DNA from: Glutamicibacter protophormiae
GTDB taxonomy: Bacteria; Actinomycetota; Actinomycetes; Actinomycetales; Micrococcaceae
Direction: 5' to 3'
Assembly (NCBI RefSeq): GCF_014647495.1
Contig: NZ_BMPH01000001.1
Span: 310,001 to 374,000 of the forward strand
DNA length: 64,000 nucleotides
The notes beneath the pieces are model-generated. The model saw nothing but the letters and a program-made list of their open reading frames with translations. It was not told where the DNA came from and ran no database searches. A program made the translations under genes and the position numbers. Shown here piece after piece: positions 1 through 64,000 of this stretch (position 1 is its first letter; each line of letters begins with the position of its first letter).

Positions 1-2
1 GC

Positions 3-428
3 GTCACCGGGCGCGCCCCGGTGGACGACGTGCTGCCCACCGCCCTGAACAATGCGCGGGACTACAAGCTCACCGACCGCGGCGACCACCTGTGGGTCCG
101 CATCCTCGACGTGCGCGCCGCGTTGCGAGCGCGGCGCTACCTGCACGATACGCGTGTTGTCCTGCGGGTGGGCGACGAGCTGGGCTACGCCGCAGGCACC
201 TGGGCGCTGGAAACCGCCGACGGGGGGATGACGGTGCGCCGCGCGGATTCGGCCGAGGCCGAGGCTTCCCTCGACGCCCGGGATCTTGCCACCCTCTATC
301 TGGGCACCCGCAGCGCCACGCACTTGGCGGGTGCAGGGCTGCTCGCCGAGCACCGGACCGGAGCACTTGGCGAACTGGACCGGCTGTTCACCGGCCCGCG
401 GACCCCCTACTGCCAAGCGGATTTCTAG
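3..428 (+). CDS. GNAT family N-acetyltransferase, Eis-like (3' part only)
   Basis: This reading frame is open from the left edge of the window, so only the C-terminal part of the protein is present. The visible residues (for example DHLWVRILDVRAALRARRY) match the C-terminal sterol-carrier-like domain of Eis-type acetyltransferases, which carry two GNAT folds followed by an SCP2-like domain and transfer acetyl groups to amines such as aminoglycosides or lysines. The protein ends in a free C-terminal carboxylate after the usual Phe, as Eis proteins need for catalysis. The catalytic GNAT domain lies outside the window, so substrate cannot be judged. The next gene starts 5 bases downstream of the stop on the same strand. 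Confidence 0.75.
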   Translation, partial: VTGRAPVDDVLPTALNNARDYKLTDRGDHLWVRILDVRAALRARRYLHDTRVVLRVGDELGYAAGTWALETADGGMTVRRADSAEAEASLDARDLATLYLGTRSATHLAGAGLLAEHRTGALGELDRLFTGPRTPYCQADF

Positions 429-433
429 ACCCG

Positions 434-1360
434 ATGCCGCCATCCACACGACCTGCCGCGCAAGCCGAGCCGACCCGGCGCGGGCTGCTTCGCGGCGCGC
501 TGGGACTGGGAGCACTTGGCTTCGCCGCGCTCACCGGGTGCGCGACGCCTCCCGAAGCCCCGCCCGGTCCCCAGGCGAGCCCGATGCCTGCCGCCCCGCC
601 GCCGCCGAATCCCGCGGCCAGCCCGTCCGCCACGCCGCCGCCGGCTGCCGCGGCGGTCATGACGCGCGCCGAGGCGGTCGCGAAGTACCGAGGCCGGAAG
701 CCGGGCCAGTTCGGCCTGGACGTCCCGGGGATCCAGCTCGGGCTGCCCCGCGGGTGCAGGGCCGCGGCGCTGTCCTTCGACGCGTGCGGGGGACCGGGAG
801 GAACATCGTTCGACCGGGCTCTGATCAAGGCCCTGCGCGACGCCGACGCCCCGGCCACGCTCTTCGTCAACCAGCGCTGGGCTCGGTCCAACCGGAGCCT
901 GCTCGCGGACCTCTCCGCTGATCCGTTGTTCGAGATCGCCAACCACGGAACCAGCCATGCCCCGTTGGGCGTGGCCGGCCAGGAGGCCTACGGGATCCCC
1001 GGGACCGCATCGGTGGGCCAGGCCTATGACGAGGTCATGGGCAACCAGCGCTATCTGGCGGGGGAATTCGGCCTCGACGCGCGCTTCTTCCGCTCCGGCA
1101 CCGCCCACATGGACCAGATCGGCGCCGAGTTGTGCCACGACCTGGGGCTGGTGCCGATGAACTTCACTGTCAACGTGGACGCCGGGGCCACCTTCGCCTC
1201 CTCTGTCGTCGCCGCACAGGTCGGCGGCCTGCGCGCCGGGGACGTGGGAATCGGCCATTTCAACCGCCCGGATTCCGGCACCGCCGCCGGAGTTCGCAAG
1301 GGGCTGGAGACGCTGCAGGACGCTGGAGTCGAGCTTGTGCGGCTGTCCCAAGCTTGGTGA
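434..1360 (+). CDS. Polysaccharide deacetylase (NodB-like) Tat/lipoprotein
   Basis: The 308-residue protein starts with a twin-arginine-like segment (TRRGLLRGALGLG) leading into a lipobox ending at Cys36 (LTGC), so it is predicted to be exported and lipid-anchored. A Pro/Ala-rich linker of about 50 residues follows. The rest is a carbohydrate esterase 4 (NodB) fold: SFDACGG stands where TFDDG is usual, NHGTSH supplies the two metal-binding histidines, and FFRSGTAH resembles motif 3. Family members remove acetyl groups from peptidoglycan, chitin or other polysaccharides. The second Asp of motif 1 is replaced by Ala, so activity is not assured. I chose the ATG at 434 because the export signal follows it directly; the frame is open further upstream but reads as noise there. 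Confidence 0.75.
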   Translation: MPPSTRPAAQAEPTRRGLLRGALGLGALGFAALTGCATPPEAPPGPQASPMPAAPPPPNPAASPSATPPPAAAAVMTRAEAVAKYRGRKPGQFGLDVPGIQLGLPRGCRAAALSFDACGGPGGTSFDRALIKALRDADAPATLFVNQRWARSNRSLLADLSADPLFEIANHGTSHAPLGVAGQEAYGIPGTASVGQAYDEVMGNQRYLAGEFGLDARFFRSGTAHMDQIGAELCHDLGLVPMNFTVNVDAGATFASSVVAAQVGGLRAGDVGIGHFNRPDSGTAAGVRKGLETLQDAGVELVRLSQAW

Positions 1361-1441
1361 TCGGCCTCCGACCGCGTGGTTCAGGACCGTAAATGTAGCG
1401 AACCTCACAAAGCGGCGCCGTCGATGTTGGGGCGATCTGCT

Positions 1442-1470
1442 TTGCCTCGGCTCAGCGCAGAGCGTAGACT
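1442..1470 (+). promoter_or_regulatory. Promoter of rpsA
   Basis: TTGCCT (1442-1447) and TAGACT (1465-1470) are separated by exactly 17 bases and lie about 110 bases upstream of rpsA, giving a good sigma-70-type match and a 5' leader of roughly 105 nucleotides. Confidence 0.6.
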
Positions 1471-1582
1471 TGAACAGCGCACCGTGGCCATGCCATGTCC
1501 GCAAATTGTTTTACCCGTTCGAAATTCCGGGACTTCCGGGGTTTCGACTGATCAAATCTATCCACATCGGAGTCCCTACTAC

Positions 1583-3052
1583 ATGACCATCACCTCGAAC
1601 GAGAACAACAGCGCACCAGTTGTCGCCATCAACGACATTGGATCTGCTGAGGACTTCTTGGCCGCAGTCGACGCCACCATCAAGTACTTCAACGATGGTG
1701 ACCTCGTCGAAGGCACCGTCGTCAAGGTTGACCACGACGAAGTTCTGCTCGACATCGGTTACAAGACCGAAGGTGTCATTCCTTCCCGCGAGCTTTCCAT
1801 TAAGCACGACGTTGACCCGGGTGACGTTGTCACCGTTGGCGATAACGTCGAGGCCTTGGTTCTGACCAAGGAAGACAAGGAAGGCCGCCTGATCCTGTCC
1901 AAGAAGCGTGCGCAGTACGAGCGCGCTTGGGGCGACATCGAAAAGATCAAGGAAGAGGACGGCGTCGTTACCGGTACCGTCATCGAGGTTGTCAAGGGTG
2001 GCCTCATCCTGGACATCGGCCTGCGCGGCTTCCTGCCTGCGTCGCTGGTCGAGATGCGTCGCGTTCGCGACCTGGCTCCATACATCGGCCAGGAAATCGA
2101 AGCCAAGATCATCGAGCTGGACAAGAACCGCAACAACGTTGTGCTGTCCCGCCGTGCATGGCTCGAGCAGACCCAGTCCGAGGTCCGCTCGACCTTCCTC
2201 AACAAGCTGGAAAAGGGCCAGGTTCGTCCGGGCGTTGTTTCCTCCATCGTCAACTTCGGTGCATTCGTGGACCTGGGCGGCGTAGACGGCCTGGTGCACG
2301 TTTCCGAGCTGTCCTGGAAGCACATCGACCACCCATCCGAGGTTGTCGAGGTTGGCCAGGAAGTCACCGTCGAGGTTCTGGAAGTCGATCTGGACCGCGA
2401 GCGCGTCTCCCTGTCGCTGAAGGCTACCCAGGAAGATCCATGGCAGACCTTCGCCCGCACCCACGCACTGGGTCAGGTTGTACCGGGCAAGGTCACCAAG
2501 CTGGTTCCATTCGGTGCGTTCGTTCGCGTCGAAGACGGCATCGAAGGCCTGGTTCACATCTCCGAGCTGGCAGTACGCCACGTTGAGCTGGCCGAGCAGG
2601 TTGTCTCCGTGGGCGACGAGCTGTTCGTCAAGGTCATCGACATCGACCTGGAGCGTCGCCGCATCTCGCTGTCGCTCAAGCAGGCCAACGAAGGCGTGGA
2701 CCCAGAGGGCACCGAGTTCGACCCAGCACTCTACGGCATGGCTGCAGAGTACGACGAGGCCGGCAACTACAAGTACCCAGAGGGCTTCGACCCAGAGTCG
2801 AACGAATGGCTCGAAGGCTTCGAGACCCAGCGCGCTGCATGGGAAGCACAGTACGCTGCTGCCCAGGAGCGTTGGGAAGCTCACAAGAAGCAGGTTGTTG
2901 CCGCAATCACCGCCGACGCAGAAGCAGAGCCTGCTGCTGCCGGCGAGGCTGCCCCGGCATCGTACTCGTCGGAGGCTCCAGCCACCGATGCAGGCACCCT
3001 GGCTTCCGACGAAGCACTGGCTGCTCTGCGCGAGAAGCTGACCGGCAACTAA
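1583..3052 (+). CDS. rpsA: 30S ribosomal protein S1
   Basis: The 489-residue protein has four consecutive S1 RNA-binding domains, at about residues 35-105, 122-188, 208-277 and 294-364, then an acidic, Ala/Glu-rich tail. S1 binds mRNA on the small ribosomal subunit and helps start translation on structured messages. Four repeats is the usual actinobacterial form, against six in enterobacteria. The sequence VSSIVNFGAFVDLGGVDGLV is a classical S1 motif. Codon choice (CCA, GCA, GTT used more than in neighbours) fits a very highly expressed gene. The ATG at 1583 gives a normal-length N-terminus; the frame is open further upstream but holds no recognisable sequence. A strong terminator follows. 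Confidence 0.97.
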   Translation: MTITSNENNSAPVVAINDIGSAEDFLAAVDATIKYFNDGDLVEGTVVKVDHDEVLLDIGYKTEGVIPSRELSIKHDVDPGDVVTVGDNVEALVLTKEDKEGRLILSKKRAQYERAWGDIEKIKEEDGVVTGTVIEVVKGGLILDIGLRGFLPASLVEMRRVRDLAPYIGQEIEAKIIELDKNRNNVVLSRRAWLEQTQSEVRSTFLNKLEKGQVRPGVVSSIVNFGAFVDLGGVDGLVHVSELSWKHIDHPSEVVEVGQEVTVEVLEVDLDRERVSLSLKATQEDPWQTFARTHALGQVVPGKVTKLVPFGAFVRVEDGIEGLVHISELAVRHVELAEQVVSVGDELFVKVIDIDLERRRISLSLKQANEGVDPEGTEFDPALYGMAAEYDEAGNYKYPEGFDPESNEWLEGFETQRAAWEAQYAAAQERWEAHKKQVVAAITADAEAEPAAAGEAAPASYSSEAPATDAGTLASDEALAALREKLTGN

Positions 3053-3102
3053 TTTCGCTTCTCCCGCTGCCGCGGGATGAACGAGAGCGTTTGTCGAGCG
3101 CC

Positions 3103-3142
3103 GCAAGGCCCAACCCACCTCGGGTTGGGCCTTGCGCCTTTT
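3103..3142 (+). terminator. Rho-independent terminator of rpsA
   Basis: A perfect 14-bp stem (GCAAGGCCCAACCC at 3103-3116 pairing with 3122-3135) encloses a 5-base loop and is followed by GCCTTTT. It lies about 50 bases after the rpsA stop. Confidence 0.9.
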
Positions 3143-3316
3143 AACCGGCGGCCTTTCTCCGGCGCGCGGGTGCCGCGTCATCATTAGTGCTGATCCGGGG
3201 GATAACAGATCGCTCCCGCGGTGGACTCACTCCAATAGATCAGTTCGGTAGTCTAAACCCAGAAGACGTTTCCGGCTTCGGCATCAGCCGATTCGCTGGT
3301 CCCGAGGAGTACTGGA

Positions 3317-4657
3317 GTGCAGATGGAGAATCAGTCCGCGCCCGCGTCGCCGGCGCAGAAGGAAATCCCCTTCCGTTCGCTGCACGAGGATCAATGGGCG
3401 CAGGTGCCACGCGGCATCCCGGACCTCTGGCTGAGCGTGGGGGCCTGGGTCCCGCTGGGAACACTGCTGTTCTACCTCATCCGCTTCGCGCCGCAGCCCC
3501 TGGTCTTCGGCAGCTGGGCCCCGGTCCTGCTGACCTACTCATTTTTCATCGGCGTGATCGTGCTGCTTGGCGGCGCCGGCCGGCATGCTGCGTGGATCGG
3601 ACTGGCGGCCGCCATCTGGTTCGATGCGCTGCTGGAACCGACGGGAACCGAGCAGCAGGTGCTGCAGGCGGCCATGGGCTACTTCGGGCTGCTGGCGATC
3701 GCCGGCCTGATCGGCCAGCTGAGATTTGCGGCGCTGCTCAATAGCTGGCGTCGGCAGGCGCAGGAGAGAGTGAAGGTACCAGTGGAAGCGCTCCAGCCGC
3801 TGCGCTACACCCAGCTACTTCCATCATGGATGTGGGGCCTGACTAGTGCCATAGTGGCGTGGCCGCTGCTCAAGGCGGGCTGGCAATTCTTCACCGGCGC
3901 CGACATGGACTTCGCCGCGATCGACGCAGAACTCTACTACGAGCTGGGCGTCGGGCTCGGGGTGACGGCCCTGGTCCAGCTGGTCGGGCTCTTCAAGTGG
4001 CTCGAATCCCGCAGCGTTCCGCTGATGGCGCTGGAGATCCCTGTGGCGCCCGCCGTCGGACCGCTGGGCTTCATCGGCCTGGGCAATGCGCTGCCGGCGG
4101 CACAGCTGCAGCCCGTTCAGTGCAGCTGCGCGGCAGCGGAAGCCAACAGCAAAGCCGAGGATTTCAAATACCCCGGCTGGATCCTGGCCTCCGAGCAGTG
4201 CGCGGTCCACGGTATCCGCGCCGTCAACCAGCTCGCTCCAGAGCAGTTCCTGAAAATCGCCCGGGAACCATGGGCGTACGGCGCGAACGCCGCGGCGCTG
4301 CAATCCGCGGCCACCGGTCGCATGGTGATCGCCGGCCTCTACGGCTGGGGCGCCAAGCCGGTGCGGCTGGGAGTTCGCGGCTTCTTCAGCGGGGGACTCC
4401 AGACCGGGGCGCAGCTGCTTCCCGCCACGGCACGCGAACCGCTGCGCCGTGCCGATCGCAGCATCAGGTGGGTGGATCCCCAGGGCAACGCCCTGCTCCC
4501 GGAAGCGGCCGATGCCGGATCGGACCGGGTCATCGACCGGCTGAATCTGGCGTCCGTGGGCCTGCGCGGGCATGCGGTACGCGTGGCGGGGCAACGGGTG
4601 CGTTTCGAGGACTCCGTGGCCCGGGTGCCGGCTGCACGGGATGCCGCAAGGTCCTAG
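3317..4657 (+). CDS. Uncharacterised polytopic membrane protein
   Basis: I do not recognise this 446-residue protein. The N-terminal half contains about six hydrophobic segments (roughly residues 38-58, 65-85, 88-105, 115-135, 165-185 and 210-227), so it should sit in the cytoplasmic membrane. The C-terminal half is hydrophilic and contains a Cys-X-Cys motif (CSCAAAE) and one further Cys (SEQCAVHG) about 40 residues on, which could bind a metal or form disulfides. A GAGGAG Shine-Dalgarno sequence at 3304-3309 is 7 bases before the GTG at 3317, which decides that start; an ATG two codons later (3323) is the alternative. It stands alone between the rpsA terminator and a PIG-L gene. Confidence 0.7.
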   Translation: MQMENQSAPASPAQKEIPFRSLHEDQWAQVPRGIPDLWLSVGAWVPLGTLLFYLIRFAPQPLVFGSWAPVLLTYSFFIGVIVLLGGAGRHAAWIGLAAAIWFDALLEPTGTEQQVLQAAMGYFGLLAIAGLIGQLRFAALLNSWRRQAQERVKVPVEALQPLRYTQLLPSWMWGLTSAIVAWPLLKAGWQFFTGADMDFAAIDAELYYELGVGLGVTALVQLVGLFKWLESRSVPLMALEIPVAPAVGPLGFIGLGNALPAAQLQPVQCSCAAAEANSKAEDFKYPGWILASEQCAVHGIRAVNQLAPEQFLKIAREPWAYGANAAALQSAATGRMVIAGLYGWGAKPVRLGVRGFFSGGLQTGAQLLPATAREPLRRADRSIRWVDPQGNALLPEAADAGSDRVIDRLNLASVGLRGHAVRVAGQRVRFEDSVARVPAARDAARS

Positions 4658-4690
4658 CGGTCAGATCCCGCGCGGATTTACCATGCTTGC

Positions 4691-5479
4691 ATGAACGAAC
4701 CGCATTCGATCGCAGTGATCGTCGCCCACCCGGACGACGACGCCTATGCGTGCGCAGGATCGATCGCCCTGCACGAAGCTGATCCAGGATTCAGGTTCAT
4801 CCTGGTGATCGCGACCGACGGGGGCGCGGGGATGATCGCCGACGGCATCCCGGCCACGGCGGCCACCCTGGGCGCCTGGCGGCGCGGCGAGAGCGTGCGC
4901 GCTTGGCAGGCCCACGGCCGGGTGCCGGACCGCCACGAATGGCTGGACTATGCCGATGGCCGGCTGCACCTGGTTGATGCCGGGGAACTGGAGCAGCGGG
5001 TGCGCCGGATCCTGCTGGAGGAAAGGCCGCAGGTCGTAGCGACTTTCGGCCCCGACGGCATCACCGGGCACCGCGACCACATCGCTATCGGGCGCGCGGT
5101 CGACGCGGCGTTCCACCAGGCCAGGGCGGTGCCCGGGCCGGGGCTGCGCCGGCTGGTCCACGGGGCGCTGCGGGAATCGACCTTCCACCGCTGGAACGCT
5201 TCGCGGATGCGCCGCGGGCTGCCGCGTTTCAATCCGGTGGTCGAATACCACCTGCGGCCGGTGCCGGATGAGAAGATCGACATCGAGGTGGATACCACGC
5301 AGGTGGCCGAGCGGATCCTCGCCGGGCTGCGTGAACACCGCAGCCAGCGCCCGGTGCTGACCTATCCCGGCGGGGACGCCGGCTGGCAGCGGATCGTGGG
5401 GCGGGAACCCGCGGTGCTCGCCTGGCCGCCGCGCCCGGACGGCGCACCGCTGCTGACCGACCTGTTCGAAGGACTGTGA
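4691..5479 (+). CDS. PIG-L family (LmbE-like) deacetylase
   Basis: The 262-residue protein has the two metal-site signatures of the PIG-L/LmbE zinc deacetylases: AHPDDD near the N-terminus (residues 12-17) and GITGHRDH in the middle. Family members cleave N-acetyl groups from amino-sugar compounds, as in MshB and Mca of mycothiol metabolism. It is not close enough to either to assign a substrate. A -10-like TACCAT (4679-4684) ends 6 bases before the ATG, so the transcript is probably leaderless. It converges with the HNH gene that follows. Confidence 0.85.
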   Translation: MNEPHSIAVIVAHPDDDAYACAGSIALHEADPGFRFILVIATDGGAGMIADGIPATAATLGAWRRGESVRAWQAHGRVPDRHEWLDYADGRLHLVDAGELEQRVRRILLEERPQVVATFGPDGITGHRDHIAIGRAVDAAFHQARAVPGPGLRRLVHGALRESTFHRWNASRMRRGLPRFNPVVEYHLRPVPDEKIDIEVDTTQVAERILAGLREHRSQRPVLTYPGGDAGWQRIVGREPAVLAWPPRPDGAPLLTDLFEGL

Positions 5480-5510
5480 GACCGGCGGTGCGCCGGCTCC
5501 GGCACCGCGG

Positions 5511-7151
5511 TTAAGCGGCGCGGTGCTGGTTGACGGTGTTGCGCACCGGACGCTGCGCGGGATCCATGAAACGCGGCATGATGACCTTGGGCACCCCGCC
5601 GTCGGCAATGACCTTGATCAGTCCCGCGTGCACGTCGTGGTGGTGCTTCTCGCACAGCATGGCGCCCCAGTACACGGAGGTCACGCCTCCTTCGGACCAG
5701 AGCCAGATGTGGTGGATGTTGCAGGACTCGGGGTCCCGGGTGCAGCCGGGCACGATGCAGCCGCCATCGCGCACCGTGATCGCCAGGCGCATCGGTGCGG
5801 TGTGGAAGCGGACGGCCCGGCCCATGTCCAGGACCTGGCTCTTGCCGCCGAGCACCAGCGGGATGATTTTTGCCTCGGCCAGGGTCCGGCGCAGCTGCGC
5901 GGCGGACAGCTCGTGCCCGTGCAGGGTGATCCCGTGGGTTGCGGCGCGTTCTTCCAGTTCGGCCAGCGTCAGGGTGACGACGACCTGCGGCGCCACGGTG
6001 GCCACACCGGATGCCGCGTCGGCGGCCTGCGCCTCGGGCGGCGGGAGTTGCCCCTCGGCACCGGCCAGCTTGCGCAGCCGTTGCGAATTGATGCGCAGGA
6101 ACCCGAGCAGGGCATTGAGCCGGCGCAGCGCCACGGACGGCTCGGGGGCCGGGTCGGGCTCGGTGTGGGCTGCGGCTTCCTCGTCGGTGACGAAATCAGG
6201 GTGGTCGGGGATGGGGGAGGCGGATTCCTGGCGCCCGAAGCTGCCGAAGACGACGTTCGCCTGCCCTTCGCGCGCGCATTGGCCGGCTTGGGTGCGCGGA
6301 TTGTCCGCCTGCGCGACGATCGAGTCGAACAGCTCGGCTCCCAGCGGGTCCAGCAGCAGCTCGATGCGGGTCAGCCCGCGGCGGGTGCCGCGGCGGAACA
6401 GGCCCGCCAGCGCGGCCGGGTCTTCCTCTTCGGTCTGGGTGCGGGCCTGCTTGAAGATCTTGTTCACCCGCCGCTGGCGCGTGGTCGATTGCGGCTCGTC
6501 CAGCGCGTCGTCAACCAGCTGCTCCAGCAGCGCCCCGGAGGGGTCCTGGGCGCTGCAGGCCGCGGGGGCGGCGAATTCGGGGACAGGTTCCTCGAACTTT
6601 TCCAGCCGTCGCGCGGCGGAGAGCACCTCGCGCGGATGCTGGCCGGGATCCGCGAACCGTGCGGCCAATCGGGTGAATTGCGGCGGGTACTGCTGGTGCT
6701 GGTAGTCGAACTGCGCGATGACGTGGTGGGCATCGGCCAGCCGGCGCCGCGCCTCGAAGAAGTCCAGGTCCAGCCAGGCGGCGGTGAGCTCCTCCGGGGA
6801 GTTGAAGCTGGGGCGGCCTTGGCACAGCTGCGGCGGCAGCGCCAGATCGGGGTCGGTCTCACGCAGGGCGTCGAGCTCCAGCACCGACAGGCCGTGGGCG
6901 GCGCTCGCTTCGATCAGGTGGGCGGCGTGGACCTGGGCGCGCACTGACTCGTCGGCGGTTTCTTCCGCGGAGGCGGCCAGGGCCAGCGCGAAGCGCGGAT
7001 CGGCAAAGGAGGACTGCCCGCCCGCGGTGCGCAGCCGCCGCAGGAGCGTGGGGATGAGCGCGGCGACGGCCAGCGCGTCGCCGGCGTCCAGGCCCGGCTG
7101 GTCCATCCTGCTGGACAGGTCCTCGAGGACCTGCGTCAGTGGTGTGCTCAT
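5511..7151 (-). CDS. DUF222 / HNH endonuclease-type protein
   Basis: The 546-residue protein has a long alpha-helical DUF222 region in its first three quarters and a C-terminal HNH nuclease domain with the order GCIVPGC, NIHHI, then LCEKHHHDVH. The His pair and zinc-cysteine-type residues expected for an HNH centre are present. This architecture is present in many copies in actinobacterial genomes, especially Arthrobacter relatives, and its function is not established; some copies are thought to belong to selfish elements. No inteins, repeats or integration marks were seen around it. Confidence 0.88.
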   Translation of the reverse strand: MSTPLTQVLEDLSSRMDQPGLDAGDALAVAALIPTLLRRLRTAGGQSSFADPRFALALAASAEETADESVRAQVHAAHLIEASAAHGLSVLELDALRETDPDLALPPQLCQGRPSFNSPEELTAAWLDLDFFEARRRLADAHHVIAQFDYQHQQYPPQFTRLAARFADPGQHPREVLSAARRLEKFEEPVPEFAAPAACSAQDPSGALLEQLVDDALDEPQSTTRQRRVNKIFKQARTQTEEEDPAALAGLFRRGTRRGLTRIELLLDPLGAELFDSIVAQADNPRTQAGQCAREGQANVVFGSFGRQESASPIPDHPDFVTDEEAAAHTEPDPAPEPSVALRRLNALLGFLRINSQRLRKLAGAEGQLPPPEAQAADAASGVATVAPQVVVTLTLAELEERAATHGITLHGHELSAAQLRRTLAEAKIIPLVLGGKSQVLDMGRAVRFHTAPMRLAITVRDGGCIVPGCTRDPESCNIHHIWLWSEGGVTSVYWGAMLCEKHHHDVHAGLIKVIADGGVPKVIMPRFMDPAQRPVRNTVNQHRAA

Positions 7152-7221
7152 GGGTCCAGCATGCCCGCGTGCCGCCGGAGGTGGTGCAGCGCCGGCGAAA
7201 ATGTGGATAACTTTTTCGGGA

Positions 7222-8427
7222 TCAGCCCCGTCGGCGCGTCGAGGCGGTGACGGTGAAGGTCTTGTCGCGGGCCAGCTGGCGGGTGGGGCCGATGCGCCGG
7301 GCCAGTTCGCTGCGGTAGCGCAGATGCGAGTTGAACACGCAGACCAGCTCGCCGCCGTCGGCCAGCACGCGGGCGGCGTCGTCGATCAGCTTGTACGCGA
7401 TGTCCGCGGTGACGGTGTTGCCGATGTGGAACGGCGGGTTCAGCGTGATCAGCGTGGCGCTGGCCTCGGGCAGGCGGGACAGGGCGTCGTCCTGCACCGC
7501 GTCGATCCGGTCCTCGACGTGGTTGGCCCGGGCGGCTGCCAGCGTGGAGGCGACGGCGGAGGCGGAATGGTCGCAGGCGGCGATGCGCAGCTGCGGGTGG
7601 GTGAGCGCAGCGTAGATGCCGATCGAGCCGTTGCCGCAGGCCAGGTCCACCAGGGTGCGGTGGCCGGAGAGATCGGGCAGGTGCTCCAGCAGCAGCCGGG
7701 TGCCCGGATCCAGCCGGGCGGCGCCGAAGGTCGCGGCCCCCGCGGCGAGCGTGAAGGAGGTGCCGTTGACCCGGTGGGAGGCGCGCTGCGGATAGCGGCT
7801 GGCGGGCCGGTTTTCCAGCACCCCGGAGGCGGTGAGCACGCGCGATTTCTGCCGGGCCAGGGAGACGTCGAGCTGGGCGAAGCGTTCGGCGAGCACCTGG
7901 TTCATCGAGCGGTTCATGTGCTTGATGCGTCCGCCGGCGAACACCTGCACCGCGGGGTCGGCCGCGGCGGCGATCGCGTCGGCCTGCTCCGCCAGCACAT
8001 CCAGCCCGCGCGGCAGGTTCATCAGCACGTGGCCCGCGCCCCGGGCGGCTTCGGCCAGCGCGGCGAACTCGACCCGGCCCGACCAGTGCGGGGCCAGGGC
8101 GGCCAGGTTGTTCTCGATGGCGCGGCGGGAGGTCAGCGCATCGGTGAACACGCGCACCCGCCCGGCTCCGCGCGCCAGCGCGCCGAGGGCCAGGGCGCCG
8201 TAGTGGTCGCCGATCACGGCGACGGATTCGGGCCAGGGTGCGCCGTATTCGGCCAGGGCGCCGGCGCAGGTGTCCAGCACCAGCCGGTCGGCGGCGTCGA
8301 CGGCGAACAGGTTCTGCGCCTGCACGTCGGGCCAGCGGCTCAGCTGCGCCAGCAGTGCCTCGGCTGGATCGGCGGCGGCGTTTTCGGCGCCGGCTCCTGC
8401 GCCGGCCGGTTCGCTCATGGTGCTCAT
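7222..8427 (-). CDS. RsmC/RlmG-like class I methyltransferase
   Basis: This 401-residue SAM-dependent methyltransferase has the duplicated layout of rRNA guanine-N2 methyltransferases: a degenerate N-terminal half and a catalytic C-terminal half with the SAM-binding loop VDLACGNGSIG and the target-base motif NPPFHIG. RsmC and RlmG modify 16S G1207 and 23S G1835; which of the two applies cannot be told here. The start at 8427 is chosen because its ATG overlaps the stop of the upstream YigZ gene (ATGA), a translational-coupling arrangement; an in-frame ATG at 8442 lies inside that gene. Confidence 0.82.
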   Translation of the reverse strand: MSTMSEPAGAGAGAENAAADPAEALLAQLSRWPDVQAQNLFAVDAADRLVLDTCAGALAEYGAPWPESVAVIGDHYGALALGALARGAGRVRVFTDALTSRRAIENNLAALAPHWSGRVEFAALAEAARGAGHVLMNLPRGLDVLAEQADAIAAAADPAVQVFAGGRIKHMNRSMNQVLAERFAQLDVSLARQKSRVLTASGVLENRPASRYPQRASHRVNGTSFTLAAGAATFGAARLDPGTRLLLEHLPDLSGHRTLVDLACGNGSIGIYAALTHPQLRIAACDHSASAVASTLAAARANHVEDRIDAVQDDALSRLPEASATLITLNPPFHIGNTVTADIAYKLIDDAARVLADGGELVCVFNSHLRYRSELARRIGPTRQLARDKTFTVTASTRRRG

Positions 8428-9098
8428 GGAAGGTCCACCCATTTGGTGTCGTAGGGAAGCAGCCGGCCCTCACCGGAAGTCAGGGCGGCGGTGAAGGCGG
8501 CCAGCTGCTCCGCGTCCTGCGCGGTGTCGTCGATCCCGATGTGCAGCACCGCGTTGTCCGCTTCCCAGGCGCTGGGTTCGAGCTGGTAGCCGGCGGCGCG
8601 CAGCTCGTTCTCCCAGCGGGCGGCCAGCGCGTGCGGGGCGGGGAGCGTGAAGATGCGCAGGCGCTGGCGCACGTGCAGGGTCGAATGCTCCAGGGCCTGG
8701 GAGACGGAATCCGAGTAGGCGCGGACCAGGCCGCCGGCGCCGAGCTTGATGCCGCCGAAGTAGCGCACGCACACGGCCAGCACGTCGGACAGGTCGGTGC
8801 CGCGTCCGGTGTCGCGCTTGGCCAGGGCTTCGAGCATCGGGATGCCGGCGGTGCCCGAGGGCTCGCCGTCGTCGTTCGAGCGTTGGACCATCCTGTCCGG
8901 GCCAAGGATGAAGGCGCTGCAGTGGTGGCGGGCGTCGAAGTGCGTCTTGCGCAGCGCGGCGATGTGGTCGCGGGCTGCCGCCTCGGAGTCGACCCTGAAG
9001 AGGTAGGTGATGAAGCGGGAACGCTTGATCTCGACCTCGTGGACGCTGTCGCGGCTCAGGGTGGTGTAGGCCGACGCCCGGGAATCGGTGGAGTTCAT
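8424..9098 (-). CDS. YigZ / IMPACT family protein
   Basis: The 224-residue protein matches the UPF0029 (YigZ/IMPACT) family: SRFITYLFRV early, then SNDDGEPSGTAG and VRYFGGIKLGAGGLVRAY, which are the hallmark segments, followed by the C-terminal alpha/beta domain. The family is linked to translation stress (yeast YIH1/IMPACT) in eukaryotes; its bacterial role is unclear. A TAAACT -10 box (9111-9106) ends 7 bases before the ATG at 9098, supporting a leaderless start there rather than the GTG at 9104. It is the first gene of a two-gene operon with the methyltransferase. Confidence 0.88.
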   Translation of the reverse strand: MNSTDSRASAYTTLSRDSVHEVEIKRSRFITYLFRVDSEAAARDHIAALRKTHFDARHHCSAFILGPDRMVQRSNDDGEPSGTAGIPMLEALAKRDTGRGTDLSDVLAVCVRYFGGIKLGAGGLVRAYSDSVSQALEHSTLHVRQRLRIFTLPAPHALAARWENELRAAGYQLEPSAWEADNAVLHIGIDDTAQDAEQLAAFTAALTSGEGRLLPYDTKWVDLP

Positions 9099-9315
9099 TG
9101 CCACCAGTTTATCGCGACGCGCGTGAAGGCATCCGGAGGGGCGGCCGCCGCAATAGTCCGCACTGCACGATTTAACCCGATGTTTGCACCTCGCTACGGT
9201 CTTTCAGGTTGATTTATCCATGGTCCGGGCATTGACTCCGGTGCCGGGGGAGTGGGAAAATTCTCCTCATGGGGCATCTACTGGGGCTGGTTGTGCTTTG
9301 CTGGGAGAGTTGCCG

Positions 9316-10014
9316 ATGGCTGCATCATATGAAATTGAACTGCTTGACCGCTGGCGTCTGATCGCCGACGGCCAACCGGTCAAATTGCGTTTGCGCGAGC
9401 AGCGGGTGCTGACCCTGTTGGCGGTCCAGGGGCCGGTCTCGCGGCGCCGGATGGCCGGGATGCTCTGGCCGGAGACCACCGAGATGCGCGCGGCCGACAG
9501 CCTGCGCGTGAGCCTGTGCCACATCCACCACCAGTGCCCCGGGGTGATCCGCTGCGACGACGGCTGGGTGGAAATCGCCCCTGCGGTGTCCGTGGATCTG
9601 CACACCCTGCGCCATCGGCTGCAGCGCTCGCTGCTGGCCGCCGACGCCGAAAGCCTGCAGGAGGACAGCTTCCTGAACACCCGCGCGCTGCTGCCGGACT
9701 GGGACGAGCCCTGGCTGTTCGAGGAGCAGGAGGCGCTGCGCCAGCTGCAGCTGCGCGCGTTGGAGGCCGCATCGGCGCAGCTGCTGAATTCGGGGCTGCA
9801 GCATCGGGCTTGGCAGCTGGCCCAGAGCGCGTTGCGGATCGACCCGATGCGCGAATCGGCCGCGAGCCTCAGTGCCCGCGCCGAATCAGGGCAGGGCAAC
9901 AACGCCTCGGCCACCGCGGGGCTGCTGCAGTTCATCGGGCGGCTAAAGACCGAGCTCGGGGTGGAGCCGAGTCCCGAGCTGCTGCACACGCTCACCCAGC
10001 TGCGCGGAGCCTAG
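9316..10014 (+). CDS. SARP-type transcriptional regulator (winged helix plus BTAD)
   Basis: The 232-residue protein has an OmpR-like winged-helix N-terminus (about residues 5-95; LRLREQRVLTLLAV, MAGMLWPETTEMRAADSLRV) and a BTAD tetratricopeptide-like domain after it (about 95-230; LLPDWDEPWLFEEQE and ELGVEPSPELLHTLTQLRG). This is the minimal layout of Streptomyces antibiotic regulatory proteins, which activate transcription by binding 11-bp-spaced direct repeats just upstream of -10 boxes. Exactly such repeats occur at four promoters in this window (13.5, 21.9, 26.1 and 27.3 kb), so I propose it as their activator; this is inference. GGGAGAG at 9303-9309 sets the start at 9316. No such repeat lies upstream of the gene itself. 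Confidence 0.8.
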   Translation: MAASYEIELLDRWRLIADGQPVKLRLREQRVLTLLAVQGPVSRRRMAGMLWPETTEMRAADSLRVSLCHIHHQCPGVIRCDDGWVEIAPAVSVDLHTLRHRLQRSLLAADAESLQEDSFLNTRALLPDWDEPWLFEEQEALRQLQLRALEAASAQLLNSGLQHRAWQLAQSALRIDPMRESAASLSARAESGQGNNASATAGLLQFIGRLKTELGVEPSPELLHTLTQLRGA

Positions 10015-10113
10015 CTGTACCGCACCCAGCCACCCGGCCCGGGTGCGGCTGCGCGGCATGTTGCGGTGCGCCGGAAACCTGCTCCGGCCCGGGGCCATAC
10101 TAGGCTGTTACCC

Positions 10114-10704
10114 ATGATGCATGTGGGCCTGACCGGTGGGGTGGCATCCGGTAAATCAGTAGTGGCGGCGAAATTGGCGCAGCTCGGGGCGGTGCTGATC
10201 GACGCCGACGCGCTGGCGCGGGTGGTCGTCGAACCGGGCACCCCCGGGCTGGCGGCGATCCGCGAAACCTTCGGCGAACGGATGCTGCAGGAGGACGGGA
10301 CGCTGGACCGCGCCGCGCTGGGCGCCCTGGTGTTCTCCGACGAGGCAGCCCGCGAAAAGCTCAACGCGATCGTGCACCCGCTGATCCGCGAGGAATCCGC
10401 GCGCCTGCGCCAAGCCGCGCCCTCCGGTGCGCTGGTGGTCGAGGACGTGCCGCTGCTGGCCGAATCCGGGCAGGCCCCGGCCTACGACGTGGTCATCGTC
10501 GTGCAGGCGCCCCGCGAGGAGCGCATCCGCCGGATGGTGGAGGACCGCGGCTGGACCCGGCAGGACGCCGAGGCGCGCATGGCCGCGCAGGCCACCGACG
10601 AGCAGCGCGCAGAAATCGCCGACTACCTGCTCGTCAACGACGGCAGCCGCGAGCAGCTGCTGGCCCGGGTCGAAGAGCTCTACCGCCAGGAGCTGGGCCG
10701 CTGA
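10114..10704 (+). CDS. coaE: Dephospho-CoA kinase
   Basis: This 196-residue enzyme carries out the last step of coenzyme A synthesis, phosphorylating the 3'-hydroxyl of dephospho-CoA. The P-loop is GLTGGVASGKS near the N-terminus, DADALAR forms the acceptor region, and the lid segment ERIRRMVEDRGW is typical. It lacks the C-terminal UPF0157 extension found on some actinobacterial CoaE proteins. TAGGCT (10101-10106) lies 7 bases before the ATG at 10114, suggesting a leaderless message; a second ATG follows immediately. Its stop overlaps the start of the next gene by one base. Confidence 0.95.
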   Translation: MMHVGLTGGVASGKSVVAAKLAQLGAVLIDADALARVVVEPGTPGLAAIRETFGERMLQEDGTLDRAALGALVFSDEAAREKLNAIVHPLIREESARLRQAAPSGALVVEDVPLLAESGQAPAYDVVIVVQAPREERIRRMVEDRGWTRQDAEARMAAQATDEQRAEIADYLLVNDGSREQLLARVEELYRQELGR

Positions 10705-10955
10705 TGCTGAAAACCGCCAAGTGGACGATGCTTGCCTGCTTTGCCGCCGCGCTGGTGCTGTGGCTGGGCTTCGGCGGGCGCAGCGAATTCGTCGCCTCCG
10801 ACGGGCCCTACCCGCCGGTGGTGCACATCAGCGGCTGGCTGGCCCTGGCAGGGCTGGCGGCCGCGACCTGGCTGACCGTCGGCGTGTTCGGCGGGATGAT
10901 CCGCCGCACCGTGGCGCGCAACTCGATCCGCTTTGGCATGAAGCGCGGGCGCTAG
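10704..10955 (+). CDS. Small two-helix membrane protein
   Basis: This 83-residue protein has two hydrophobic helices (about residues 8-25 and 42-65) and a basic C-terminus. It overlaps the coaE stop by one base (TGATG), so it is translationally coupled to coaE. I do not recognise the family and cannot assign a function. Confidence 0.7.
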   Translation: MLKTAKWTMLACFAAALVLWLGFGGRSEFVASDGPYPPVVHISGWLALAGLAAATWLTVGVFGGMIRRTVARNSIRFGMKRGR

Positions 10956-10973
10956 CGGAACCGGGCGCAGCAC

Positions 10974-11004
10974 TGCGCGGCCGACCGCTGGGATCGGCCG
11001 CGCA
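10974..11004. terminator. Hairpin between convergent genes, probable bidirectional terminator
   Basis: A perfect 11-bp stem (TGCGCGGCCGA at 10974-10984 with 10994-11004) and a 9-base loop lie between the converging coaE operon and the M6 protease operon. There is no clear T-run on either side. Confidence 0.5.
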
Positions 11005-11040
11005 CCACGCGAGGCTGCGCCTCGGCAGGGCGGCGCCGGG

Positions 11041-11283
11041 TCAGGAGCCGCCTGGATCGGGCAATTCATCCAGCGCTATGGGTTCGGGCGCCGCGTCCGG
11101 TCCTCCGGCGGCCATCTGGCCCATGGCCATCGGCTCGGGAGCCGCCCCCGTTGTTCCCGCTCCGGCAGCGCCTGCCAGCTGCTCCAGCGCCATCGGCGAC
11201 GGAGCCGAGGAGTCCGCGGCGTCCTGGGACCCCGCTTCGCCGGTACCCGCAACGCTGATCTTGATCTTGTAGTCCTTGCTCAT
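11041..11283 (-). CDS. 80-residue Ala/Pro/Met-rich repeat peptide
   Basis: I do not recognise this protein. It begins with a lysine-containing, strand-like segment (MSKDYKIKISVAG) and continues into a low-complexity Ala/Gly/Pro region with three imperfect repeats: SPMALEQLAG, PEPMAMGQMAAG and PEPIALDELPD. It has no signal peptide and no cysteine. It is the third gene of the operon headed by the M6 metalloprotease, starting 32 bases after the previous stop. The leader-like start followed by repeated short modules could suit a processed or modified peptide, but no modifying enzyme is adjacent, so this remains open. Confidence 0.6.
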   Translation of the reverse strand: MSKDYKIKISVAGTGEAGSQDAADSSAPSPMALEQLAGAAGAGTTGAAPEPMAMGQMAAGGPDAAPEPIALDELPDPGGS

Positions 11284-11315
11284 GTGCGACTGCACCCCTT
11301 TCTCTGTCCGTCGGG

Positions 11316-11528
11316 CTAGAGGTAGACCTGCGTGATGTTCTTCGCCGCGTCCAGGACGACATAGACCTGCTTGCCGGTGGCCTTGGCCACGGAGAGCAGC
11401 AGATGGACGTTGGTCACGCCGTCGGCTGCTCCGGTCAGCACCTTGTGCCAGGCGTTGTCCGAGGCCAAATGGGCCCAGGCGTTCTGCGAATGGTTGGAGG
11501 TGAAGATCTGGTTGATGGTGGTCCACAT
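11316..11528 (-). CDS. Free-standing copy of the M6 protease C-terminal domain
   Basis: This 70-residue protein aligns along its whole length with the last 70 residues of the M6 metalloprotease encoded just upstream. Shared features are NQ-F, QNAWAH, W-K-TGA-DG-TN and a final QVYL (QCYL in the protease). The family is unknown to me. AAGGAAG sits 5 bases before the ATG. Its position, 35 bases after the protease stop, suggests that the two proteins interact, for example by domain exchange, by acting as a decoy or immunity partner, or by sharing an assembly partner. That is inference. Confidence 0.7.
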   Translation of the reverse strand: MWTTINQIFTSNHSQNAWAHLASDNAWHKVLTGAADGVTNVHLLLSVAKATGKQVYVVLDAAKNITQVYL

Positions 11529-11563
11529 GGTTCTTCCTTCTTTCGTGTCGCTCGTGGACGGAT

Positions 11564-13285
11564 TCACAGGTAGCACTGCGAGATGGTCGAGGCGTCGGCG
11601 ACGACGGTGACCAGCAGGCCCTTGGCCCGGGCCAGCGCGAGCAGGGCCAGCATGTTGGTAATGCCGTCCGGGGCGCCGGTGGTGATCTTGCGCCAGCCCA
11701 GGGTTCCCACATGCGCCCACGCGTTCTGCGCATTGACGGTGGCGAAGACCTGGTTGACCGCGATGTTGTAGTGGGTGGCCGGGCCGGTGTTCCTGGTGGC
11801 CACCGTCATCGAATGGGCGACGGCGGAGACGGACTCGATGTCCAGTCCCGAGCCGCTGCCGTCCCACCAGTTGCTGTTCGGCGCCGAGGAAGGGCCGAAG
11901 CTGGAGCCCGAACCCCCGTAGAGGTCGGTGGCATCGCCGTAGTTCACCCGCCGTTCCAGGTCGAAGCGGTTGTCCGCCTGCTCCAGGGACAGCTCGTAGT
12001 GCTTGGCCGGGGTCATCTCCTGGTTGCTGTTGTTGCCGGTGGTGTCCACGTGCCAGATCGCGACGCCGGAATCAGGCAGCGAGGCGTCCCGTCCGGCCTG
12101 CTCGCGGTTTTCCACGATGAAGTATTCCGTGGCGCTGCGCGGATGCAGCAGGAACTCGTTGCGTCCGGCCGCGATGGTGTAGCTCTGCCCGGATGCCATG
12201 GTGGTGGCCGCCGAGGACCAGCCCGCCGCATGCTTCAGGTAGGCGTCGACCTGGGTCGGATTCTTGTCGTTGCCGCCGTAGCACATCAGCGAATAGTGCC
12301 CGACGCCCAGGCCGACCCCGACGCTGTCGTAGTCGTACAGGTCCGGGAAGTCGCACACCATGTGACCGTTCTCGTGGCAGAACGTGCGCAGCGTGAGCTG
12401 GTTGCCCAAATCCGTGATCTGGTAGTCGGAGAAGCGGCGCGTCGCGCTGAGCACGTACGGGGTGGCCAGCGCCCAGCTGTGCGGCCACAGCCCTTCGCTC
12501 CACGCGTTCGAGCGGACCCCGGCGTAGAAGACGCTCAGCGCCTTGATGTAGCCGCCGGCATCTGCGGTCAGCGACGAGAAGTCGAAGCCCGACGCCACCA
12601 GGGAGTTCAGCGCCTCGCGGATCAGTTCCTGGGCCCGGGTGCCGTAGCTGATGGCCGGATCCGTGTAGTAGGTGCGCGGATGGGCCGCCCGGTAGTAGGC
12701 GGCCACGAGGTTCTTGTAGCTCAACTTGCCGTCCGAGACGTCGCGGAAGTAGTCGAACGCCGATCCGTTGTTGCCGAAGCCGGTGTAGCCCGCCTTGTTG
12801 CAGAAGTCGTCGACCTCCTGCCGGCTGATCGTGGCCGGGAAGTCGCTGAAATCAATGAGCAGCACCAGCCCCCGGAAATTTCCGGTGGTCGGATTCGACG
12901 GCGGCGCGGCCTCCGGGGATGCCGACTGGGCCTTGGCCTGGGCCTGGGCTTCCATGCGGCGTTGCATCCAGCGCGGCACCGGCCCCAGGGATTCGCGCAC
13001 ATCGCGGGCCTGCATGGCGCTGGATTCGCGGGTGACCCGCAGGTGCTGCGGCAGGGCCAGGGTTTGCGGATCGGCGGTGTCGACGCGCTCGCCGGTGGGC
13101 TGCAGCGATTCTCCGTTCTCGGCGAGCTGCGCGTATTCGTAGTAGCCGTCCTCGCCCTTGACGACGGTGTAGCCGTCCAGGGTTTCGAAGACCGCATGGA
13201 ACTGGTTTCCCCAGCCCTTGAGTGTCAACTCGGAGCCGTCGGGGTTCTGAAAGGTGAATAATTCGCCTTGGAATGGGACTGGCAT
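11564..13285 (-). CDS. M6 family metalloprotease without signal peptide
   Basis: The 573-residue protein belongs to the immune-inhibitor-A (M6) peptidases. The zinc site is CHENGHMVCDFPDLYDYD (HExxH plus the family's PDLYD), preceded by an N-terminal domain (about residues 1-100; LTLKGWGNQFHAVFETLDGYTV) usual in this family. M6 enzymes are normally exported, yet the start is a hydrophilic MPVPFQGELFTF and there is no Sec or Tat signal. GGGAGGAAGG in front of the ATG at 13285 fixes the start. The last 70 residues form a separate domain that recurs as the next gene. The operon has a triple 11-bp repeat upstream (13525-13553), the probable SARP operator. Location and targets are unknown. Confidence 0.85.
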   Translation of the reverse strand: MPVPFQGELFTFQNPDGSELTLKGWGNQFHAVFETLDGYTVVKGEDGYYEYAQLAENGESLQPTGERVDTADPQTLALPQHLRVTRESSAMQARDVRESLGPVPRWMQRRMEAQAQAKAQSASPEAAPPSNPTTGNFRGLVLLIDFSDFPATISRQEVDDFCNKAGYTGFGNNGSAFDYFRDVSDGKLSYKNLVAAYYRAAHPRTYYTDPAISYGTRAQELIREALNSLVASGFDFSSLTADAGGYIKALSVFYAGVRSNAWSEGLWPHSWALATPYVLSATRRFSDYQITDLGNQLTLRTFCHENGHMVCDFPDLYDYDSVGVGLGVGHYSLMCYGGNDKNPTQVDAYLKHAAGWSSAATTMASGQSYTIAAGRNEFLLHPRSATEYFIVENREQAGRDASLPDSGVAIWHVDTTGNNSNQEMTPAKHYELSLEQADNRFDLERRVNYGDATDLYGGSGSSFGPSSAPNSNWWDGSGSGLDIESVSAVAHSMTVATRNTGPATHYNIAVNQVFATVNAQNAWAHVGTLGWRKITTGAPDGITNMLALLALARAKGLLVTVVADASTISQCYL

Positions 13286-13884
13286 TCGGGTGCCTTCCTC
13301 CCTTGGGTGGCGTGATGTGGGATTGATTCCGCGTCGTCCGCCGCGTAGCGGCGGCAGGCGGGATTCGCCAAGGCACATCGGGAGGCAGCATCGAAAAGCC
13401 AGCGCCCGGTATGCGCAACGTTGTCCGGGGGAGCGGCCGGCAAGAACTGCGCCGGTTCGCCCCGTGGCGCGCCGCCGCCGGAAATTCCGGCGGCGGACGT
13501 GCTGTCACTACTATGCCGTTGGGTGATTACCGCTGTGTTACCGCGGCATTACCGCGACGGCAGTCCGCTGGCTACGGCGATCGTTTCAAGCTTGAAAAAG
13601 GCGGCGAGCCGCAACGGGACGCCCAGCGCGGACCATTCGATCAGGGAGCCGGCGCGCTGGGGGAGCTGCGGTTTCAGGAAAGCGAGGTGGAGAGCCCCGG
13701 CGGTAACGGCCAAGACTCCTTTCACGCAAATACGAGGAAACTTGACGCTGCCAAGCAACACCTACCCGCCCAGGGCGGCGCCCGGGAAACCGGCAGTCCC
13801 CGGGACGGCCCGGCGCGTTGTTCGGCCCGGCAACCGATGGGAGAATTCCTAGGGGACGCTGGTAGTCAAGAGAAAAGACATGCC
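13286..13884. other. Intergenic region with SARP-type operator, no convincing gene
   Basis: Apart from the operator at 13525-13553 and the promoter-like sequence next to it, I see nothing that looks coding. Short open frames on both strands have no recognisable content. The downstream part (13560-13880) resembles decayed coding sequence. Confidence 0.5.
13509..13553 (-). promoter_or_regulatory. Triple 11-bp direct repeat (SARP-type operator, site A) of the M6 operon
   Basis: Read on the minus strand, GGTAATG, GGTAACA and GGTAATC occur at exact 11-bp steps (13553-13547, 13542-13536 and 13531-13525). They are followed after 10 bases by ATAGTA, or after 11 by TAGTAG, as a -10 box. The repeats point toward the M6 protease gene, whose start is about 240 bases downstream. 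The layout is that of known SARP binding sites. Confidence 0.7.
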
Positions 13885-14679
13885 ATGATGAAACTGAATT
13901 TGCTGGGTGGACAAAAGCTCACGACGCGGGGCGTCGACCGTGTTTCCGGCGGGCCCATAGTCGCGCAGCCGTTGGACCTCCGGCTCCTGCGCCCCGGTAG
14001 CCGCGTGCCGCGACCAGTAGCGGCCGGGAGTTTTTGGCCTGAAACGGTCGAGGACCCAGCGCTGAACAGTTTCCGCACCGAACACGCCGCATTGTGCGAG
14101 GACGTTGTCGCCGCCTGGCGGACGCTGGCCGAACCACTTGCCACAACCAACCTGGCGGGAATTTCCGGGCCGAGCACCAAGCGCGCCTCGCCTGGCTCGA
14201 TCGTTGAACGTGATGCCCGGGCCAAACAACACAGCAAACGAAAGTCGTCAATGAACGTCTCTCAGGCCGCCGAATCAATCATGCCCAACACCCCGAAGTC
14301 CGGCGCCGGTGAACACCTCGTCTCGATCCAACGGGGTCCCGATTGCGCCGCTGTGCCGCAGCGACAAGGGGGAAGTACCCGGCAGCGCTACCCCTGGCCG
14401 TGTTTGATCCCCGTTGAGGTGATTGACGAGGTGCAGGGGACCCGGCGCGCCGGGATCCAGGTGCTCGAATCATCCTTGGCCGCCGAGGCAACCAAGGCGA
14501 TCACCGACAACAAGCCATTGGCCAAGTTCACCGTCGGCACAGTCGGCCGCATCATTGAATTCGATGGACTCACCGATGGAATTCTTGGTGGTGCCACCGA
14601 GCCTGTACCCGTGGAGCGCGCAGACCACGCGGCGGATGCGGCACGGGCTGGAGCATGCCGCGTTGGTGACCGGGCATGA
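13885..14679 (+). pseudogene. Probable decayed SARP-like regulator fused to unknown sequence
   Basis: This frame is open for 264 codons. The first 75 residues align without gaps to the SARP regulator at 9.3 kb: both have WPET at residues 51-54, in AAGSFWPETVEDPALNSFRT here and MAGMLWPETTEMRAADSLRV there. After that the similarity stops abruptly and the composition looks unlike a folded protein until about residue 170, where a more normal segment begins (LIPVEVIDEVQGTRRAG, then KFTVGTVGRIIEFDG). I infer a remnant made by frameshift or recombination. However, its stop overlaps the next start as ATGA, which would suit a translated gene; an internal ATG at 14251 could begin a shorter real protein. 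Confidence 0.4.
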
Positions 14680-15254
14680 GCACGCACGACGCTGCGCATG
14701 AACCTGGGTGTGAAGCTGAGTCCTTTCTGCTGCTCCCGCATACGGTGACCAACCTCGCGGAATTCACGGCATCCCCCCGCAGGTACCTGGTCTCCGTCGA
14801 GGAGGAACCCGACCGGGCAACGCAGCTCTGGTTCAAGCGGGCGGCGCAAAACCCCTACGGCGGCGACGGGATTGTGCAAATACGTTATTTCGGCGAACAA
14901 CTGATTCCGCCCGGATTGTGGGACGACACGCTGGCGATCTGGTTTGCGCTGCTTGACGCGATTGAAGGATTCCTGTCGGCGGGCGCCGGTCACGGCTCAT
15001 TCAGCGCTGAGATCATTCTCTCGGGGAACCGGCATGCCGCGGGTTTTTCGATTGGCGGGGTATCGAATCGCATCGAGCCGTTGGCGTTCATCCCCGCCGT
15101 GCTTGGTGGGGCAAAGCGCTACTTCGACTGGCTTGAAAACAGGGTCGGCCGCACCCATCCCGGGATCCCCGAGCGTATCGAGGTGATGACCCGATTGCTG
15201 GATTCTTTCAGCCAACCGCGAGCAGTTCCCCAAGAGTCGGGACCTAGGGCGTAG
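14676..15254 (+). CDS. Uncharacterised 192-residue protein
   Basis: I do not recognise this protein. It is soluble, mildly acidic, has no signal peptide and contains Trp-rich stretches (PPGLWDDTLAIWFALLDAIEG, in two parts of one helix-like region) and a beta-like segment (GSFSAEIILSGNRHAAGFSIGG). Its ATG overlaps the preceding stop (ATGA). uvrB starts 10 bases after its stop but has its own -10 box inside this gap. Codon use is normal for the window, so it appears to be intact even though the sequence before it looks decayed. Confidence 0.65.
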   Translation: MSTHDAAHEPGCEAESFLLLPHTVTNLAEFTASPRRYLVSVEEEPDRATQLWFKRAAQNPYGGDGIVQIRYFGEQLIPPGLWDDTLAIWFALLDAIEGFLSAGAGHGSFSAEIILSGNRHAAGFSIGGVSNRIEPLAFIPAVLGGAKRYFDWLENRVGRTHPGIPERIEVMTRLLDSFSQPRAVPQESGPRA

Positions 15255-15263
15255 CCTAGATGC

Positions 15264-17351
15264 ATGAGTCTTGCACAGCCCATCAAACGAGTTGTCGCCC
15301 CCTTCGAGGTCATCAGCGAATACGAGCCGGCCGGCGACCAGCCGCAGGCCATCGCGGAGCTGACGCAGCGGATCCAGGCCGGTGAGAAGGACATCGTGCT
15401 GCTCGGCGCGACCGGCACCGGCAAGTCCGCGACGACCGCCTGGCTGGTCGAGCAGGTGCAGCGCCCCACACTGGTGCTGGTGCAGAACAAGACCCTGGCC
15501 GCCCAGCTGGCCAACGAGTTCCGCGAGCTGATGCCGAACAACGCGGTCGAGTACTTCGTGTCCTACTACGACTACTACCAGCCCGAGGCCTACGTGCCGC
15601 AGACCGATACCTTCATCGAGAAGGACTCCTCGATCAACGAGGAGGTCGAGCGGCTGCGCCACTCGGCCACCAACTCGCTGCTCACCCGCCGCGACACGAT
15701 CGTGGTCGCCACGGTGTCCTGCATCTACGGCCTGGGCACCCCGGAGGAATATGTCGCCGGGATGGTGACCGTGCGCCAGGGCGAGGAACTGAACCGCGAC
15801 GCGATGCTGCGCCAGTTCGTCGCCATGCAGTACACCCGCAACGACATGGACTTCCACCGCGGCACCTTCCGGGTGCGCGGAGACACCGTGGAGATCATCC
15901 CGATGTATGAGGAGCAGGCGGTGCGCATCGAGTTCTTCGGCGACGAGGTGGAGGCGATCTACACGCTGCACCCGGTCACCGGCGAGGTGATCCGCGAGGA
16001 AACCGAGATGTACATCTTCCCGGCCAGCCACTATGTGGCCGGCGCCGAGCGGATGCACAAGGCGATCAAGACCATCGAGGACGAGCTGGCGGCGCGGCTG
16101 AAGGAGCTGGAGAGCCAGAACAAGCTCGTCGAGGCCCAGCGGCTGCGCATGCGCACGACCTACGACCTGGAAATGATGGAGCAGATGGGCTTCTGCAACG
16201 GCATCGAGAACTACTCGCGGCACATCGACGGCCGCGAGGCCGGCTCCGCCCCGCACTGCCTGCTGGACTACTTCCCGGACGACTTCCTGCTGGTCATCGA
16301 CGAGTCCCACGTCACCGTGCCGCAGATCGGTGCCATGTACGAGGGCGACATGTCACGCAAGCGCACCTTGGTGGAGCACGGCTTCCGCCTGCCCAGCGCC
16401 ATGGACAACCGCCCGCTGAAGTGGGACGAGTTCCTGGAGCGCATCGGCCAGACGGTGTACCTGTCCGCGACCCCGGGCAAGTACGAGCTGGGCAAGTCCG
16501 ACGGCTTCGTGGAGCAGATCATCCGCCCGACCGGCCTGATCGACCCGGAGATCATCATCAAGCCCACCAAGGGGCAGATCGACGACCTGCTGGACGAGAT
16601 CCGCACCCGCGTGGACCGCGACGAACGCGTGCTGGTCACCACCCTGACCAAGCGCATGGCCGAAGACCTCACCGACTACCTCACCGAGCACCAGGTGCGG
16701 GTGCAGTACCTGCACTCTGACGTGGACACCATCCGCCGCGTCGAGCTGCTGCGCGAATTGCGCATGGGATCCTTCGACGTGCTGGTGGGCATCAACCTGC
16801 TGCGCGAGGGCCTGGACCTGCCCGAGGTGTCGCTGGTGACGATCCTGGATGCCGACAAGCAGGGCTTCCTGCGTTCGGCGACCTCGCTGATCCAGACCAT
16901 CGGCCGCGCAGCCCGCAACGTGTCGGGCCAGGTCATCATGTACGCGGACAAGATCACCGACGCGATGGGCCAGGCGATCGAGGAGACCAACCGCCGCCGA
17001 GAGATCCAGCGGGCGCACAACGAGAAGCACGGCATCGACCCGACGCCGCTGCGCAAGAAGATCGCCGACATCACCGACCAGCTGGCCCGCGAGGATGCGG
17101 ACACCCAGGAGCTGCTGAACAACAACCGCCTGGCCAAGGGCGGCAAGCGCACCTCCGCATCGTCGACCGTGCGCAAGGACGGGCTGGCCGCTGCGCCGGC
17201 CGAGGACCTGCTGGGCCAGATCGAGGAGATGACCGGGCAGATGCATGCCGCCGCCGCGGAGCTGCAGTTCGAGCTGGCCGCGAGGCTGCGCGATGAAGTG
17301 TCCGAGCTGAAGAAGGAATTGCGCCAGATGAAGGCCGCCGGGCACGCCTGA
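15264..17351 (+). CDS. uvrB: Excinuclease ABC subunit B
   Basis: UvrB (695 residues, full length) is the damage-verifying helicase of nucleotide excision repair. It has the Walker A GATGTGKS, the beta-hairpin region [12 protein letters not shown], the DEAD-like motif IDESH, helicase motifs V and VI ([22 protein letters not shown]) and the C-terminal UVR motif that binds UvrC (LEFQLAAR-type segment near residue 665). TAGCCT (15252-15257) ends 6 bases before the ATG, implying a leaderless message. No clear LexA box was found here, in contrast to uvrA. Confidence 0.97.
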
Positions 17352-17377
17352 CCGGCACGGCGTACGCGGAAATGCCA

Positions 17378-17414
17378 CCCCGTCCCCGCGGCAATCCCCG
17401 CCGGGACGGGGTTT
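17378..17414 (+). terminator. Terminator of uvrB
   Basis: A 9-bp stem (CCCCGTCCC at 17378-17386 with 17403-17411) is followed directly by TTTC, about 26 bases after the uvrB stop. Confidence 0.7.
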
Positions 17415-17478
17415 CACGCGCCCGGCCATCGGACCGGGTGCAGGATGCTCCGCCTGGGGCTGTGATTTTGCTGTGGGC

Positions 17479-17615
17479 TACAATGGTTGATTGGACGTAG
17501 GGGAGTATCCCAAATGCTGTGAACGTCAGCACGCGAATCAAAGGGGATTCGCCGGGCGCAGCAGCCGAATTTCGCACCGCCATCATGCGGTGGGGCCGGC
17601 GGAGAGACTTGCGAT
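17479..17615 (+). promoter_or_regulatory. Probable yybP-ykoY manganese riboswitch with promoter, upstream of terC
   Basis: TACAAT (17479-17484) is a good -10 box. It is followed by GTAGGGGAGTAT (17497-17508), GAACGTCAGCACGCG (17521-17535) and GCCGGCGGAGAGACTTGC (17595-17612). The GGGGAGTA start, the internal CGTCAGCAC and the closing GAGACTTGC are the conserved pieces of the yybP-ykoY element, which senses Mn2+ and commonly controls TerC-type transporters. The intervening sequence forms plausible hairpins. The element ends about 40 bases before the start of terC. Confidence 0.75.
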
Positions 17616-17651
17616 TATCAGCCATACCCTGCAATGAAAGGTCGCTCTTCC

Positions 17652-18704
17652 GTGGGCATTTCCGGGTTAACACTTCAATTTGAAATCATCGCACTGATCG
17701 TGCTGTGCGCGGTGCTCGTCGCCGATCTACTTTATGTGACCAAGCGCCCCCACATTCCTTCCATGAAGGAAGCGGGCATTTTCGTCGGCATCTACGTCGC
17801 CCTCGCCCTGGTCTTCGGCGGCGTGCTCTGGTGGCAGGCCGGCCCGCAGCTCGGCCAGGAATTCTACGCCGGCTGGGTCACCGAATACGCGTTGTCCATT
17901 GACAACCTGTTTGTGTTCATCATCATCATGGCCCGCTTCTCGGTACCGCGAAAGTACCAGCAGGAAGTGCTGATGTTCGGCATCATCATCGCGCTGATCC
18001 TGCGCGCGATCTTCATCGTGGCCGGCGCGGCCATCATCGAGCAGTGGTCGTGGGTCTTCTACATCTTCGGCGCCTTCCTGCTGTGGACCGCATGGAACCA
18101 GCTCAAGGACGAGGGCGACGAGGACGAGGAAAGCGGCCTGGTCAAGAAGCTGACCAGCAAGTTGCCGATCTCCGAGAACTTCGACGGCAACAAGATGCGC
18201 ACCGTGGTCGACGGCAAGAAGCTGTTCACCCCGATGGTGCTGGTGTTCATCACCATCGGCATGACCGACCTGCTGTTCGCCTTCGACTCGATTCCCGCGA
18301 TCTTCGGCCTGACCCAGTCAGCGTTCATCGTGTTCACCGCCAACATCTTCGCCCTGATGGGCTTGCGCCAGCTGTACTTCCTGCTCGGCGGCTTGATGAA
18401 CCGACTGGTCTTCCTGAAGCACGCACTGAGCTTCATCCTGGCCTTCATCGGCGTCAAGCTGGTCTTCCACGCGCTGTATGAGAACCAGGTGCCTTTCATC
18501 AACGGCGGCGAGCCCCTGCACCAGTTCGCTTGGCTGGATATTCCGGTGGGCATCTCCCTGCTGGTGATCCTCGGTGCCATTGTCGTGGCCACCGTGCTCT
18601 CGCTGTGGACCCCGATGGGCCGCCGCGCCGCCGAGAAGGCCGAGGAAGCCGAGGCCATCGCCGCGGCGGCCAAGGCCGCGGCCGAGGCCAACGGCAGCAA
18701 GTAG
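17652..18704 (+). CDS. terC: TerC family integral membrane protein, probable Mn2+ exporter
   Basis: The 350-residue protein has about eight membrane helices and the TerC signatures: TEYALSIDNLFVF and MTDLLFAFDSIPAIFG, with acidic residues thought to bind metal. Recent work on TerC/Alx/YkoY proteins links them to manganese efflux and metalation of secreted proteins, in keeping with the manganese riboswitch upstream. The C-terminal tail is an Ala/Glu/Lys-rich helix. GAAAGG (17636-17641) lies 10 bases before the GTG at 17652, which I prefer; the ATG at 17634 has no ribosome binding site. A strong terminator follows. Confidence 0.88.
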   Translation: MGISGLTLQFEIIALIVLCAVLVADLLYVTKRPHIPSMKEAGIFVGIYVALALVFGGVLWWQAGPQLGQEFYAGWVTEYALSIDNLFVFIIIMARFSVPRKYQQEVLMFGIIIALILRAIFIVAGAAIIEQWSWVFYIFGAFLLWTAWNQLKDEGDEDEESGLVKKLTSKLPISENFDGNKMRTVVDGKKLFTPMVLVFITIGMTDLLFAFDSIPAIFGLTQSAFIVFTANIFALMGLRQLYFLLGGLMNRLVFLKHALSFILAFIGVKLVFHALYENQVPFINGGEPLHQFAWLDIPVGISLLVILGAIVVATVLSLWTPMGRRAAEKAEEAEAIAAAAKAAAEANGSK

Positions 18705-18720
18705 CCTCATCACGTGAACT

Positions 18721-18764
18721 GCCCGCCGCCGGCGGCCTGCCAAGGGCCGTGGCGGCGGGCTTTT
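18721..18764 (+). terminator. Terminator of terC
   Basis: GCCCGCCGCC (18721-18730) pairs perfectly with GGCGGCGGGC (18751-18760) and is followed by TTTT. Confidence 0.85.
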
Positions 18765-18810
18765 CGCTGTCCGAAATCCACCATTAACGCATTCTGCTAG
18801 GGTACACATC

Positions 18811-19263
18811 ATGAGCACCACACCCTCCTCCGCCACCGAAACCGCCTCGTGGATCGCGGTGTCCTCCGGGACGCTCTCCCGCCTGCTGGGGCATGCCGCA
18901 GGGCAGGGGCGATCGGTCACCGCCTGGAGAGTGCTTTCCGGCTTGGACCGCGACGGGGCGCAACGCGTGGGGGACCTTGCGCTCCAGCAGCGTGTCGCGC
19001 AGCCGACGATGACCGGACTGGTCATCCGGCTGGAGCAGGACCACATGGTGTCCCGCCGGCCCGACCCCAACGACGGGCGTGCGAGCCTGGTCGAACTGAC
19101 CGCGCAGGGCAGGGAAGAGGTCGAAGCCTACCGGCTGCGCGCCTACACGGCGCTCGCCGGAGGCATCCAGGCGCTGCCCGATGCCGACCAGCAGGTCCTG
19201 GCTACGGCCGCGCCGCTGCTGGCGAAGCTGTGCGAGGAACTGGCCGCCCAGCTGGATCGCTGA
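18811..19263 (+). CDS. MarR family transcriptional regulator
   Basis: This 150-residue protein has the MarR winged-helix layout: helix-turn-helix around residues 45-75 (RVGDLALQQRVAQPTMTGLVIRL) and the wing RRPDPNDGRASLVELTAQG, then a dimerisation helix. Ligand and targets are unknown. A TAGGGT box (18798-18803) stands 7 bases before the ATG, so the transcript is probably leaderless. It converges with the hydrolase gene that follows. Confidence 0.88.
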   Translation: MSTTPSSATETASWIAVSSGTLSRLLGHAAGQGRSVTAWRVLSGLDRDGAQRVGDLALQQRVAQPTMTGLVIRLEQDHMVSRRPDPNDGRASLVELTAQGREEVEAYRLRAYTALAGGIQALPDADQQVLATAAPLLAKLCEELAAQLDR

Positions 19264-19287
19264 GCGGCCCCGGCGCGCCGGCCAGGC

Positions 19288-20583
19288 CTAGGACCCGGAA
19301 TCGCCCTTCGCGGCGGCTTCCGGGTCTTCGCCGTTGGTCATGGCCAGCAGCCGGCGGAAGATCGCCGGACCCTCGTCGCCCAGCCCATCGTGGTGGAAGT
19401 CCTCGGTCACCCAGGCCTGCAGGTTCGCCACCTGCGAAGCGGTGCGCAGCGACAGCTCGCGATCAACGTAGACGTCGTCGTGGTAGACCGCCGCGGCCAC
19501 CGGCACGGTATTGGAGGCCAGCGCTTCGACGTCGTAGAGCGGCCCGAAGTGCTCGTGCTCGGCCAGGATCCGGGCCACGTCCTCCAGCGGGCGCAGCGCC
19601 GGGTCCTCGGCGAAGTGCCAGCGGAAGATCATCTCCCCGGTTAGCAGCGGGGTCTTGGCGTGCGCGGTGAACTGCGGGAATTCCGGCAGCACGGCCTCGG
19701 CCGCGAAGTTCGTGGCCGCGTCCTGGGCGTAGATGCTCTCGTGCATCAGCGCATACAAGGGGTTCGCGGCGAAGGAGGACTGCGTGTACAGCGCATCCAG
19801 GAAGGTGTCGGACAGCCGCTGGCCGCCGGGGGTGTCGATGAACGCTTCCTCGAACACGTGGTGCAGCAGGTGCACCCGGCTGTTGCCGCCCAGGTACATG
19901 CCCAGCATCTGCACCAGCGGGACGGTGACGCGCTGGCCATTGGGCAGCACTTCGTCGCCGCCGTGGCGCACATGCTCGTAGATCCTGCCCAGGACCTCGA
20001 AATCCTGCGGGTACCAGGAGAAATACTCGGCATTGCGCTCTGCCATGCGCTGGTAGGTCGCCCGGTAGACCTCGCGCGGTTCGGCGTCCAGCGAAGCCAG
20101 CCCGCCGGTGACCAGGCAACGGTCGAGGGACTGCGGAAACAGCGACAGGTAGGTCAACGTGCAGAACCCGCCGTAGCTCTGTCCCAGGGTGCTCCACTTC
20201 TCGATGCCCAGCTGCTCGCGCAGCGCCTCGGCATCGCGCACGATCGAGTCCGCGCGGAAATGCTCAAGGTAGCGGGCCTGGGCGGCGAAGTCGCCGCGCA
20301 AGGCCAGGGACTGGCGGTTGGCCGGGGTGGACAGCCCGGTGCCGCGCTGGTCCAGCAGCAGCACGCGGAAGTGCTTGACCGCCTCGGCCAGCCACCCGGA
20401 GAGGGACCCGGGCCGCGGGGATTTTCCGCCCGGCCCGCCCTGCAGGAACAGCAGCCACGGCAGCGAGGAATCGGTGCTGATCTCGCGGGCGAACACGCTG
20501 ATCTTCTCGCCGGCCGGGCGCGTATGGTCCAGCGGGACCTCGACGCGGTGCTCGGTGACGTCCATGCCGCGGTAGTGGCTCAT
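19288..20583 (-). CDS. Alpha/beta hydrolase of the prolyl aminopeptidase type
   Basis: The 431-residue protein has the alpha/beta-hydrolase core with oxyanion-hole segment LFLQGGPGGKSPRP, DQRGTGLSTP, the nucleophile elbow GQSYGG, and late Asp and His candidates (YHDDVYVD, FHHDGLG). This combination is typical of proline iminopeptidase-like enzymes (S33 family), which remove N-terminal proline from peptides. There is no signal peptide, so it acts in the cytoplasm. The start is the ATG at 20583, which overlaps the stop of the GNAT gene (ATGA), so the two are translationally coupled. Confidence 0.85.
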   Translation of the reverse strand: MSHYRGMDVTEHRVEVPLDHTRPAGEKISVFAREISTDSSLPWLLFLQGGPGGKSPRPGSLSGWLAEAVKHFRVLLLDQRGTGLSTPANRQSLALRGDFAAQARYLEHFRADSIVRDAEALREQLGIEKWSTLGQSYGGFCTLTYLSLFPQSLDRCLVTGGLASLDAEPREVYRATYQRMAERNAEYFSWYPQDFEVLGRIYEHVRHGGDEVLPNGQRVTVPLVQMLGMYLGGNSRVHLLHHVFEEAFIDTPGGQRLSDTFLDALYTQSSFAANPLYALMHESIYAQDAATNFAAEAVLPEFPQFTAHAKTPLLTGEMIFRWHFAEDPALRPLEDVARILAEHEHFGPLYDVEALASNTVPVAAAVYHDDVYVDRELSLRTASQVANLQAWVTEDFHHDGLGDEGPAIFRRLLAMTNGEDPEAAAKGDSGS

Positions 20584-21071
20584 CGTGCTGCTCCTTCGGT
20601 GCCCAGGGCGGTTAATTCGGCGCCGTCCAGCCGGCGGGTGGTCCAGCCGTCCATGGAGGAGGCGCCGATGGAATCGTAGAACTTGATGGCCGGCTCGTTC
20701 CAGTCCAGCACCGCCCATTCAAGGCGCTTGTAGCCGCGTTGCACGCAAATCTGCGCAAGGGTGCGCAGCAGCGCGGTGCCGGTGCCCGAACCGCGCCGGG
20801 CGGAGCGCACATACAGGTCCTCCAGGTGGATGCCGTGGCGGCCCTCCCAGGTGGAATAGGTCAGGTACCAGACGGCCACGCCGATCACGGTGCCGGCGTC
20901 GTCCTCGGCCACATGGGCGAAGACCTTGGGGTCCGCGCCGAACAGGTGGTCTTCCAGGTCCTGCACGGTGTTGCGGACCGCGTCCGGCTCCTTCTCGTAA
21001 ACTGCGAGTTCGTGGATCAGTTCCAGAATCTGCGGGCAGTCGGCAGGGGTTGCTTCGCGCACATTGCTCAT
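20580..21071 (-). CDS. GNAT acetyltransferase, diamine N-acetyltransferase-like
   Basis: This 163-residue GNAT protein resembles spermidine/spermine acetyltransferases: LAVYEKEPD near the N-terminus, GIHLEDLYVRSARRGSGTG (the acetyl-CoA loop) and VLDWNEPAIKFYDSIGA. Such enzymes acetylate polyamines or other small amines. TAAGCT (21084-21079) ends 7 bases before the ATG, so a leaderless transcript is likely. It heads an operon with the hydrolase. Confidence 0.85.
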   Translation of the reverse strand: MSNVREATPADCPQILELIHELAVYEKEPDAVRNTVQDLEDHLFGADPKVFAHVAEDDAGTVIGVAVWYLTYSTWEGRHGIHLEDLYVRSARRGSGTGTALLRTLAQICVQRGYKRLEWAVLDWNEPAIKFYDSIGASSMDGWTTRRLDGAELTALGTEGAAR

Positions 21072-21133
21072 GTGCTCAAGCTTACCGCCGTCGTGCCGCC
21101 AATTCGTCGGTGACCAGTCTTAAGGTTGAACCC

Positions 21134-21886
21134 ATGATGGGTGGACACCACGCCATGAGCGGCGCAGCCGCATGGCTAGCAATGACGACTCCGGTGAGCA
21201 TCGGCTCCGTAGACCTCGGCTTCGGGGCCCTGCAGATGGACCGGTGGGAAACGCTGGCCGGGGCGATCGTTTGTGCGGGCGCCGCACTGCTGCCCGACGC
21301 GGACCACCACGGGGCCACCATCGCCCGTTCGCTGCCGCCCATCTCCAGCATCTTCACCCGCATCATCGGCAAGGTTTCCGGCGGGCACCGCAACGGCACG
21401 CACTCGATCCTCGGCATGGCGTTCTTCATCCTGCTGGCCTGGCTGGCCAACGGCTGGGCGGTGCAGACCGCGGCGCTGGGCACCGTGTACCCGGCCGCGG
21501 CGCTGTTCGCGGTGCTGCTGATCTCCTTCGCCGTGAAGTCGGTGAAATTCATGCCCCCGGCCCTGTGCTGGGTCATCGCGCTGGCCGCCGGCGCGTTCGT
21601 CGGCATGAACGCGCCGACGGAAAACCAGTGGTTCCTGGTGGCGGTCGCCGTCGGCGTCGTGGTGCACGTGCTGGGGGACATGCTGACCATCGGCGGATGC
21701 AACCTGATCTGGCCGATCAAGATCCGTTCCCCGCGCTGGTTCCGGCGCCTGCCGGTCATCGGCGGCGTGTGGAAGGCCAACGGGCGGGTCGCGCTGCCGA
21801 TCCTTGCCGAAACCGGATCCGCGGCCGAATGGGCCCTGGCCTCCCTGCTCACCGTCTACGTGGGTGTCGCGCTGATCGTCGCCTGA
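21134..21886 (+). CDS. Membrane-bound metal-dependent hydrolase (DUF457/YdjM-like)
   Basis: The 250-residue protein has about five hydrophobic segments and conserved histidine/aspartate motifs, GGHHAMSGAA at the N-terminus, LLPDADHHG, and GGHRNGTHS. These define the DUF457 (YdjM/LexA-regulated) membrane hydrolase group. Substrates are not known. The ATG at 21134 begins the conserved HH motif region; another ATG follows one codon later. It lies just upstream of the SARP-type promoter D but is not controlled by it. Confidence 0.8.
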   Translation: MMGGHHAMSGAAAWLAMTTPVSIGSVDLGFGALQMDRWETLAGAIVCAGAALLPDADHHGATIARSLPPISSIFTRIIGKVSGGHRNGTHSILGMAFFILLAWLANGWAVQTAALGTVYPAAALFAVLLISFAVKSVKFMPPALCWVIALAAGAFVGMNAPTENQWFLVAVAVGVVVHVLGDMLTIGGCNLIWPIKIRSPRWFRRLPVIGGVWKANGRVALPILAETGSAAEWALASLLTVYVGVALIVA

Positions 21887-21921
21887 CCCATGGCATGGGC
21901 TGCGGGCCGGTGATCGATTCC

Positions 21922-21955
21922 GGTAATGCCCGTGTAATGCGGCCCGGCGGACACT
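21922..21955 (+). promoter_or_regulatory. Double 11-bp direct repeat (SARP-type operator, site D)
   Basis: GGTAATG (21922-21928) and TGTAATG (21933-21939) are 11 bp apart and followed after exactly 10 bases by GACACT (21950-21955), which has the A and T expected at positions 2 and 6 of a -10 box. It is on the coding strand of the membrane protein that starts at 22128. Confidence 0.6.
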
Positions 21956-22127
21956 GGGCCTACCCGGGAACCGGCGCATCGCCCCGGCAGTCCGGGCGCC
22001 GTGGGCCTGCAGCGATCGTGTCCGGCAGGCTCCTTGTTTCCCGCCGGTGACCCGCTGTTCGGGGCCGCCGGCGGCTCGTACCGCTTCGCCTTCCGTGGAA
22101 CCACGGGCAGCAATCGAGGGACCGGCC

Positions 22128-23282
22128 ATGCCGAACACCGGCGCGCATCCGCAATTCATCGCCAACATGGCCCAGCGCCGTTTCCCGATCGCCGTGTCGG
22201 ACCTCACCGCGTGGCAGGACGAGGCGCGGTATCTCGCCCAGCTGCCGGCAACCGCGGCGAACCCCGCGGGGACCCCGCCGGCCGCGGCCGAGCTGGACCA
22301 GGCCATCAAGCACCACCTTGACGCGGCGCAGGCGCGGCTGACCCGGCCGAGGTTCAAGATGATGCTGGGCACCACGCTGATCGGCAGCGTCATGGCCCAC
22401 GTGCACGCCGCCGAATCCCTGATGCTGCGCCGCGGCGACACCGACTACCTGCTGGGCAAGCTGCCCAAGATCCAGTCCGACGTGCGCAACCACCTGCGGC
22501 TCAAGGACCCCCAGCGCATCGGCTTCGAACAGCTCATGCGCGACATGGACAAGCTCGGCTCCAATGGGCAGGCCAAACGTGATCTGGTCTCCTCCGGCCA
22601 CGTGCGCGAGGAGATCATCAACGCCGGCACCGCGGCGAACATGTCCTACCGGCGCGAGTACGCGCGGATGCTCAGCTTCCACCGCGGGCTGACCGCGTGG
22701 ACAGTGATCCTGCTGGTGCTGGCCGCCGGCCTGGCCGTCTGGGGCGCGGTGCGCCCCACGGACCTGGCGATCTGCTTCACCCCGCAGGGCCAGGGCACCG
22801 TGGTCTGCCCCACCAGGGAAAGCCCCTACGCCGCGGGCCAATCCGCGGCGCCGGCCGGCGGCGCGGAGAACACCGAGAGCTCCGCCCAGGTGTCCTCCGG
22901 CGAACAGCGGCGCGACGAGGTCATCGCCGGCGCCGTGCGTCCCACCGACATCTCCCTGCTGCTCCTGGTGGGCATGGCCGGGGCGGCGGTGACGGCCGCC
23001 GGGTCCTTCCGCAGCGTCGGCGGCACCGCGACACCGTTCAACCTGGCCATCGCCATGGCCCTGCTGAAGCTGCCGCTCGGGGCGCTGATCGCGGTGTTCG
23101 GGCTGCTGCTGATCCGCGGCGGATTCTTCCCGGGGCTTTCCGACCTGGACAGCGCCCCGCAGATCCTGGCCTGGGCGGTGATCTTCGGCGCCGCCCAGCA
23201 GCTGTTCACCGTGATGGTCGACCAGCAGGCCAAGCGCGTGCAGGACCAGGTCGGCGAAGTGGTGGAAGCGCCGAACGAATGA
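22128..23282 (+). CDS. Uncharacterised membrane protein of the SARP-box group
   Basis: I do not recognise this 384-residue protein. The first 190 residues are soluble, helical and charged. The C-terminal half has four hydrophobic segments: LTAWTVILLVLAAGLAVWGA, DISLLLLVGMAGAAVTAAGS, NLAIAMALLKLPLGALIAVF and PQILAWAVIFGAAQQLFTVM. A loop of about 70 residues between the first two contains two cysteines (CFTPQGQGTVVC). GAGGG at 22116-22120 precedes the ATG at 22128 by 7 bases. It is preceded by site D and followed 25 bases later by the DUF2278 gene, so the two form an operon. It could be a sensor, channel or anchor for the system; this is inference. Confidence 0.7.
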   Translation: MPNTGAHPQFIANMAQRRFPIAVSDLTAWQDEARYLAQLPATAANPAGTPPAAAELDQAIKHHLDAAQARLTRPRFKMMLGTTLIGSVMAHVHAAESLMLRRGDTDYLLGKLPKIQSDVRNHLRLKDPQRIGFEQLMRDMDKLGSNGQAKRDLVSSGHVREEIINAGTAANMSYRREYARMLSFHRGLTAWTVILLVLAAGLAVWGAVRPTDLAICFTPQGQGTVVCPTRESPYAAGQSAAPAGGAENTESSAQVSSGEQRRDEVIAGAVRPTDISLLLLVGMAGAAVTAAGSFRSVGGTATPFNLAIAMALLKLPLGALIAVFGLLLIRGGFFPGLSDLDSAPQILAWAVIFGAAQQLFTVMVDQQAKRVQDQVGEVVEAPNE

Positions 23283-23307
23283 GCGGCGTCGGGGAAAGGA
23301 CAAGGAC

Positions 23308-23967
23308 ATGCCACTGGCCAACGGGTACGGGGTGCTGATCGGGACCCTGCACGACTACTACCGCGACCCGCCCGATGACTTCGGGCGCTACTACCACGGC
23401 AACCTGGTGATCCACGCGCCGGCAGGCAACTACAAGTGCGCCATCGACGTGGATCCGAAGAACATGCCCGACGGCGTCCAGTGGCGCACCGTGTCGCTGC
23501 GCACGCTGGACTTCGCGGCGATTTCCTCCCTGCCCGACGGCTGGCACCCGCTGGCCTCCGAACCGTCCACCGGGGCGCTGGACTACATCCGCTCCGCGGT
23601 GCTGCACCCGCCGGCCCTCATCCACCTGCTGCGCTACTCGAGCTGCCTGAACCGGCTGCTGGCATGGCTGCGCTGGAATCCTCCGTGGAAGAGCGGCACC
23701 GGGTTCCAGGCGCTGACCGAACTGGAAAACGTGATCGATGCCGGCGCCCGGTTCTTCGTGTTCGGCGAACCCTTCTCCAGCGGTCTGGGAGTGCACAATG
23801 TGCACCAGAACCAGGGCGACCCGGTAGGCGGCGGGCACGACGCGGAGAACTGGATCTGGCAGGACGGCGGCACTATCGTGCTCAAGCCCGACGGGCGGCT
23901 GCTGGGCTTCCTGAACAAGTTCCAGACCCAGTCGTTTAAGACCGATGGGCAGGGCCGCCCGGCCTAG
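23308..23967 (+). CDS. DUF2278 family protein
   Basis: The 219-residue protein matches DUF2278: YGVLIGTLHDYYRD at the start, then a strand-rich middle, LDYIRSAV, and the highly conserved C-terminal block ARFFVFGEPF, GVHNVHQNQGDP, WIWQDGGTIV. The family is found in Bacillus and actinobacteria, and I know of no established function. It has no signal peptide. AAAGGACAAGGAC precedes the ATG. It is the second gene in the operon controlled by site D, and it converges with the astacin-like protease gene. Confidence 0.8.
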   Translation: MPLANGYGVLIGTLHDYYRDPPDDFGRYYHGNLVIHAPAGNYKCAIDVDPKNMPDGVQWRTVSLRTLDFAAISSLPDGWHPLASEPSTGALDYIRSAVLHPPALIHLLRYSSCLNRLLAWLRWNPPWKSGTGFQALTELENVIDAGARFFVFGEPFSSGLGVHNVHQNQGDPVGGGHDAENWIWQDGGTIVLKPDGRLLGFLNKFQTQSFKTDGQGRPA

Positions 23968-24028
23968 GGCAGGAAGATGCCCCGCACCGTCCGGGATCCG
24001 GCGGTCCGGGGCACGCGGCCGCGAGCGG

Positions 24029-25054
24029 CTACCAGTACATGATGCTGGAGGTGCCGTTGCCCCCGGCCCAGTACAAACGCAGCCGCACCACGTAGCGGCG
24101 CCCGGCCAGCAGCCGGGTGGTCAGCTGGGCGTTCAGCCCGGTGCCGCTGTCGTCGTCGCCGCCCAGGTAGCGCAGCGAACCGCCGTCGTCCTCGAAGAGC
24201 ACCATCACCATGTCCGACGTGCCGAAGGTGGCGATCGTGCAGTCCTGCGAGGCCTCCGGGACGATGGCGAAGTCCGCCTGCTGCCCGGCCGCCAGCTGCA
24301 GCACCTTGGATTCGAAGGCCTTCAGCTCGGTGACGGCGGCCGTGGTAGCCGGGTAGAACTTCTTGGCCCATTCCTTGTCCTGGTCCGAGAGCCCTCCGGC
24401 CGGTTCCAGGCCGCCGGAGTACTGGGCAGGCTGCACGATCAGGCCCGCGGGGAACCAGTACTCCATGACGGAGTTCGGGTCCCACGGGGAGCCGTCCACC
24501 TCCTGCTGGCTGAACTTGTGCAGCACGTTCTGCTCGGTCTGCGCCCGGGTCCAGAAATTCGGGGACCCGGTGAAGAACTTGTAGACCGCGTCCTCGTCCC
24601 ACACGATGCCGGAGAACGGGTTCTGGTGCTCGTGCGGCAGGCCCAGGCTGTGCCCGATCTCGTGCAGGGCGGTGGTGTGGCCGTAGTCGTCGGTCAGGTC
24701 CCAGCCGAAATTCATGGTGGTTTCGGTGGCGGGAATGCCCAGCAGGTCGCGGCCCACATAGGACCACGAGCCGTCGGCCTGGTCGAAGGCGATGCGGATT
24801 TCCGAGGAGCCGCGGTCGGTGGTCTCGGTGAACTTCAGTCCCAGCGGCAGGGCTTTCCACTCGGCGAACGCCTTGCGCACGGCTTCGCGCTGCGCCTCGG
24901 GCCCGTCGATGAAGAAGTAGTGCAGCTCGGTCTCGTTGACCCAGACCTTGGACAGCACCCGTATGAGGCGCATCCGCAGGTCCGGCAGGCCGGGAGGAAG
25001 CTCGCGTTGGACGATCGGCTTGGTCAGGCACAGCGGCCGGTTTTCATTGCTCAT
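24029..25054 (-). CDS. Astacin/matrixin-like metalloprotease with C-terminal PPC-like domain, no signal peptide
   Basis: The 341-residue protein carries a metzincin zinc site, HEIGHSLGLPHEH (HExxHxxGxxHE), and a Met-turn NSVMEYW about 60 residues later, so it is an active-looking M12A/M10-type peptidase. A pre-peptidase-C-like beta domain follows from about residue 245 (LAAGQQADFAIVP, LLAGRRYVVRL). Enzymes of this class are nearly always secreted, but the N-terminus (MSNENRPLCLTKPIVQ) has no signal peptide or propeptide. GGGAGCAGGAT precedes the ATG at 25054. It is the second gene of an operon led by the beta-rich protein and preceded by site B. Confidence 0.82.
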   Translation of the reverse strand: MSNENRPLCLTKPIVQRELPPGLPDLRMRLIRVLSKVWVNETELHYFFIDGPEAQREAVRKAFAEWKALPLGLKFTETTDRGSSEIRIAFDQADGSWSYVGRDLLGIPATETTMNFGWDLTDDYGHTTALHEIGHSLGLPHEHQNPFSGIVWDEDAVYKFFTGSPNFWTRAQTEQNVLHKFSQQEVDGSPWDPNSVMEYWFPAGLIVQPAQYSGGLEPAGGLSDQDKEWAKKFYPATTAAVTELKAFESKVLQLAAGQQADFAIVPEASQDCTIATFGTSDMVMVLFEDDGGSLRYLGGDDDSGTGLNAQLTTRLLAGRRYVVRLRLYWAGGNGTSSIMYW

Positions 25055-25132
25055 ATCCTGCTCCCTGGATTCAGGTTTCACGGAGTATCGAGGGGGCGCG
25101 CCGCGCCGGAGGCGGTGCGGCGCGCGGTCTGC

Positions 25133-26005
25133 CTAGCTGACGTAGACGAGCGGAACGCCGAGGTAGTTGGCGTTGCCGTCGGCGAAGTTCAGCTGGGCGT
25201 TCGAGCCTCCGCCGCGCGCGTAGACGTAGAGCGCGACGGACAGCAGCAGGTAGGCCTGGTCCGCACCGAGCAGGTCCGAGTAGTACATCGTACGCCAGCC
25301 GTCGAAACGGTCGTTGACATTGATGTTGTCATCCCCGGTCGACAGCACGTTCACGCTGCCGGCCGGCTTGTAGTTGTACTGGTAGCCGCGGGCCGTCATC
25401 GAGATGTTGACCTTCGCCTCCTTGGAGTCGAACCATCCGTCGTCCGCCCGCACGATGTAGAAGCCGTTGAACGGGACGTAGATGGTCTGCGCGTAATTGC
25501 GGTTCTCCGGGGCGCGGAAGCTGAACCACCAGTCCATGTACAGCGTGAACGACCCGGCGCCGGTGCCGAACAGCCCCGAGCCGGCACCGCTGGCCCAGCA
25601 GGACGCGTCGATGTTGCCGGGGTTGTAGCCCTGCCAGGAGATGGCCCCGTTGGACCCGTGCAGCGTGCCGTAGTACGGGGTCAGCCAGCCCACCGCCGCA
25701 GCGGAAGGCCCGTTGCCCATGACCGCGCAGAGCGCCGTGGATTCGCGCGGCGCCTGCCCGGCCAGCGTTGCCGCGCAGGACTTCATATCCTTCGCCGCCG
25801 CCTCCTCCGCGGAGGAATCGCCGCCCAGGTAGGAGGCCAGCGACTCCGGCAGCGAGTCCTGCAGCGCGGCCAGGCTGCGCTGCCCGCGCGTCTCGACGTC
25901 GGCCAGCCGGTCGGCCTGCGCCTTCTGCAGGGCGACGACCTCTTCGCGCCGGGCCGCAAGCAGCCGGTCGAAGACCAGATCGGTCCCCTCATTGATGTCC
26001 GCCAT
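25133..26005 (-). CDS. Uncharacterised coiled-coil plus beta-rich protein
   Basis: I do not recognise this 290-residue protein. Residues 1-60 are strongly helical and charged (LLAARREEVVALQKAQADRL), suiting a short coiled coil. The middle has two cysteines (MKSCAATLAG, ALCAVMG). The C-terminal 180 residues are rich in Trp, Tyr, Asn and Gly with repeated beta-strand patterns (FTLYMDWWFSFRAP, IYVPFNGFYIV, VNISMTARGYQYNY), like a beta-sandwich binding domain. There is no signal peptide. Site B lies about 100 bases upstream. It precedes the astacin-like protease in one operon and could be its substrate, carrier or inhibitor; this is inference. Confidence 0.65.
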   Translation of the reverse strand: MADINEGTDLVFDRLLAARREEVVALQKAQADRLADVETRGQRSLAALQDSLPESLASYLGGDSSAEEAAAKDMKSCAATLAGQAPRESTALCAVMGNGPSAAAVGWLTPYYGTLHGSNGAISWQGYNPGNIDASCWASGAGSGLFGTGAGSFTLYMDWWFSFRAPENRNYAQTIYVPFNGFYIVRADDGWFDSKEAKVNISMTARGYQYNYKPAGSVNVLSTGDDNINVNDRFDGWRTMYYSDLLGADQAYLLLSVALYVYARGGGSNAQLNFADGNANYLGVPLVYVS

Positions 26006-26101
26006 GATTTCCCCCTCATGCTGAGGCCAACGCCCATGCCGTCGCCGGTGGATACCGGGTCGGCCGCCCGGGTTCGGGCACGTCGGCCGCGTGGAGGCTC
26101 C

Positions 26102-26146
26102 AGCGTAGCCGGGGCGTCGTTACCCGGTTATTACCCCTGCGTTACG
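26102..26146 (-). promoter_or_regulatory. Triple 11-bp direct repeat (SARP-type operator, site B)
   Basis: On the minus strand, CGTAACG, GGTAATA and GGTAACG (26146-26140, 26135-26129, 26124-26118) are spaced 11 bp apart and followed after exactly 10 bases by TACGCT (26107-26102) as a -10 box. It lies between the alpha/beta hydrolase stop and the beta-rich protein gene, and points to the latter. Confidence 0.7.
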
Positions 26147-26154
26147 CGTCCGGA

Positions 26155-27237
26155 TCATCCGGAGGCGACCCGGTAGACGACGCTGTTCAAGGTGGCGGGG
26201 TCCTCGTCGAAGGTGCCGTGGGCGGAGGCCAGGCAGCGGCGCCCGGGGGCGCCGACCTCGGTCTTGGACCAGGTGGCGTCCGCCGCTGGGGCGCCCAGGA
26301 AACCGGCCAGGTCCGCGTCCGCGGCGACCGAGCGCTCCAGCCCGAGCAGCCCGATGCCGCGTTCTGGTTCCAGCGCGGCGCTGATCAGGCAGAGCAGCGA
26401 TCGCGGGTAGAGCCACAGCACGCTGTCATCTTCTTCCAGCTGCCGGTGCAGGCCGAACAGGTGCAGGTGCTCGATGCCCTGCGGGGTGCCGACCAGCGGT
26501 CGCAGCAGCCGGTTGAAGTCAGCGATGCTCAGGGCCGCGGCCAGCAGGTTCAGCGAGCTGACGCCGGTGCCCGAGCCGTGCTGCAGGTACAGCGGCAGGA
26601 ACCTGGAATGGAAGATTGCGCCGGCCGAATGCCCGGCCGCGTGCACCTGCACGGCGCCGGGATTCCGGGCGGTGAATTCGGCCAGCCGCTGCGCCACGTA
26701 GGCGGCCCCGCCGTCCACGGCCACCGCCTGGTCGGCGCCGACCTTCATCTGCGCCCAGACCTTCTGGCCCAGCGGGCGCACGGCCCGCTCGACCCCGGCC
26801 GCCCAGAGGTCCTCGACGAGGTTGCGGGCCCGGGCCTGCTGTTGCTCCTGCAGCTCGCGGGCGCCGCTGCGCGGCATCAGCGAGCACAGGGCGTCGAGCA
26901 GCCCGGTCTCCCAGATGAAGAACAGCGGGTAGATGCCGTGTTCCAGCCAGTGCGGCAGCATGCGGGCGGCGCCGATGATGCCGCGCGCCTCGCTGACCAG
27001 CCCGCCGTGGGCCCAGAAGAGCAGCCGTAGCGGGCCCTGGTGCTGGTCCATGTAGCGCGGCAGGTGCTCGGCGAAGATCGCGTCCACGTCCTCGGCGCTG
27101 GTGACCAGGGCGCCGTCGTCGGAGAACTGCCCGTTGGAGAGGTTGACCAGGTGCGGGCGCAGGGCCTCCAGGTCGAGGGTGGGAGGCAGCGAATGCAGCG
27201 TGGCCGGCTCGGCCGGCTGCAGGCTCAGCAATGCCAT
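26155..27237 (-). CDS. Alpha/beta hydrolase-like protein of the SARP-box group
   Basis: The 360-residue protein has an alpha/beta-hydrolase core: a strand and HG motif (LLFWAHGGL, about residue 80) and a nucleophile elbow GHSAGAIFHS near residue 210, like lipases and esterases. The general fold is clear but I cannot assign a substrate, and the Asp/His triad partners are not certain. There is no signal peptide. AAAGGAG lies 6 bases before the ATG at 27237. Site C lies just upstream. The gene ends before site B, so the two downstream genes may be transcribed from their own promoter as well as by read-through. Confidence 0.7.
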   Translation of the reverse strand: MALLSLQPAEPATLHSLPPTLDLEALRPHLVNLSNGQFSDDGALVTSAEDVDAIFAEHLPRYMDQHQGPLRLLFWAHGGLVSEARGIIGAARMLPHWLEHGIYPLFFIWETGLLDALCSLMPRSGARELQEQQQARARNLVEDLWAAGVERAVRPLGQKVWAQMKVGADQAVAVDGGAAYVAQRLAEFTARNPGAVQVHAAGHSAGAIFHSRFLPLYLQHGSGTGVSSLNLLAAALSIADFNRLLRPLVGTPQGIEHLHLFGLHRQLEEDDSVLWLYPRSLLCLISAALEPERGIGLLGLERSVAADADLAGFLGAPAADATWSKTEVGAPGRRCLASAHGTFDEDPATLNSVVYRVASG

Positions 27238-27293
27238 GGGGTGCTCCTTTGCGGTGCCGCGCACCGTGCAGGCTCGGCACGGTGCTCAGACAA

Positions 27294-27327
27294 AGGATGG
27301 ACGTCGGGGCGTTACCGGAGCATTACC
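27294..27327 (-). promoter_or_regulatory. Double 11-bp direct repeat (SARP-type operator, site C)
   Basis: On the minus strand GGTAATG (27327-27321) and GGTAACG (27316-27310) are 11 bp apart, followed after exactly 10 bases by CATCCT (27299-27294), a weak -10. It faces the alpha/beta hydrolase-like gene starting 57 bases further on. Confidence 0.6.
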
Positions 27328-27514
27328 CGCCGGCTGGGGCCGGGGGATTCTCGCCGCGGTACACCAGGGCCAGGCCCGCGGCCAGCAGGGAGAACTGCAC
27401 GATGGTGGCCACCGCGCCTTCGGCGGAGAAGAGCACCGACCAGCCGCTGAGCAGCAGCACCAGGGTCGGCAACAGGATCAGGGCGCCGCACAGGCGCAGC
27501 CGCGGACCGTTCAT
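27323..27514 (-). CDS. Small membrane protein
   Basis: This 63-residue protein has two hydrophobic helices (about 8-25 and 33-52). It ends a few bases inside site C, so its terminator or stop overlaps the operator. AGGA is 7 bases before the ATG at 27514; a GTG two codons earlier is an alternative. Family unknown; it could be chance. Confidence 0.5.
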   Translation of the reverse strand: MNGPRLRLCGALILLPTLVLLLSGWSVLFSAEGAVATIVQFSLLAAGLALVYRGENPPAPAGG

Positions 27515-27598
27515 GGCCACATCCTATGGCACGGCCCGCGGCAAGGCCAGAGCTGCTGGCGCCGCCGCGGGCCGGGAGGGCACGCAGGTGCGAAGGGG

Positions 27599-30133
27599 TC
27601 AGGAGTCCAGGCGCCCCACCGCGGTCACCGTGACCACCGGCTCGCCGGCCTCGTCCGAGTCGTCCAGCGAGATCGTGGCGTTGATGCCCCAGTCGTGGTT
27701 CTCCTGCGGGTCCGCGAAGATCTGCCGGACCTCCCAGAGGCGTCCGGGCCGCTCCTTGACGATGAACAGCTTGGAGCTGCGCCCGGTCGGGCCGTCGTCG
27801 ATGTCCTCGTGTTCCTCGAAGTAGTCGTCCATGGCGTCGGCCCAGGTGTCCGCGTTGAAGCCGTTGTGCTCGTCGAGCTCGCCCAGCGCCTTGTCCTGCT
27901 CGTCGGCGAAGAGCTTCACGCGGCGGAACATCTCGTTGCGGACCATCACGCGGAAGGCGCGCACATTGTCGGTGAGCTTTTCCGGGGCCGGCGGGGTGAT
28001 CTCCTGCGACTCGTCGTGCAGCTCGCCGCGGGAGAGCTCCTCCCACTCGTCCAGCAGCGAGGAGTCGATCTGGCGGATCATCTCGCCCAGCCACTCGATC
28101 AGGTCCTCCAGGTCCTCGCGCAGCGCATCCTGCGGCACGCTCTGGCGCAGCGCCTTGTAGGCGTCGGTGAGGTAGCGCAGCAGCACGCCCTCGGAGCGGG
28201 CCAGCTGGTAGTACTGCACGAAGTCGGAGAAGCCCATGGCGCGCTCGTACATGTCGCGCACCACGGATTTGGGCTGCAGCTCGAAGTCCGCCAGCCACGG
28301 AGCGCCGGCGCGGTACTGCTCGAACGCGGCTTCCAGCTTGTCGGCCAGCGGCATCGGGTAGGTGACGTCCTCCAGCGCGGTCATGCGCGCGTCGTAGTCC
28401 ATCCCCTCGGCCTTCATCGCGGCGATCGCCTCGCCGCGCGCCTTCTTCTCCTGCCCGGAGAGCACCTGGCGCGGCTTTTCCAGGGTCGCCTCGATGGTGG
28501 AGACCACGTCCAGCGCGTAGCTTCCCGAATCCGGGTCCAGCAGCTCCAGGGCGGCCAGCGCGAACGGGGACAGCGGCTGGTTCAGCGCGAAGTTCTGCTG
28601 CAGGTGCACGGTCAGCTCGTAGTAGTTGCCGTACTGGTCGGGCTCCTGCCGGCGGACCACCACGCCGGTGGCGATCAGCTCGCGCAGAATGCCGATGGCG
28701 CGCAGTTTCAGCTTGCGCTGCGCGGCAGGGGTCTCGTGGTTCTCGGTGAGCAGGCGCACGGCGGCCTCGAACGCGTTGTCCTCGCGCTCCAGCAGGTTCA
28801 GCAGCATCGAGTGCGAGACCTGGAAGGAGGACTTCAGCGTCTCCGGGGGCGCGTCCACGATCTTCTCGAAGGTCTTCTCGCCCCAGGTCACGAAGCCCTG
28901 CGGCGGCTTCTTCTTGGGGATCTGCTTGAGCTTGGCCGAGCCCTCGCCGTGCTTCTTCATGGCCTTTTCCATGGCCTTGTGGTTCTCGATCGCGTGCTCC
29001 GGGGCCTGCACCAGCACGGTGCCGGCGGTGTCGAAGCCCGCACGTCCGGCGCGTCCGGCGATCTGGTGGAACTCGCGGGCATTCAGGGTGCGGGTGCGGG
29101 TGCCGTCGAACTTGGACAGCGCGGTGATCACCACGGTGCGGATCGGCACGTTGATGCCCACGCCCAGGGTGTCGGTGCCGCAGATGACCTTCAGCAGCCC
29201 GGCCTGCGCCAGCTGCTCGACCAGGCGGCGGTACTTGGGCAGCATGCCGGCGTGGTGCACGCCGATGCCGTGGCGCACCAGCCGGTTCAGCGTCTTGCCG
29301 AAGCCGGCCGCGAAGCGGAACCCGGCGATCAGCTCGGAGATGCGGTCCTTTTCCTCGCGGGTGGCCACGTTGATGCTCATCAGCCCGGTGGCCCGGTCGA
29401 TCGCGTCCAGCTGGGAGAAGTGCACGATGTAGATCGGCACCTGCTGGGTCTTGATCAGTTCCTCCACGGCTTCCTGCACCGGGTCCATGGAGTAGTAGAA
29501 GTGCAGCGGGATCGGGCGCTGGGTGTGTGCCACGGTGACGGTGGTCTTGCCGGTGCGCTCTTCCAGCTCCTTCTCGAAGCGGCTCACGTCGCCCAGGGTG
29601 GCGCTCATGAGCAGGAACTGCGCCTGCGGCAGCTCGATCAGCGGCACCTGCCAGGCCCAGCCGCGCTGCGGGTCGGCGTAGAAGTGGAATTCGTCCATGA
29701 TCACGCAGCCCACGTCGGCCCGCGAGCCCTCGCGCAGGGCGATGTTCGCCAGGATTTCCGCGGTGCAGCAGATGATCGGGGCGTCGGCGTTCACCGAGGA
29801 GTCGCCGGTGACCATGCCGACGTTCTCCGCGCCGAAGATCTTGCACAAATCGAAGAACTTCTCCGAAACCAGCGCCTTGATCGGCGCGGTGTAGAAGCTG
29901 ATCTGGTCGCGGGCCATGGCGTAGAAGTGCGCGGCGATCGCCACCAGGGACTTGCCCGATCCCGTCGGGGTGGCCAGGATGACATTGCTGCCGCCGGCCA
30001 GGGCCATGGAGGCCTCGTCCTGGGCCGGGTACAAATCGATGCCGCGGGTGGACACCCAGCGGCCGAAGGCCTCGTAGATTTCGTCGTCGGATACGTTATT
30101 TGGGTCTGCGGGCAGGTAATCGGTGAGCAACAT
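27599..30133 (-). CDS. DEAD/DEAH-box RNA helicase, DUF3516 type
   Basis: The 844-residue protein is a superfamily 2 helicase with Walker A ATPTGSGKS, DEFH (motif II), LMSATLG (motif III) and the motif VI HQIAGRAGRAG, followed by a long DUF3516 C-terminal region (from about residue 390). It resembles Ski2/Mtr4-like helicases of actinobacteria; the role is presumably RNA unwinding or turnover, but no substrate is established. It is intact and transcribed divergently from the methyltransferase gene. A TAGGCT box just upstream lies 9 bases before the ATG, so any leader is very short. Confidence 0.92.
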   Translation of the reverse strand: MLLTDYLPADPNNVSDDEIYEAFGRWVSTRGIDLYPAQDEASMALAGGSNVILATPTGSGKSLVAIAAHFYAMARDQISFYTAPIKALVSEKFFDLCKIFGAENVGMVTGDSSVNADAPIICCTAEILANIALREGSRADVGCVIMDEFHFYADPQRGWAWQVPLIELPQAQFLLMSATLGDVSRFEKELEERTGKTTVTVAHTQRPIPLHFYYSMDPVQEAVEELIKTQQVPIYIVHFSQLDAIDRATGLMSINVATREEKDRISELIAGFRFAAGFGKTLNRLVRHGIGVHHAGMLPKYRRLVEQLAQAGLLKVICGTDTLGVGINVPIRTVVITALSKFDGTRTRTLNAREFHQIAGRAGRAGFDTAGTVLVQAPEHAIENHKAMEKAMKKHGEGSAKLKQIPKKKPPQGFVTWGEKTFEKIVDAPPETLKSSFQVSHSMLLNLLEREDNAFEAAVRLLTENHETPAAQRKLKLRAIGILRELIATGVVVRRQEPDQYGNYYELTVHLQQNFALNQPLSPFALAALELLDPDSGSYALDVVSTIEATLEKPRQVLSGQEKKARGEAIAAMKAEGMDYDARMTALEDVTYPMPLADKLEAAFEQYRAGAPWLADFELQPKSVVRDMYERAMGFSDFVQYYQLARSEGVLLRYLTDAYKALRQSVPQDALREDLEDLIEWLGEMIRQIDSSLLDEWEELSRGELHDESQEITPPAPEKLTDNVRAFRVMVRNEMFRRVKLFADEQDKALGELDEHNGFNADTWADAMDDYFEEHEDIDDGPTGRSSKLFIVKERPGRLWEVRQIFADPQENHDWGINATISLDDSDEAGEPVVTVTAVGRLDS

Positions 30134-30209
30134 GATGTTCCAAGCCTATCCTTTGCGAACTGTGACCAGACCCTAGGCGATCACGCGCCGCGCGAATATG
30201 CTCTGGATT

Positions 30210-31001
30210 ATGAAGTGGGATCCGAGAAAGTACACCGAATTCGCCGACTACCGCGGCCGCCCCTACACGGACCTGCTCGGCCAGCTGGGCCAGCTGGAGC
30301 CTTCGAAGGTGGTGGACCTGGGCTGCGGCCCGGGGAACATGACCCGGCTGCTGGCGCGGCGCTGGCCGCAGGCGCAGGTCACCGGGCTGGACTCCTCTCC
30401 CGAAATGATCCGGCAGGCCTCGCGCAGCGAGCACGAGCCGAATCTGGGATTCGAGCTGGCCGATGCGCTGCACTGGCATCCGGAGCCGGACACGGACCTG
30501 CTGTTCTCCAACGCCATGCTGCAGTGGCTGCCCGGTCATCGGGAGCTGCTGGCCGGCTGGCTGGATGAGCTGAAGCCCGGGGCCCATGTCGCCATCCAGG
30601 TTCCCGGGAACTTCGGCTCGCCGTCCCACGCGGTGATGCGCCAGGTTGCTGACGGCGCCGCGTGGGCGCAGAAGCTGTCCGGGGTGCTGCGCCATGACGA
30701 CGTGGTCGGGGAGCCCGAGGAGTACCAGCGCCTGCTGCTGCAGGCCGGGTATCAGGCGAACGTCTGGGAAACGACCTACCACCAGGTGATGGTCGGCGAG
30801 GATCCGATCCTCGACTGGGTGCGCGGCACCGCGCTGCTGCCGGTGAAAGCCGCCCTGGACGCCGAGGACTACCGGAAGTTCGAGGACGACTACCGCGTGC
30901 AGATTTCCGCGCACTATCCCTCGTTCACCGGCCCGGACGGCACCAAGGTCACCAACTTCCCGTTCCGCCGGATCTTCATGATCGGGCGCAAGCTCGGCTG
31001 A
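30210..31001 (+). CDS. tam: Trans-aconitate 2-methyltransferase-like SAM enzyme
   Basis: The 263-residue protein has MKWDPRKYTEFADYRGRPY at the N-terminus, the SAM loop VVDLGCGPGNMTRLL and the conserved LFSNAMLQWLPGH, all typical of trans-aconitate 2-methyltransferase, which esterifies the toxic aconitase by-product trans-aconitate. TATGCT (30197-30202) stands 7 bases before the ATG at 30210, supporting that start and a leaderless message over the ATG at 30198. Confidence 0.88.
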   Translation: MKWDPRKYTEFADYRGRPYTDLLGQLGQLEPSKVVDLGCGPGNMTRLLARRWPQAQVTGLDSSPEMIRQASRSEHEPNLGFELADALHWHPEPDTDLLFSNAMLQWLPGHRELLAGWLDELKPGAHVAIQVPGNFGSPSHAVMRQVADGAAWAQKLSGVLRHDDVVGEPEEYQRLLLQAGYQANVWETTYHQVMVGEDPILDWVRGTALLPVKAALDAEDYRKFEDDYRVQISAHYPSFTGPDGTKVTNFPFRRIFMIGRKLG

Positions 31002-31071
31002 CATGCGCGTCCTTGCCGTCCCGGGGCTTTTGGCTCTGGCCCGGCCGGCCCGGACGGGGCAAACTGCATGC

Positions 31072-31551
31072 ATGGACGAGTACGACGCCTTCGTTGCGGC
31101 ACCGGAGCACAGCCTGGAGCTGGCCCGGCTGCAGGCCGACTTCAACCGGGAATTCGATGCGCCGTGCCCGCCGGTTCCGGTGCTCGCACGGCGTTTGGAG
31201 GCCATGCTGGCCGGAGATCGGTGTTTTGCCGTTGCCGCCGGCGCCGGGCGCGGCCTCGTGGGGCACGCGCTGGTCACCTTGCGGCCCACCATCTATTTCG
31301 ACGGGCCGCTGGCCGCGCTCGACGAGCTATACGTGCAACCAGCATTGCGCGGGTGCGGCCTCGGCTCGGCCATCATGCGCTGCCTGCTGCTGGAACTGCA
31401 ACGGCGCGGCAGCCTGGAGCTGCACATCAACGTGGACGAGGACGATACCGGCGCTCGGCGCTTCTACGAACGCTATGGCTTCGCCAACCGCGAGCCGGAC
31501 AGCGCATGGCGCATGCTGCTGTACTACCAAGAGCTGCCTCCGGCCCGATAG
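31072..31551 (+). CDS. GNAT family acetyltransferase
   Basis: The 159-residue protein has the GNAT acetyl-CoA-binding signature LDELYVQPALRGCGLGSAIM and the late segment ARRFYERYGFANRE. Substrate cannot be told. The reading frame is open upstream, but the ATG at 31072 follows a CAAACT -10-like box by 6 bases and begins the conserved region. It converges with the MBL hydrolase gene. Confidence 0.8.
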   Translation: MDEYDAFVAAPEHSLELARLQADFNREFDAPCPPVPVLARRLEAMLAGDRCFAVAAGAGRGLVGHALVTLRPTIYFDGPLAALDELYVQPALRGCGLGSAIMRCLLLELQRRGSLELHINVDEDDTGARRFYERYGFANREPDSAWRMLLYYQELPPAR

Positions 31552-31569
31552 CCGCCCGGCGATGGGCTG

Positions 31570-32223
31570 CTACCAGCCGCGTGCGCGCCACTCATCAAGG
31601 TGCGGACGCTCGGTGCCCAGATCCGTGGTGCCGCCATGGCCGGGGAAGACCTTGGTCTGGTCGGGGAAGCGGCCGAAGATGCGTTCGGCGACATCGGTGA
31701 TCAGCGAGCTGAAACGCTGCGGATCCTTCCAAGTGTTGCCCACCCCGCCGGGGAACAGGCTGTCGCCGCTGAGGATGACCGGCTGGCCGGAGGAATCGAC
31801 CAGCGCATAGGCGATGGATCCCGGAGTGTGCCCGCGTAGGTGGATCGCCTCGATCACCACGTCGCCCAGCTGGATCTTGTCGCCGTGGGAGAGCGGATGG
31901 CTGATCTTCACCCCCGACTCGTCCGCGATGCCCTGCATGTCGTCGGCACCCGCGTAGGTGGTGACCGGGTACTTCTCGACTGCCGCGGCCAAGGCCCGCA
32001 CATGGTCCCAATGCTGGTGGGTTGTCGCGATGGCAACAATCTCCGGGTTCGGGCCGTCGTCCGATGCAGCCGAGATCAACTCTTCAATGGCGGGGAAATC
32101 ATCGGCCGCGTCAACCAGCAGCTGCTTGCCGCTGGCCTTGTCGGTGATCAGGTACACGTTGTTGGCCATCTCGGATACGGAGATCCAGCGGATGCTTACA
32201 TCGTCGAGAAGAAGTTCATTCAT
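31570..32223 (-). CDS. MBL-fold metallohydrolase, glyoxalase II-like
   Basis: The 217-residue protein has the metallo-beta-lactamase zinc site THQHWDH (HxHxDH variant), HLRGHTPGS, LSGDSLF and VFPGHGG. It resembles glyoxalase II-like thioester hydrolases, but the precise substrate is not evident. TAGTCT (32235-32230) ends 6 bases before the ATG, so the transcript is probably leaderless. Confidence 0.87.
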   Translation of the reverse strand: MNELLLDDVSIRWISVSEMANNVYLITDKASGKQLLVDAADDFPAIEELISAASDDGPNPEIVAIATTHQHWDHVRALAAAVEKYPVTTYAGADDMQGIADESGVKISHPLSHGDKIQLGDVVIEAIHLRGHTPGSIAYALVDSSGQPVILSGDSLFPGGVGNTWKDPQRFSSLITDVAERIFGRFPDQTKVFPGHGGTTDLGTERPHLDEWRARGW

Positions 32224-32259
32224 ATCCCCAGACTACGGGGAATCCCGGTGCGCGCACGA

Positions 32260-32286
32260 TAGGCTCGGAATAGATATCCAATCTAT
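32260..32286 (+). promoter_or_regulatory. Promoter and candidate operator of the GntR gene
   Basis: TAGGCT (32260-32265) is a -10 box. Next to it lies an inverted repeat ATAGAT-ATCCA-ATCTAT (32270-32286), a perfect 6-bp palindrome with a 5-bp centre over the likely transcription start. This suits an autoregulatory operator of the following GntR-family regulator. Confidence 0.5.
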
Positions 32287-32301
32287 GAAACGGAGCGTTG
32301 C

Positions 32302-32679
32302 ATGACCGACCTGGATTTTGTCAGCCTCGATGCGAAATCGACGGTAGCTCCCTATCAGCAGGTCCGCGAGCAGATATTGACGGCCATCTCCGAAGGCAGG
32401 CTCGCCCCGGGAACCAAGCTGCCGTCGGTGCGAGCGCTCGCCGGAACGCTGGGCCTTGCGGTGAACACGGTCGCCAAGGTCTACAAGGAACTTGAGCTCC
32501 AGGGCGCGGTGGCGACCCGCGGCCGGCACGGAACGGTGGTCCAGGCGGCGGAGGACCGCGGGGAGCAGGAAGTCAGCGACGCCGCCGCGGATCTGGCGCG
32601 GATCGCGCAGATGTGGTCCGTGGACGAAGAGACCGCGGTGAAGTACCTGCGCGCCGCCTTCAGCTCGCTTCCCAAATAA
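32302..32679 (+). CDS. GntR family regulator, YhcF-like
   Basis: The short 125-residue protein has only the GntR winged helix plus a small C-terminal helical part: YQQVREQILTAISEGRLAPG and LAVNTVAKVYKELELQG. This is the YhcF/YtrA-type layout, often controlling an adjacent ABC transporter, but no transporter is adjacent here. CGGAG lies 6 bases before the ATG. The perfect palindrome upstream suggests autoregulation. Confidence 0.85.
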   Translation: MTDLDFVSLDAKSTVAPYQQVREQILTAISEGRLAPGTKLPSVRALAGTLGLAVNTVAKVYKELELQGAVATRGRHGTVVQAAEDRGEQEVSDAAADLARIAQMWSVDEETAVKYLRAAFSSLPK

Positions 32680-32790
32680 TTCCCGGGGCGCGCAAAGAAC
32701 TGCAGCCAGGCCTGTGGAAAACCGTCCACGGAATTTTCAGCGGCTCATAGGCTGTGCGAATCGACCCAACGGAAGATTCGGGAGCACACC

Positions 32791-34299
32791 ATGAACCACC
32801 GAACCGAAAACCGCTTGAAACTGCCAGCCGCCGTCGCGGCCTGCGTGCTGCTCGGCCTGCTGGCCGGATGCACCGCACCGCCGACGCAGCCCGAACAACC
32901 GGAGCCCGACCGCGGCACGCAACCGGTCTCCACTGCCTGGACCAGCAAGGAGAACCTGGTCTCGGAAATCCAGGTTGAGGAGCAGCTCGGTTTGGCCATC
33001 GCCTATGTGGAACGCGGGGGCGGGCTGACGCTGGTGGCCCGCGAACTCGCGGACGGATCGCTGCGCTGGAAGCGCGAGGCATCAATGGGGCACAACCCCG
33101 GAGGCATGAAGATGACGCTGCCGGTCATAGAGCTCAACGGAATCCGAACGGCGGCATTCATCGAAGCAGTGAAGGGAACCACCGAACGTCTGGCGGTCAT
33201 CGACCTTGCCACCGGGAAGGATGCCTCGGCAAGCGCTGCCATTGACTTCAGAACCACCCGGCCTGGTGAATGCGACGGGTCGTGGTGCGTCGACGGCGAT
33301 ACGAAGTCCGGTGAACCGGTGAATTTGCGCTACGACGCGGCGCAGGGCCGCTGGAACCAGATCGCCGGAGACGACCTTCCCACACCGAAAAAGAATCCGG
33401 ACGACCGATTCATCGGCGAGGGCCTCTCGTCGACCTCGCAGCGCGGGCCGGGGGAGGAAATGCTCAGCTACGCGCGGGACGGCAAGATCCTGTGGAGCGT
33501 GCCCTACGCACAGGTCTTCGACTCGTACTACTCCACGGACAACGGCTGGGAGTGGACCACGTTCGAGGAACCGCAGCAGATCTTCGTCGGCCGTGGTTCC
33601 AGGATGGACTACCAGTACCACCCCGAGGGCGATGCCTACGTGCAGGACTGGAACAAGGACGCCATGATGGTCGGGATCGACCCGGCCACCGGACACCGCC
33701 GGTGGGCGTTGCCCGGCGCTGATCAGAACTGCTCCGGAATCATCGAGACCCGCCCGGCGCAGACACGCAGCACCTTCGTCACCTGCAGATTCCACCAGGC
33801 GTTGGCCACGGTACATCCGTCCACCGGTGTGCGCGGAGCACTCACGGGCCTTGAATGGGACGTTGCCGGAATCGAGGCGGCCACCGGCAGGGAGCTTTGG
33901 GCGCATGAGCTGCCCGGCTACGAGAAGGCCCTGGAACTGGCCGAAGCCAACAACACGATCATCGGCGACCGGAAATACGTCATCGCCCCGTTGGCCTCCG
34001 GGTACGCCGCCGTGGACAGTTCGACCGGAGAAAAATTCGAACTGTCCCAGGTTCTGGGCGAAACGGTATTGTGCACCAGCTATCGCGAACCGGTGGAAGT
34101 CAGGCGCATTGACGGCTACGCTGAGAAGGCCTACCTGAGTGTGCAACAGAGTGTGCAACCGTGTACACGCGACACGCAAAAGGACACGAAGACGTTGCCG
34201 CTGTTCGCCGAGTTCCGGCGCACCGGCAAGGACCAGCAGCAGACCACGGTGCTCCCGGGGCGCACCGGCATGGTCGCGTACCGCATGCCCGGCCAGTAG
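32791..34299 (+). CDS. Lipoprotein with PQQ-like beta-propeller repeats
   Basis: The 502-residue protein starts with a signal peptide and lipobox (LLGLLAGC, Cys27) and then has strand-rich repeats with W-rich and VD-TG segments (VIDLATGKDAS, MVGIDPATGHRRWAL, GIEAATGRELWAHE, AVDSSTGEKFEL) typical of PQQ-like beta-propellers. It lies on the outer face of the membrane. Function unknown; the propeller may bind a ligand or protein. GGGAG precedes the ATG. Confidence 0.75.
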   Translation: MNHRTENRLKLPAAVAACVLLGLLAGCTAPPTQPEQPEPDRGTQPVSTAWTSKENLVSEIQVEEQLGLAIAYVERGGGLTLVARELADGSLRWKREASMGHNPGGMKMTLPVIELNGIRTAAFIEAVKGTTERLAVIDLATGKDASASAAIDFRTTRPGECDGSWCVDGDTKSGEPVNLRYDAAQGRWNQIAGDDLPTPKKNPDDRFIGEGLSSTSQRGPGEEMLSYARDGKILWSVPYAQVFDSYYSTDNGWEWTTFEEPQQIFVGRGSRMDYQYHPEGDAYVQDWNKDAMMVGIDPATGHRRWALPGADQNCSGIIETRPAQTRSTFVTCRFHQALATVHPSTGVRGALTGLEWDVAGIEAATGRELWAHELPGYEKALELAEANNTIIGDRKYVIAPLASGYAAVDSSTGEKFELSQVLGETVLCTSYREPVEVRRIDGYAEKAYLSVQQSVQPCTRDTQKDTKTLPLFAEFRRTGKDQQQTTVLPGRTGMVAYRMPGQ

Positions 34300-34359
34300 C
34301 GCCTCGGGACGCCAAAGCGACAGGAGGTTTTTCTGGGAGCGGGCCGAAAATTTGCTGGC

Positions 34360-35058
34360 ATGCCCTCCCAGAAAGCGGGCCTGGAATCGCGTTTCATGAC
34401 TCCAGAATCCGTGCGGGCCGCCTCGATGCGGCCTGTTCTCCCGGTACTCATCGCACTGGGTCTCATGACGCTGTCCCTGCCGGCCTTCGTGGTCCGCAAA
34501 CAGCTGTACACCGCGATCACCGCGGCGGCCGATTCCTCCCCGGCGCTCACCTTGCTGGCGGTCTTCTTCGTCGATACGGCGTTGCTGCTGCTGGTCCTGT
34601 TCACGGCCGGGCTGGCCGTGTGGTCCTGGTTCAAGGACCGGGCGGCGTTGACAAGGCTGGCGCTGGGCGGAGTGGGGGTGCTCCTCGCCTACGCGGCAAG
34701 CAGCTCGCTCAAGCTGGTCTTCACCGAGGCGCGGCCCTGCCAGAGCATCCACGTGGCGCTCGCCGAAACTTGCCCTCCGCACGGTGACTGGTCCTGGCCC
34801 TCGAACCATTCGGTGCTTGCGGCGGCGTTCGCGGCCGCCTGCGCCCTGGCCGTCGTGCGGCTGCGCTGGTACCTGGCCGCCGTGGCCCTGCTCATTGCCG
34901 TGGCTCGGGTGGGCGTCGGCGCCCACTACCTGCACGACGTGCTGTTCGGCCTGGGCCTGGGCCTGCTGGTGGTGCTGGCAACGGTCCATCTGCTCCCGCG
35001 CCTGCGCCGGGTCCTGCCCTCGTCGGTGCCGTGGATGCGACAGGCAGGCCGGCACTGA
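34360..35058 (+). CDS. PAP2 family phosphatase
   Basis: The 232-residue membrane protein has the three phosphatase motifs of the PAP2 family: KLVFTEARPC (K-x6-RP), WPSNHSVL (PSNH in place of PSGH) and ARVGVGAHYLHDV (R-x5-H-x3-D). Family members dephosphorylate undecaprenyl pyrophosphate or other lipid phosphates. About five to six helices are visible. The start is uncertain: ATGs at 34396 and 34426 are alternatives and none has a convincing ribosome binding site. Confidence 0.82.
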   Translation: MPSQKAGLESRFMTPESVRAASMRPVLPVLIALGLMTLSLPAFVVRKQLYTAITAAADSSPALTLLAVFFVDTALLLLVLFTAGLAVWSWFKDRAALTRLALGGVGVLLAYAASSSLKLVFTEARPCQSIHVALAETCPPHGDWSWPSNHSVLAAAFAAACALAVVRLRWYLAAVALLIAVARVGVGAHYLHDVLFGLGLGLLVVLATVHLLPRLRRVLPSSVPWMRQAGRH

Positions 35059-35152
35059 GCCCGCCCGGCGGGGGGAGACTGCGCGGTGCCGGCCGGTCGA
35101 ACTCCGGGTCTTCGGCGAATTGCATGTGAGTTGCGTCAGAGTTCACACTCAT

Positions 35153-35168
35153 TCGAAGCAATTTTCGA
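35153..35168. promoter_or_regulatory. LexA (SOS) box upstream of uvrA
   Basis: TCGAAGCAATTTTCGA is a 16-bp palindromic match to the actinobacterial SOS box TCGAAC-type consensus (11 of 14 defined positions, with perfect outer TCGAA/TTCGA). It overlaps the promoter just upstream of TAGTAT (35170-35175), where LexA would block polymerase. Confidence 0.7.
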
Positions 35169-35181
35169 TTAGTATTGCTTC

Positions 35182-38052
<2,871 letters not shown>

Positions 38053-38160
38053 CCGGATCGCGCCGGGCCCGGCGCACACGGCCGGCGGGAGCGCGTATAT
38101 TCGATTTCAGTTATGGATTGTTTACCCGCGTCCGCTTCATGGGATGATGTCCTAGTGAAT

Positions 38161-38862
38161 ATGTCGGTTGCCAGCGTGCTCTTTGATCTGGACGGGACCC
38201 TTGTGGACCCTGCAGGCTCCATAACTTCGGGGATCCGCCATGCCCTCGTGGCCCATGGACTGACGGATCCCGGAGAGGAAAAAATCGAAGCGCTGGTCGG
38301 CCCGCCGCTGCAGGTCGGATTGCGCACCCTCGACGGGGTCACCGAGCAGAACATCGACTCGATTATCGCCGCCTACCGGGCCCGCTACGCCGAGGTCGGC
38401 ATGAGGCAGTCCAAGGTCTATCCGGGTCTGCGGACGCTGCTGGGTGCCTTGCAGGCCGCCGGCATCCACACCGCGGTGGCCACGGCCAAGCCTCTGCCGA
38501 TCGCCCGCGAACTGATCGCGGCGCAAGACCTGGACGGCAGCCTGGACGCGGTGCACGGGAACACCGGCGAGGGTGGATCCCACGGTTCGAGCAAGGCGCA
38601 CATCGTGGCCGCCGCGCTGGAGCATGCTGGTCTCGATCCCGCGCGCAGCGTGGTGGTGGGGGACCGGCACTACGACCTGGACGCGGCACGCGCGAATGGT
38701 GTCACATCCATCGGCGTGCGCTGGGGCTTTGCCCAGGGCGACGAGCTCGACGCCGCCGACTACCGCGTTGCCACCGCGGCCGAGCTGGCCCAGCTGCTGC
38801 TGGGAGAACGCGCCGCGGCCGAATTGAACTTTGAAAAACCGATGCAGGAAGGTGCACAGTAG
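38161..38862 (+). CDS. HAD-superfamily hydrolase, phosphoglycolate phosphatase-like
   Basis: The 233-residue protein has the HAD catalytic motif FDLDGTLVDP, a cap region, ATAKP (motif II) and VVGDRHYDLDAARANG (motif IV). It resembles Gph-type phosphatases acting on 2-phosphoglycolate or similar small phosphates. I chose the ATG at 38161; a GTG at 38155 is also possible. plsC starts immediately after its stop, so the two are an operon. Confidence 0.83.
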   Translation: MSVASVLFDLDGTLVDPAGSITSGIRHALVAHGLTDPGEEKIEALVGPPLQVGLRTLDGVTEQNIDSIIAAYRARYAEVGMRQSKVYPGLRTLLGALQAAGIHTAVATAKPLPIARELIAAQDLDGSLDAVHGNTGEGGSHGSSKAHIVAAALEHAGLDPARSVVVGDRHYDLDAARANGVTSIGVRWGFAQGDELDAADYRVATAAELAQLLLGERAAAELNFEKPMQEGAQ

Positions 38863-39534
38863 ATGAGCATCTACACCATGACGCGATCCTCGATCCGCGG
38901 CATCATCCACGGCATCTGCCGCGCCGAGGTCACCGGCTTGGAGAACGTGCCCAGACAGGGCGGCTTCATCGTCGCCTCCAACCACCTGTCCTTCTTCGAC
39001 TCGCTGATCATCCAGGCGCTGACGCCGCGCGATGTCGCGTTCTTCGCGAAGGCCGAGTACTTCACCACCCCCGGCGTCAAGGGCAAGCTGATGAAGTCGT
39101 TCTTCGAGTCCGTGGGCTCCATCCCGGTGCAGCGCGGCGAGCAGGCCGCCTCCGTGGCGGCCCTGGATTCGCTGGTGGAGATCATCGAGGGCGGCTCCGG
39201 CATCGGCATCTACCCCGAAGGCACCCGCTCGCGCGACGGCAAGCTGTACCGCGGCCGCACCGGCGTGGGCTGGCTGGCGCTGACCACCGGCGTGCCGGTG
39301 GTCCCGGTCGGGCTGATCGGCACCGAGAAGCTGCAGCCGGCCGGAACCAAGGGCTTCCGCCCGGCCAAGTTCCACATCCACTACGGGCAGCCGCTGTACT
39401 TCGACAAGCTCGGACGCAAGCACCCGCTGCCGCAGCGCCGGCTGGCGACCGACCGGATCGTCGACGCGATCGCCGAGCTCTCCGGGCAGGAGCGCGTGGA
39501 CTCCTACAACCAGCTGCCGCCGGACGCGAAGTAA
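38863..39534 (+). CDS. plsC: 1-acyl-sn-glycerol-3-phosphate acyltransferase
   Basis: The 223-residue protein has the PlsC acyltransferase motifs NHLSFFD (HxxxxD) and PEGTRSRDG. It would acylate lysophosphatidic acid in phospholipid synthesis at the membrane. It begins directly after the HAD gene stop and is followed after 3 bases by uvrC, making one transcription unit. Confidence 0.9.
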   Translation: MSIYTMTRSSIRGIIHGICRAEVTGLENVPRQGGFIVASNHLSFFDSLIIQALTPRDVAFFAKAEYFTTPGVKGKLMKSFFESVGSIPVQRGEQAASVAALDSLVEIIEGGSGIGIYPEGTRSRDGKLYRGRTGVGWLALTTGVPVVPVGLIGTEKLQPAGTKGFRPAKFHIHYGQPLYFDKLGRKHPLPQRRLATDRIVDAIAELSGQERVDSYNQLPPDAK

Positions 39535-39537
39535 GCC

Positions 39538-41475
39538 ATGGCCGATCCCGCCAGCTATCGCCCGAAAACCTCGGACATCCCCACCCGGCCCGGCGTCTAC
39601 CGCTTCCGCGACGAGCACGGCCGGGTCGTCTACGTGGGCAAGGCCAAGGTGCTGCGCAGCCGGCTGCTGTCCTATTTCGCCAAGCCCGAGCGGCTCACCC
39701 CCAAGACCCGCGCGATGGTGTTCACCGCCGCGAGCGTCGAATGGACGGTGGTCGGGTCGGAGCTCGAAGCCCTGCAGCTGGAGTACACCTGGATCAAGGA
39801 GTACAACCCGCGCTTCAACATCGTCTTCCGCGACGACAAGACCTACCCCTACCTGGCCGTGACCATGGACGAGAAGTACCCGCGCGCCCTGGTCATGCGC
39901 GGAGACAAGCGCAAGGGCGTGAAGTACTTCGGCCCGTTCTACCCGGCCAAGGCCATCCGTGAAACCCTTGACACGCTGCTGCGCGTGTTCCCGGTGCGCA
40001 GCTGCGCCCCCGGGGTGTTCAAGCGTGCGCAGGCCTCGGGCCGGCCCTGCCTGCTGGGCTACATCGACAAGTGCGCGGCCCCCTGCGTGGGGCGGATCAG
40101 CGAGGAGGACCACCGGGCGCTGGCCGAGGACCTGTGCACCTTCATGGGCGGGGAAGCCACCCGCTTCACCAAGGCGCTGACCGTGAAGATGCAGGAGGCG
40201 GTCGCCCAGCTCGAATACGAGCAGGCCGCCCGCTACCGCGACGACATCGCGGCGCTGAACAAGGTCTTCGAACGCAACGCCGTGGTGCTGGCGGACAACA
40301 CCGACGCGGACATCTTCGGCATCCACGGCGACGAGCTGGAAGCCGCGGTGCAGGTGTTCCACGTGCGCGACGGACGCATCCGCTCCCAGCGCGGCTGGGT
40401 CGTGGAGAAGGTCGCCGACACCACCGAGGGCGAATTCGTCGAGCAGCTGCTCACCCAGGTCTACGCCGACCACGCCGACCGCATCCCGCGCGAGATCCTG
40501 GTCCCGCACCTGCCCGAGGACGCCGAGGAGGTCTCCACCTGGCTTTCGGAGCTGCGCGGTTCCCGGGTCTCGCTGCGCGTGGCCCAGCGCGGGGACAAGG
40601 CCGCGCTGGCCGGCACCGTGGTGGAAAACGCCGAGCAGGCGCTGCGCCTGCACAAGTCCAAGCGCGCAGGGGACATCACCACTCGTTCGCTGGCCATGCA
40701 GGAGCTGCAGGACGCGCTGGGTGCCGAGCAGGCGCTGCTGCGCATCGAGTGCTACGACGCCTCGCACACCCAGGGCACCAACGTGGTCGCCTCGATGGTG
40801 GTCTTCGAGGACGGCCTGCCCAAGAAGAGCGAATACCGCAAGTTCTCCATCACCGGGGAGGCCGCGCGCGACGATACCGCCAGCATGTACGACGTGATCC
40901 ACCGCCGCTTCAGCCGCTACCTGAAGGAGAAGGTGGACCCGCTGGTGCTTGCCGGCGGCGAGGTCGAACCCGGCGCCGCCGAGGTGAAGAAGTTCGCCTA
41001 CCCGCCCTCGCTGGTGATCGTCGACGGCGGCCCGCCGCAGGTCGCCGCCGCCCAGAAGGCCCTGGACGACCTGGGCATCGACGACATCCCCGTGGTGGGA
41101 CTGGCCAAGCGCCTGGAGGAGCTGTGGCTCCCGGACGACCCGTTCCCGCTGATCCTGCCGCGCGCCTCCGCCGCACTGTACCTGGTGCAGCGGCTGCGCG
41201 ACGAGGCGCACCGCTTCGCGATCACCTTCCACCGGGCCAAGCGCGGCAAGTCGATGCTCGAATCCGAGCTGGACGCCATACCGGGGCTGGGCAAGGCCAA
41301 GCAGGATGCGCTGCGCAAGCACTTCGGGTCCATGAAGAAGATCCGCGCCGCCAGCGTGGAAGAGCTGCTCGAAGTGCCGGGCGTCGGCCCGAAGCTGGCG
41401 CAGACCATCAGGGATTCGCTTCAAGGCACGTCACCGGGCGCGGTAAACATGACTACCGGAGAAATTCTGGACTAG
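39538..41475 (+). CDS. uvrC: Excinuclease ABC subunit C
   Basis: UvrC (645 residues) makes the two incisions of nucleotide excision repair. It has the N-terminal GIY-YIG domain (PGVYRFRDEHGRVVYVGKA), a central UVR motif (VAQLEYEQAARYRD), the RNase H-like nuclease domain (IECYDASHTQGTN) and C-terminal tandem helix-hairpin-helix motifs (LDAIPGLGKAKQ, LLEVPGVGPKLA). It lies in an operon-like run with rapZ, yvcK and whiA, as in many actinobacteria. Confidence 0.97.
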   Translation: MADPASYRPKTSDIPTRPGVYRFRDEHGRVVYVGKAKVLRSRLLSYFAKPERLTPKTRAMVFTAASVEWTVVGSELEALQLEYTWIKEYNPRFNIVFRDDKTYPYLAVTMDEKYPRALVMRGDKRKGVKYFGPFYPAKAIRETLDTLLRVFPVRSCAPGVFKRAQASGRPCLLGYIDKCAAPCVGRISEEDHRALAEDLCTFMGGEATRFTKALTVKMQEAVAQLEYEQAARYRDDIAALNKVFERNAVVLADNTDADIFGIHGDELEAAVQVFHVRDGRIRSQRGWVVEKVADTTEGEFVEQLLTQVYADHADRIPREILVPHLPEDAEEVSTWLSELRGSRVSLRVAQRGDKAALAGTVVENAEQALRLHKSKRAGDITTRSLAMQELQDALGAEQALLRIECYDASHTQGTNVVASMVVFEDGLPKKSEYRKFSITGEAARDDTASMYDVIHRRFSRYLKEKVDPLVLAGGEVEPGAAEVKKFAYPPSLVIVDGGPPQVAAAQKALDDLGIDDIPVVGLAKRLEELWLPDDPFPLILPRASAALYLVQRLRDEAHRFAITFHRAKRGKSMLESELDAIPGLGKAKQDALRKHFGSMKKIRAASVEELLEVPGVGPKLAQTIRDSLQGTSPGAVNMTTGEILD

Positions 41476-41484
41476 CCTTGAAGC

Positions 41485-42378
41485 ATGAGCGCTGAGTATG
41501 AATCCGTAAAGCCCCCGGAGTCCGAGCTGGTGATCGTGACCGGCATGTCGGGCGCCGGTCGCACGACCGTCGCCCATGCCCTGGAAGACCAGGACTGGTA
41601 TGTGGTGGAGAACCTGCCGCCTGCCATGCTGGGGCCGTTGACCGAGCTGATGAGCCGTTCCCAGGGCTCCATCCCGAAGATGGCCGTGGTGATGGACGTG
41701 CGCTCCAAGGACATGTTCCCGGAGATCCGCGACGCGCTGGCCAACCTGACCTCCAGCGGCGTGAAATACCGCCTGGTGTACCTCGATGCCAGCGACGAGG
41801 TGCTGGTGCGCCGCTTCGAGCAGGGCCGGCGCCCGCATCCGCTGCAGGGCGACGGGCGCATCGTCGACGGCATCCAGCGCGAACGCGAAATCACCCGCGA
41901 GCTGCGCGAAGCCGCGGAGATCATCCTGGACTCCTCGACCATGTCGGTGCACGACCTGGCCCGCTCGGTCAACGAGCTGTTCAGCGAGTCCGGCCCGATC
42001 ATCCTGCGCATCAACGTGATGAGCTTCGGCTTCAAGTACGGCCTGCCCACCGACGCCAACTACGTGGCGGACGTGCGCTTCATCCCAAACCCGCACTGGG
42101 TGCCGGAGCTGCGCCCGCAAACCGGCCGCGACAAGGAAGTCTCCGACTACGTGCTGTCGCAGACCGGAACGGCGGAGTTCATCGAGAACTACCTCAAGGC
42201 GCTGGAACCCGTGTTCGAGGGCTACCGCCGCGAGAACAAGCACTACGCGACGATCGCCGTGGGCTGCACCGGCGGCAAGCACCGCTCGGTGGCCACCAGC
42301 ATCGAGCTGGGCCGCCGGCTGGCCCAGCTGCCCAACGTCCGCGTCAACGTCAGCCACCGAGACCTGGGACGCGAGTAG
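41485..42378 (+). CDS. rapZ: RNase adapter / nucleotide-binding protein RapZ
   Basis: The 297-residue protein has the P-loop [16 protein letters not shown] and the C-terminal RapZ domain [10 protein letters not shown]. The Walker Lys is replaced by Arg (GAGRTT), a change common in actinobacterial members. RapZ binds nucleotides and in E. coli regulates amino-sugar synthesis. TAGCCT (41473-41478) stands 6 bases before the ATG, so it probably also has its own leaderless transcript in addition to read-through from uvrC. Confidence 0.93.
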
Positions 42379-42383
42379 GGGTT

Positions 42384-43409
42384 ATGGCATTCGCTACCGG
42401 CCCCATACCGATCCAGGGCCTGAACCGCAGCGACGACTACCGCAACCCGTCGGTGGTCGCCCTGGGCGGCGGCCACGGGCTCTCCGCGTCGTTGTCCGCG
42501 CTGCGCCGGCTGTCCACCGACCTGACCGCGGTGGTCACCGTCGCGGACGACGGTGGCAGCTCCGGACGCCTGCGCAACTCCTTCGACGTGCTGCCTCCGG
42601 GGGACCTGCGCATGGCGCTGGCCGCCCTGTGCGATGACAATGACTGGGGACGCACCTGGCGCGATGTCATGCAGCACCGCTTCGAGTCGCTGGAGAACGC
42701 GGAGGAGCCGCTCAACGGCCACGCCGTGGGCAACCTGCTGATCCTGGCGCTCTGGGAGCTGCTGGAGAGCCCGGTGGCCGGACTGCGCTGGGCCGGCGCG
42801 CTGCTCGGCGCCCGCGGCCAGGTGCTGCCCATGAGCACGGTTCCGCTGTCCATCCACGGGGAGGTGCTGGAAGCCGACCCGGCCACCGATACGCTGGTGC
42901 GCCGCCGCATCGAAGGCCAGGCGAAGATCGCCAAGGCGGGGCATGGGGGATTGGTCACCAACGTGAGCCTTGATCCGCCCGACGCGCCGGCCTGCGCCGA
43001 AGCCCTGGAGGCCATCGAGCTGGCCGACTGGGTGGTCCTGGGCCCCGGCTCCTGGTACACCTCGGTGCTGCCGCACCTGCTGCTTCCCGACATGCGCCAA
43101 GCCATTGCCAGCACCACGGCCAAGCGGCTGCTGACCATGAATCTGGATCTGGAAACCGCAGAAACTTCCGGCCTGGACGCCGCGGCGCATCTGGAAGTGC
43201 TCAGCCGCTACGCGCCCGAGGTGAAATTCGACGCCATTCTGGCCGACGAGTCGCTGGTGAACAACAAGGAACGATTTGAGCTGGCAGCGCAAAAACTCGG
43301 TGCCCGGACCTTTTTTAGTAGAGTAGGGGTATCTGACGGTCGTGCGGTGCACGACCCGTTGCGTCTAGCGGCGGCCTATCACGAGGTGTTTACCGCAATC
43401 GGGTCCTAG
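42384..43409 (+). CDS. yvcK: YvcK / CofD-like gluconeogenesis factor
   Basis: The 341-residue protein has ALGGGHGLSASLSAL at the N-terminus, VTVADDGGSSGRLR, and LPPGDLRMALAAL, all signatures of the YvcK/CofD-like group. YvcK binds UDP-sugars and is needed for growth on gluconeogenic carbon sources in B. subtilis. It is encoded between rapZ and whiA, its conserved position. Confidence 0.93.
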   Translation: MAFATGPIPIQGLNRSDDYRNPSVVALGGGHGLSASLSALRRLSTDLTAVVTVADDGGSSGRLRNSFDVLPPGDLRMALAALCDDNDWGRTWRDVMQHRFESLENAEEPLNGHAVGNLLILALWELLESPVAGLRWAGALLGARGQVLPMSTVPLSIHGEVLEADPATDTLVRRRIEGQAKIAKAGHGGLVTNVSLDPPDAPACAEALEAIELADWVVLGPGSWYTSVLPHLLLPDMRQAIASTTAKRLLTMNLDLETAETSGLDAAAHLEVLSRYAPEVKFDAILADESLVNNKERFELAAQKLGARTFFSRVGVSDGRAVHDPLRLAAAYHEVFTAIGS

Positions 43410-43437
43410 AAAGGATCCATGTAAGGGAGTTTGATTC

Positions 43438-44418
43438 ATGGCATTGACGGCTTCCGTCAAAGACGAGCTGTCGCGGGTGGAAATTCGCAAGCCTTCGGTC
43501 CGCAAGGCCGAAGTCTCTACCATGCTGCGCTTCAGCGGAGGATTGCATATCGTCTCCGGGCGAATTGTCATCGAAGCTGAAGTGGACCTGGCTGCGACCG
43601 CCCGCCGCTTGAAGATTGCCATTGGCGAGCTGTACGGCCACGATGCCGAGATCGTCATGGTGTCGGGATCGGGGATCCGCAAGGGCAGCCGGTACATCGT
43701 TCGCGTCTCCAAGGACGGCGAGGTTCTGGCCCGCCAGACCGGCTTGCTCGACCAGCGCGGCCGCCCGGTGCGCGGGCTGCCGTCGGTGATCGTCAACGGT
43801 TCGACCGCCGACGCCGAGGCCGTCTGGCGCGGGGCGTTCCTGTCCCACGGTTCGCTGACCGAACCAGGACGCAGCTCCGCTTTGGAAATCACCTGCCCCG
43901 GCCCCGAAGCAGCGCTGGCCCTGGTGGGCGCGGCCCGCCGCCTGGGACTGACCGTCAAGGCCCGCGAGGTGCGCGGCGTGGACCGCGTGGTGATCCGCGA
44001 CGGCGACGCCATTGCGCAGCTGCTGACCCGCATGGGCGCTCACGACGCGCTGATGGTCTGGGAAGAGCGCCGGATGCGCAAGGAAGTGCGCGCCACGGCC
44101 AACCGCCTGGCGAACTTCGACGACGCCAACCTGCGCCGCAGCGCGCAGGCCGCGGTGGCCGCCGGTGCGCGCGTTGAGCGCGCCATCGAGATTCTGGGTG
44201 ACGAGGTGCCCGAGCACCTGCGTTACGCCGGACTGCTTCGCCTGGAGCACAAGCAGGCGTCGCTGGATGAGCTCGGCCGCATGGCTGAACCACCCATGAC
44301 CAAGGACGCGATTGCCGGCCGGATCCGCCGCCTCTTGGCGATGGCCGATAAAAAAGCCAGTGATCTGGGAATACCCGGCACCGAGTCCAGCGTTCCAGTA
44401 GACGAACTGGAACAGTAA
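43438..44418 (+). CDS. whiA: Sporulation/cell-division regulator WhiA
   Basis: The 326-residue protein has the homing-endonuclease-like N-terminal domain ([16 protein letters not shown]) and the C-terminal helix-turn-helix ([28 protein letters not shown]). WhiA is a DNA-binding regulator conserved in Gram-positive bacteria and linked to cell division. AAGGGAG precedes the ATG. Confidence 0.95.
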
Positions 44419-44422
44419 AGTG

Positions 44423-44449
44423 TCCCCGCGGTAATCCTTTCCGCGGAGA
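44423..44449 (+). other. Hairpin between whiA and sodA
   Basis: TCCCCGCGG (44423-44431) pairs with CCGCGGAGA (44441-44449) with one mismatch and a 9-base loop. There is no T-run, so termination is uncertain. Confidence 0.35.
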
Positions 44450-44479
44450 TTCATCCAATTGAACAGATTGAGGAGAATC

Positions 44480-45109
44480 ATGGCTGTCTATTCGCTGCCA
44501 GAACTGCAGTACGACTACGCTGCCCTTGAGCCGAACATCTCGGCTCGCATCATGGAGCTGCACCACTCGAAGCACCACGCAACCTACGTTGCCGGTGCCA
44601 ACTCGGCACTGGAGCAGCTGGCTGAGGCTCGCGAAAAGGGCGAGTTCGGCAACATCCCGAAGCTCTCCAAGGATCTGGCCTTCCACCTCGGCGGCCACAC
44701 CAACCACTCGATCTTCTGGAACAACCTGTCCCCAGAAGGCGGCGACAAGCCTGAGGGCGAGCTGGCTGCGGCGATCGACGACTTCTTCGGCTCCTTCGAT
44801 GCATTCCGCGGTCACTTCACCGCATCGGCCATGAGCCTGCAGGGCTCCGGCTGGGCAGTCCTGGCATACGATGCAATCGGCGGCCAGCTGGTCATCGAGC
44901 AGCTCTACGATCAGCAGGGCAACGTCCCAGTGGCAACCATCCCGCTGCTGATGCTGGACATGTGGGAGCACGCCTTCTACCTGGACTACGTCAACGTCAA
45001 GGCCGACTACGTCAAGGCCTTCTGGAACATCGTGAACTGGGCCGACGTCCAGGCTCGCTTCGAGGCTGCCCGCAACGGCGCCGCTGCGCTGATCGTTCCA
45101 GGCAAGTAA
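44480..45109 (+). CDS. sodA: Superoxide dismutase (Mn/Fe type)
   Basis: The 209-residue enzyme converts superoxide to oxygen and peroxide. Metal ligands are visible: HHSKHH (His26 region), HTNHSIFW (His81) and the C-terminal [11 protein letters not shown] (Asp and His). The residues around them are the Mn/Fe-SOD pattern. AGGAG at 44471 lies a few bases before the ATG at 44480. Codon choice (CCA, GCA) suggests high expression. Its place between whiA and gap is conserved in Arthrobacter relatives. Confidence 0.95.
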
Positions 45110-45150
45110 ACTGACTTATTCGGTAAGTTAGCTCACATTCTTCGCTGAAA

Positions 45151-45200
45151 TAGCGTAGGATGTTCAAGTGTGTGGTGGATCCCGGCAGCAGCCGGGATCC
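45151..45200 (+). promoter_or_regulatory. Promoter and leader hairpin of gap
   Basis: TAGGAT (45156-45161) is a -10 candidate and a perfect 10-bp stem-loop (GGATCCCGGC at 45177-45186, loop AGCA, 45191-45200) lies just downstream, so it would fold in the 5' leader of gap. It has no T-run, so it is unlikely to be a simple terminator. The leader is about 130 nucleotides long. Confidence 0.5.
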
Positions 45201-45250
45201 GCATGCACGGCACAACGGAGTGTCCTCTTTAAAGTAGGCCACTTCCGTAA

Positions 45251-46303
<1,053 letters not shown>

Positions 46304-46319
46304 TCGATAACCTAGAGAC

Positions 46320-47549
46320 ATGACTTCACACACTCTCGACGATTTGCTCGCTGACAACGGTGTCCGCGGACGCTACGTACTGGTCCGCAGCGACCTGAAC
46401 GTACCGCTCGACGGAGCCACCGTGACCGATGACGGCCGTGTACGCGCTTCGCTGCCGGTCATTTCCAAGCTGGCCGATGCCGGCGCCAAGGTCATCGTGA
46501 TGGCCCACCTGGGCCGTCCGAAGGGCCAGTTCGACCCGAAGTACTCCATCGCCCCGGCAGCCAACCGCCTGGACGAACTGGCCGACTTCGACGTCACCGT
46601 GGCATCCGACGTCGTGGGCCCCTCGGCCCGCGAAGCGGCCGCCGGCCTGGCCGAAGGTTCGGTCCTGGTCCTGGAAAACGTCCGCTTCGACGCCCGCGAG
46701 ACCTCCAAGGTCGACGCGGAGCGTGTCGAGCTGTCCAAGGAACTGGCCTCGCTGACCGGCGAAAACGGAGCCTACGTCAACGACGCCTTCGGTGCAGTGC
46801 ACCGCAAGCACGCTTCGGTGTACGACATCGCCGCGCTGCTGCCGAGCTACCAGGGTGACCTGGTCGCCACCGAGGTCCAGGTCCTCAAGACCCTGACCGA
46901 AGCACCCAAGCGCCCCTACGTGGTCGTGCTGGGCGGTTCGAAGGTCTCGGACAAGCTGGCGGTCATCGACAACCTGATCGGCAAGGCCGACCAGCTGCTC
47001 ATCGGCGGCGGCATGGCGTTCACCTTCCTCAAGGCCCAGGGCCACAACATCGGCGGCTCGCTGCTTGAGGAAGACCAGATCGCCGTGTGCCAGGAGTACC
47101 TGCAGCGCGCCGAGAAGCTCGTCTGCGACATCATCCTCCCCGTAGACGTCGTGGTAGCCGACAAGTTCGGCGCCGACGCGGCCTACGAGGTGCTGGATGC
47201 GGACAAGATCGAGGAAGCAAGCTTCGGCTCCAACGGCCTGGGCCTGGACATCGGTCCGAAGTCCGCGGAGAAGTTCGCCAGCTACATCACCGGCGCCAAT
47301 ACCGTGTTCTGGAACGGCCCGATGGGTGTCTTCGAGATCCCTGCCTTCGCCGAGGGTACCCGTACCGTCGCGCAGGCACTGGCCGGTTCGGAGGCGTTCA
47401 GCGTGGTAGGCGGCGGCGACTCGGCCGCGGCCGTGCGCGCGCTGGGCTTCTCCGAGGACGACTTCGGACACATCTCCACCGGCGGCGGCGCCTCCCTGGA
47501 GTACCTTGAAGGCAAGACCCTCCCGGGTGTTGCCGCACTGGAAGGCTAA
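46320..47549 (+). CDS. pgk: Phosphoglycerate kinase
   Basis: The 409-residue enzyme transfers phosphate from 1,3-bisphosphoglycerate to ADP. Signatures are [13 protein letters not shown] at the N-terminus, [24 protein letters not shown], and GGGDSAAAV near the C-terminus. TAACCT (46308-46313) stands 6 bases before the ATG, implying an additional leaderless transcript besides the gap message. Confidence 0.97.
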
Positions 47550-47552
47550 TTT

Positions 47553-48368
47553 ATGACCATTTCGCAAAACGGCGCCTTTGTGCGCCAGCCGCTGATCGCC
47601 GGCAACTGGAAGATGAACATGGACCACGTCCAGGGCATCACCCTGGTGCAGAAGCTGGCGTGGACGCTGAAGGACCACCAGCACGATTACGATCGCGCCG
47701 AGGTGGCGGTTTTCCCGCCCTTCACTGACATCCGCGGCGTGCAGACCCTGACCCTGGGTGACAAGCTGGACGTCGTGTACGGCGCCCAGGACCTGTCCGC
47801 CCAGGATTCGGGGGCCTATACCGGTGAGATCTCCGGCCAGTTCCTGAAGAAGCTCGGCTGCAGCTATGTGCTGGTGGGCCACTCCGAGCGCCGCGAATAC
47901 CACAACGAAACCAACGAGGTCATCGCCTCGAAGCTTGCGGCGGCCTACCGCCATGAGCTGACCCCGGTGTTGTGCGTGGGAGAGGGCTTGGAAGTCCGCA
48001 AGGCTGGCGAGCAGGTGGCCTTCACGCTGACGCAGCTGAATGAGTCCCTGGCGGGAGTGAGCGCTGAACAGGCCGAAAACCTGGTCATTGCCTACGAACC
48101 GGTCTGGGCCATCGGCACCGGCGAGGTCGCGGGACCGGCCGACGCGCAGGAACTGTGCGCAGCGATCCGCGGGGCACTGGCCGAGCGCTTCGGCGAGGAC
48201 ATCGCCGAGAAGACCCGGTTGCTCTACGGCGGCAGCGTCAAGGCCTCGAATGCGGCGGCAATCATGCGTGAACGCGATGTCGACGGCGTGTTGGTTGGCG
48301 GAGCCAGCCTCGACGCCGAAGAATTTGCTAATATTGTACGGTTCGAGCATCATCTCGTTACCGACTGA
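47553..48368 (+). CDS. tpiA: Triosephosphate isomerase
   Basis: The 271-residue enzyme interconverts dihydroxyacetone phosphate and glyceraldehyde-3-phosphate. GNWKMNMDH holds the catalytic Lys, [10 protein letters not shown] the catalytic His, [11 protein letters not shown] the catalytic Glu, and YGGSVKASN the phosphate-binding loop. It starts 3 bases after pgk. Confidence 0.97.
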
Positions 48369-48390
48369 ATCTAACTAAGGAACCGTCGTC

Positions 48391-48642
48391 TTGGATATTA
48401 TCAAGATCATTTTGCAGGTACTGCTGGGCATTACCAGTGTCTTGCTTACCCTCCTGATTCTCCTGCACAAGGGGAAGGGTGGCGGTATGTCCGACATGTT
48501 CGGCGGCGGCATGACCAGCTCGATGGGGTCTTCGGGGGTCGCTGAGCGAAACCTGAACCGCATCACCATCGTCCTTGGCCTGATCTGGGGTGCAGTCATT
48601 ATCGGCTTGGCCCTGGTGATGAGATTCAATATCGAGGCCTAG
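48391..48642 (+). CDS. secG: Preprotein translocase subunit SecG
   Basis: The 83-residue protein has two hydrophobic helices flanking the glycine-rich loop GKGGGMSDMFGGGM, as in SecG, a component of the SecYEG channel. It uses a TTG start with AAGGAA about 9 bases upstream. It follows tpiA as in other Micrococcaceae. Confidence 0.92.
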   Translation: MDIIKIILQVLLGITSVLLTLLILLHKGKGGGMSDMFGGGMTSSMGSSGVAERNLNRITIVLGLIWGAVIIGLALVMRFNIEA

Positions 48643-48737
48643 GACTCCTAGCGCCAGACGTGCAAACGGTGGGCATCATCCGCAGACTTGTGGAAGGTGC
48701 CCATCGGCCTTTAACACCACCAACCTCGGGGGACATC

Positions 48738-49025
48738 ATGTACTGCACACCAAACTGCGAGGCAACGCAGGCAGGTTCGCGGAGTTTCGGTTGGATGGCC
48801 TGCACCGGCACCGCCGCGCTGACGCTCGGCATCGCGTTCGCCATGCTGTTCGTCGACGGCGGGACACCGGCCTCCGGCACCGCGTACGCCGCGGCGGACC
48901 GGTCGCAGGCCCAGGCGCTGGGCCAGCTGCTGGCAAATTCGGCTTCCGCCCTGCTGGTTTTCGGCGGAATGGCGATGATCCTGGGCGCCTGGATTCTCGG
49001 GCGCAGGAGCCCGCGCGAGTCCTAG
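48738..49025 (+). CDS. Small membrane protein, two helices
   Basis: This 95-residue protein has hydrophobic segments around residues 18-38 and 65-88 and two N-terminal cysteines (MYCTPNC). Family unknown. GGGGGA lies 5 bases before the ATG at 48738. The frame is open upstream but without Shine-Dalgarno support. It precedes the SdpI gene by 8 bases, so the two form an operon. Confidence 0.6.
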   Translation: MYCTPNCEATQAGSRSFGWMACTGTAALTLGIAFAMLFVDGGTPASGTAYAAADRSQAQALGQLLANSASALLVFGGMAMILGAWILGRRSPRES

Positions 49026-49033
49026 GGAGCCCC

Positions 49034-49405
49034 ATGGAGCTAGTCAGCGTGCTCCCGTTCATGTTCGGGCTGCTCATCATGGCGTCGGCTGCGGCGGTGC
49101 TTGCACCGGCGATGGCCGACGGACGGCTGCCCCGAAACGGGGCGATTGGCCTGAGGACGCGGCAAACGATGAGCAGCGATGTCGCCTGGTACCGCGGCCA
49201 CGTGGCCGCCGCGCCCTGGCTGAAGGCCGCCGGCAGGATCGGCTGGGTCGTGTTGCCGGCGGCGGCAGCCCTGTGCATGTTTCAACTGGCCGGGTGGGCC
49301 TTTGCCCTCACCGCGGTCGGCTATGCGGCCTTCATCTGCCTGATCCTGGTCTCGACACGCAGGGCCAACGCCGCCAGCCGTGTAGCCGGCGGCCCGGCCC
49401 GCTAG
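49034..49405 (+). CDS. SdpI family membrane protein
   Basis: The 123-residue protein has the SdpI-type pattern GLRTRQTMSSDVAWYRGH between two groups of helices. In B. subtilis SdpI gives immunity to a killing peptide; most members have unknown roles. AGGGAG precedes the ATG at 49034. It converges with the D-amino-acid oxidase gene, overlapping its end by 4 bases. Confidence 0.7.
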   Translation: MELVSVLPFMFGLLIMASAAAVLAPAMADGRLPRNGAIGLRTRQTMSSDVAWYRGHVAAAPWLKAAGRIGWVVLPAAAALCMFQLAGWAFALTAVGYAAFICLILVSTRRANAASRVAGGPAR

Positions 49406-50382
49406 CTGGCCGGCTCGCCAGCCAGTTGTGCAGCCAGCTCTGCGACCCGCTGTGCGGTGCCCCAGGACAGCGTGACGCCGGCACCGCCGTGCCCATAGGC
49501 GGCGATCACCGGCAGCGGGTGGCCCGTGACGTGCTCCAGCCGGATGGTCTCGCGCGCCGGGCGCAGGCCCACCTTGTGCTCCAGGACCTCCAGTCCTTCC
49601 AGCTCCGGCACCAGCGTGGCAGCGCGTTCCAGGATGTCGATGGAGGTCTGCGGTTCGACTTCGCGGTTCCAGTCGTTCGCGGTGTCGGTGCCTCCCACGA
49701 TGATGTCCTCGCGGCGGGGGATGATGTAGCTGACGCCATCCGGGTAGTTGTCGTCGCACAGCCACTGCGTCAGGTTCTTCGTGTTGGCCAGGCGCACCAC
49801 CTGCCCGCGGATCGGGTAGACGGTATCGTCGTCGCCCAGCAGCTCGCCGCCGCGCAGGCCCGCTGCCAGCACCACCAGATCCGCGCCGCCCTTAAGCTGC
49901 GCCAGATCCGTGACCGTGCCCTTGGCGAAGTCCGCGCCCAGCTCCTCGACCCGGCCGCGCAGCCAGCCCAGGTAGGTGCTCATGGTAATGATCGGCACCG
50001 TCGCCCACACGCCCGCGTGGGCGCCGTTCGGCAGATCCTCCCGGGAGGCTTCCTCGGTGCCGGCGACGATGCGGGTCCAGCTGCGGTCCGCGCCCGGCAG
50101 GTGGTCCACATTCAAGCCGCGGCGCAGGTCGATGCCGGTCTCGGGGTGCTCGGACAGCTGCTCGAAGCGGGCCAGCGAATCCGCCAGCAGCTTGTCGGCG
50201 GCCGGGGAGTTCTCCGAATGGTAGGGGAACCAGATGGCGGCCGCGACCGAGGAGACGCACTCGGCGAGCTCCTGGTCGTAGGCGACGGTGACCTGGTGCC
50301 CGGCGGCGGCCAGCTCGTGGGCCGCGGACAGGCCGATGACGCCGGAACCGATCACGGTGATTCTCAACGGTGCTGTGGGCAT
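49402..50382 (-). CDS. D-amino-acid oxidase
   Basis: The 326-residue FAD enzyme deaminates D-amino acids to keto acids, ammonia and peroxide. It has the N-terminal dinucleotide loop ITVIGSGVIGLSAAHELA, the central VVLAAGLRGGELLGD, the active-site segment IIPRREDIIVGGT, and the FAD-contact HGGAGVTLSWGTA. From memory, the sequence is very close to the enzyme from Arthrobacter protophormiae; an identity check would be needed. AAAGGAC precedes the ATG at 50382. It lies just downstream of pgl in the same orientation and may share transcription with the pentose phosphate operon. Confidence 0.92.
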   Translation of the reverse strand: MPTAPLRITVIGSGVIGLSAAHELAAAGHQVTVAYDQELAECVSSVAAAIWFPYHSENSPAADKLLADSLARFEQLSEHPETGIDLRRGLNVDHLPGADRSWTRIVAGTEEASREDLPNGAHAGVWATVPIITMSTYLGWLRGRVEELGADFAKGTVTDLAQLKGGADLVVLAAGLRGGELLGDDDTVYPIRGQVVRLANTKNLTQWLCDDNYPDGVSYIIPRREDIIVGGTDTANDWNREVEPQTSIDILERAATLVPELEGLEVLEHKVGLRPARETIRLEHVTGHPLPVIAAYGHGGAGVTLSWGTAQRVAELAAQLAGEPAS

Positions 50383-50458
50383 GGGGGAGTCCTTTCGGGA
50401 AAAACAAAGGCCGATGCCTCCAACATCTGGTGTTGGCGGCATCGGCGGGCAGTGCAGC

Positions 50459-51199
50459 TCAGAGCAGCGTGGCGGCGGCGCGGTCCACGAGCCAGCGGGT
50501 GGCCTGCGTTCCCTGCACCGCGCTGGCGGGCACGGAGGCCTCATTGACCTCGTGCTGCGCGGCGGCCAGGGCCGGGGCCTTTTCCGCCCCGGCGACCAGC
50601 AGCCAGACCTCGCGGGCCGAGTTGATGGTGCCCATGGTCAGCGACACGCGGTGCGGCGGCGGCTTGGGGGAGTCGTGGATCGCGATGGCCCCCAGTTCAT
50701 CGGACCGGGTGTGGTTCGGGAACAGGGAGGCAACATGCGAATCCGGGCCCATGCCCAGCATCAGCACGTCGAACGCCGGGTTGGCGGCGCCTTCAGGAGC
50801 CTCGTCGGCCAGCAGCCGCGTGTAGGCCGCCGCGGCGTCCTCGGCGCAGTCGAACTGGTCGGTGGAGCCCATGGCGTGCACGGTCTCGCGGTCCAGCCCC
50901 AGCGCGTCGAGGGCCGTCAAGAGGACCTCGGCCTGTCCGGCGTTGCGGTCGGCGGAGTCCGCGGCGACGAAGCGCTCGTCGCCCCACCAGAAGTGCACCT
51001 TCGACCAGTCCACGCTGGCGCGGGCCGGGTTTTCGGCCACGGCGGCCAGCGCGGCGATGCCCAGCGAGCCGCCGGTCAGCACCACGTGCGCCACGCCGCG
51101 GGCGGCCAGCGCGTCGGCGATCGAGGTGATCAGCCGGGCGGCGATGCCGTGCGCGGTCGCCGAAAGGTCCTCATGGATGACGATCTGTCTAGCGATCAC
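50459..51199 (-). CDS. pgl: 6-phosphogluconolactonase
   Basis: The 246-residue protein has VLTGGSLGIAALAA near the N-terminus and SKVHFWWGDERFVAADSADRN, the family signature, then MLGMGPDSHVASLFP. It hydrolyses 6-phosphogluconolactone in the oxidative pentose phosphate pathway. It uses a GTG start and overlaps the end of opcA by 11 bases. Confidence 0.95.
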   Translation of the reverse strand: MIARQIVIHEDLSATAHGIAARLITSIADALAARGVAHVVLTGGSLGIAALAAVAENPARASVDWSKVHFWWGDERFVAADSADRNAGQAEVLLTALDALGLDRETVHAMGSTDQFDCAEDAAAAYTRLLADEAPEGAANPAFDVLMLGMGPDSHVASLFPNHTRSDELGAIAIHDSPKPPPHRVSLTMGTINSAREVWLLVAGAEKAPALAAAQHEVNEASVPASAVQGTQATRWLVDRAAATLL

Positions 51200-52126
51200 T
51201 GGAACGGATGCTCCTCAGGTTGGTCAGGGCAAGGCCGCGGGTGATGACCTCGCCGAAGACGTCGTCCGCGTCAAGGCGGCGCATCTCCTCGGCCAGGCAT
51301 TCGGCCACCGAGCGGCGCGGCAGCGAGATGCGCTGCGGGGCGGAACCCGGCAGGTACAGGTGGGCTACCGGTCCGGAGGGGCGGGACAGCTCCACGTCGC
51401 CGGCCTCGCGGGACAGGCGCACCGAGGACAGGCCCGCGGTGGACTTGTCCGCCGCGATGGTCACCGGCACGTCCAGGCACATGGTCAGCCAGGCGGCCAG
51501 CAGCGTGGTGGAGGGGGAGTTCTCCGAACCCTTCACCGTGATGCCGGTCAGGCCCTCGGTGCCGACCAGGTCGATGATGCTGGCTAGCTGGGCGCGCCAC
51601 AGGGTCAGCCGGGTCCAGGCCAGGTCGGTGTCGCCGGCGCGGTAGGTTTCCACGCGGCTGAACAGCGCCGCGGTGGGGTCCTCCATCTCGCCGGAGTCGG
51701 TGATGCGGCGGTGCGCGATCTTGCCCAGCGCGGTGGCGGCGGGGTCGACCGGCACGCCGTGCGGCCACCAGGCCACGATCGGCGCGTCGGGCAGCAGCAG
51801 CGCGGAGATCAGCGCCTCGTCGGCCACCATGTCCGGGCCGTGCGTGCGCATCACGATGACCTCGGAGGCGCCGGCGTCGCCGCCCACGCGGATCTGCACG
51901 TCCAGCCGGTTCTCGCCCTGCGCGGAGCCGCGCACCACCACGATGATGCGGCAGGGGTGCTCGCGGCTGGCCAGGTTGGCGGCCTCGATGGCATTCTCAG
52001 CGAAACCCTCGCGGGTGATGACCACCAGGGTCAGCACCCGGGACAGGGCCACCACGCCGTGGGTGCGGCGCGAGGAGAGCAGCTTCTTGGCGACCTTGTT
52101 GGTGGTCGTGTTGGGAAGTTCGATCA

Positions 52127-52130
<4 letters not shown>
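51189..52130 (-). CDS. opcA: Glucose-6-phosphate dehydrogenase assembly protein OpcA
   Basis: OpcA (about 313 residues) is the actinobacterial and cyanobacterial activator that helps glucose-6-phosphate dehydrogenase assemble. The start MMIELPNTTTNKVAKKL and the segments VALSRVLTLVVIT and PCRIIVVVRG fit the family. It starts within the zwf stop (ATGATGA at 52130-52124), so it is tightly coupled to zwf, its partner protein. It is encoded between zwf and pgl in the usual order. Confidence 0.93.
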
Positions 52131-53647
<1,517 letters not shown>

Positions 53648-53653
53648 TTGCGG

Positions 53654-55228
53654 TTACTTCGCCGCCTCGAGCAGGGCCGCAATGCCGGCCGCGCGGTCGG
53701 TGAGGTTCACGCGCAACACCGGGCGGTGGTGCTTCTCATCGGAGAGCACCCCGGCGTCGCCGCTGGCCTGGGCGGTGATCAGGCCGCCGAAGCTGTAGGG
53801 GCGGCCGGGAATTTCCAGGTCCTCGCGGTGGTCGGCGGTGAGCTGCAGGAACACGCCCTGGGCCGGTCCGCCCTTGTGGTACTGGCCGGTGGAGTGCAGG
53901 AAGCGCGGCCCCCAGCCGAAGGTCACCGGGCGGCCGGTCTTGGCGGCCAGCGCGTCGCGCAGCCCTTCGAGTTCCGAGTCCCCGATGCGGTCCAGGTAGG
54001 CCTGCACCGCCAGGTAGCCGTTGTCCGGCAGCGCGGCGGCCAGCTCGTCCAGCGCTCCGGCCAGGGTGGCGGCGGAGGTGCCGAACAGCTCGACCGGGCC
54101 GTCCACCGCATCCGGGGCGGAGGCGGCCGGGGCGTCGAGCAGCGAACGGGCGGCGACCTTGGCGGCCTCCACGTCCGGCTGGTCGAAGGGGCTGATGCCC
54201 AGCAGGTAGCCGGCCACGGCGGTGGCGTACTCGAAGATCATGAAGCTGGTGCCCAGCGGGGCGCTGAAATGCACCGCGGTGGCTTCCTCGTCGATCTCCT
54301 CGGGCAGCTCGTCGTAGACGTAGAGCGGCAGCACGTCGGCGGCCGGATCACGCAGTTCAGGGGCCCCGGGGTGCGCCACCACCGGCAGCACGCCCTTGGA
54401 GTCCTTGCCGGTGGATTCCGCGATGAGCTGTTCGGCCCAGTCCCCGAAGCCCGGCAGGGCGTCGCCCACGCCGGCGATGACCAGCTTGTCGCGCCCGGCG
54501 GTGGCCATGGCCGCGCCCAGGTGGAAGGCCAGGTTGTCCTCGTCGTCGGTGGCCAGCACGTCGTGCAGCAGGCCGGCCTCCTCGATCAGCGCCTCGATGT
54601 CCGCACCGGCCAGGCCGGTGGGCACCAGGCCGAAGGCGGTCAGCGCGGAGTAGCGTCCGCCCACGTTCGGATCGGCGTTGAAGACCGCGCGCACGCCGTC
54701 GGGGTTGTCCATCGGGGAGCCCGGGTCGGTGACCAGCACCAGGCGCGTGGCCGGGTCGATGCCGGCGGCCTGGAAGGCGGCGGTGAAGGCGCGGCGCTGC
54801 GAGTCGGTCTCCACGGTGGAGCCGGACTTGGAGGCCACGACCACCACGGTGCGCTCCAGGTCCGTTGCGAGGATTGGGCGCAGCATGGCCGGGTCGGTGG
54901 TGTCGCAGATGACCAGGTCGACCTCGTCATGCGCGGCGATGACCTCCGGGGCCAGCGAGGAGCCGCCCATGCCGCACAGCACGATGCGGGTCAGGCCCTC
55001 GGCCTGCAGCTGCCCGCGCAATTCCAGGATGGCAGGGACCAGCTGCTGCGCGGCGTCGAAGGGGTTGACCCAGCCCAGGCGGATGGCCGATTCGGCCTCC
55101 GCGGCAGGTCCCCAGATGGTGGCATCCTGCGCCGCGATGCGGCTGCCGATGCGGGCCTCGATCAGCTGCGGAAGCAGCTCATCGACCGACTTCAGTGCGT
55201 CGCCGGAAGTGACCAGACCCAGTTCCAT
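53654..55228 (-). CDS. pgi: Glucose-6-phosphate isomerase
   Basis: The 524-residue enzyme interconverts glucose-6-phosphate and fructose-6-phosphate. It has the sugar-isomerase domain (LCGMGGSSLAPEV, VVVASKSGSTVETDS) and a second SIS domain. It is one of the divergent, shorter-core PGI proteins used by actinobacteria rather than the E. coli type. It starts directly after the tal stop. Confidence 0.92.
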   Translation of the reverse strand: MELGLVTSGDALKSVDELLPQLIEARIGSRIAAQDATIWGPAAEAESAIRLGWVNPFDAAQQLVPAILELRGQLQAEGLTRIVLCGMGGSSLAPEVIAAHDEVDLVICDTTDPAMLRPILATDLERTVVVVASKSGSTVETDSQRRAFTAAFQAAGIDPATRLVLVTDPGSPMDNPDGVRAVFNADPNVGGRYSALTAFGLVPTGLAGADIEALIEEAGLLHDVLATDDEDNLAFHLGAAMATAGRDKLVIAGVGDALPGFGDWAEQLIAESTGKDSKGVLPVVAHPGAPELRDPAADVLPLYVYDELPEEIDEEATAVHFSAPLGTSFMIFEYATAVAGYLLGISPFDQPDVEAAKVAARSLLDAPAASAPDAVDGPVELFGTSAATLAGALDELAAALPDNGYLAVQAYLDRIGDSELEGLRDALAAKTGRPVTFGWGPRFLHSTGQYHKGGPAQGVFLQLTADHREDLEIPGRPYSFGGLITAQASGDAGVLSDEKHHRPVLRVNLTDRAAGIAALLEAAK

Positions 55229-56332
55229 CTACTTGGCTCCCTTCAGGGCCACCGACATATCCTGGAGCAGTTCGTTCCAGGCGTCCTCGAACTTCTTCAC
55301 GCCCTCGACCTCCAGCAGGTCAACGACCTCGTTGTAGTCGATGCCCAGGGCCGCGAGCTTGTCCAGCACGCGGTTCGCGGCGTCGTAGTTGCCTGCGATC
55401 GCGTTGCCGCGCACCTGCGCTTCGGCCGCGGTGGCGTCCAGGGTCTTCTCCGGCATGGTGTTCACGGTCTGCGGGGCCGCCAGCTCGGTGACGTACAGGG
55501 TGGACGGGTAGGCCGGGTCCTTCACGCCGGTGGAGGCCCACAGGGGGCGCTGCACGTTGGCGCCGGCGTTGGCCAGCACCTCGTAGCGGGCCGAGGTGAA
55601 GGATTCCTCGAAGACCTGGTAGGCCAGGCGCGCATTGGCCACGCCGGCCTGGCCGCGGACCGCGGCGGCGGCCTCGGTGCCCAGGGCGTCCAGGCGCTTG
55701 TCGATCTCGGTGTCCACGCGGGAGACGAAGAAGGAGGCGACGGAATGGATCTTGGACAGGTCCAGCCCCTTGGCGTGGGCCTTCTCCAGTCCGATCAGGT
55801 AGGCGTTGATGACCTCGCGGTAGCGTTCCAGCGAGAAGATCAGGGTGACGTTCACGCTGATGCCCTCGGCGATGGTCTCGCTGATGGCTTCCAGGCCTTC
55901 CACGGTGGCGGGGATCTTGATCAGCACGTTCTCGCGGTCCACACGCTCGTACAGTGCCTTGGCCTGCGCGATGGTCGGGGCGGTCTCGTGGGCCAGGCGC
56001 GGGTCCACCTCGATGGACACGCGGCCGTCGAAGCCGTTGCTGGCCTCGTAGATGCCCTTGAACAGGTCGCAGGCGGAGGCGACGTCGTCGCTGGTGATCT
56101 CGGTGATCGCGTCTTCCACGGAGCGGTGGCGCTGCGCGGCGATGGCGTCGCCGTAGACCTCGGCGTTGGACAAGGCGGCGGCGAAGATCGCGGGGTTGGT
56201 GGTGACGCCGACGACGTTCTTCTCTTCGATCAGCGCGGCCAGCGATCCGCTGGTGAGCCGTTCGCGGGACAGGTCATCGAGCCAAATGGATACTCCGGCG
56301 TCGGTGAGTGCCTGGGTGTTGGGGTTGCTCAT
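55229..56332 (-). CDS. tal: Transaldolase
   Basis: The 367-residue enzyme transfers a dihydroxyacetone unit in the non-oxidative pentose phosphate pathway. [13 protein letters not shown] and [14 protein letters not shown], with the Schiff-base Lys, are characteristic. It abuts pgi and follows tkt by 18 bases. Confidence 0.95.
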
Positions 56333-56350
56333 GATGTGTTCTTGAGTTCC

Positions 56351-58465
56351 TTAGTTGGAGGCGTTCTGGACGGAGGTTTCGGCGGCGGCCACCACGGCCG
56401 CGGTGGTGATGCCGAACTCCGAGTAGAGCTTCTTGTAGTCGGCGGATGCGCCGAAGTGGCCCAGCGAGACGATTTCGCCGTGGGCGCCGACCAGTTCGCG
56501 CCAGCCCTGGGCTACGCCGGCCTCGACCGAGACGCGGGCGGCGACCGCGGCGGGCAGCACCTCTTCGCGGTAGGCGGCGTCCTGCTTGGCGAACCACTCA
56601 TGGCTCGGCAGCGAGACGACACGCGCGGCAAGGCCCTTGGCAGCGAGTTCCTCGCGGGCCTCGACGGCCAGCTCGACCTCGGAGCCGGTGGCGATCAGGA
56701 TGACGTCGGGGGTTACCTCTGCGCCGTCGCGCACTGCCTCGGCGAGGATGTAGCCGCCCTTCAGGGCGCCTTCGGCCGGACGGAAGCCGGCAGCCGAACG
56801 GTCGTAGATCGGCAGGTTCTGGCGCGAGAGCACGATGCCCGAAGGGGTGCCGGTCAGTTCCAGCATGCCGCGCCAGGCGTAGGCGACCTCGTTGGCGTCC
56901 GCCGGGCGGATCACGTCGAAGTTCGGGATGGCGCGCAGGCTGGCGAGCTGCTCCACCGGCTGGTGGGTCGGTCCGTCTTCGCCCAGGCCGATGGAGTCGT
57001 GGGTCCACACGAAGATCGACGGCACGCCCATCAGCGCCGCCAGCCGGATGGCCGGGCGCTGGTAGTCGGAGAAGATCAGGAAGGTGCCGGAGAACGCGCG
57101 GGTCGGGGACGAGAGCACGATGCCGTTGACGATCGAGGCGGCGGCGTGCTCGCGGATGCCGAAGTGCAGCACGCGTCCGTACGGACTGGCCGACCAGGAA
57201 TCGGTCGAGCGGCGCTCGGGGGCGAAGGACTTGGCGGTGTCGATGGTGGTGTTGTTCGAGCCGGCCAGGTCGGCCGAGCCGCCCCACAGTTCGGGCAGCT
57301 CGTCGGCGATCGCGTTGATGACCTTGCCGGAGGCGGCGCGGGTGGCCATGGTGGAGCCCGGTTCGAAGACCGGCAGCTTCTCGGTCCAGCCCTCGGGCAG
57401 CTTGCCCGACTCCAGGCGTTCCAGCAGTGCGGCGCTGTCCGGGTTGGCGGCCTTCCACGCGTCGAAGTCCTTGTTCCAGGCTTCGTGGGCGGCGGCGCCG
57501 CGGGACAGGGTCTGGCGCGCGTGGGCCAGCACCTCGTCCTCGATGGCGAAGTTCTTCTCGGTGTCGAAGCCCAGCGCCTTCTTCAGGCCGGCGACTTCTT
57601 CGCCGCCGAGCTTGGAACCGTGGATGCCGCCGGTGTTCTGCTTGGTCGGCGATGGCCAGCCGATGATGGTGCGCAGCGAGATGATCGACGGGCGGCCGGT
57701 CTCGGCCTTGGCGGCGCGGATGGCCGCATCCAGCGCGGCGACGTCTTCAACATATTCGCCGGTCTTGGTCCAGTCCACGCGCTGGGTGTGCCAGCCGTAG
57801 GCGGCGTAGCGGCCCAGGACGTCTTCGGTGAAGGCGATGTCGGTGTCGTCCTCGATGGAGATCTTGTTGTCGTCGTAGATCACCACGAGGTTGCCCAGTT
57901 CCTGGTGGCCGGCCAGCGAGGAGGCTTCGGAGGTGACGCCTTCCTGCAGGTCGCCGTCCGAGGCGATGACGTAGATGGTGTGGTCGAACGGGCTGGTTCC
58001 GGCTGGTGCTTCCGGATCCAGCAGGCCGCGCATGCGGCGCTGCGAGTAGGCGAAGCCCACGGCGGAGGCCAGTCCCTGGCCCAGCGGACCGGTGGTGATC
58101 TCAACGCCGGCGGTGTGGCCGAACTCCGGGTGGCCCGGGGTCTTGGCGCCCCAGGTGCGCAGGGCTGCGATGTCTTCCATTTCCAGGCCGTAGCCGGAGA
58201 GGAACAGCTGCAGGTACAGGGTCAGCGAGGTGTGGCCGGGGGAAAGGATGAAGCGGTCGCGGCCGATCCAGTTCGGATCCTTCGGATCGTGGCGCAGGTG
58301 CTTCTGGAAGATCAGATATGCAGCCGGGGCCAAGCTGATGGCGGTGCCGGGGTGGCCGTTGCCAACTTTTTCAACAGCATCGGCTGCCAGGACACGGGTG
58401 GTGTCAATGGCTTTACGGTCCAACTCGGTGAGGGAGAACTCTTCTACTAAGGATTCAGTCGCCAC
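56351..58465 (-). CDS. tkt: Transketolase
   Basis: The 704-residue thiamine diphosphate enzyme transfers two-carbon units. GNGHPGTAISLAPAAYL, GPLGQGLASAVGFA and ASDGDLQEGVTSEA are the TPP-site signatures, and MGVPSIFVWTHDSIGLGEDGP belongs to the pyrimidine domain. It uses GTG (58465) with AAGGAAC upstream and heads the tkt-tal-pgi-zwf-opcA-pgl operon, transcribed divergently from ctaB. Confidence 0.96.
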   Translation of the reverse strand: MATESLVEEFSLTELDRKAIDTTRVLAADAVEKVGNGHPGTAISLAPAAYLIFQKHLRHDPKDPNWIGRDRFILSPGHTSLTLYLQLFLSGYGLEMEDIAALRTWGAKTPGHPEFGHTAGVEITTGPLGQGLASAVGFAYSQRRMRGLLDPEAPAGTSPFDHTIYVIASDGDLQEGVTSEASSLAGHQELGNLVVIYDDNKISIEDDTDIAFTEDVLGRYAAYGWHTQRVDWTKTGEYVEDVAALDAAIRAAKAETGRPSIISLRTIIGWPSPTKQNTGGIHGSKLGGEEVAGLKKALGFDTEKNFAIEDEVLAHARQTLSRGAAAHEAWNKDFDAWKAANPDSAALLERLESGKLPEGWTEKLPVFEPGSTMATRAASGKVINAIADELPELWGGSADLAGSNNTTIDTAKSFAPERRSTDSWSASPYGRVLHFGIREHAAASIVNGIVLSSPTRAFSGTFLIFSDYQRPAIRLAALMGVPSIFVWTHDSIGLGEDGPTHQPVEQLASLRAIPNFDVIRPADANEVAYAWRGMLELTGTPSGIVLSRQNLPIYDRSAAGFRPAEGALKGGYILAEAVRDGAEVTPDVILIATGSEVELAVEAREELAAKGLAARVVSLPSHEWFAKQDAAYREEVLPAAVAARVSVEAGVAQGWRELVGAHGEIVSLGHFGASADYKKLYSEFGITTAAVVAAAETSVQNASN

Positions 58466-59280
58466 TGCGGCGTTCCTTCCATTCAGGCTTGGACGGGAGA
58501 ATAACTCCCGCTGACACGCAATACGCCGTCGGTCCTATGTACCCGGTATTCGAGCTTAAAAGGGGTCATTGGTCGCGACGGCGCAATCAGGTTCAACTCT
58601 ATCGCGAAACACCCATTTGATGCGCGGGTTAAGCAAGATGACACCCAAAGATTTGCGTCCGCGGGCAACTCACTGCGTTTGCCGGCCCGTTTTGCACCTG
58701 TTGCCGATAGTTCGTGAGTGGTTCTCCGGGCCGCGCGGACTGGGTGGATCGCATCCGAGGGGACATGGCCGGAACCCCGGCCAGTGACCAGCAGGAGTGG
58801 GCGGTGCAGTGGATGGTGTCTTTTGCGCAAGCAGTGTGAACTCACAATCTACAAAAGTTCGAATTTGTGGCTACGGATCCAACCAATTTTGAGTATTGTT
58901 CTCCTGCGATTGGGCTGCTCGGATGTTCGTTGATCTCTAAGTGTTTGTGCCGCGGCCCATGCACCGTGAATAGCACTGGCGCGCGGGTGATTGCCGCCGG
59001 TTTCCCGCCGCGCGACGACGGGGTGCCGACGCGGACCGGTTCCATCCGCTGCGTCGCCGGCGCCCGACCTGGGTTGCCGTCATGTGGGCTGTGTGCTCGT
59101 CGATCATTACTTGCCGGCTGGCTGCTCGTGTGCGTTGACGGCCTGCGCAAAGGTCTCAAGTTGACTCAAATCACCATGTTTCGGCCGAATCCCTGATAGG
59201 GGGGAGTTTCATTCAATTTCTATACGACGTAGAATGGTTGTGTCTGTCCTTGTATCCTTTGAAGAACTGAGTGCGTTTAA
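58466..59280. other. Divergent intergenic region tkt/ctaB, no clear gene
   Basis: The region holds the start signals of both flanking genes. I see no convincing reading frame; the short open frames have atypical composition. A small hairpin lies just upstream of tkt (CGGGAG-AATAA-CTCCCG near 58494-58510). A TTGACT -35-like box is at 59161-59166, and TTTCAT/TAGAAT (59207-59212 and 59230-59235, 17-bp spacing) is a likely promoter of ctaB, with a leader of about 40 bases. The rest is unassigned. Confidence 0.4.
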
Positions 59281-60258
59281 TTGAAGACTCAAAGTGTCGC
59301 CGACTTGTCAGTGCCACGCGCATCGCGCCAGCCTGGTGAATCCGCTGGCGACTTTCTGAAGCGCAAGGCCAGTGCCTATCTCGCACTGACCAAGCCTCGC
59401 GTGATCGAGTTGCTGTTGGTGAGCACGCTTCCAACCATGATCTTTGCCCAGCGCGGCTTCCCGCCGGTCTGGCTCATGGTTTCCACCATTGTTGGCGGCG
59501 CCATGGCCGCCGGCGCCTCGGGCGCATTCAATTGCTACATCGACCGCGACATGGACAAGCTCATGAAGCGTACCAAGGGCCGTCCGCTGGTCACCGGCGA
59601 CCTGACGCCCAAGGAAGCGCTGATCTTCTCGTGGACCATGGCCATTGCCTCACTGGTGGTGCTCTGGGTGGGAACCAACCCGCTGACCACCGCTTTGGGA
59701 CTCGCGGCGATCCTGCTGTACGTAGTTCTCTACACCATGATCCTCAAGCGACGCACCGCCCAGAACATTGTCTGGGGCGGCATTGCGGGCTGCATGCCGG
59801 TATTGATTGCGTGGGCCGCAGTCAAGGAAACCATTGAATGGCCAGCGGTCATCCTGTTCCTCGTCATCTTCCTGTGGACCCCGCCGCACTACTGGCCGCT
59901 CTCCATGAAGTACGCCGACGACTACAATGCAGCCTCGGTTCCTATGCTGGGCGCCATCGCGAACGCACGCCGCGTTTCCGTCCAGGTGGTGCTCTACGCA
60001 TGGGCCACTGTGGTCTGCTCGCTGCTGCTCGTGCCACTGGGCGGCGCAGGGATCGTCTATACGGCGATCGCTGGCGGCGCCGGCGCATGGTTCGTCTACG
60101 AGTGCCACGTGCTCTACCGCGAGGCTCAGCGCGACCACAAGCCTGCCGAGGTCAACCGCAAGGCCATGAAGGTCTTCCATATCTCCATCACCTACCTTTC
60201 GATTGTGTTCCTGGCCTTGGCCATTGATCCGTTCGTCGGAAGCCCGCTTCTGGGCTAG
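59281..60258 (+). CDS. ctaB: Protoheme IX farnesyltransferase (heme O synthase)
   Basis: The 325-residue membrane enzyme adds a farnesyl chain to heme B, making heme O for cytochrome oxidase. It has the UbiA prenyltransferase signatures [19 protein letters not shown] (Asp-rich) and [10 protein letters not shown], and about eight helices. A TTG start at 59281 is used. ctaA, which converts heme O to heme A, lies about 1.5 kb further on. Confidence 0.95.
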
Positions 60259-60277
60259 GGCTTCTCCCGCATCTTGG

Positions 60278-60321
60278 CATCCGGCACTGAATCACTTGAT
60301 TCGGTGCCGGATGTTTCTTTT
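60278..60321 (+). terminator. Terminator of ctaB
   Basis: CATCCGGCACTGAAT (60278-60292) pairs with 60299-60313 with one wobble, loop CACTTG, followed by TTTCTTTT. Confidence 0.85.
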
Positions 60322-60355
60322 AACCCTTGTCGCAGCGGAATACTCCTTATCCTGC

Positions 60356-60377
60356 TATGCAAGTCTTGTTATGCAAG
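60356..60377 (+). promoter_or_regulatory. Direct repeat TATGCAAG upstream of the PadR gene
   Basis: TATGCAAG occurs at 60356-60363 and again at 60370-60377, 14 bp apart, immediately upstream of the regulator start. It may be an autoregulatory element; the second copy could also contribute to the start. Confidence 0.35.
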
Positions 60378-60391
60378 GTAAAGTTCCATCC

Positions 60392-60739
60392 ATGGAAGAT
60401 CAAGGCGAGAAGATTGCGACGAACATCCGCAAGGGCGTCCTTGAATACTGTGTGCTGGCTCTGCTGGCACAGGGGGACAAGTACGGTCTTCAACTGGCTG
60501 ATGAGCTGGTGGATCGCAACCTGACGGCCAGCGAGGGAAGCTTGTATCCCTTGCTGGCGAGGATGAAGTCAGCCGACCTCGTGACCACCCGTTGGGAGGG
60601 AAGTAGTACTGGACGGCGGCGGAAGTACTACGCAATCACCGAACGTGGAATGTCGCACCTGCGGCAATTTGATGCGGTTTGGAATGAAATATCAGGGCAA
60701 GTAGGCGAACTACTCGGGAGACAACATGAACACGACTGA
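60392..60739 (+). CDS. PadR family transcriptional regulator
   Basis: The 115-residue protein has the PadR winged helix (GVLEYCVLALLAQGDKYGLQLADEL and GSLYPLLARMKSADLVTTRW) followed by the GRRRKYYAITERG wing. PadR proteins are small repressors. The start at 60392 is the first ATG of the conserved region; an in-frame ATG at 60371 is possible. It overlaps the next gene by 14 bases, in the common PadR-HAAS pair. Confidence 0.87.
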   Translation: MEDQGEKIATNIRKGVLEYCVLALLAQGDKYGLQLADELVDRNLTASEGSLYPLLARMKSADLVTTRWEGSSTGRRRKYYAITERGMSHLRQFDAVWNEISGQVGELLGRQHEHD

Positions 60740-61664
60740 AAACCAGGATGCGGCAGCCAAGTATCTTCGGGCACTTGACCGGGAGCTGCGAAACGTTCCC
60801 CAAGCACGGCGTGAAGCCGTGGTTGCAGATCTTGCGGAGCATATTGACGAAGCCAGAGAACGCGGCCGCAGTGATGCGCAGATCATTGCTTCTCTCGGGC
60901 CGGTTGAAGCCATCGCCGCAGATGTCCAGTTGGACTTCGCTGACGGCGCGGCGGAAGTAGAACGCCGCTCGAAGCTCAGGGTTCTGGGTCTTGTAGCGCT
61001 TGCTGCCGGAGTGCTGGCCGCAGTTGTCGACACGTGGATCTACCCGTCGTCGAATATCGATGAGTTCTGGCCGGATTGGCTGCTTTCGAGCTCGATCAAC
61101 TACGACGTAAACACGCGTTGGGGTGCCGGACTGATGCTGGTCTTCCTGCTCCCCGGCATCATGGTGGCGGCGGGATCGCTCGTGAAATCCGGGGCCGCTC
61201 GCATTTACTGCACGGCTGCTGCCCTGATCGTGACGGCCTTGCCTTTCGTCATCGGCTTCAACCTCGGCATCTTTTTCCTGCCGCTGATCGTCGCCGCATG
61301 GATGATTGCGGGGATATCCCACCGCCGGCAGGAGCCGGCCCAGGGCCGCAAGTTCGTGGCCCAGCGGATCGTGGCCGGGCTGGTTGCGGGCGCCCCTGCC
61401 GCCGCGTTGTTCGCTGGTTTGGTGACGGGCACCGTGGGGACCGGGGTGCTGGGCGTGACAGTCATGGTGGTCCTTGGTCTGGCGGCCGCAGGAGCGATGA
61501 TGGGCCTGCGCGCCGCCTACTGGGTCTTGACGGCCTGCGGTGCGCTGCTGCTGGTTACTGCGGTCTTCGACATGGGCATGCTGGTGCTGGGCCTGTGGGT
61601 CGCCGGGACGATCTATTTCTTCGTAGGGCTTGCAGGGCTGCTGCGGCCTGCGCCAAAGGGGTAG
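60726..61664 (+). CDS. HAAS/DUF1700-type membrane protein
   Basis: The 312-residue protein has an N-terminal helical HAAS-like segment (KYLRALDRELRNVPQARREAV, DAQIIASLGPVEAIA) followed by about seven hydrophobic helices. This is the usual partner of PadR regulators, overlapping its gene. The function is probably membrane-linked signalling or stress response; no substrate is known. Confidence 0.8.
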   Translation: MNTTENQDAAAKYLRALDRELRNVPQARREAVVADLAEHIDEARERGRSDAQIIASLGPVEAIAADVQLDFADGAAEVERRSKLRVLGLVALAAGVLAAVVDTWIYPSSNIDEFWPDWLLSSSINYDVNTRWGAGLMLVFLLPGIMVAAGSLVKSGAARIYCTAAALIVTALPFVIGFNLGIFFLPLIVAAWMIAGISHRRQEPAQGRKFVAQRIVAGLVAGAPAAALFAGLVTGTVGTGVLGVTVMVVLGLAAAGAMMGLRAAYWVLTACGALLLVTAVFDMGMLVLGLWVAGTIYFFVGLAGLLRPAPKG

Positions 61665-61674
61665 GAAATACCTG

Positions 61675-61731
61675 CCACACAACGATGGGCGGCCCCCAAC
61701 AAGAAGTTGGGGGCCGCCCATCGTTGTGTGG
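61675..61731. terminator. Perfect 26-bp stem between converging genes
   Basis: Positions 61675-61700 are the exact reverse complement of 61706-61731, with a 5-base loop AAGAA. It lies between the HAAS gene and ctaA, which converge, so it is probably a bidirectional terminator. Confidence 0.8.
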
Positions 61732-61738
61732 AGCGGAA

Positions 61739-62680
61739 CTAATCCTGTTCGACGCGCACAGACTTCGGCATGAGGCTCGCACGATCCCACACGTTGGTCG
61801 CCGCAACCATGAGCATGCTCGCCCCGAGCATGTGCAGCAGCACTAGGGCGACCGGCAGGCCGTTCAAGTGCTGGATGTATCCAATGGCTCCCTGGATCAG
61901 GATGGCAACGACCATCCACCAGCCTGCGGTGCGGAGCTTCGGGTTGCCGGTCGTGCGGTAGGCGAGAACCATGAACGCAATAGTCGCGAGAATCAGCAGG
62001 TACACCGGGCCGGTGTGCAACGGGGTGACGATACGTGGATCGAACATGTGGCGAGGTGCATCGGCATCGCCTGCATGAGGCCCGGTGCCGGTGACAATGG
62101 TGCCCATGATGATGGCGATGCTCGCCAAGAGCAGCACCAGGGTGCCGACCTGCGCAATGGCCTTGCTGGTGGCCGGTGCCTCGTCGTGCTTGAGTTCGCG
62201 GCGGGTGCGGTTGACCAGGATGGTGGCCAAAGCGACCAGCGACGCGGAAAGCAGGAAGTGGAGCGAGACAACCCAGGGGTTCAAGCTGGTGAGGACGGTA
62301 ATGCCGCCGATGACGCCCTGGCCGGGGATGCCGATCAGCAGCACCAGACCCAGCTTGTACAAGGTGGTGTGGGACTTGCGCATGTTCCAGATCGAAACCA
62401 GAAAAGCGATGGCGATGACCAGCAGGACGAAGGTCAGCAGGCGGTTGCCGAATTCGATCAGGCCGTGGATTCCCATCTCGGGAACCGGGGTCATGGAGCC
62501 GGGCACGCAGTTCGGCCACTGCGAGCAGCCCAGGCCGGATTTGGTCAGGCGTACTGCGCCACCGGTGACAATGATGCCAATCTGGGAGATCAATGATGCG
62601 ATCGCCAGACCGTGAACGAGGCGGGTTACCTTCGTTGGCAGCTTGTCGGCCCAGCTCTTGGCGGCTAGGTCTGAAGACAT
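61739..62680 (-). CDS. ctaA: Heme A synthase (COX15/CtaA)
   Basis: The 313-residue membrane protein converts heme O to heme A. It has eight helices and conserved histidines in the segments TGGAVRLTKSGLGCSQWPNC, HGLIEFGNRLL, SLHFLLSASLV and PLHTGPVYLL. AAAGGG precedes the ATG at 62680. The ABC-2 permease gene is 31 bases upstream on the same strand. It is separated from ctaB by the PadR/HAAS pair. Confidence 0.93.
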   Translation of the reverse strand: MSSDLAAKSWADKLPTKVTRLVHGLAIASLISQIGIIVTGGAVRLTKSGLGCSQWPNCVPGSMTPVPEMGIHGLIEFGNRLLTFVLLVIAIAFLVSIWNMRKSHTTLYKLGLVLLIGIPGQGVIGGITVLTSLNPWVVSLHFLLSASLVALATILVNRTRRELKHDEAPATSKAIAQVGTLVLLLASIAIIMGTIVTGTGPHAGDADAPRHMFDPRIVTPLHTGPVYLLILATIAFMVLAYRTTGNPKLRTAGWWMVVAILIQGAIGYIQHLNGLPVALVLLHMLGASMLMVAATNVWDRASLMPKSVRVEQD

Positions 62681-62711
62681 GAAAATCATCCCTTTTGGCT
62701 TGGTGTGGTGG

Positions 62712-63473
62712 TTAGTTCCATTTGAACTTCTTGATGGCCGCGAACGAGCCGGCAACGGCCCAGAGCACCAGGAAGATCAGTCCGGGAAAGTTGAAGTGCC
62801 CGTTGATCAGGGCATCGCGCATGGCATCGCCCAGCGCCGCGGATGGCAGTGCACTCAGCGTGGGCTGCAACCATTCCGGTGCCATGCTCAGCGGGTAGAG
62901 GACGCCGCCGGCGCCCGCGAGCAGGATCCAGGCGAGGTTGGTGATGGCCAGCGTCGCCTCCGGGCGCACAGTGCCTGCGATCAGCAGGCCCAGAGAGGTG
63001 AACGCCGCCGCGCCCAGGAGCAGGAAGAGAATCCCCGGGATGATGCCCCATGGATTCGGTTGCCAGCCAAGCAGCAGCGCTACGGCGCTGATCAACACAA
63101 CTTGGATGAGCAGCACGGTCAACACGGCGATGACCTTGCCGAAAATCAGCCCTGTCTTGCCCAGCGGGGTGGTGGAGAACATTCTGAGAACACCATAGCG
63201 GCGGTCGAATCCGGTGCCGATGCCCTGGCCGGTAAATGCGGTGGAAATGACGCACAGCGCCAGGACTCCGGGGACCGCGGCATCAATGGTGCGCTCTGCA
63301 ATATCCGAAATCAGATCCGTGAAAGTCAGGACAAAGAGTGCAATCATCGGCATGACCACAGCCAGGATCAGCTGCTCGCCATTGCTGAGCATCTGGATCG
63401 CTTCATACTTGCCCTGGACCAGGATGCGCTTGAGCGGGGAAACCGCATTGGATTCGGTGCTGACCTGGGTCAT
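62712..63473 (-). CDS. ABC-2 type transporter permease
   Basis: The 253-residue protein has six hydrophobic segments and the ABC-2 pattern (RRYGVLRMFSTTPLGKTGLIFGK). It would form the channel of an exporter, perhaps for drugs or lipids, with the ATPase encoded just upstream (overlapping by 4 bases, ATGA). ctaA lies downstream. Confidence 0.87.
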   Translation of the reverse strand: MTQVSTESNAVSPLKRILVQGKYEAIQMLSNGEQLILAVVMPMIALFVLTFTDLISDIAERTIDAAVPGVLALCVISTAFTGQGIGTGFDRRYGVLRMFSTTPLGKTGLIFGKVIAVLTVLLIQVVLISAVALLLGWQPNPWGIIPGILFLLLGAAAFTSLGLLIAGTVRPEATLAITNLAWILLAGAGGVLYPLSMAPEWLQPTLSALPSAALGDAMRDALINGHFNFPGLIFLVLWAVAGSFAAIKKFKWN

Positions 63474-64000
63474 GCCTGTTCCTCCTTCTGCGCAAACTCA
63501 AGGAATACATCTTCCAGGCTGCGTGACTGCAAGTTCAATTGGGTTGGCAGGATCGACTCCCTGGCCCACCAGCTGGTCAGCCAATTCAGGTGCTCGGGGG
63601 AGTTGACTCCGTCCAAGCGGTACTGGCCGGCAGAGGTCTCCGTGAGGTACAGGCCAAGCGGTGGCTGTGGGAGCGCCAAACCGGCCTCGGCGCTGAAAGA
63701 GACAGGCCGGGCATCGTGGCCCTCCTGGGCCCGGGCGATGAGCTCCGAGACGGTGCCCTGGGCAACCGTGCAGCCCTTGTCGATGATGTAGACATAGTCG
63801 CTCAGGCGCTGCGCATCATCCATGAGGTGCGTAGTCAGCACAATTGCCTTGCCAGCGTCACGCAGCTCCGAGATCAGGTCGAAGACCACCTGCCGGGACT
63901 GGGGATCCAGTCCGGCGCTCGGTTCATCGAGGAACAGCACGTCGGGGTTTCCGGCCAAAGCCAAGGCCAAGGCCACACGCTGTTTCTGGCCTCCCGAGAG
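63470..64000 (-). CDS. ABC transporter ATP-binding protein (3' part)
   Basis: The window contains only the C-terminal part, beginning with the signature motif LSGGQKQRVALALALAG, then the Walker B FLDEPSAGLDP and TTHLMDDA. The Walker A lies outside the window. It is the ATPase partner of the ABC-2 permease and is of the multidrug/daunorubicin-type subfamily. Confidence 0.9.
   Translation of the reverse strand, partial: LSGGQKQRVALALALAGNPDVLFLDEPSAGLDPQSRQVVFDLISELRDAGKAIVLTTHLMDDAQRLSDYVYIIDKGCTVAQGTVSELIARAQEGHDARPVSFSAEAGLALPQPPLGLYLTETSAGQYRLDGVNSPEHLNWLTSWWARESILPTQLNLQSRSLEDVFLEFAQKEEQA

Follow-up and report, generated by a model that had tools for sequence, protein, structure and literature searches.

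SARPs are known as activators of antibiotic clusters, chiefly in Streptomyces. The small family members ActII-ORF4, RedD and DnrI consist of a winged helix and a BTAD and use two or three heptamers at 11-bp steps that overlap the -35 element. At the afsS promoter of Streptomyces coelicolor, which is controlled by AfsR, two 11-bp repeats occupy -40 to -30 and -29 to -19, with 6 bp from the 11-bp unit to the -10 element and a poor or absent -35 (PMC10936776). The small architecture of the former, and the SARP fold, repeat layout and promoter type of AfsR/afsS, recur in a 64,000-nucleotide stretch of Glutamicibacter protophormiae (contig NZ_BMPH01000001.1, positions 310,001 to 374,000; hereafter the window). 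Here we infer, with high confidence, that a small SARP encoded at 9316-10014 directly binds and activates four promoters via GRTAAY direct repeats at 11-bp steps, and so controls four operons comprising eight genes.

The regulator (9316-10014, forward strand; 232 aa), whose start codon is backed by an alignment of 37 relatives, carries a BTAD in its C-terminal part (PF03704, E 1.6e-9, above the cut-off); the Pfam scan returned no Trans_reg_C match. An N-terminal OmpR-type winged helix is apparent from structure prediction: the AlphaFold (AF2) model built with 37 input sequences (pLDDT 93) aligns over the AfsR chain, the closest Foldseek matches being both AfsR protomers of the transcription activation complex 8k60 (E 2.4e-9, TM 0.77), and it also matches EmbR of M. 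tuberculosis. A phmmer search of the PDB with the single regulator sequence found nothing, and a profile search from its family reached AfsR by sequence (1.9e-13). Judged on the predicted fold and on every feature testable here, the regulator is a small SARP, in agreement with the original prediction of a SARP-like protein with winged helix and BTAD. In a tree of SARPs, those from protease loci are not monophyletic and a long branch leads to the window protein, so that orthology is not simple.

Four repeat sites had been predicted from GGTAAYN heptamers at 11-bp steps, and all are present in the sequence as claimed, each facing the gene proposed as its target. Among the ten heptamers, eight are exact and two carry one mismatch (TGTAATG and CGTAACG), and the step between neighbors is 11 bp at all four sites. 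Operator 1 (13525-13553, reverse strand), ahead of the M6 operon, has three repeats, GGTAATG-CCGC-GGTAACA-CAGC-GGTAATC (13553-13525). Operator 2 (21922-21939, forward strand), ahead of mem22, reads GGTAATG-CCCG-TGTAATG and is followed by a -10-like GACACT (21950-21955); operator 3 (26118-26146, reverse strand), ahead of beta25, reads CGTAACG-CAGG-GGTAATA-ACCG-GGTAACG (26146-26118) and is followed by TACGCT (26107-26102); and operator 4 (27310-27327, reverse strand), ahead of hyd26, reads GGTAATG-CTCC-GGTAACG (27327-27310) and is followed by CATCCT (27299-27294). The proposed uniform gap of 10 bp to the -10 is exact for operators 2, 3 and 4 and fails for operator 1, where the best hexamer, CATAGT (13515-13510), lies at 9 bp and the hexamer at 10 bp, ATAGTA, is the worse match.

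Gene calls for the targets were made from open reading frames and GC3. The M6 operon (reverse strand) begins with an M6-type metalloprotease (11564-13285; TIGR03296, 6.9e-49) bearing HENGH...PDLYD and a C-terminal 'NAWA' domain; p70 follows (11316-11528; 70 aa), which by sequence comparison is homologous to that C-terminal domain, and the last gene encodes an 80-aa protein (11041-11283) with three APxPxAxxxL-type repeats and a counterpart in Glutamicibacter soli at 78%. The mem22 operon (forward strand) encodes a membrane protein with TM-like segments and an uncertain start codon (22047-23282), homologues of which adjoin SARPs in two other loci, and a DUF2278 protein (23308-23967; Pfam 6e-44). 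The beta25 operon (reverse strand) encodes beta25 (25133-26005), an N-terminal coiled-coil-like helix followed by a beta-rich domain, of which the AlphaFold model is poor (pLDDT 45.5), and an astacin/matrixin-like metzincin (24029-25081; HEIGHSLGLPHEH; Pfam Astacin, 2.1e-9). The metzincin is a homologue of SCO6992 (AbsR1) of S. coelicolor and matches the beta-glucuronidase AbsR1 model NF050131 (1.7e-117) at 392.5 bits, below the curated cut-off of 650, and thus ranks as a homologue only. As SCO6992 exhibited beta-glucuronidase and no protease activity (PMC9705864), 'protease' is a sequence-based label. Finally, hyd26 (26155-27237, reverse strand) is a GHSAG alpha/beta-hydrolase-like protein that in other genera is fused to a caspase domain (Peptidase_C14, 3.8e-20) or follows a papain domain. 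No synthase is found among the M6, metzincin, hydrolase, DUF2278 and membrane targets that would indicate secondary-metabolite biosynthesis. Screening of seven window proteins with the PADLOC anti-phage models gave no match; among relatives, the caspase domain alone was recognized.

Secretion is the norm for M6 and astacin proteases, and an extracellular nutritional set of hydrolases, released by lysis or by an unknown export route, is a conceivable purpose of the regulon, as might also be suggested by the beta-glucuronidase activity of SCO6992; we consider it unlikely. In hydropathy analysis, the M6 protease, the metzincin, beta25, hyd26 and their homologues have no N-terminal hydrophobic segment, which is seen in two secreted controls. 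The caspase and papain fusions of hyd26 relatives, and a signal-less chagasin-type inhibitor adjoining a papain that has the site, likewise argue against export. The hydrolase set therefore most likely acts in the cytosol, and the proteins turned on by the switch would for the most part be zinc proteases and hydrolases lacking export signals. This shared theme of the targets suggests controlled intracellular digestion, and regulated self-proteolysis, for example under stress or as suicide, is tentatively put forward as its purpose, with somewhat less than even confidence.

The distribution of the module was examined across related genomes. The small SARP is found in 2 of 18 Glutamicibacter genomes. 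Seven SARP-free species retain the backbone in order (methyltransferase, UPF0029, CoaE, small protein, UvrB, TerC, MarR, alpha/beta hydrolase, YdjM and DUF3516; MarR was not seen in one of the seven) and lack the SARP, the M6-p70-repeat protein genes and the block mem22-DUF2278-metzincin-beta25-hyd26, i.e., all four operons. The window module thus comprises three separate insertions in a conserved backbone, within about 18 kb, with a site at every target operon in the insertions and none at backbone genes. Two target blocks separated by core genes had been proposed; the blocks are indeed split by backbone genes, but the count becomes three insertions once the regulator gene is included. In Arthrobacter sp. 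Leaf141 (L185), the membrane protein, a papain-hydrolase fusion, p70, M6, beta25, the metzincin and the SARP form one 9-kb cluster with three sites, in which an ORF rich in proline and alanine comes after p70, as it does in the window, so that genes distributed over several blocks here are united elsewhere. Regulator and operons appear, from these comparisons, to form an accessory module that is acquired or lost as a whole.

Conservation of the operators upstream of orthologues, another expectation of the original prediction, is borne out in Paeniglutamicibacter and Arthrobacter. All nine hyd26 orthologues above 50% identity (the window's own copy included) have the site, while among relatives at 42-47% G147 alone has it; the site also stands upstream of every beta25 orthologue found in Micrococcaceae and of the M6 orthologue in G079. 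Operator 1 is retained in degenerate form in G. soli (L075 3555-3582), and operator 2 both in G. soli (L074 13337) and ahead of the L185 orthologue (1944). Paeniglutamicibacter-type genomes carry the SARP gene between hyd26 and beta25-metzincin, with one site before each. No SARP lies near the sites of Arthrobacter sp. H20 (neighborhood of the sites only) or of G147, where regulator and site-bearing targets are on different contigs, consistent with the proposed control in trans. The same site precedes a caspase in G147, a papain with a chagasin-type inhibitor in G079 and a non-specific endonuclease in G017; where a single site lies outside a SARP locus, some of the cases could be due to chance. 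Beta25 relatives from non-actinobacterial genomes (L191-L194) lack both a perfect site and an adjoining SARP and were dropped as evidence on the regulon.

To relate operator and regulator beyond orthologues, separate searches for protein and motif were run on 151 family genomes. The 37 genomes with a small SARP yielded 32 exact motifs versus 9 reversed controls, as compared to 28 versus 30 in the other 114 (tally of two search tables). In seven genomes of other genera, a regulator relative (only 31-41% identity) has the motif no more than about 5 kb away, and in G. soli the two share one block; many SARP relatives (L100, L101, L105 and L113, for example) show none within about 9 kb. RRTAAY pairs in 40 fetched SARP regions numbered 43 at 11 bp and 14 at 22 bp, with at most 2 at every other spacing from 6 to 33, and among 360 letter permutations of the motif only overlapping or shifted frames of the same sequence scored high. 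Alignment of 44 sites gave the code [GA][GA]TAA[CT]G-NNSC in two or three copies, followed after 6 bp by a -10 like YAYRCT, with TAA almost invariant and the distance from repeat to -10 identical in nearly all. The arrangement expected for a SARP, direct repeats with a spacing of 11 or 22 bp directly upstream of the -10, is thus present. Four fresh genomes scanned after the motif was fixed agree. The repeats track regulator relatives and the same target genes across genera, in line with the predicted link between SARP and operators.

The operator code extends to sister SARP loci with other targets. At six of these the same operator precedes genes for RiPP-like 63-66-aa peptides with an ELLPxRETL-type leader, adjoined, in the two loci scanned, by a protein related to the daptide intramembrane protease; at 106-109 bits, below the cut-off of 300, this indicates relatedness only and not membership in daptide biosynthesis. 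The predicted operator is thus conserved while the targets differ between SARP branches. A broader reading, in which a Micrococcaceae branch of SARPs is devoted to switching an arsenal of intracellular proteases (M6, metzincin and alpha/beta hydrolase fused to caspase or papain) for a cell-death or self-digestion program, and in which the operator is exchanged between this arsenal and RiPP peptide clusters, is speculative and rather doubtful.

OmpR/PhoB-type regulators likewise bind 11-bp direct repeats, and another winged-helix protein of this kind (an OmpR-type response regulator) might occupy the sites, the SARP being a mere neighbor. Sites common to AfsR and PhoP occur in Streptomyces (PMC10972967), and two-component genes, though LuxR-type in appearance, adjoin the SARP in three loci. 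We regard this as improbable, given that the regulator shared by the loci with the motif, L185 and the RiPP-like ones among them, is the SARP, which is present or absent jointly with the targets.

Because the operator register is that of the afsS promoter (PMC10936776), it is suggested by analogy that protomers bind next to each other and recruit sigma region 4. Two or three SARP protomers would lie side by side over -51/-40 to -19, as in the AfsR-RNA polymerase structure, and would keep sigma region 4 and the beta flap in place on a promoter whose sole element is the -10. Once bound, the repeats would cover the -35 region, as might also befit a repressor acting on the operons from the same sites; repression is nonetheless very improbable, since AfsR in its activation complex has an identical register (PMC10936776) and members of the family are, as a rule, activators.

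The motif is far more frequent in the window than expected by chance and is rare in the genome. A pair pattern allowing one mismatch gave 6 matches in the window versus 0.06 expected (dinucleotide shuffles; maximum of 1 match in 100 shuffles). The 3.83-Mb genome contains four exact pairs, all of them within the window (reversed-pattern control, 0), and a degenerate pattern including the -10 returned operators 2-4 and one AT-rich match elsewhere (control, 1). The genome scan suggested at the outset hence found no scattering of the motif: the motif-defined regulon in this genome is these four promoters alone. Pairs with one mismatch, at 14 genome-wide versus 24 in the control, are fewer than in the control, and such looser matches thus represent background. 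Exact motifs also occur at background level in genomes without the regulator, other Glutamicibacter included, and were left out of support; in two such genomes (G032 and G058) the motif is a near-palindrome. Although such single exact pairs are what chance, or non-operator elements such as uptake signals or intergenic elements, would leave, the genome-wide rarity, the sharp 11/22-bp peak, the fixed -10 distance and the placement upstream of orthologues make this explanation of the repeats negligible.

No description of this regulon was found in the open-licence literature, in which regulon and operator thus appear undescribed; the SARP mechanism is already known. Here, in a non-filamentous soil genus, a SARP seems to govern signal-less proteases and hydrolases as a small regulon that can be listed in full. 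The code GRTAAYG at 11-bp steps, then the -10, allows targets of this SARP branch to be predicted in many genomes, caspase-domain operons and RiPP-like clusters among them, and such a SARP switch would make bacterial caspases and leaderless metalloproteases experimentally switchable.

Compared to described systems, the target proteins have partial parallels. Protealysin is likewise an intracellular bacterial metalloprotease, but of the M4 family, from Serratia and with no SARP (PMC9505478), and is a parallel only. NTP-dependent conflict systems also deploy caspase and other peptidase effectors in actinobacteria, but neither SARP nor BTAD appears in the paper's text (PMC7159879), and no STAND or vWA partner was noticed in the window module. 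SCO6992 adjoins SCO6993, a LuxR-type LAL regulator in place of the window's SARP; SCO6993 was rejected as a SARP precedent because it is a LAL regulator (PMC9628970). As for the regulator, AfsR is large, with NOD and TPR domains, recognizes the box CGTTYATCGNN (PMC10972967) and controls antibiotic production. ActII-ORF4, RedD and DnrI, small like the window SARP, target antibiotic biosynthesis clusters, in contrast to the protease and hydrolase operons found here. The heptamer of these small SARPs differs from that of the window.

Compared with backbone regions L195–L201 from other genomes, the regulator and its predicted targets (window 9316–27327) fall into three insertions, set apart from one another within 18 kb of conserved backbone. 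The regulator/target module appears to be gained or lost piecemeal yet in a coordinated manner.

The alpha/beta-hydrolase-like protein hyd26 (window 26155–27237) is a fusion hub (L079, L080, L081, L082, L083, L184, and L185). In Paeniglutamicibacter-type genomes, hyd26 has a long form with a caspase at the C-terminal end, and this version is adjoined by a signal-less HExxH protein of 485 to 550 aa; in Arthrobacter sp. Leaf141 (L185 3185–5305), a papain is found at the N-terminal end of the hydrolase. An ECF-sigma-like gene and a membrane partner lie immediately 5′ of hyd26 in Paeniglutamicibacter-type genomes (L079 13846–15715, L082 4662–6525, and L184 1181–3039) and could provide a second control layer.

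The M6 protease (window 11564–13285) has an orthologue in MAG G079 (L172 588–2117, minus strand) with an in-frame TAG (NPT*VEAYLK versus NPTQVDAYLK in the window), which may reflect a pseudogene, an error, or read-through. A thermolysin-like signal-less protease of G094 (L160) carries at its C-terminal end a “NAWV” domain, related to the 70-aa M6 C-terminal-domain homologue p70 and having no Pfam entry. Relatives of beta25 (window 25133–26005) with 53 to 70% identity occur in Dyadobacter and in one Chloroflexi, one Planctomycetota, and one unclassified MAG (L191–L194), and beta25 and these relatives constitute a widespread, unnamed protein family.

Signal-less subtilases with a 76-aa partner adjoin SARP genes at L102 7069–8531 (where a protein like the membrane protein mem22 is also present beside the SARP) and L111 8212–9680; a search of both loci for the GRTAAY site found none. 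In G017 (L164 3058–4361), the exact motif precedes two proteins with GxIxNVxGNQ-type repeats, which resemble amyloid signaling motifs. Seven regions (L077, L085, L086, L089, L094, L098, and L110) each contain a RiPP-like cluster encoding a SARP, several peptides of 63 to 71 aa with ELLPxRETL-type leaders, and two further proteins: one is secreted and ∼250 aa long, and the other is a membrane HExxH protease, which in the two loci scanned was related to daptide_HExxH; the peptides may represent a class of their own.

What the first reader, a model, noticed from the sequence alone, without database searches (positions are those of the whole stretch)
11316..13285. C-terminal domain of the M6 protease is repeated as a separate 70-residue gene
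The last 70 residues of the protease and the neighbouring small protein align over their full length (QNAWAH, W-K-TGA-DG-TN, final Q-YL) with roughly half of positions identical. A catalytic enzyme and a stand-alone copy of its accessory domain in one operon suggests a recurring module used for assembly, targeting, or protection. I do not know any described family for this domain.
Basis: seen in the sequence. Interest (0 to 1): 0.72.

Follow-up and report, generated by a model that had tools for sequence, protein, structure and literature searches.

The report
Protease operon with duplicated OB-fold module
A soil-type actinobacterium carries a rarely found operon in which a protease that lacks a secretion signal ends in a small barrel-shaped domain that is also made as a separate protein, and the same two-copy arrangement turns up with two unrelated proteases in other bacteria, which suggests a previously undescribed way of building protease complexes.

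Summary
The last ~66 residues of an M6 protease (11564-13285, minus) and the next gene (70 aa, 11316-11528, minus) are homologous: 48% identity, E 4e-17. The pairing is not confined to this genome. I found 11 distinct loci, ten actinobacterial and one on a Deinococcus plasmid, each with a protease ending in the module and a free copy in the next gene. The protease differs: M6 here, astacin (M12A) in one genome, papain (C1) in eight. The module matches no Pfam, NCBIfam or PADLOC family and no solved structure by sequence. AlphaFold predicts it confidently (pLDDT 92.9) as a five-strand, one-helix OB fold; the best structural matches include the oligomers CipA and an AB5-toxin B pentamer. None of the proteases scanned has a signal peptide. 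All C1 loci carry a chagasin inhibitor gene. In the window, a SARP regulator and a three-copy SARP box accompany the operon; SARP gene and operon are both absent from 16 congeners that keep the empty site. Best explanation: the module is an oligomerisation domain, and free copies co-assemble with module-tailed intracellular proteases. Co-assembly is inferred, not shown. What the complex acts on is unknown.

The parts
11564..13285 (-). M6-family metalloprotease (573 aa) without a signal peptide, with a C-terminal OB-fold module
   Evidence: TIGR03296 E 6.9e-49; no hydrophobic N-terminal segment; aligns from residue 3 with residue 23 onward of a Pseudoalteromonas homologue that begins with a typical hydrophobic signal-peptide-like segment, 36% identity
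12362..12376 (-). HENGH zinc-binding/catalytic motif, residues 304-308
   Evidence: read from the translation; aligned with HESGH of the Pseudoalteromonas M6 protein
11567..11764 (-). module copy fused to the protease (about residues 508-573)
   Evidence: 48% identity to the free copy, E 4e-17; in place of the different C-terminal region of the Pseudoalteromonas relative
11316..11528 (-). free module, 70 aa, predicted OB fold (b-b-b-a-b-b)
   Evidence: AlphaFold2 pLDDT 92.9, pTM 0.79; 96% identical in congener G003
11041..11283 (-). 80-aa low-complexity protein with three AP.P[MI].[LM] motifs at residues 27, 48 and 65
   Evidence: 78% identical in G003, motifs kept; G816 has a 99-aa gene in the same position with four APPE[DG][VL] motifs
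13527..13555 (+). SARP-box-like element, TTACCGC x3 at 11-bp spacing, upstream of the protease gene
   Evidence: exact match, 0.01 expected in shuffles; degenerate copy in G003
9316..10014 (+). SARP-type regulator (BTAD domain), probable activator of the operon
   Evidence: PF03704 E 1.6e-9; present with the operon in G000 and G003, absent from 16 congeners

Best explanation
The 70-residue module is a new family of small OB-fold oligomerisation domain, of the kind seen in AB5-toxin B subunits and in the crystalline-inclusion protein CipA. The protease carries one copy as its tail. The neighbouring gene supplies surplus free copies, so that mixed oligomers form with one or a few protease-bearing subunits among free subunits. 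The protease has lost its signal peptide, so this happens in the cytosol. Expression is switched on by the co-inherited SARP regulator through the TTACCGC box. The third small protein carries evenly spaced proline motifs and probably acts as a multivalent tether for the assembly; in the papain-type systems repeated proline motifs (PxxxPP) are fused to the free module itself. Shown here: homology, architecture, recurrence with three protease folds, lack of signal peptides, predicted fold, motif repeats, co-inheritance with SARP. Inferred: oligomerisation, mixed assembly, SARP control, tether role.
For: Fused and free copies side by side in all 11 loci found. The protease fold is interchangeable: M6, astacin PF01400 E 3.3e-53, papain PF00112 E 3e-40 and 2.5e-49. 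This argues that the module is a carrier and not part of one catalytic mechanism. Confident OB-fold model; best Foldseek PDB matches include CipA (prob 1.00) and LT-IIc B subunit (prob 0.99, TM 0.77 by query). CipA forms a tetramer by packing its helices round the axis and pairing b1 with b5 of the neighbour, a plan shared with the LT-IIb B pentamer (PMC9530169). No signal peptides; the M6 protein starts where the mature part of a secreted relative starts. Proline-motif repeats: 14 PxxxPP against 0.7 expected over eight free C1-type proteins, mostly at residues ~11 and ~50.
Against: No oligomer was modelled or measured. Foldseek E-values are weak (best 0.03), and OB folds also occur as monomers and in nucleic-acid binding. 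The prediction of a full-length papain-type protease failed (pLDDT 29), so the position of the module relative to an active site is unknown. The helix of the module is amphipathic to varying degrees and does not by itself demand burial in an oligomer. The tether role of the third protein rests on motif spacing alone.
Confidence: 0.5

Rival explanations
1. The module is a regulatory/inhibitory domain: the fused copy holds the protease inactive or the free copy acts as a trans inhibitor (self-protection), comparable to the pro-region of protein-glutaminase.
For: Second and fourth Foldseek hits are pro-protein-glutaminase chains (prob 0.99); whether the matched stretch is its pro-region was not determined. 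The proteases are cytosolic and co-encoded with inhibitors in the C1 type (I42 in every C1 locus) and with a YscW/YbaY-family protein beside the astacins, so protection matters. The window has no other obvious inhibitor gene.
Against: One module family would have to fit three unrelated active sites. The C1 loci already have a dedicated inhibitor besides the free module.
Confidence: 0.2
2. The system is an AB5-like or lectin-targeted toxin: the B-like module binds glycans on a target cell and brings the protease with it.
For: Structural likeness to LT-IIc B and, weakly, SubB. Protease A subunits with B pentamers are known (EcxAB, SubAB; established knowledge, papers on EcxAB listed).
Against: No signal peptide on any component scanned. 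No contractile-sheath gene in the window's genome or in five of the seven other module genomes tested. No sequence similarity to B subunits.
Confidence: 0.12
3. The operon is an intracellular conflict or cell-death device: the protease is released or activated on a trigger, with the module acting as a homotypic adaptor like effector-associated domains.
For: Cytosolic proteases with co-encoded inhibitors; caspase genes follow the Deinococcus locus and a relative of the astacin lies in a YbaY-astacin-caspase-like cluster in Pararhizobium. Sparse, gain-and-loss distribution. [quoted passage not shown] Compatible with the best explanation.
Against: No PADLOC match, no NTPase or sensor partner in the window operon, no caspase near the window operon.
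Confidence: 0.15
4. Chance or trivial tandem duplication without function: a C-terminal domain copied next to its source and kept by drift.
For: In the M6/M12A clade fused and free copies are close to each other, so local duplication or gene conversion occurred.
Against: The pair persists in 11 loci across two phyla and with three proteases; in the C1 lineage fused and free copies form separate conserved groups (97/95 and 81/92).
Confidence: 0.03

Closest known systems
CipA, crystalline inclusion protein of Photorhabdus (PDB 7xhs)
   Same: Best Foldseek match (prob 1.00); same b-b-b-a-b-b OB topology; small, intracellular, self-assembling
   Different: 11% identity, no sequence-level match; not known to be fused to an enzyme in nature; longer N-terminal arm
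AB5-toxin B subunits (LT-IIc B; SubB; metalloprotease toxin EcxAB as a system)
   Same: OB fold (prob 0.99, TM 0.77 to LT-IIc B); protease enzyme plus separate OB subunit
   Different: Here the OB unit is also fused to the protease, signal peptides are missing, no sequence similarity, inhibitor genes co-encoded in C1 loci
Effector-associated domains (EADs) of VMAP/STAND-type conflict systems
   Same: Same domain in two adjacent genes, one copy on a protease; exchangeable effectors
   Different: No MoxR/vWA/STAND partner in the operon; module predicted as an OB fold; the second copy stands alone
Cysteine protease with chagasin (I42) inhibitor; B. subtilis intracellular subtilisin Isp1 with IPI
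   Same: Intracellular protease with its own inhibitor gene (C1-type loci)
   Different: No OB module or free module in those systems; the window (M6) has no recognised inhibitor
Secreted M6 proteases with other C-terminal regions (Pseudoalteromonas)
   Same: 36% identity over propeptide and catalytic region
   Different: They have an N-terminal signal-peptide-like segment and a different C-terminal region; the window protein has neither

Membership tests
Peptidase family M6 (TIGR03296 domain) | catalytic domain match with HExxH motif | tested here: met
   E 6.9e-49 over 142-412, above the curated cut-off; HENGH at 304-308. Pfam PF05547 is below its cut-off (18.4 against 22 bits)
AB5 toxin B-subunit family | OB fold | tested here: met
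   AlphaFold model and Foldseek
AB5 toxin B-subunit family | Sec signal peptide on A and B components | tested here: not met
   No hydrophobic N-terminal segment in any component scanned
AB5 toxin B-subunit family | sequence similarity to known B subunits | tested here: not met
   No Pfam or PDB sequence match
AB5 toxin B-subunit family | pentamer and glycan binding | not testable with these tools
   Needs biochemistry or complex modelling
CipA-like inclusion proteins | CipA-like OB fold | tested here: met
   Foldseek prob 1.00, TM 0.66 by query, E only 0.03
CipA-like inclusion proteins | self-assembly into intracellular crystals | not testable with these tools
   No imaging or expression possible
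Effector-associated domains (EADs) | copy on an effector and a second copy in the adjacent gene | tested here: met
   11 loci
Effector-associated domains (EADs) | second copy fused to a VMAP/NTPase/sensor component | tested here: not met
   The second copy stands alone
SARP-regulated operon | heptameric direct repeats at 11-bp spacing near the promoter and a SARP gene | tested here: met
   TTACCGC x3; BTAD gene, co-inherited. Binding itself not testable
Known anti-phage defence systems (PADLOC) | match to a PADLOC model | tested here: not met
   No match for four proteins

The most novel reading that the evidence does not exclude
A natural enzyme-in-assembly system: bacteria build a cytosolic OB-fold ring or inclusion that docks interchangeable proteases through a built-in copy of the scaffold subunit, with a motif-repeat tether and a SARP switch, used to store a protease safely and release it on demand.
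Probability: 0.3. Interest if true: 0.82.

Novelty: new variant of a known kind. Interest (0 to 1): 0.66.

Why it matters
One scaffold domain combined with three unrelated proteases, none with a signal peptide, points to an undescribed way of organising dangerous proteolytic activity inside bacterial cells. It adds a domain family missing from Pfam and NCBIfam, makes CipA-like or AB5-like folds candidates for natural enzyme scaffolds, and gives M6 and astacin proteases, normally studied as secreted enzymes, a cytosolic role that can be tested. A ready-made docking module would also be useful for protein engineering.

Tried and rejected
Viral contigs scanned twice with two module queries: no relatives; phage records with a C1-type free module, and plasmids with the window's free module: none. 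So no sign that phages spread it. Delivery by a contractile injection system: no sheath gene in the window's genome or in five of the seven other module genomes tested (two others, G808 and G299, have one). Full-length papain-type structure to see whether the module covers the active site: model unusable, pLDDT 29. Weak matches in G309 and G076 were set aside as unproven; the G076 match covers 29 residues only. A possible SARP remnant at 13885-14205 gave no Pfam match and no tblastn match in G003 and is not claimed. The module as a known domain: Pfam hits of single members were all at E above 0.01 and inconsistent. The direct search for relatives of the M6 and M12A proteases on plasmids gave matches that end before the module. 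Paper searches found no description of the arrangement, but the library lacks most subscription journals.

Full report
OBSERVATION. The window lies on contig 1 of a 3.83-Mb actinobacterial genome. On the minus strand, an M6-family metalloprotease (573 aa, 13285-11564) is followed 35 bp later by a 70-aa gene (11528-11316) and 32 bp later by an 80-aa gene (11283-11041); Shine-Dalgarno-like sequences precede all three starts (read). Residues 510-573 of the protease and 5-70 of the small protein share 48% identity (E 4e-17). Only these two copies exist in the genome.

RECURRENCE. Searches of relatives and samples of the order, class and phylum, of one genome per species in GTDB contigs, and of plasmids gave 11 distinct loci with a protease ending in the module and a free module in the next gene: the window and congener G003 (M6), G816 (astacin), and eight papain-type loci: G057, G084, uncultured Propionibacteriaceae L014, Kineococcus L015, Paractinoplanes L016, Kribbella L017, Kineosporia L018 and the Deinococcus aetherius plasmid L013. 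G808 and G856 repeat the Kineococcus and Kineosporia loci. G299 holds a free module beside an I42 gene near a contig end. The module is rare: 5 of 396 genomes in the order sample, 5 of 395 in the class sample at E 1e-3, of which three carry a pair, and only the window's own genome of 397 in the phylum sample.

THE PROTEASE CHANGES, THE MODULE STAYS. Catalytic domains: M6 (TIGR03296 E 6.9e-49), Astacin PF01400 E 3.3e-53, Peptidase_C1 PF00112 E 2.9e-40 and 2.5e-49. Each C1 locus has a chagasin-type inhibitor gene next to it (PF09394). The astacin locus has a YscW/YbaY-family gene (PF09619 E 1.7e-5), and the closest astacin relative on a Pararhizobium plasmid, which lacks the module, also has a YbaY gene upstream. 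That suggests, but does not show, that YscW-like proteins play the inhibitor part for astacins.

NO SIGNAL PEPTIDES. No component scanned has a hydrophobic N-terminal segment. The window protease aligns from residue 3 with residue 23 onward of a Pseudoalteromonas M6 protein that starts with a typical signal-peptide-like segment and has a different C-terminal region. The simplest reading is loss of the signal peptide and replacement of the C-terminal region by the module.

FOLD. The module has no acceptable match in Pfam, NCBIfam, PADLOC or PDB sequences. AlphaFold2 with 12 aligned modules gives pLDDT 92.9 and pTM 0.79, with strands 5-10, 17-21, 26-30, helix 37-51, strands 55-59 and 65-69. Foldseek against PDB: CipA (7xhs, E 0.032, prob 1.00), pro-protein-glutaminase (3a56, prob 0.99), LT-IIc B subunit (7prp, prob 0.99, TM 0.77), SubB (4bwg, prob 0.44). 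The CipA paper describes an OB fold, a tetramer with the helices round the fourfold axis and b1-b5 pairing between neighbours, and likeness to the LT-IIb B pentamer (PMC9530169). Foldseek E-values are weak, as can be expected for 70 residues; the fold assignment is good and the oligomer is an inference.

EVOLUTION. In a maximum-likelihood tree of 23 modules, M6 and M12A copies form one group and C1 copies another (99/98); C1 fused copies of actinobacteria form a clade (97/95) apart from C1 free copies (81/92). In the M6/M12A group the two G816 copies pair together (84/91). So the fused/free pair either arose more than once or was homogenised; 73 columns cannot decide.

THIRD COMPONENT. The 80-aa protein has AP.P[MI].[LM] three times (residues 27, 48, 65), kept in G003; G816 has a 99-aa gene in the same position with APPE[DG][VL] four times at ~19-20-residue spacing. 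In the C1 type the free module has an N-terminal extension with PxxxPP, mostly at residues ~11 and ~50: 14 in eight proteins against 0.7 in shuffles, none of 5000 shuffles reaching 14. I read these as repeated linear motifs that tether or cluster the assembly; that step is inference.

REGULATION AND INHERITANCE. TTACCGC occurs three times at exact 11-bp spacing at 13527-13555, 0.01 expected, with a degenerate copy in G003. A SARP gene lies at 9316-10014 (BTAD), another is divergent from the astacin operon in G816, and another lies directly upstream of the protease in Kineococcus. In the genus, 16 of 18 genomes have a YigZ-type gene, coaE, ORF83 and uvrB in an uninterrupted row; only G000 and G003 have both the SARP gene (between the first two) and the operon (between ORF83 and uvrB). 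The two insertions are therefore co-inherited, which ties the SARP gene to the operon.

MECHANISM. Best-supported: cytosolic co-assembly of free module and module-tailed protease (confidence 0.5). Rivals: inhibitor/protection (0.2), conflict or cell-death adaptor (0.15, compatible with assembly), AB5-like delivered toxin (0.12), drift (0.03). What the protease cleaves and what triggers it are unknown.

COMPARISON AND NOVELTY. It works like an EAD in architecture and like CipA or a B subunit in fold, but belongs to none of these by the tests made: no signal peptides, no NTPase partner, no sequence similarity. I rate it a new variant of a known kind: a new domain family and a new protease-scaffold arrangement built from a known fold.

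Noticed in passing
L013:7094-12237: On the Deinococcus aetherius plasmid two caspase-family genes follow the C1 protease, free module and I42 inhibitor genes in the same direction.
   Followed up: partly
L065:1929-4503: Pararhizobium gei plasmid: YbaY/YscW-family gene, signal-less astacin and a caspase-like gene in a row; the astacin is the nearest plasmid relative of the G816 protease but has no module. YscW-like proteins may be astacin inhibitors.
   Followed up: partly
window 9100-15264: SARP gene and M6 operon are separate insertions on either side of coaE-ORF83, present together in 2 of 18 congeners and both absent in the other 16, which keep the empty site.
   Followed up: yes
window 13885-14205: Plus-strand ORF with a faint likeness to the N-terminal part of SARP proteins (LLGG..., FWPETVEDPALNSFR), divergent from the protease gene; no Pfam match, possibly a decayed SARP gene.
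   Followed up: partly
window 14676-15254: 192-aa ORF between the protease operon and uvrB; the DNA here is 77% identical in G003. Function unknown.
   Followed up: no
L042:9577-9924: YscW-family (PF09619) gene between the astacin gene and the SARP gene in G816.
   Followed up: partly
L017:700-3441 and L023:12029-15784: LuxR-type regulators lie directly upstream of two papain-type loci, where others have SARP genes (read from the ORFs, not scanned).
   Followed up: no
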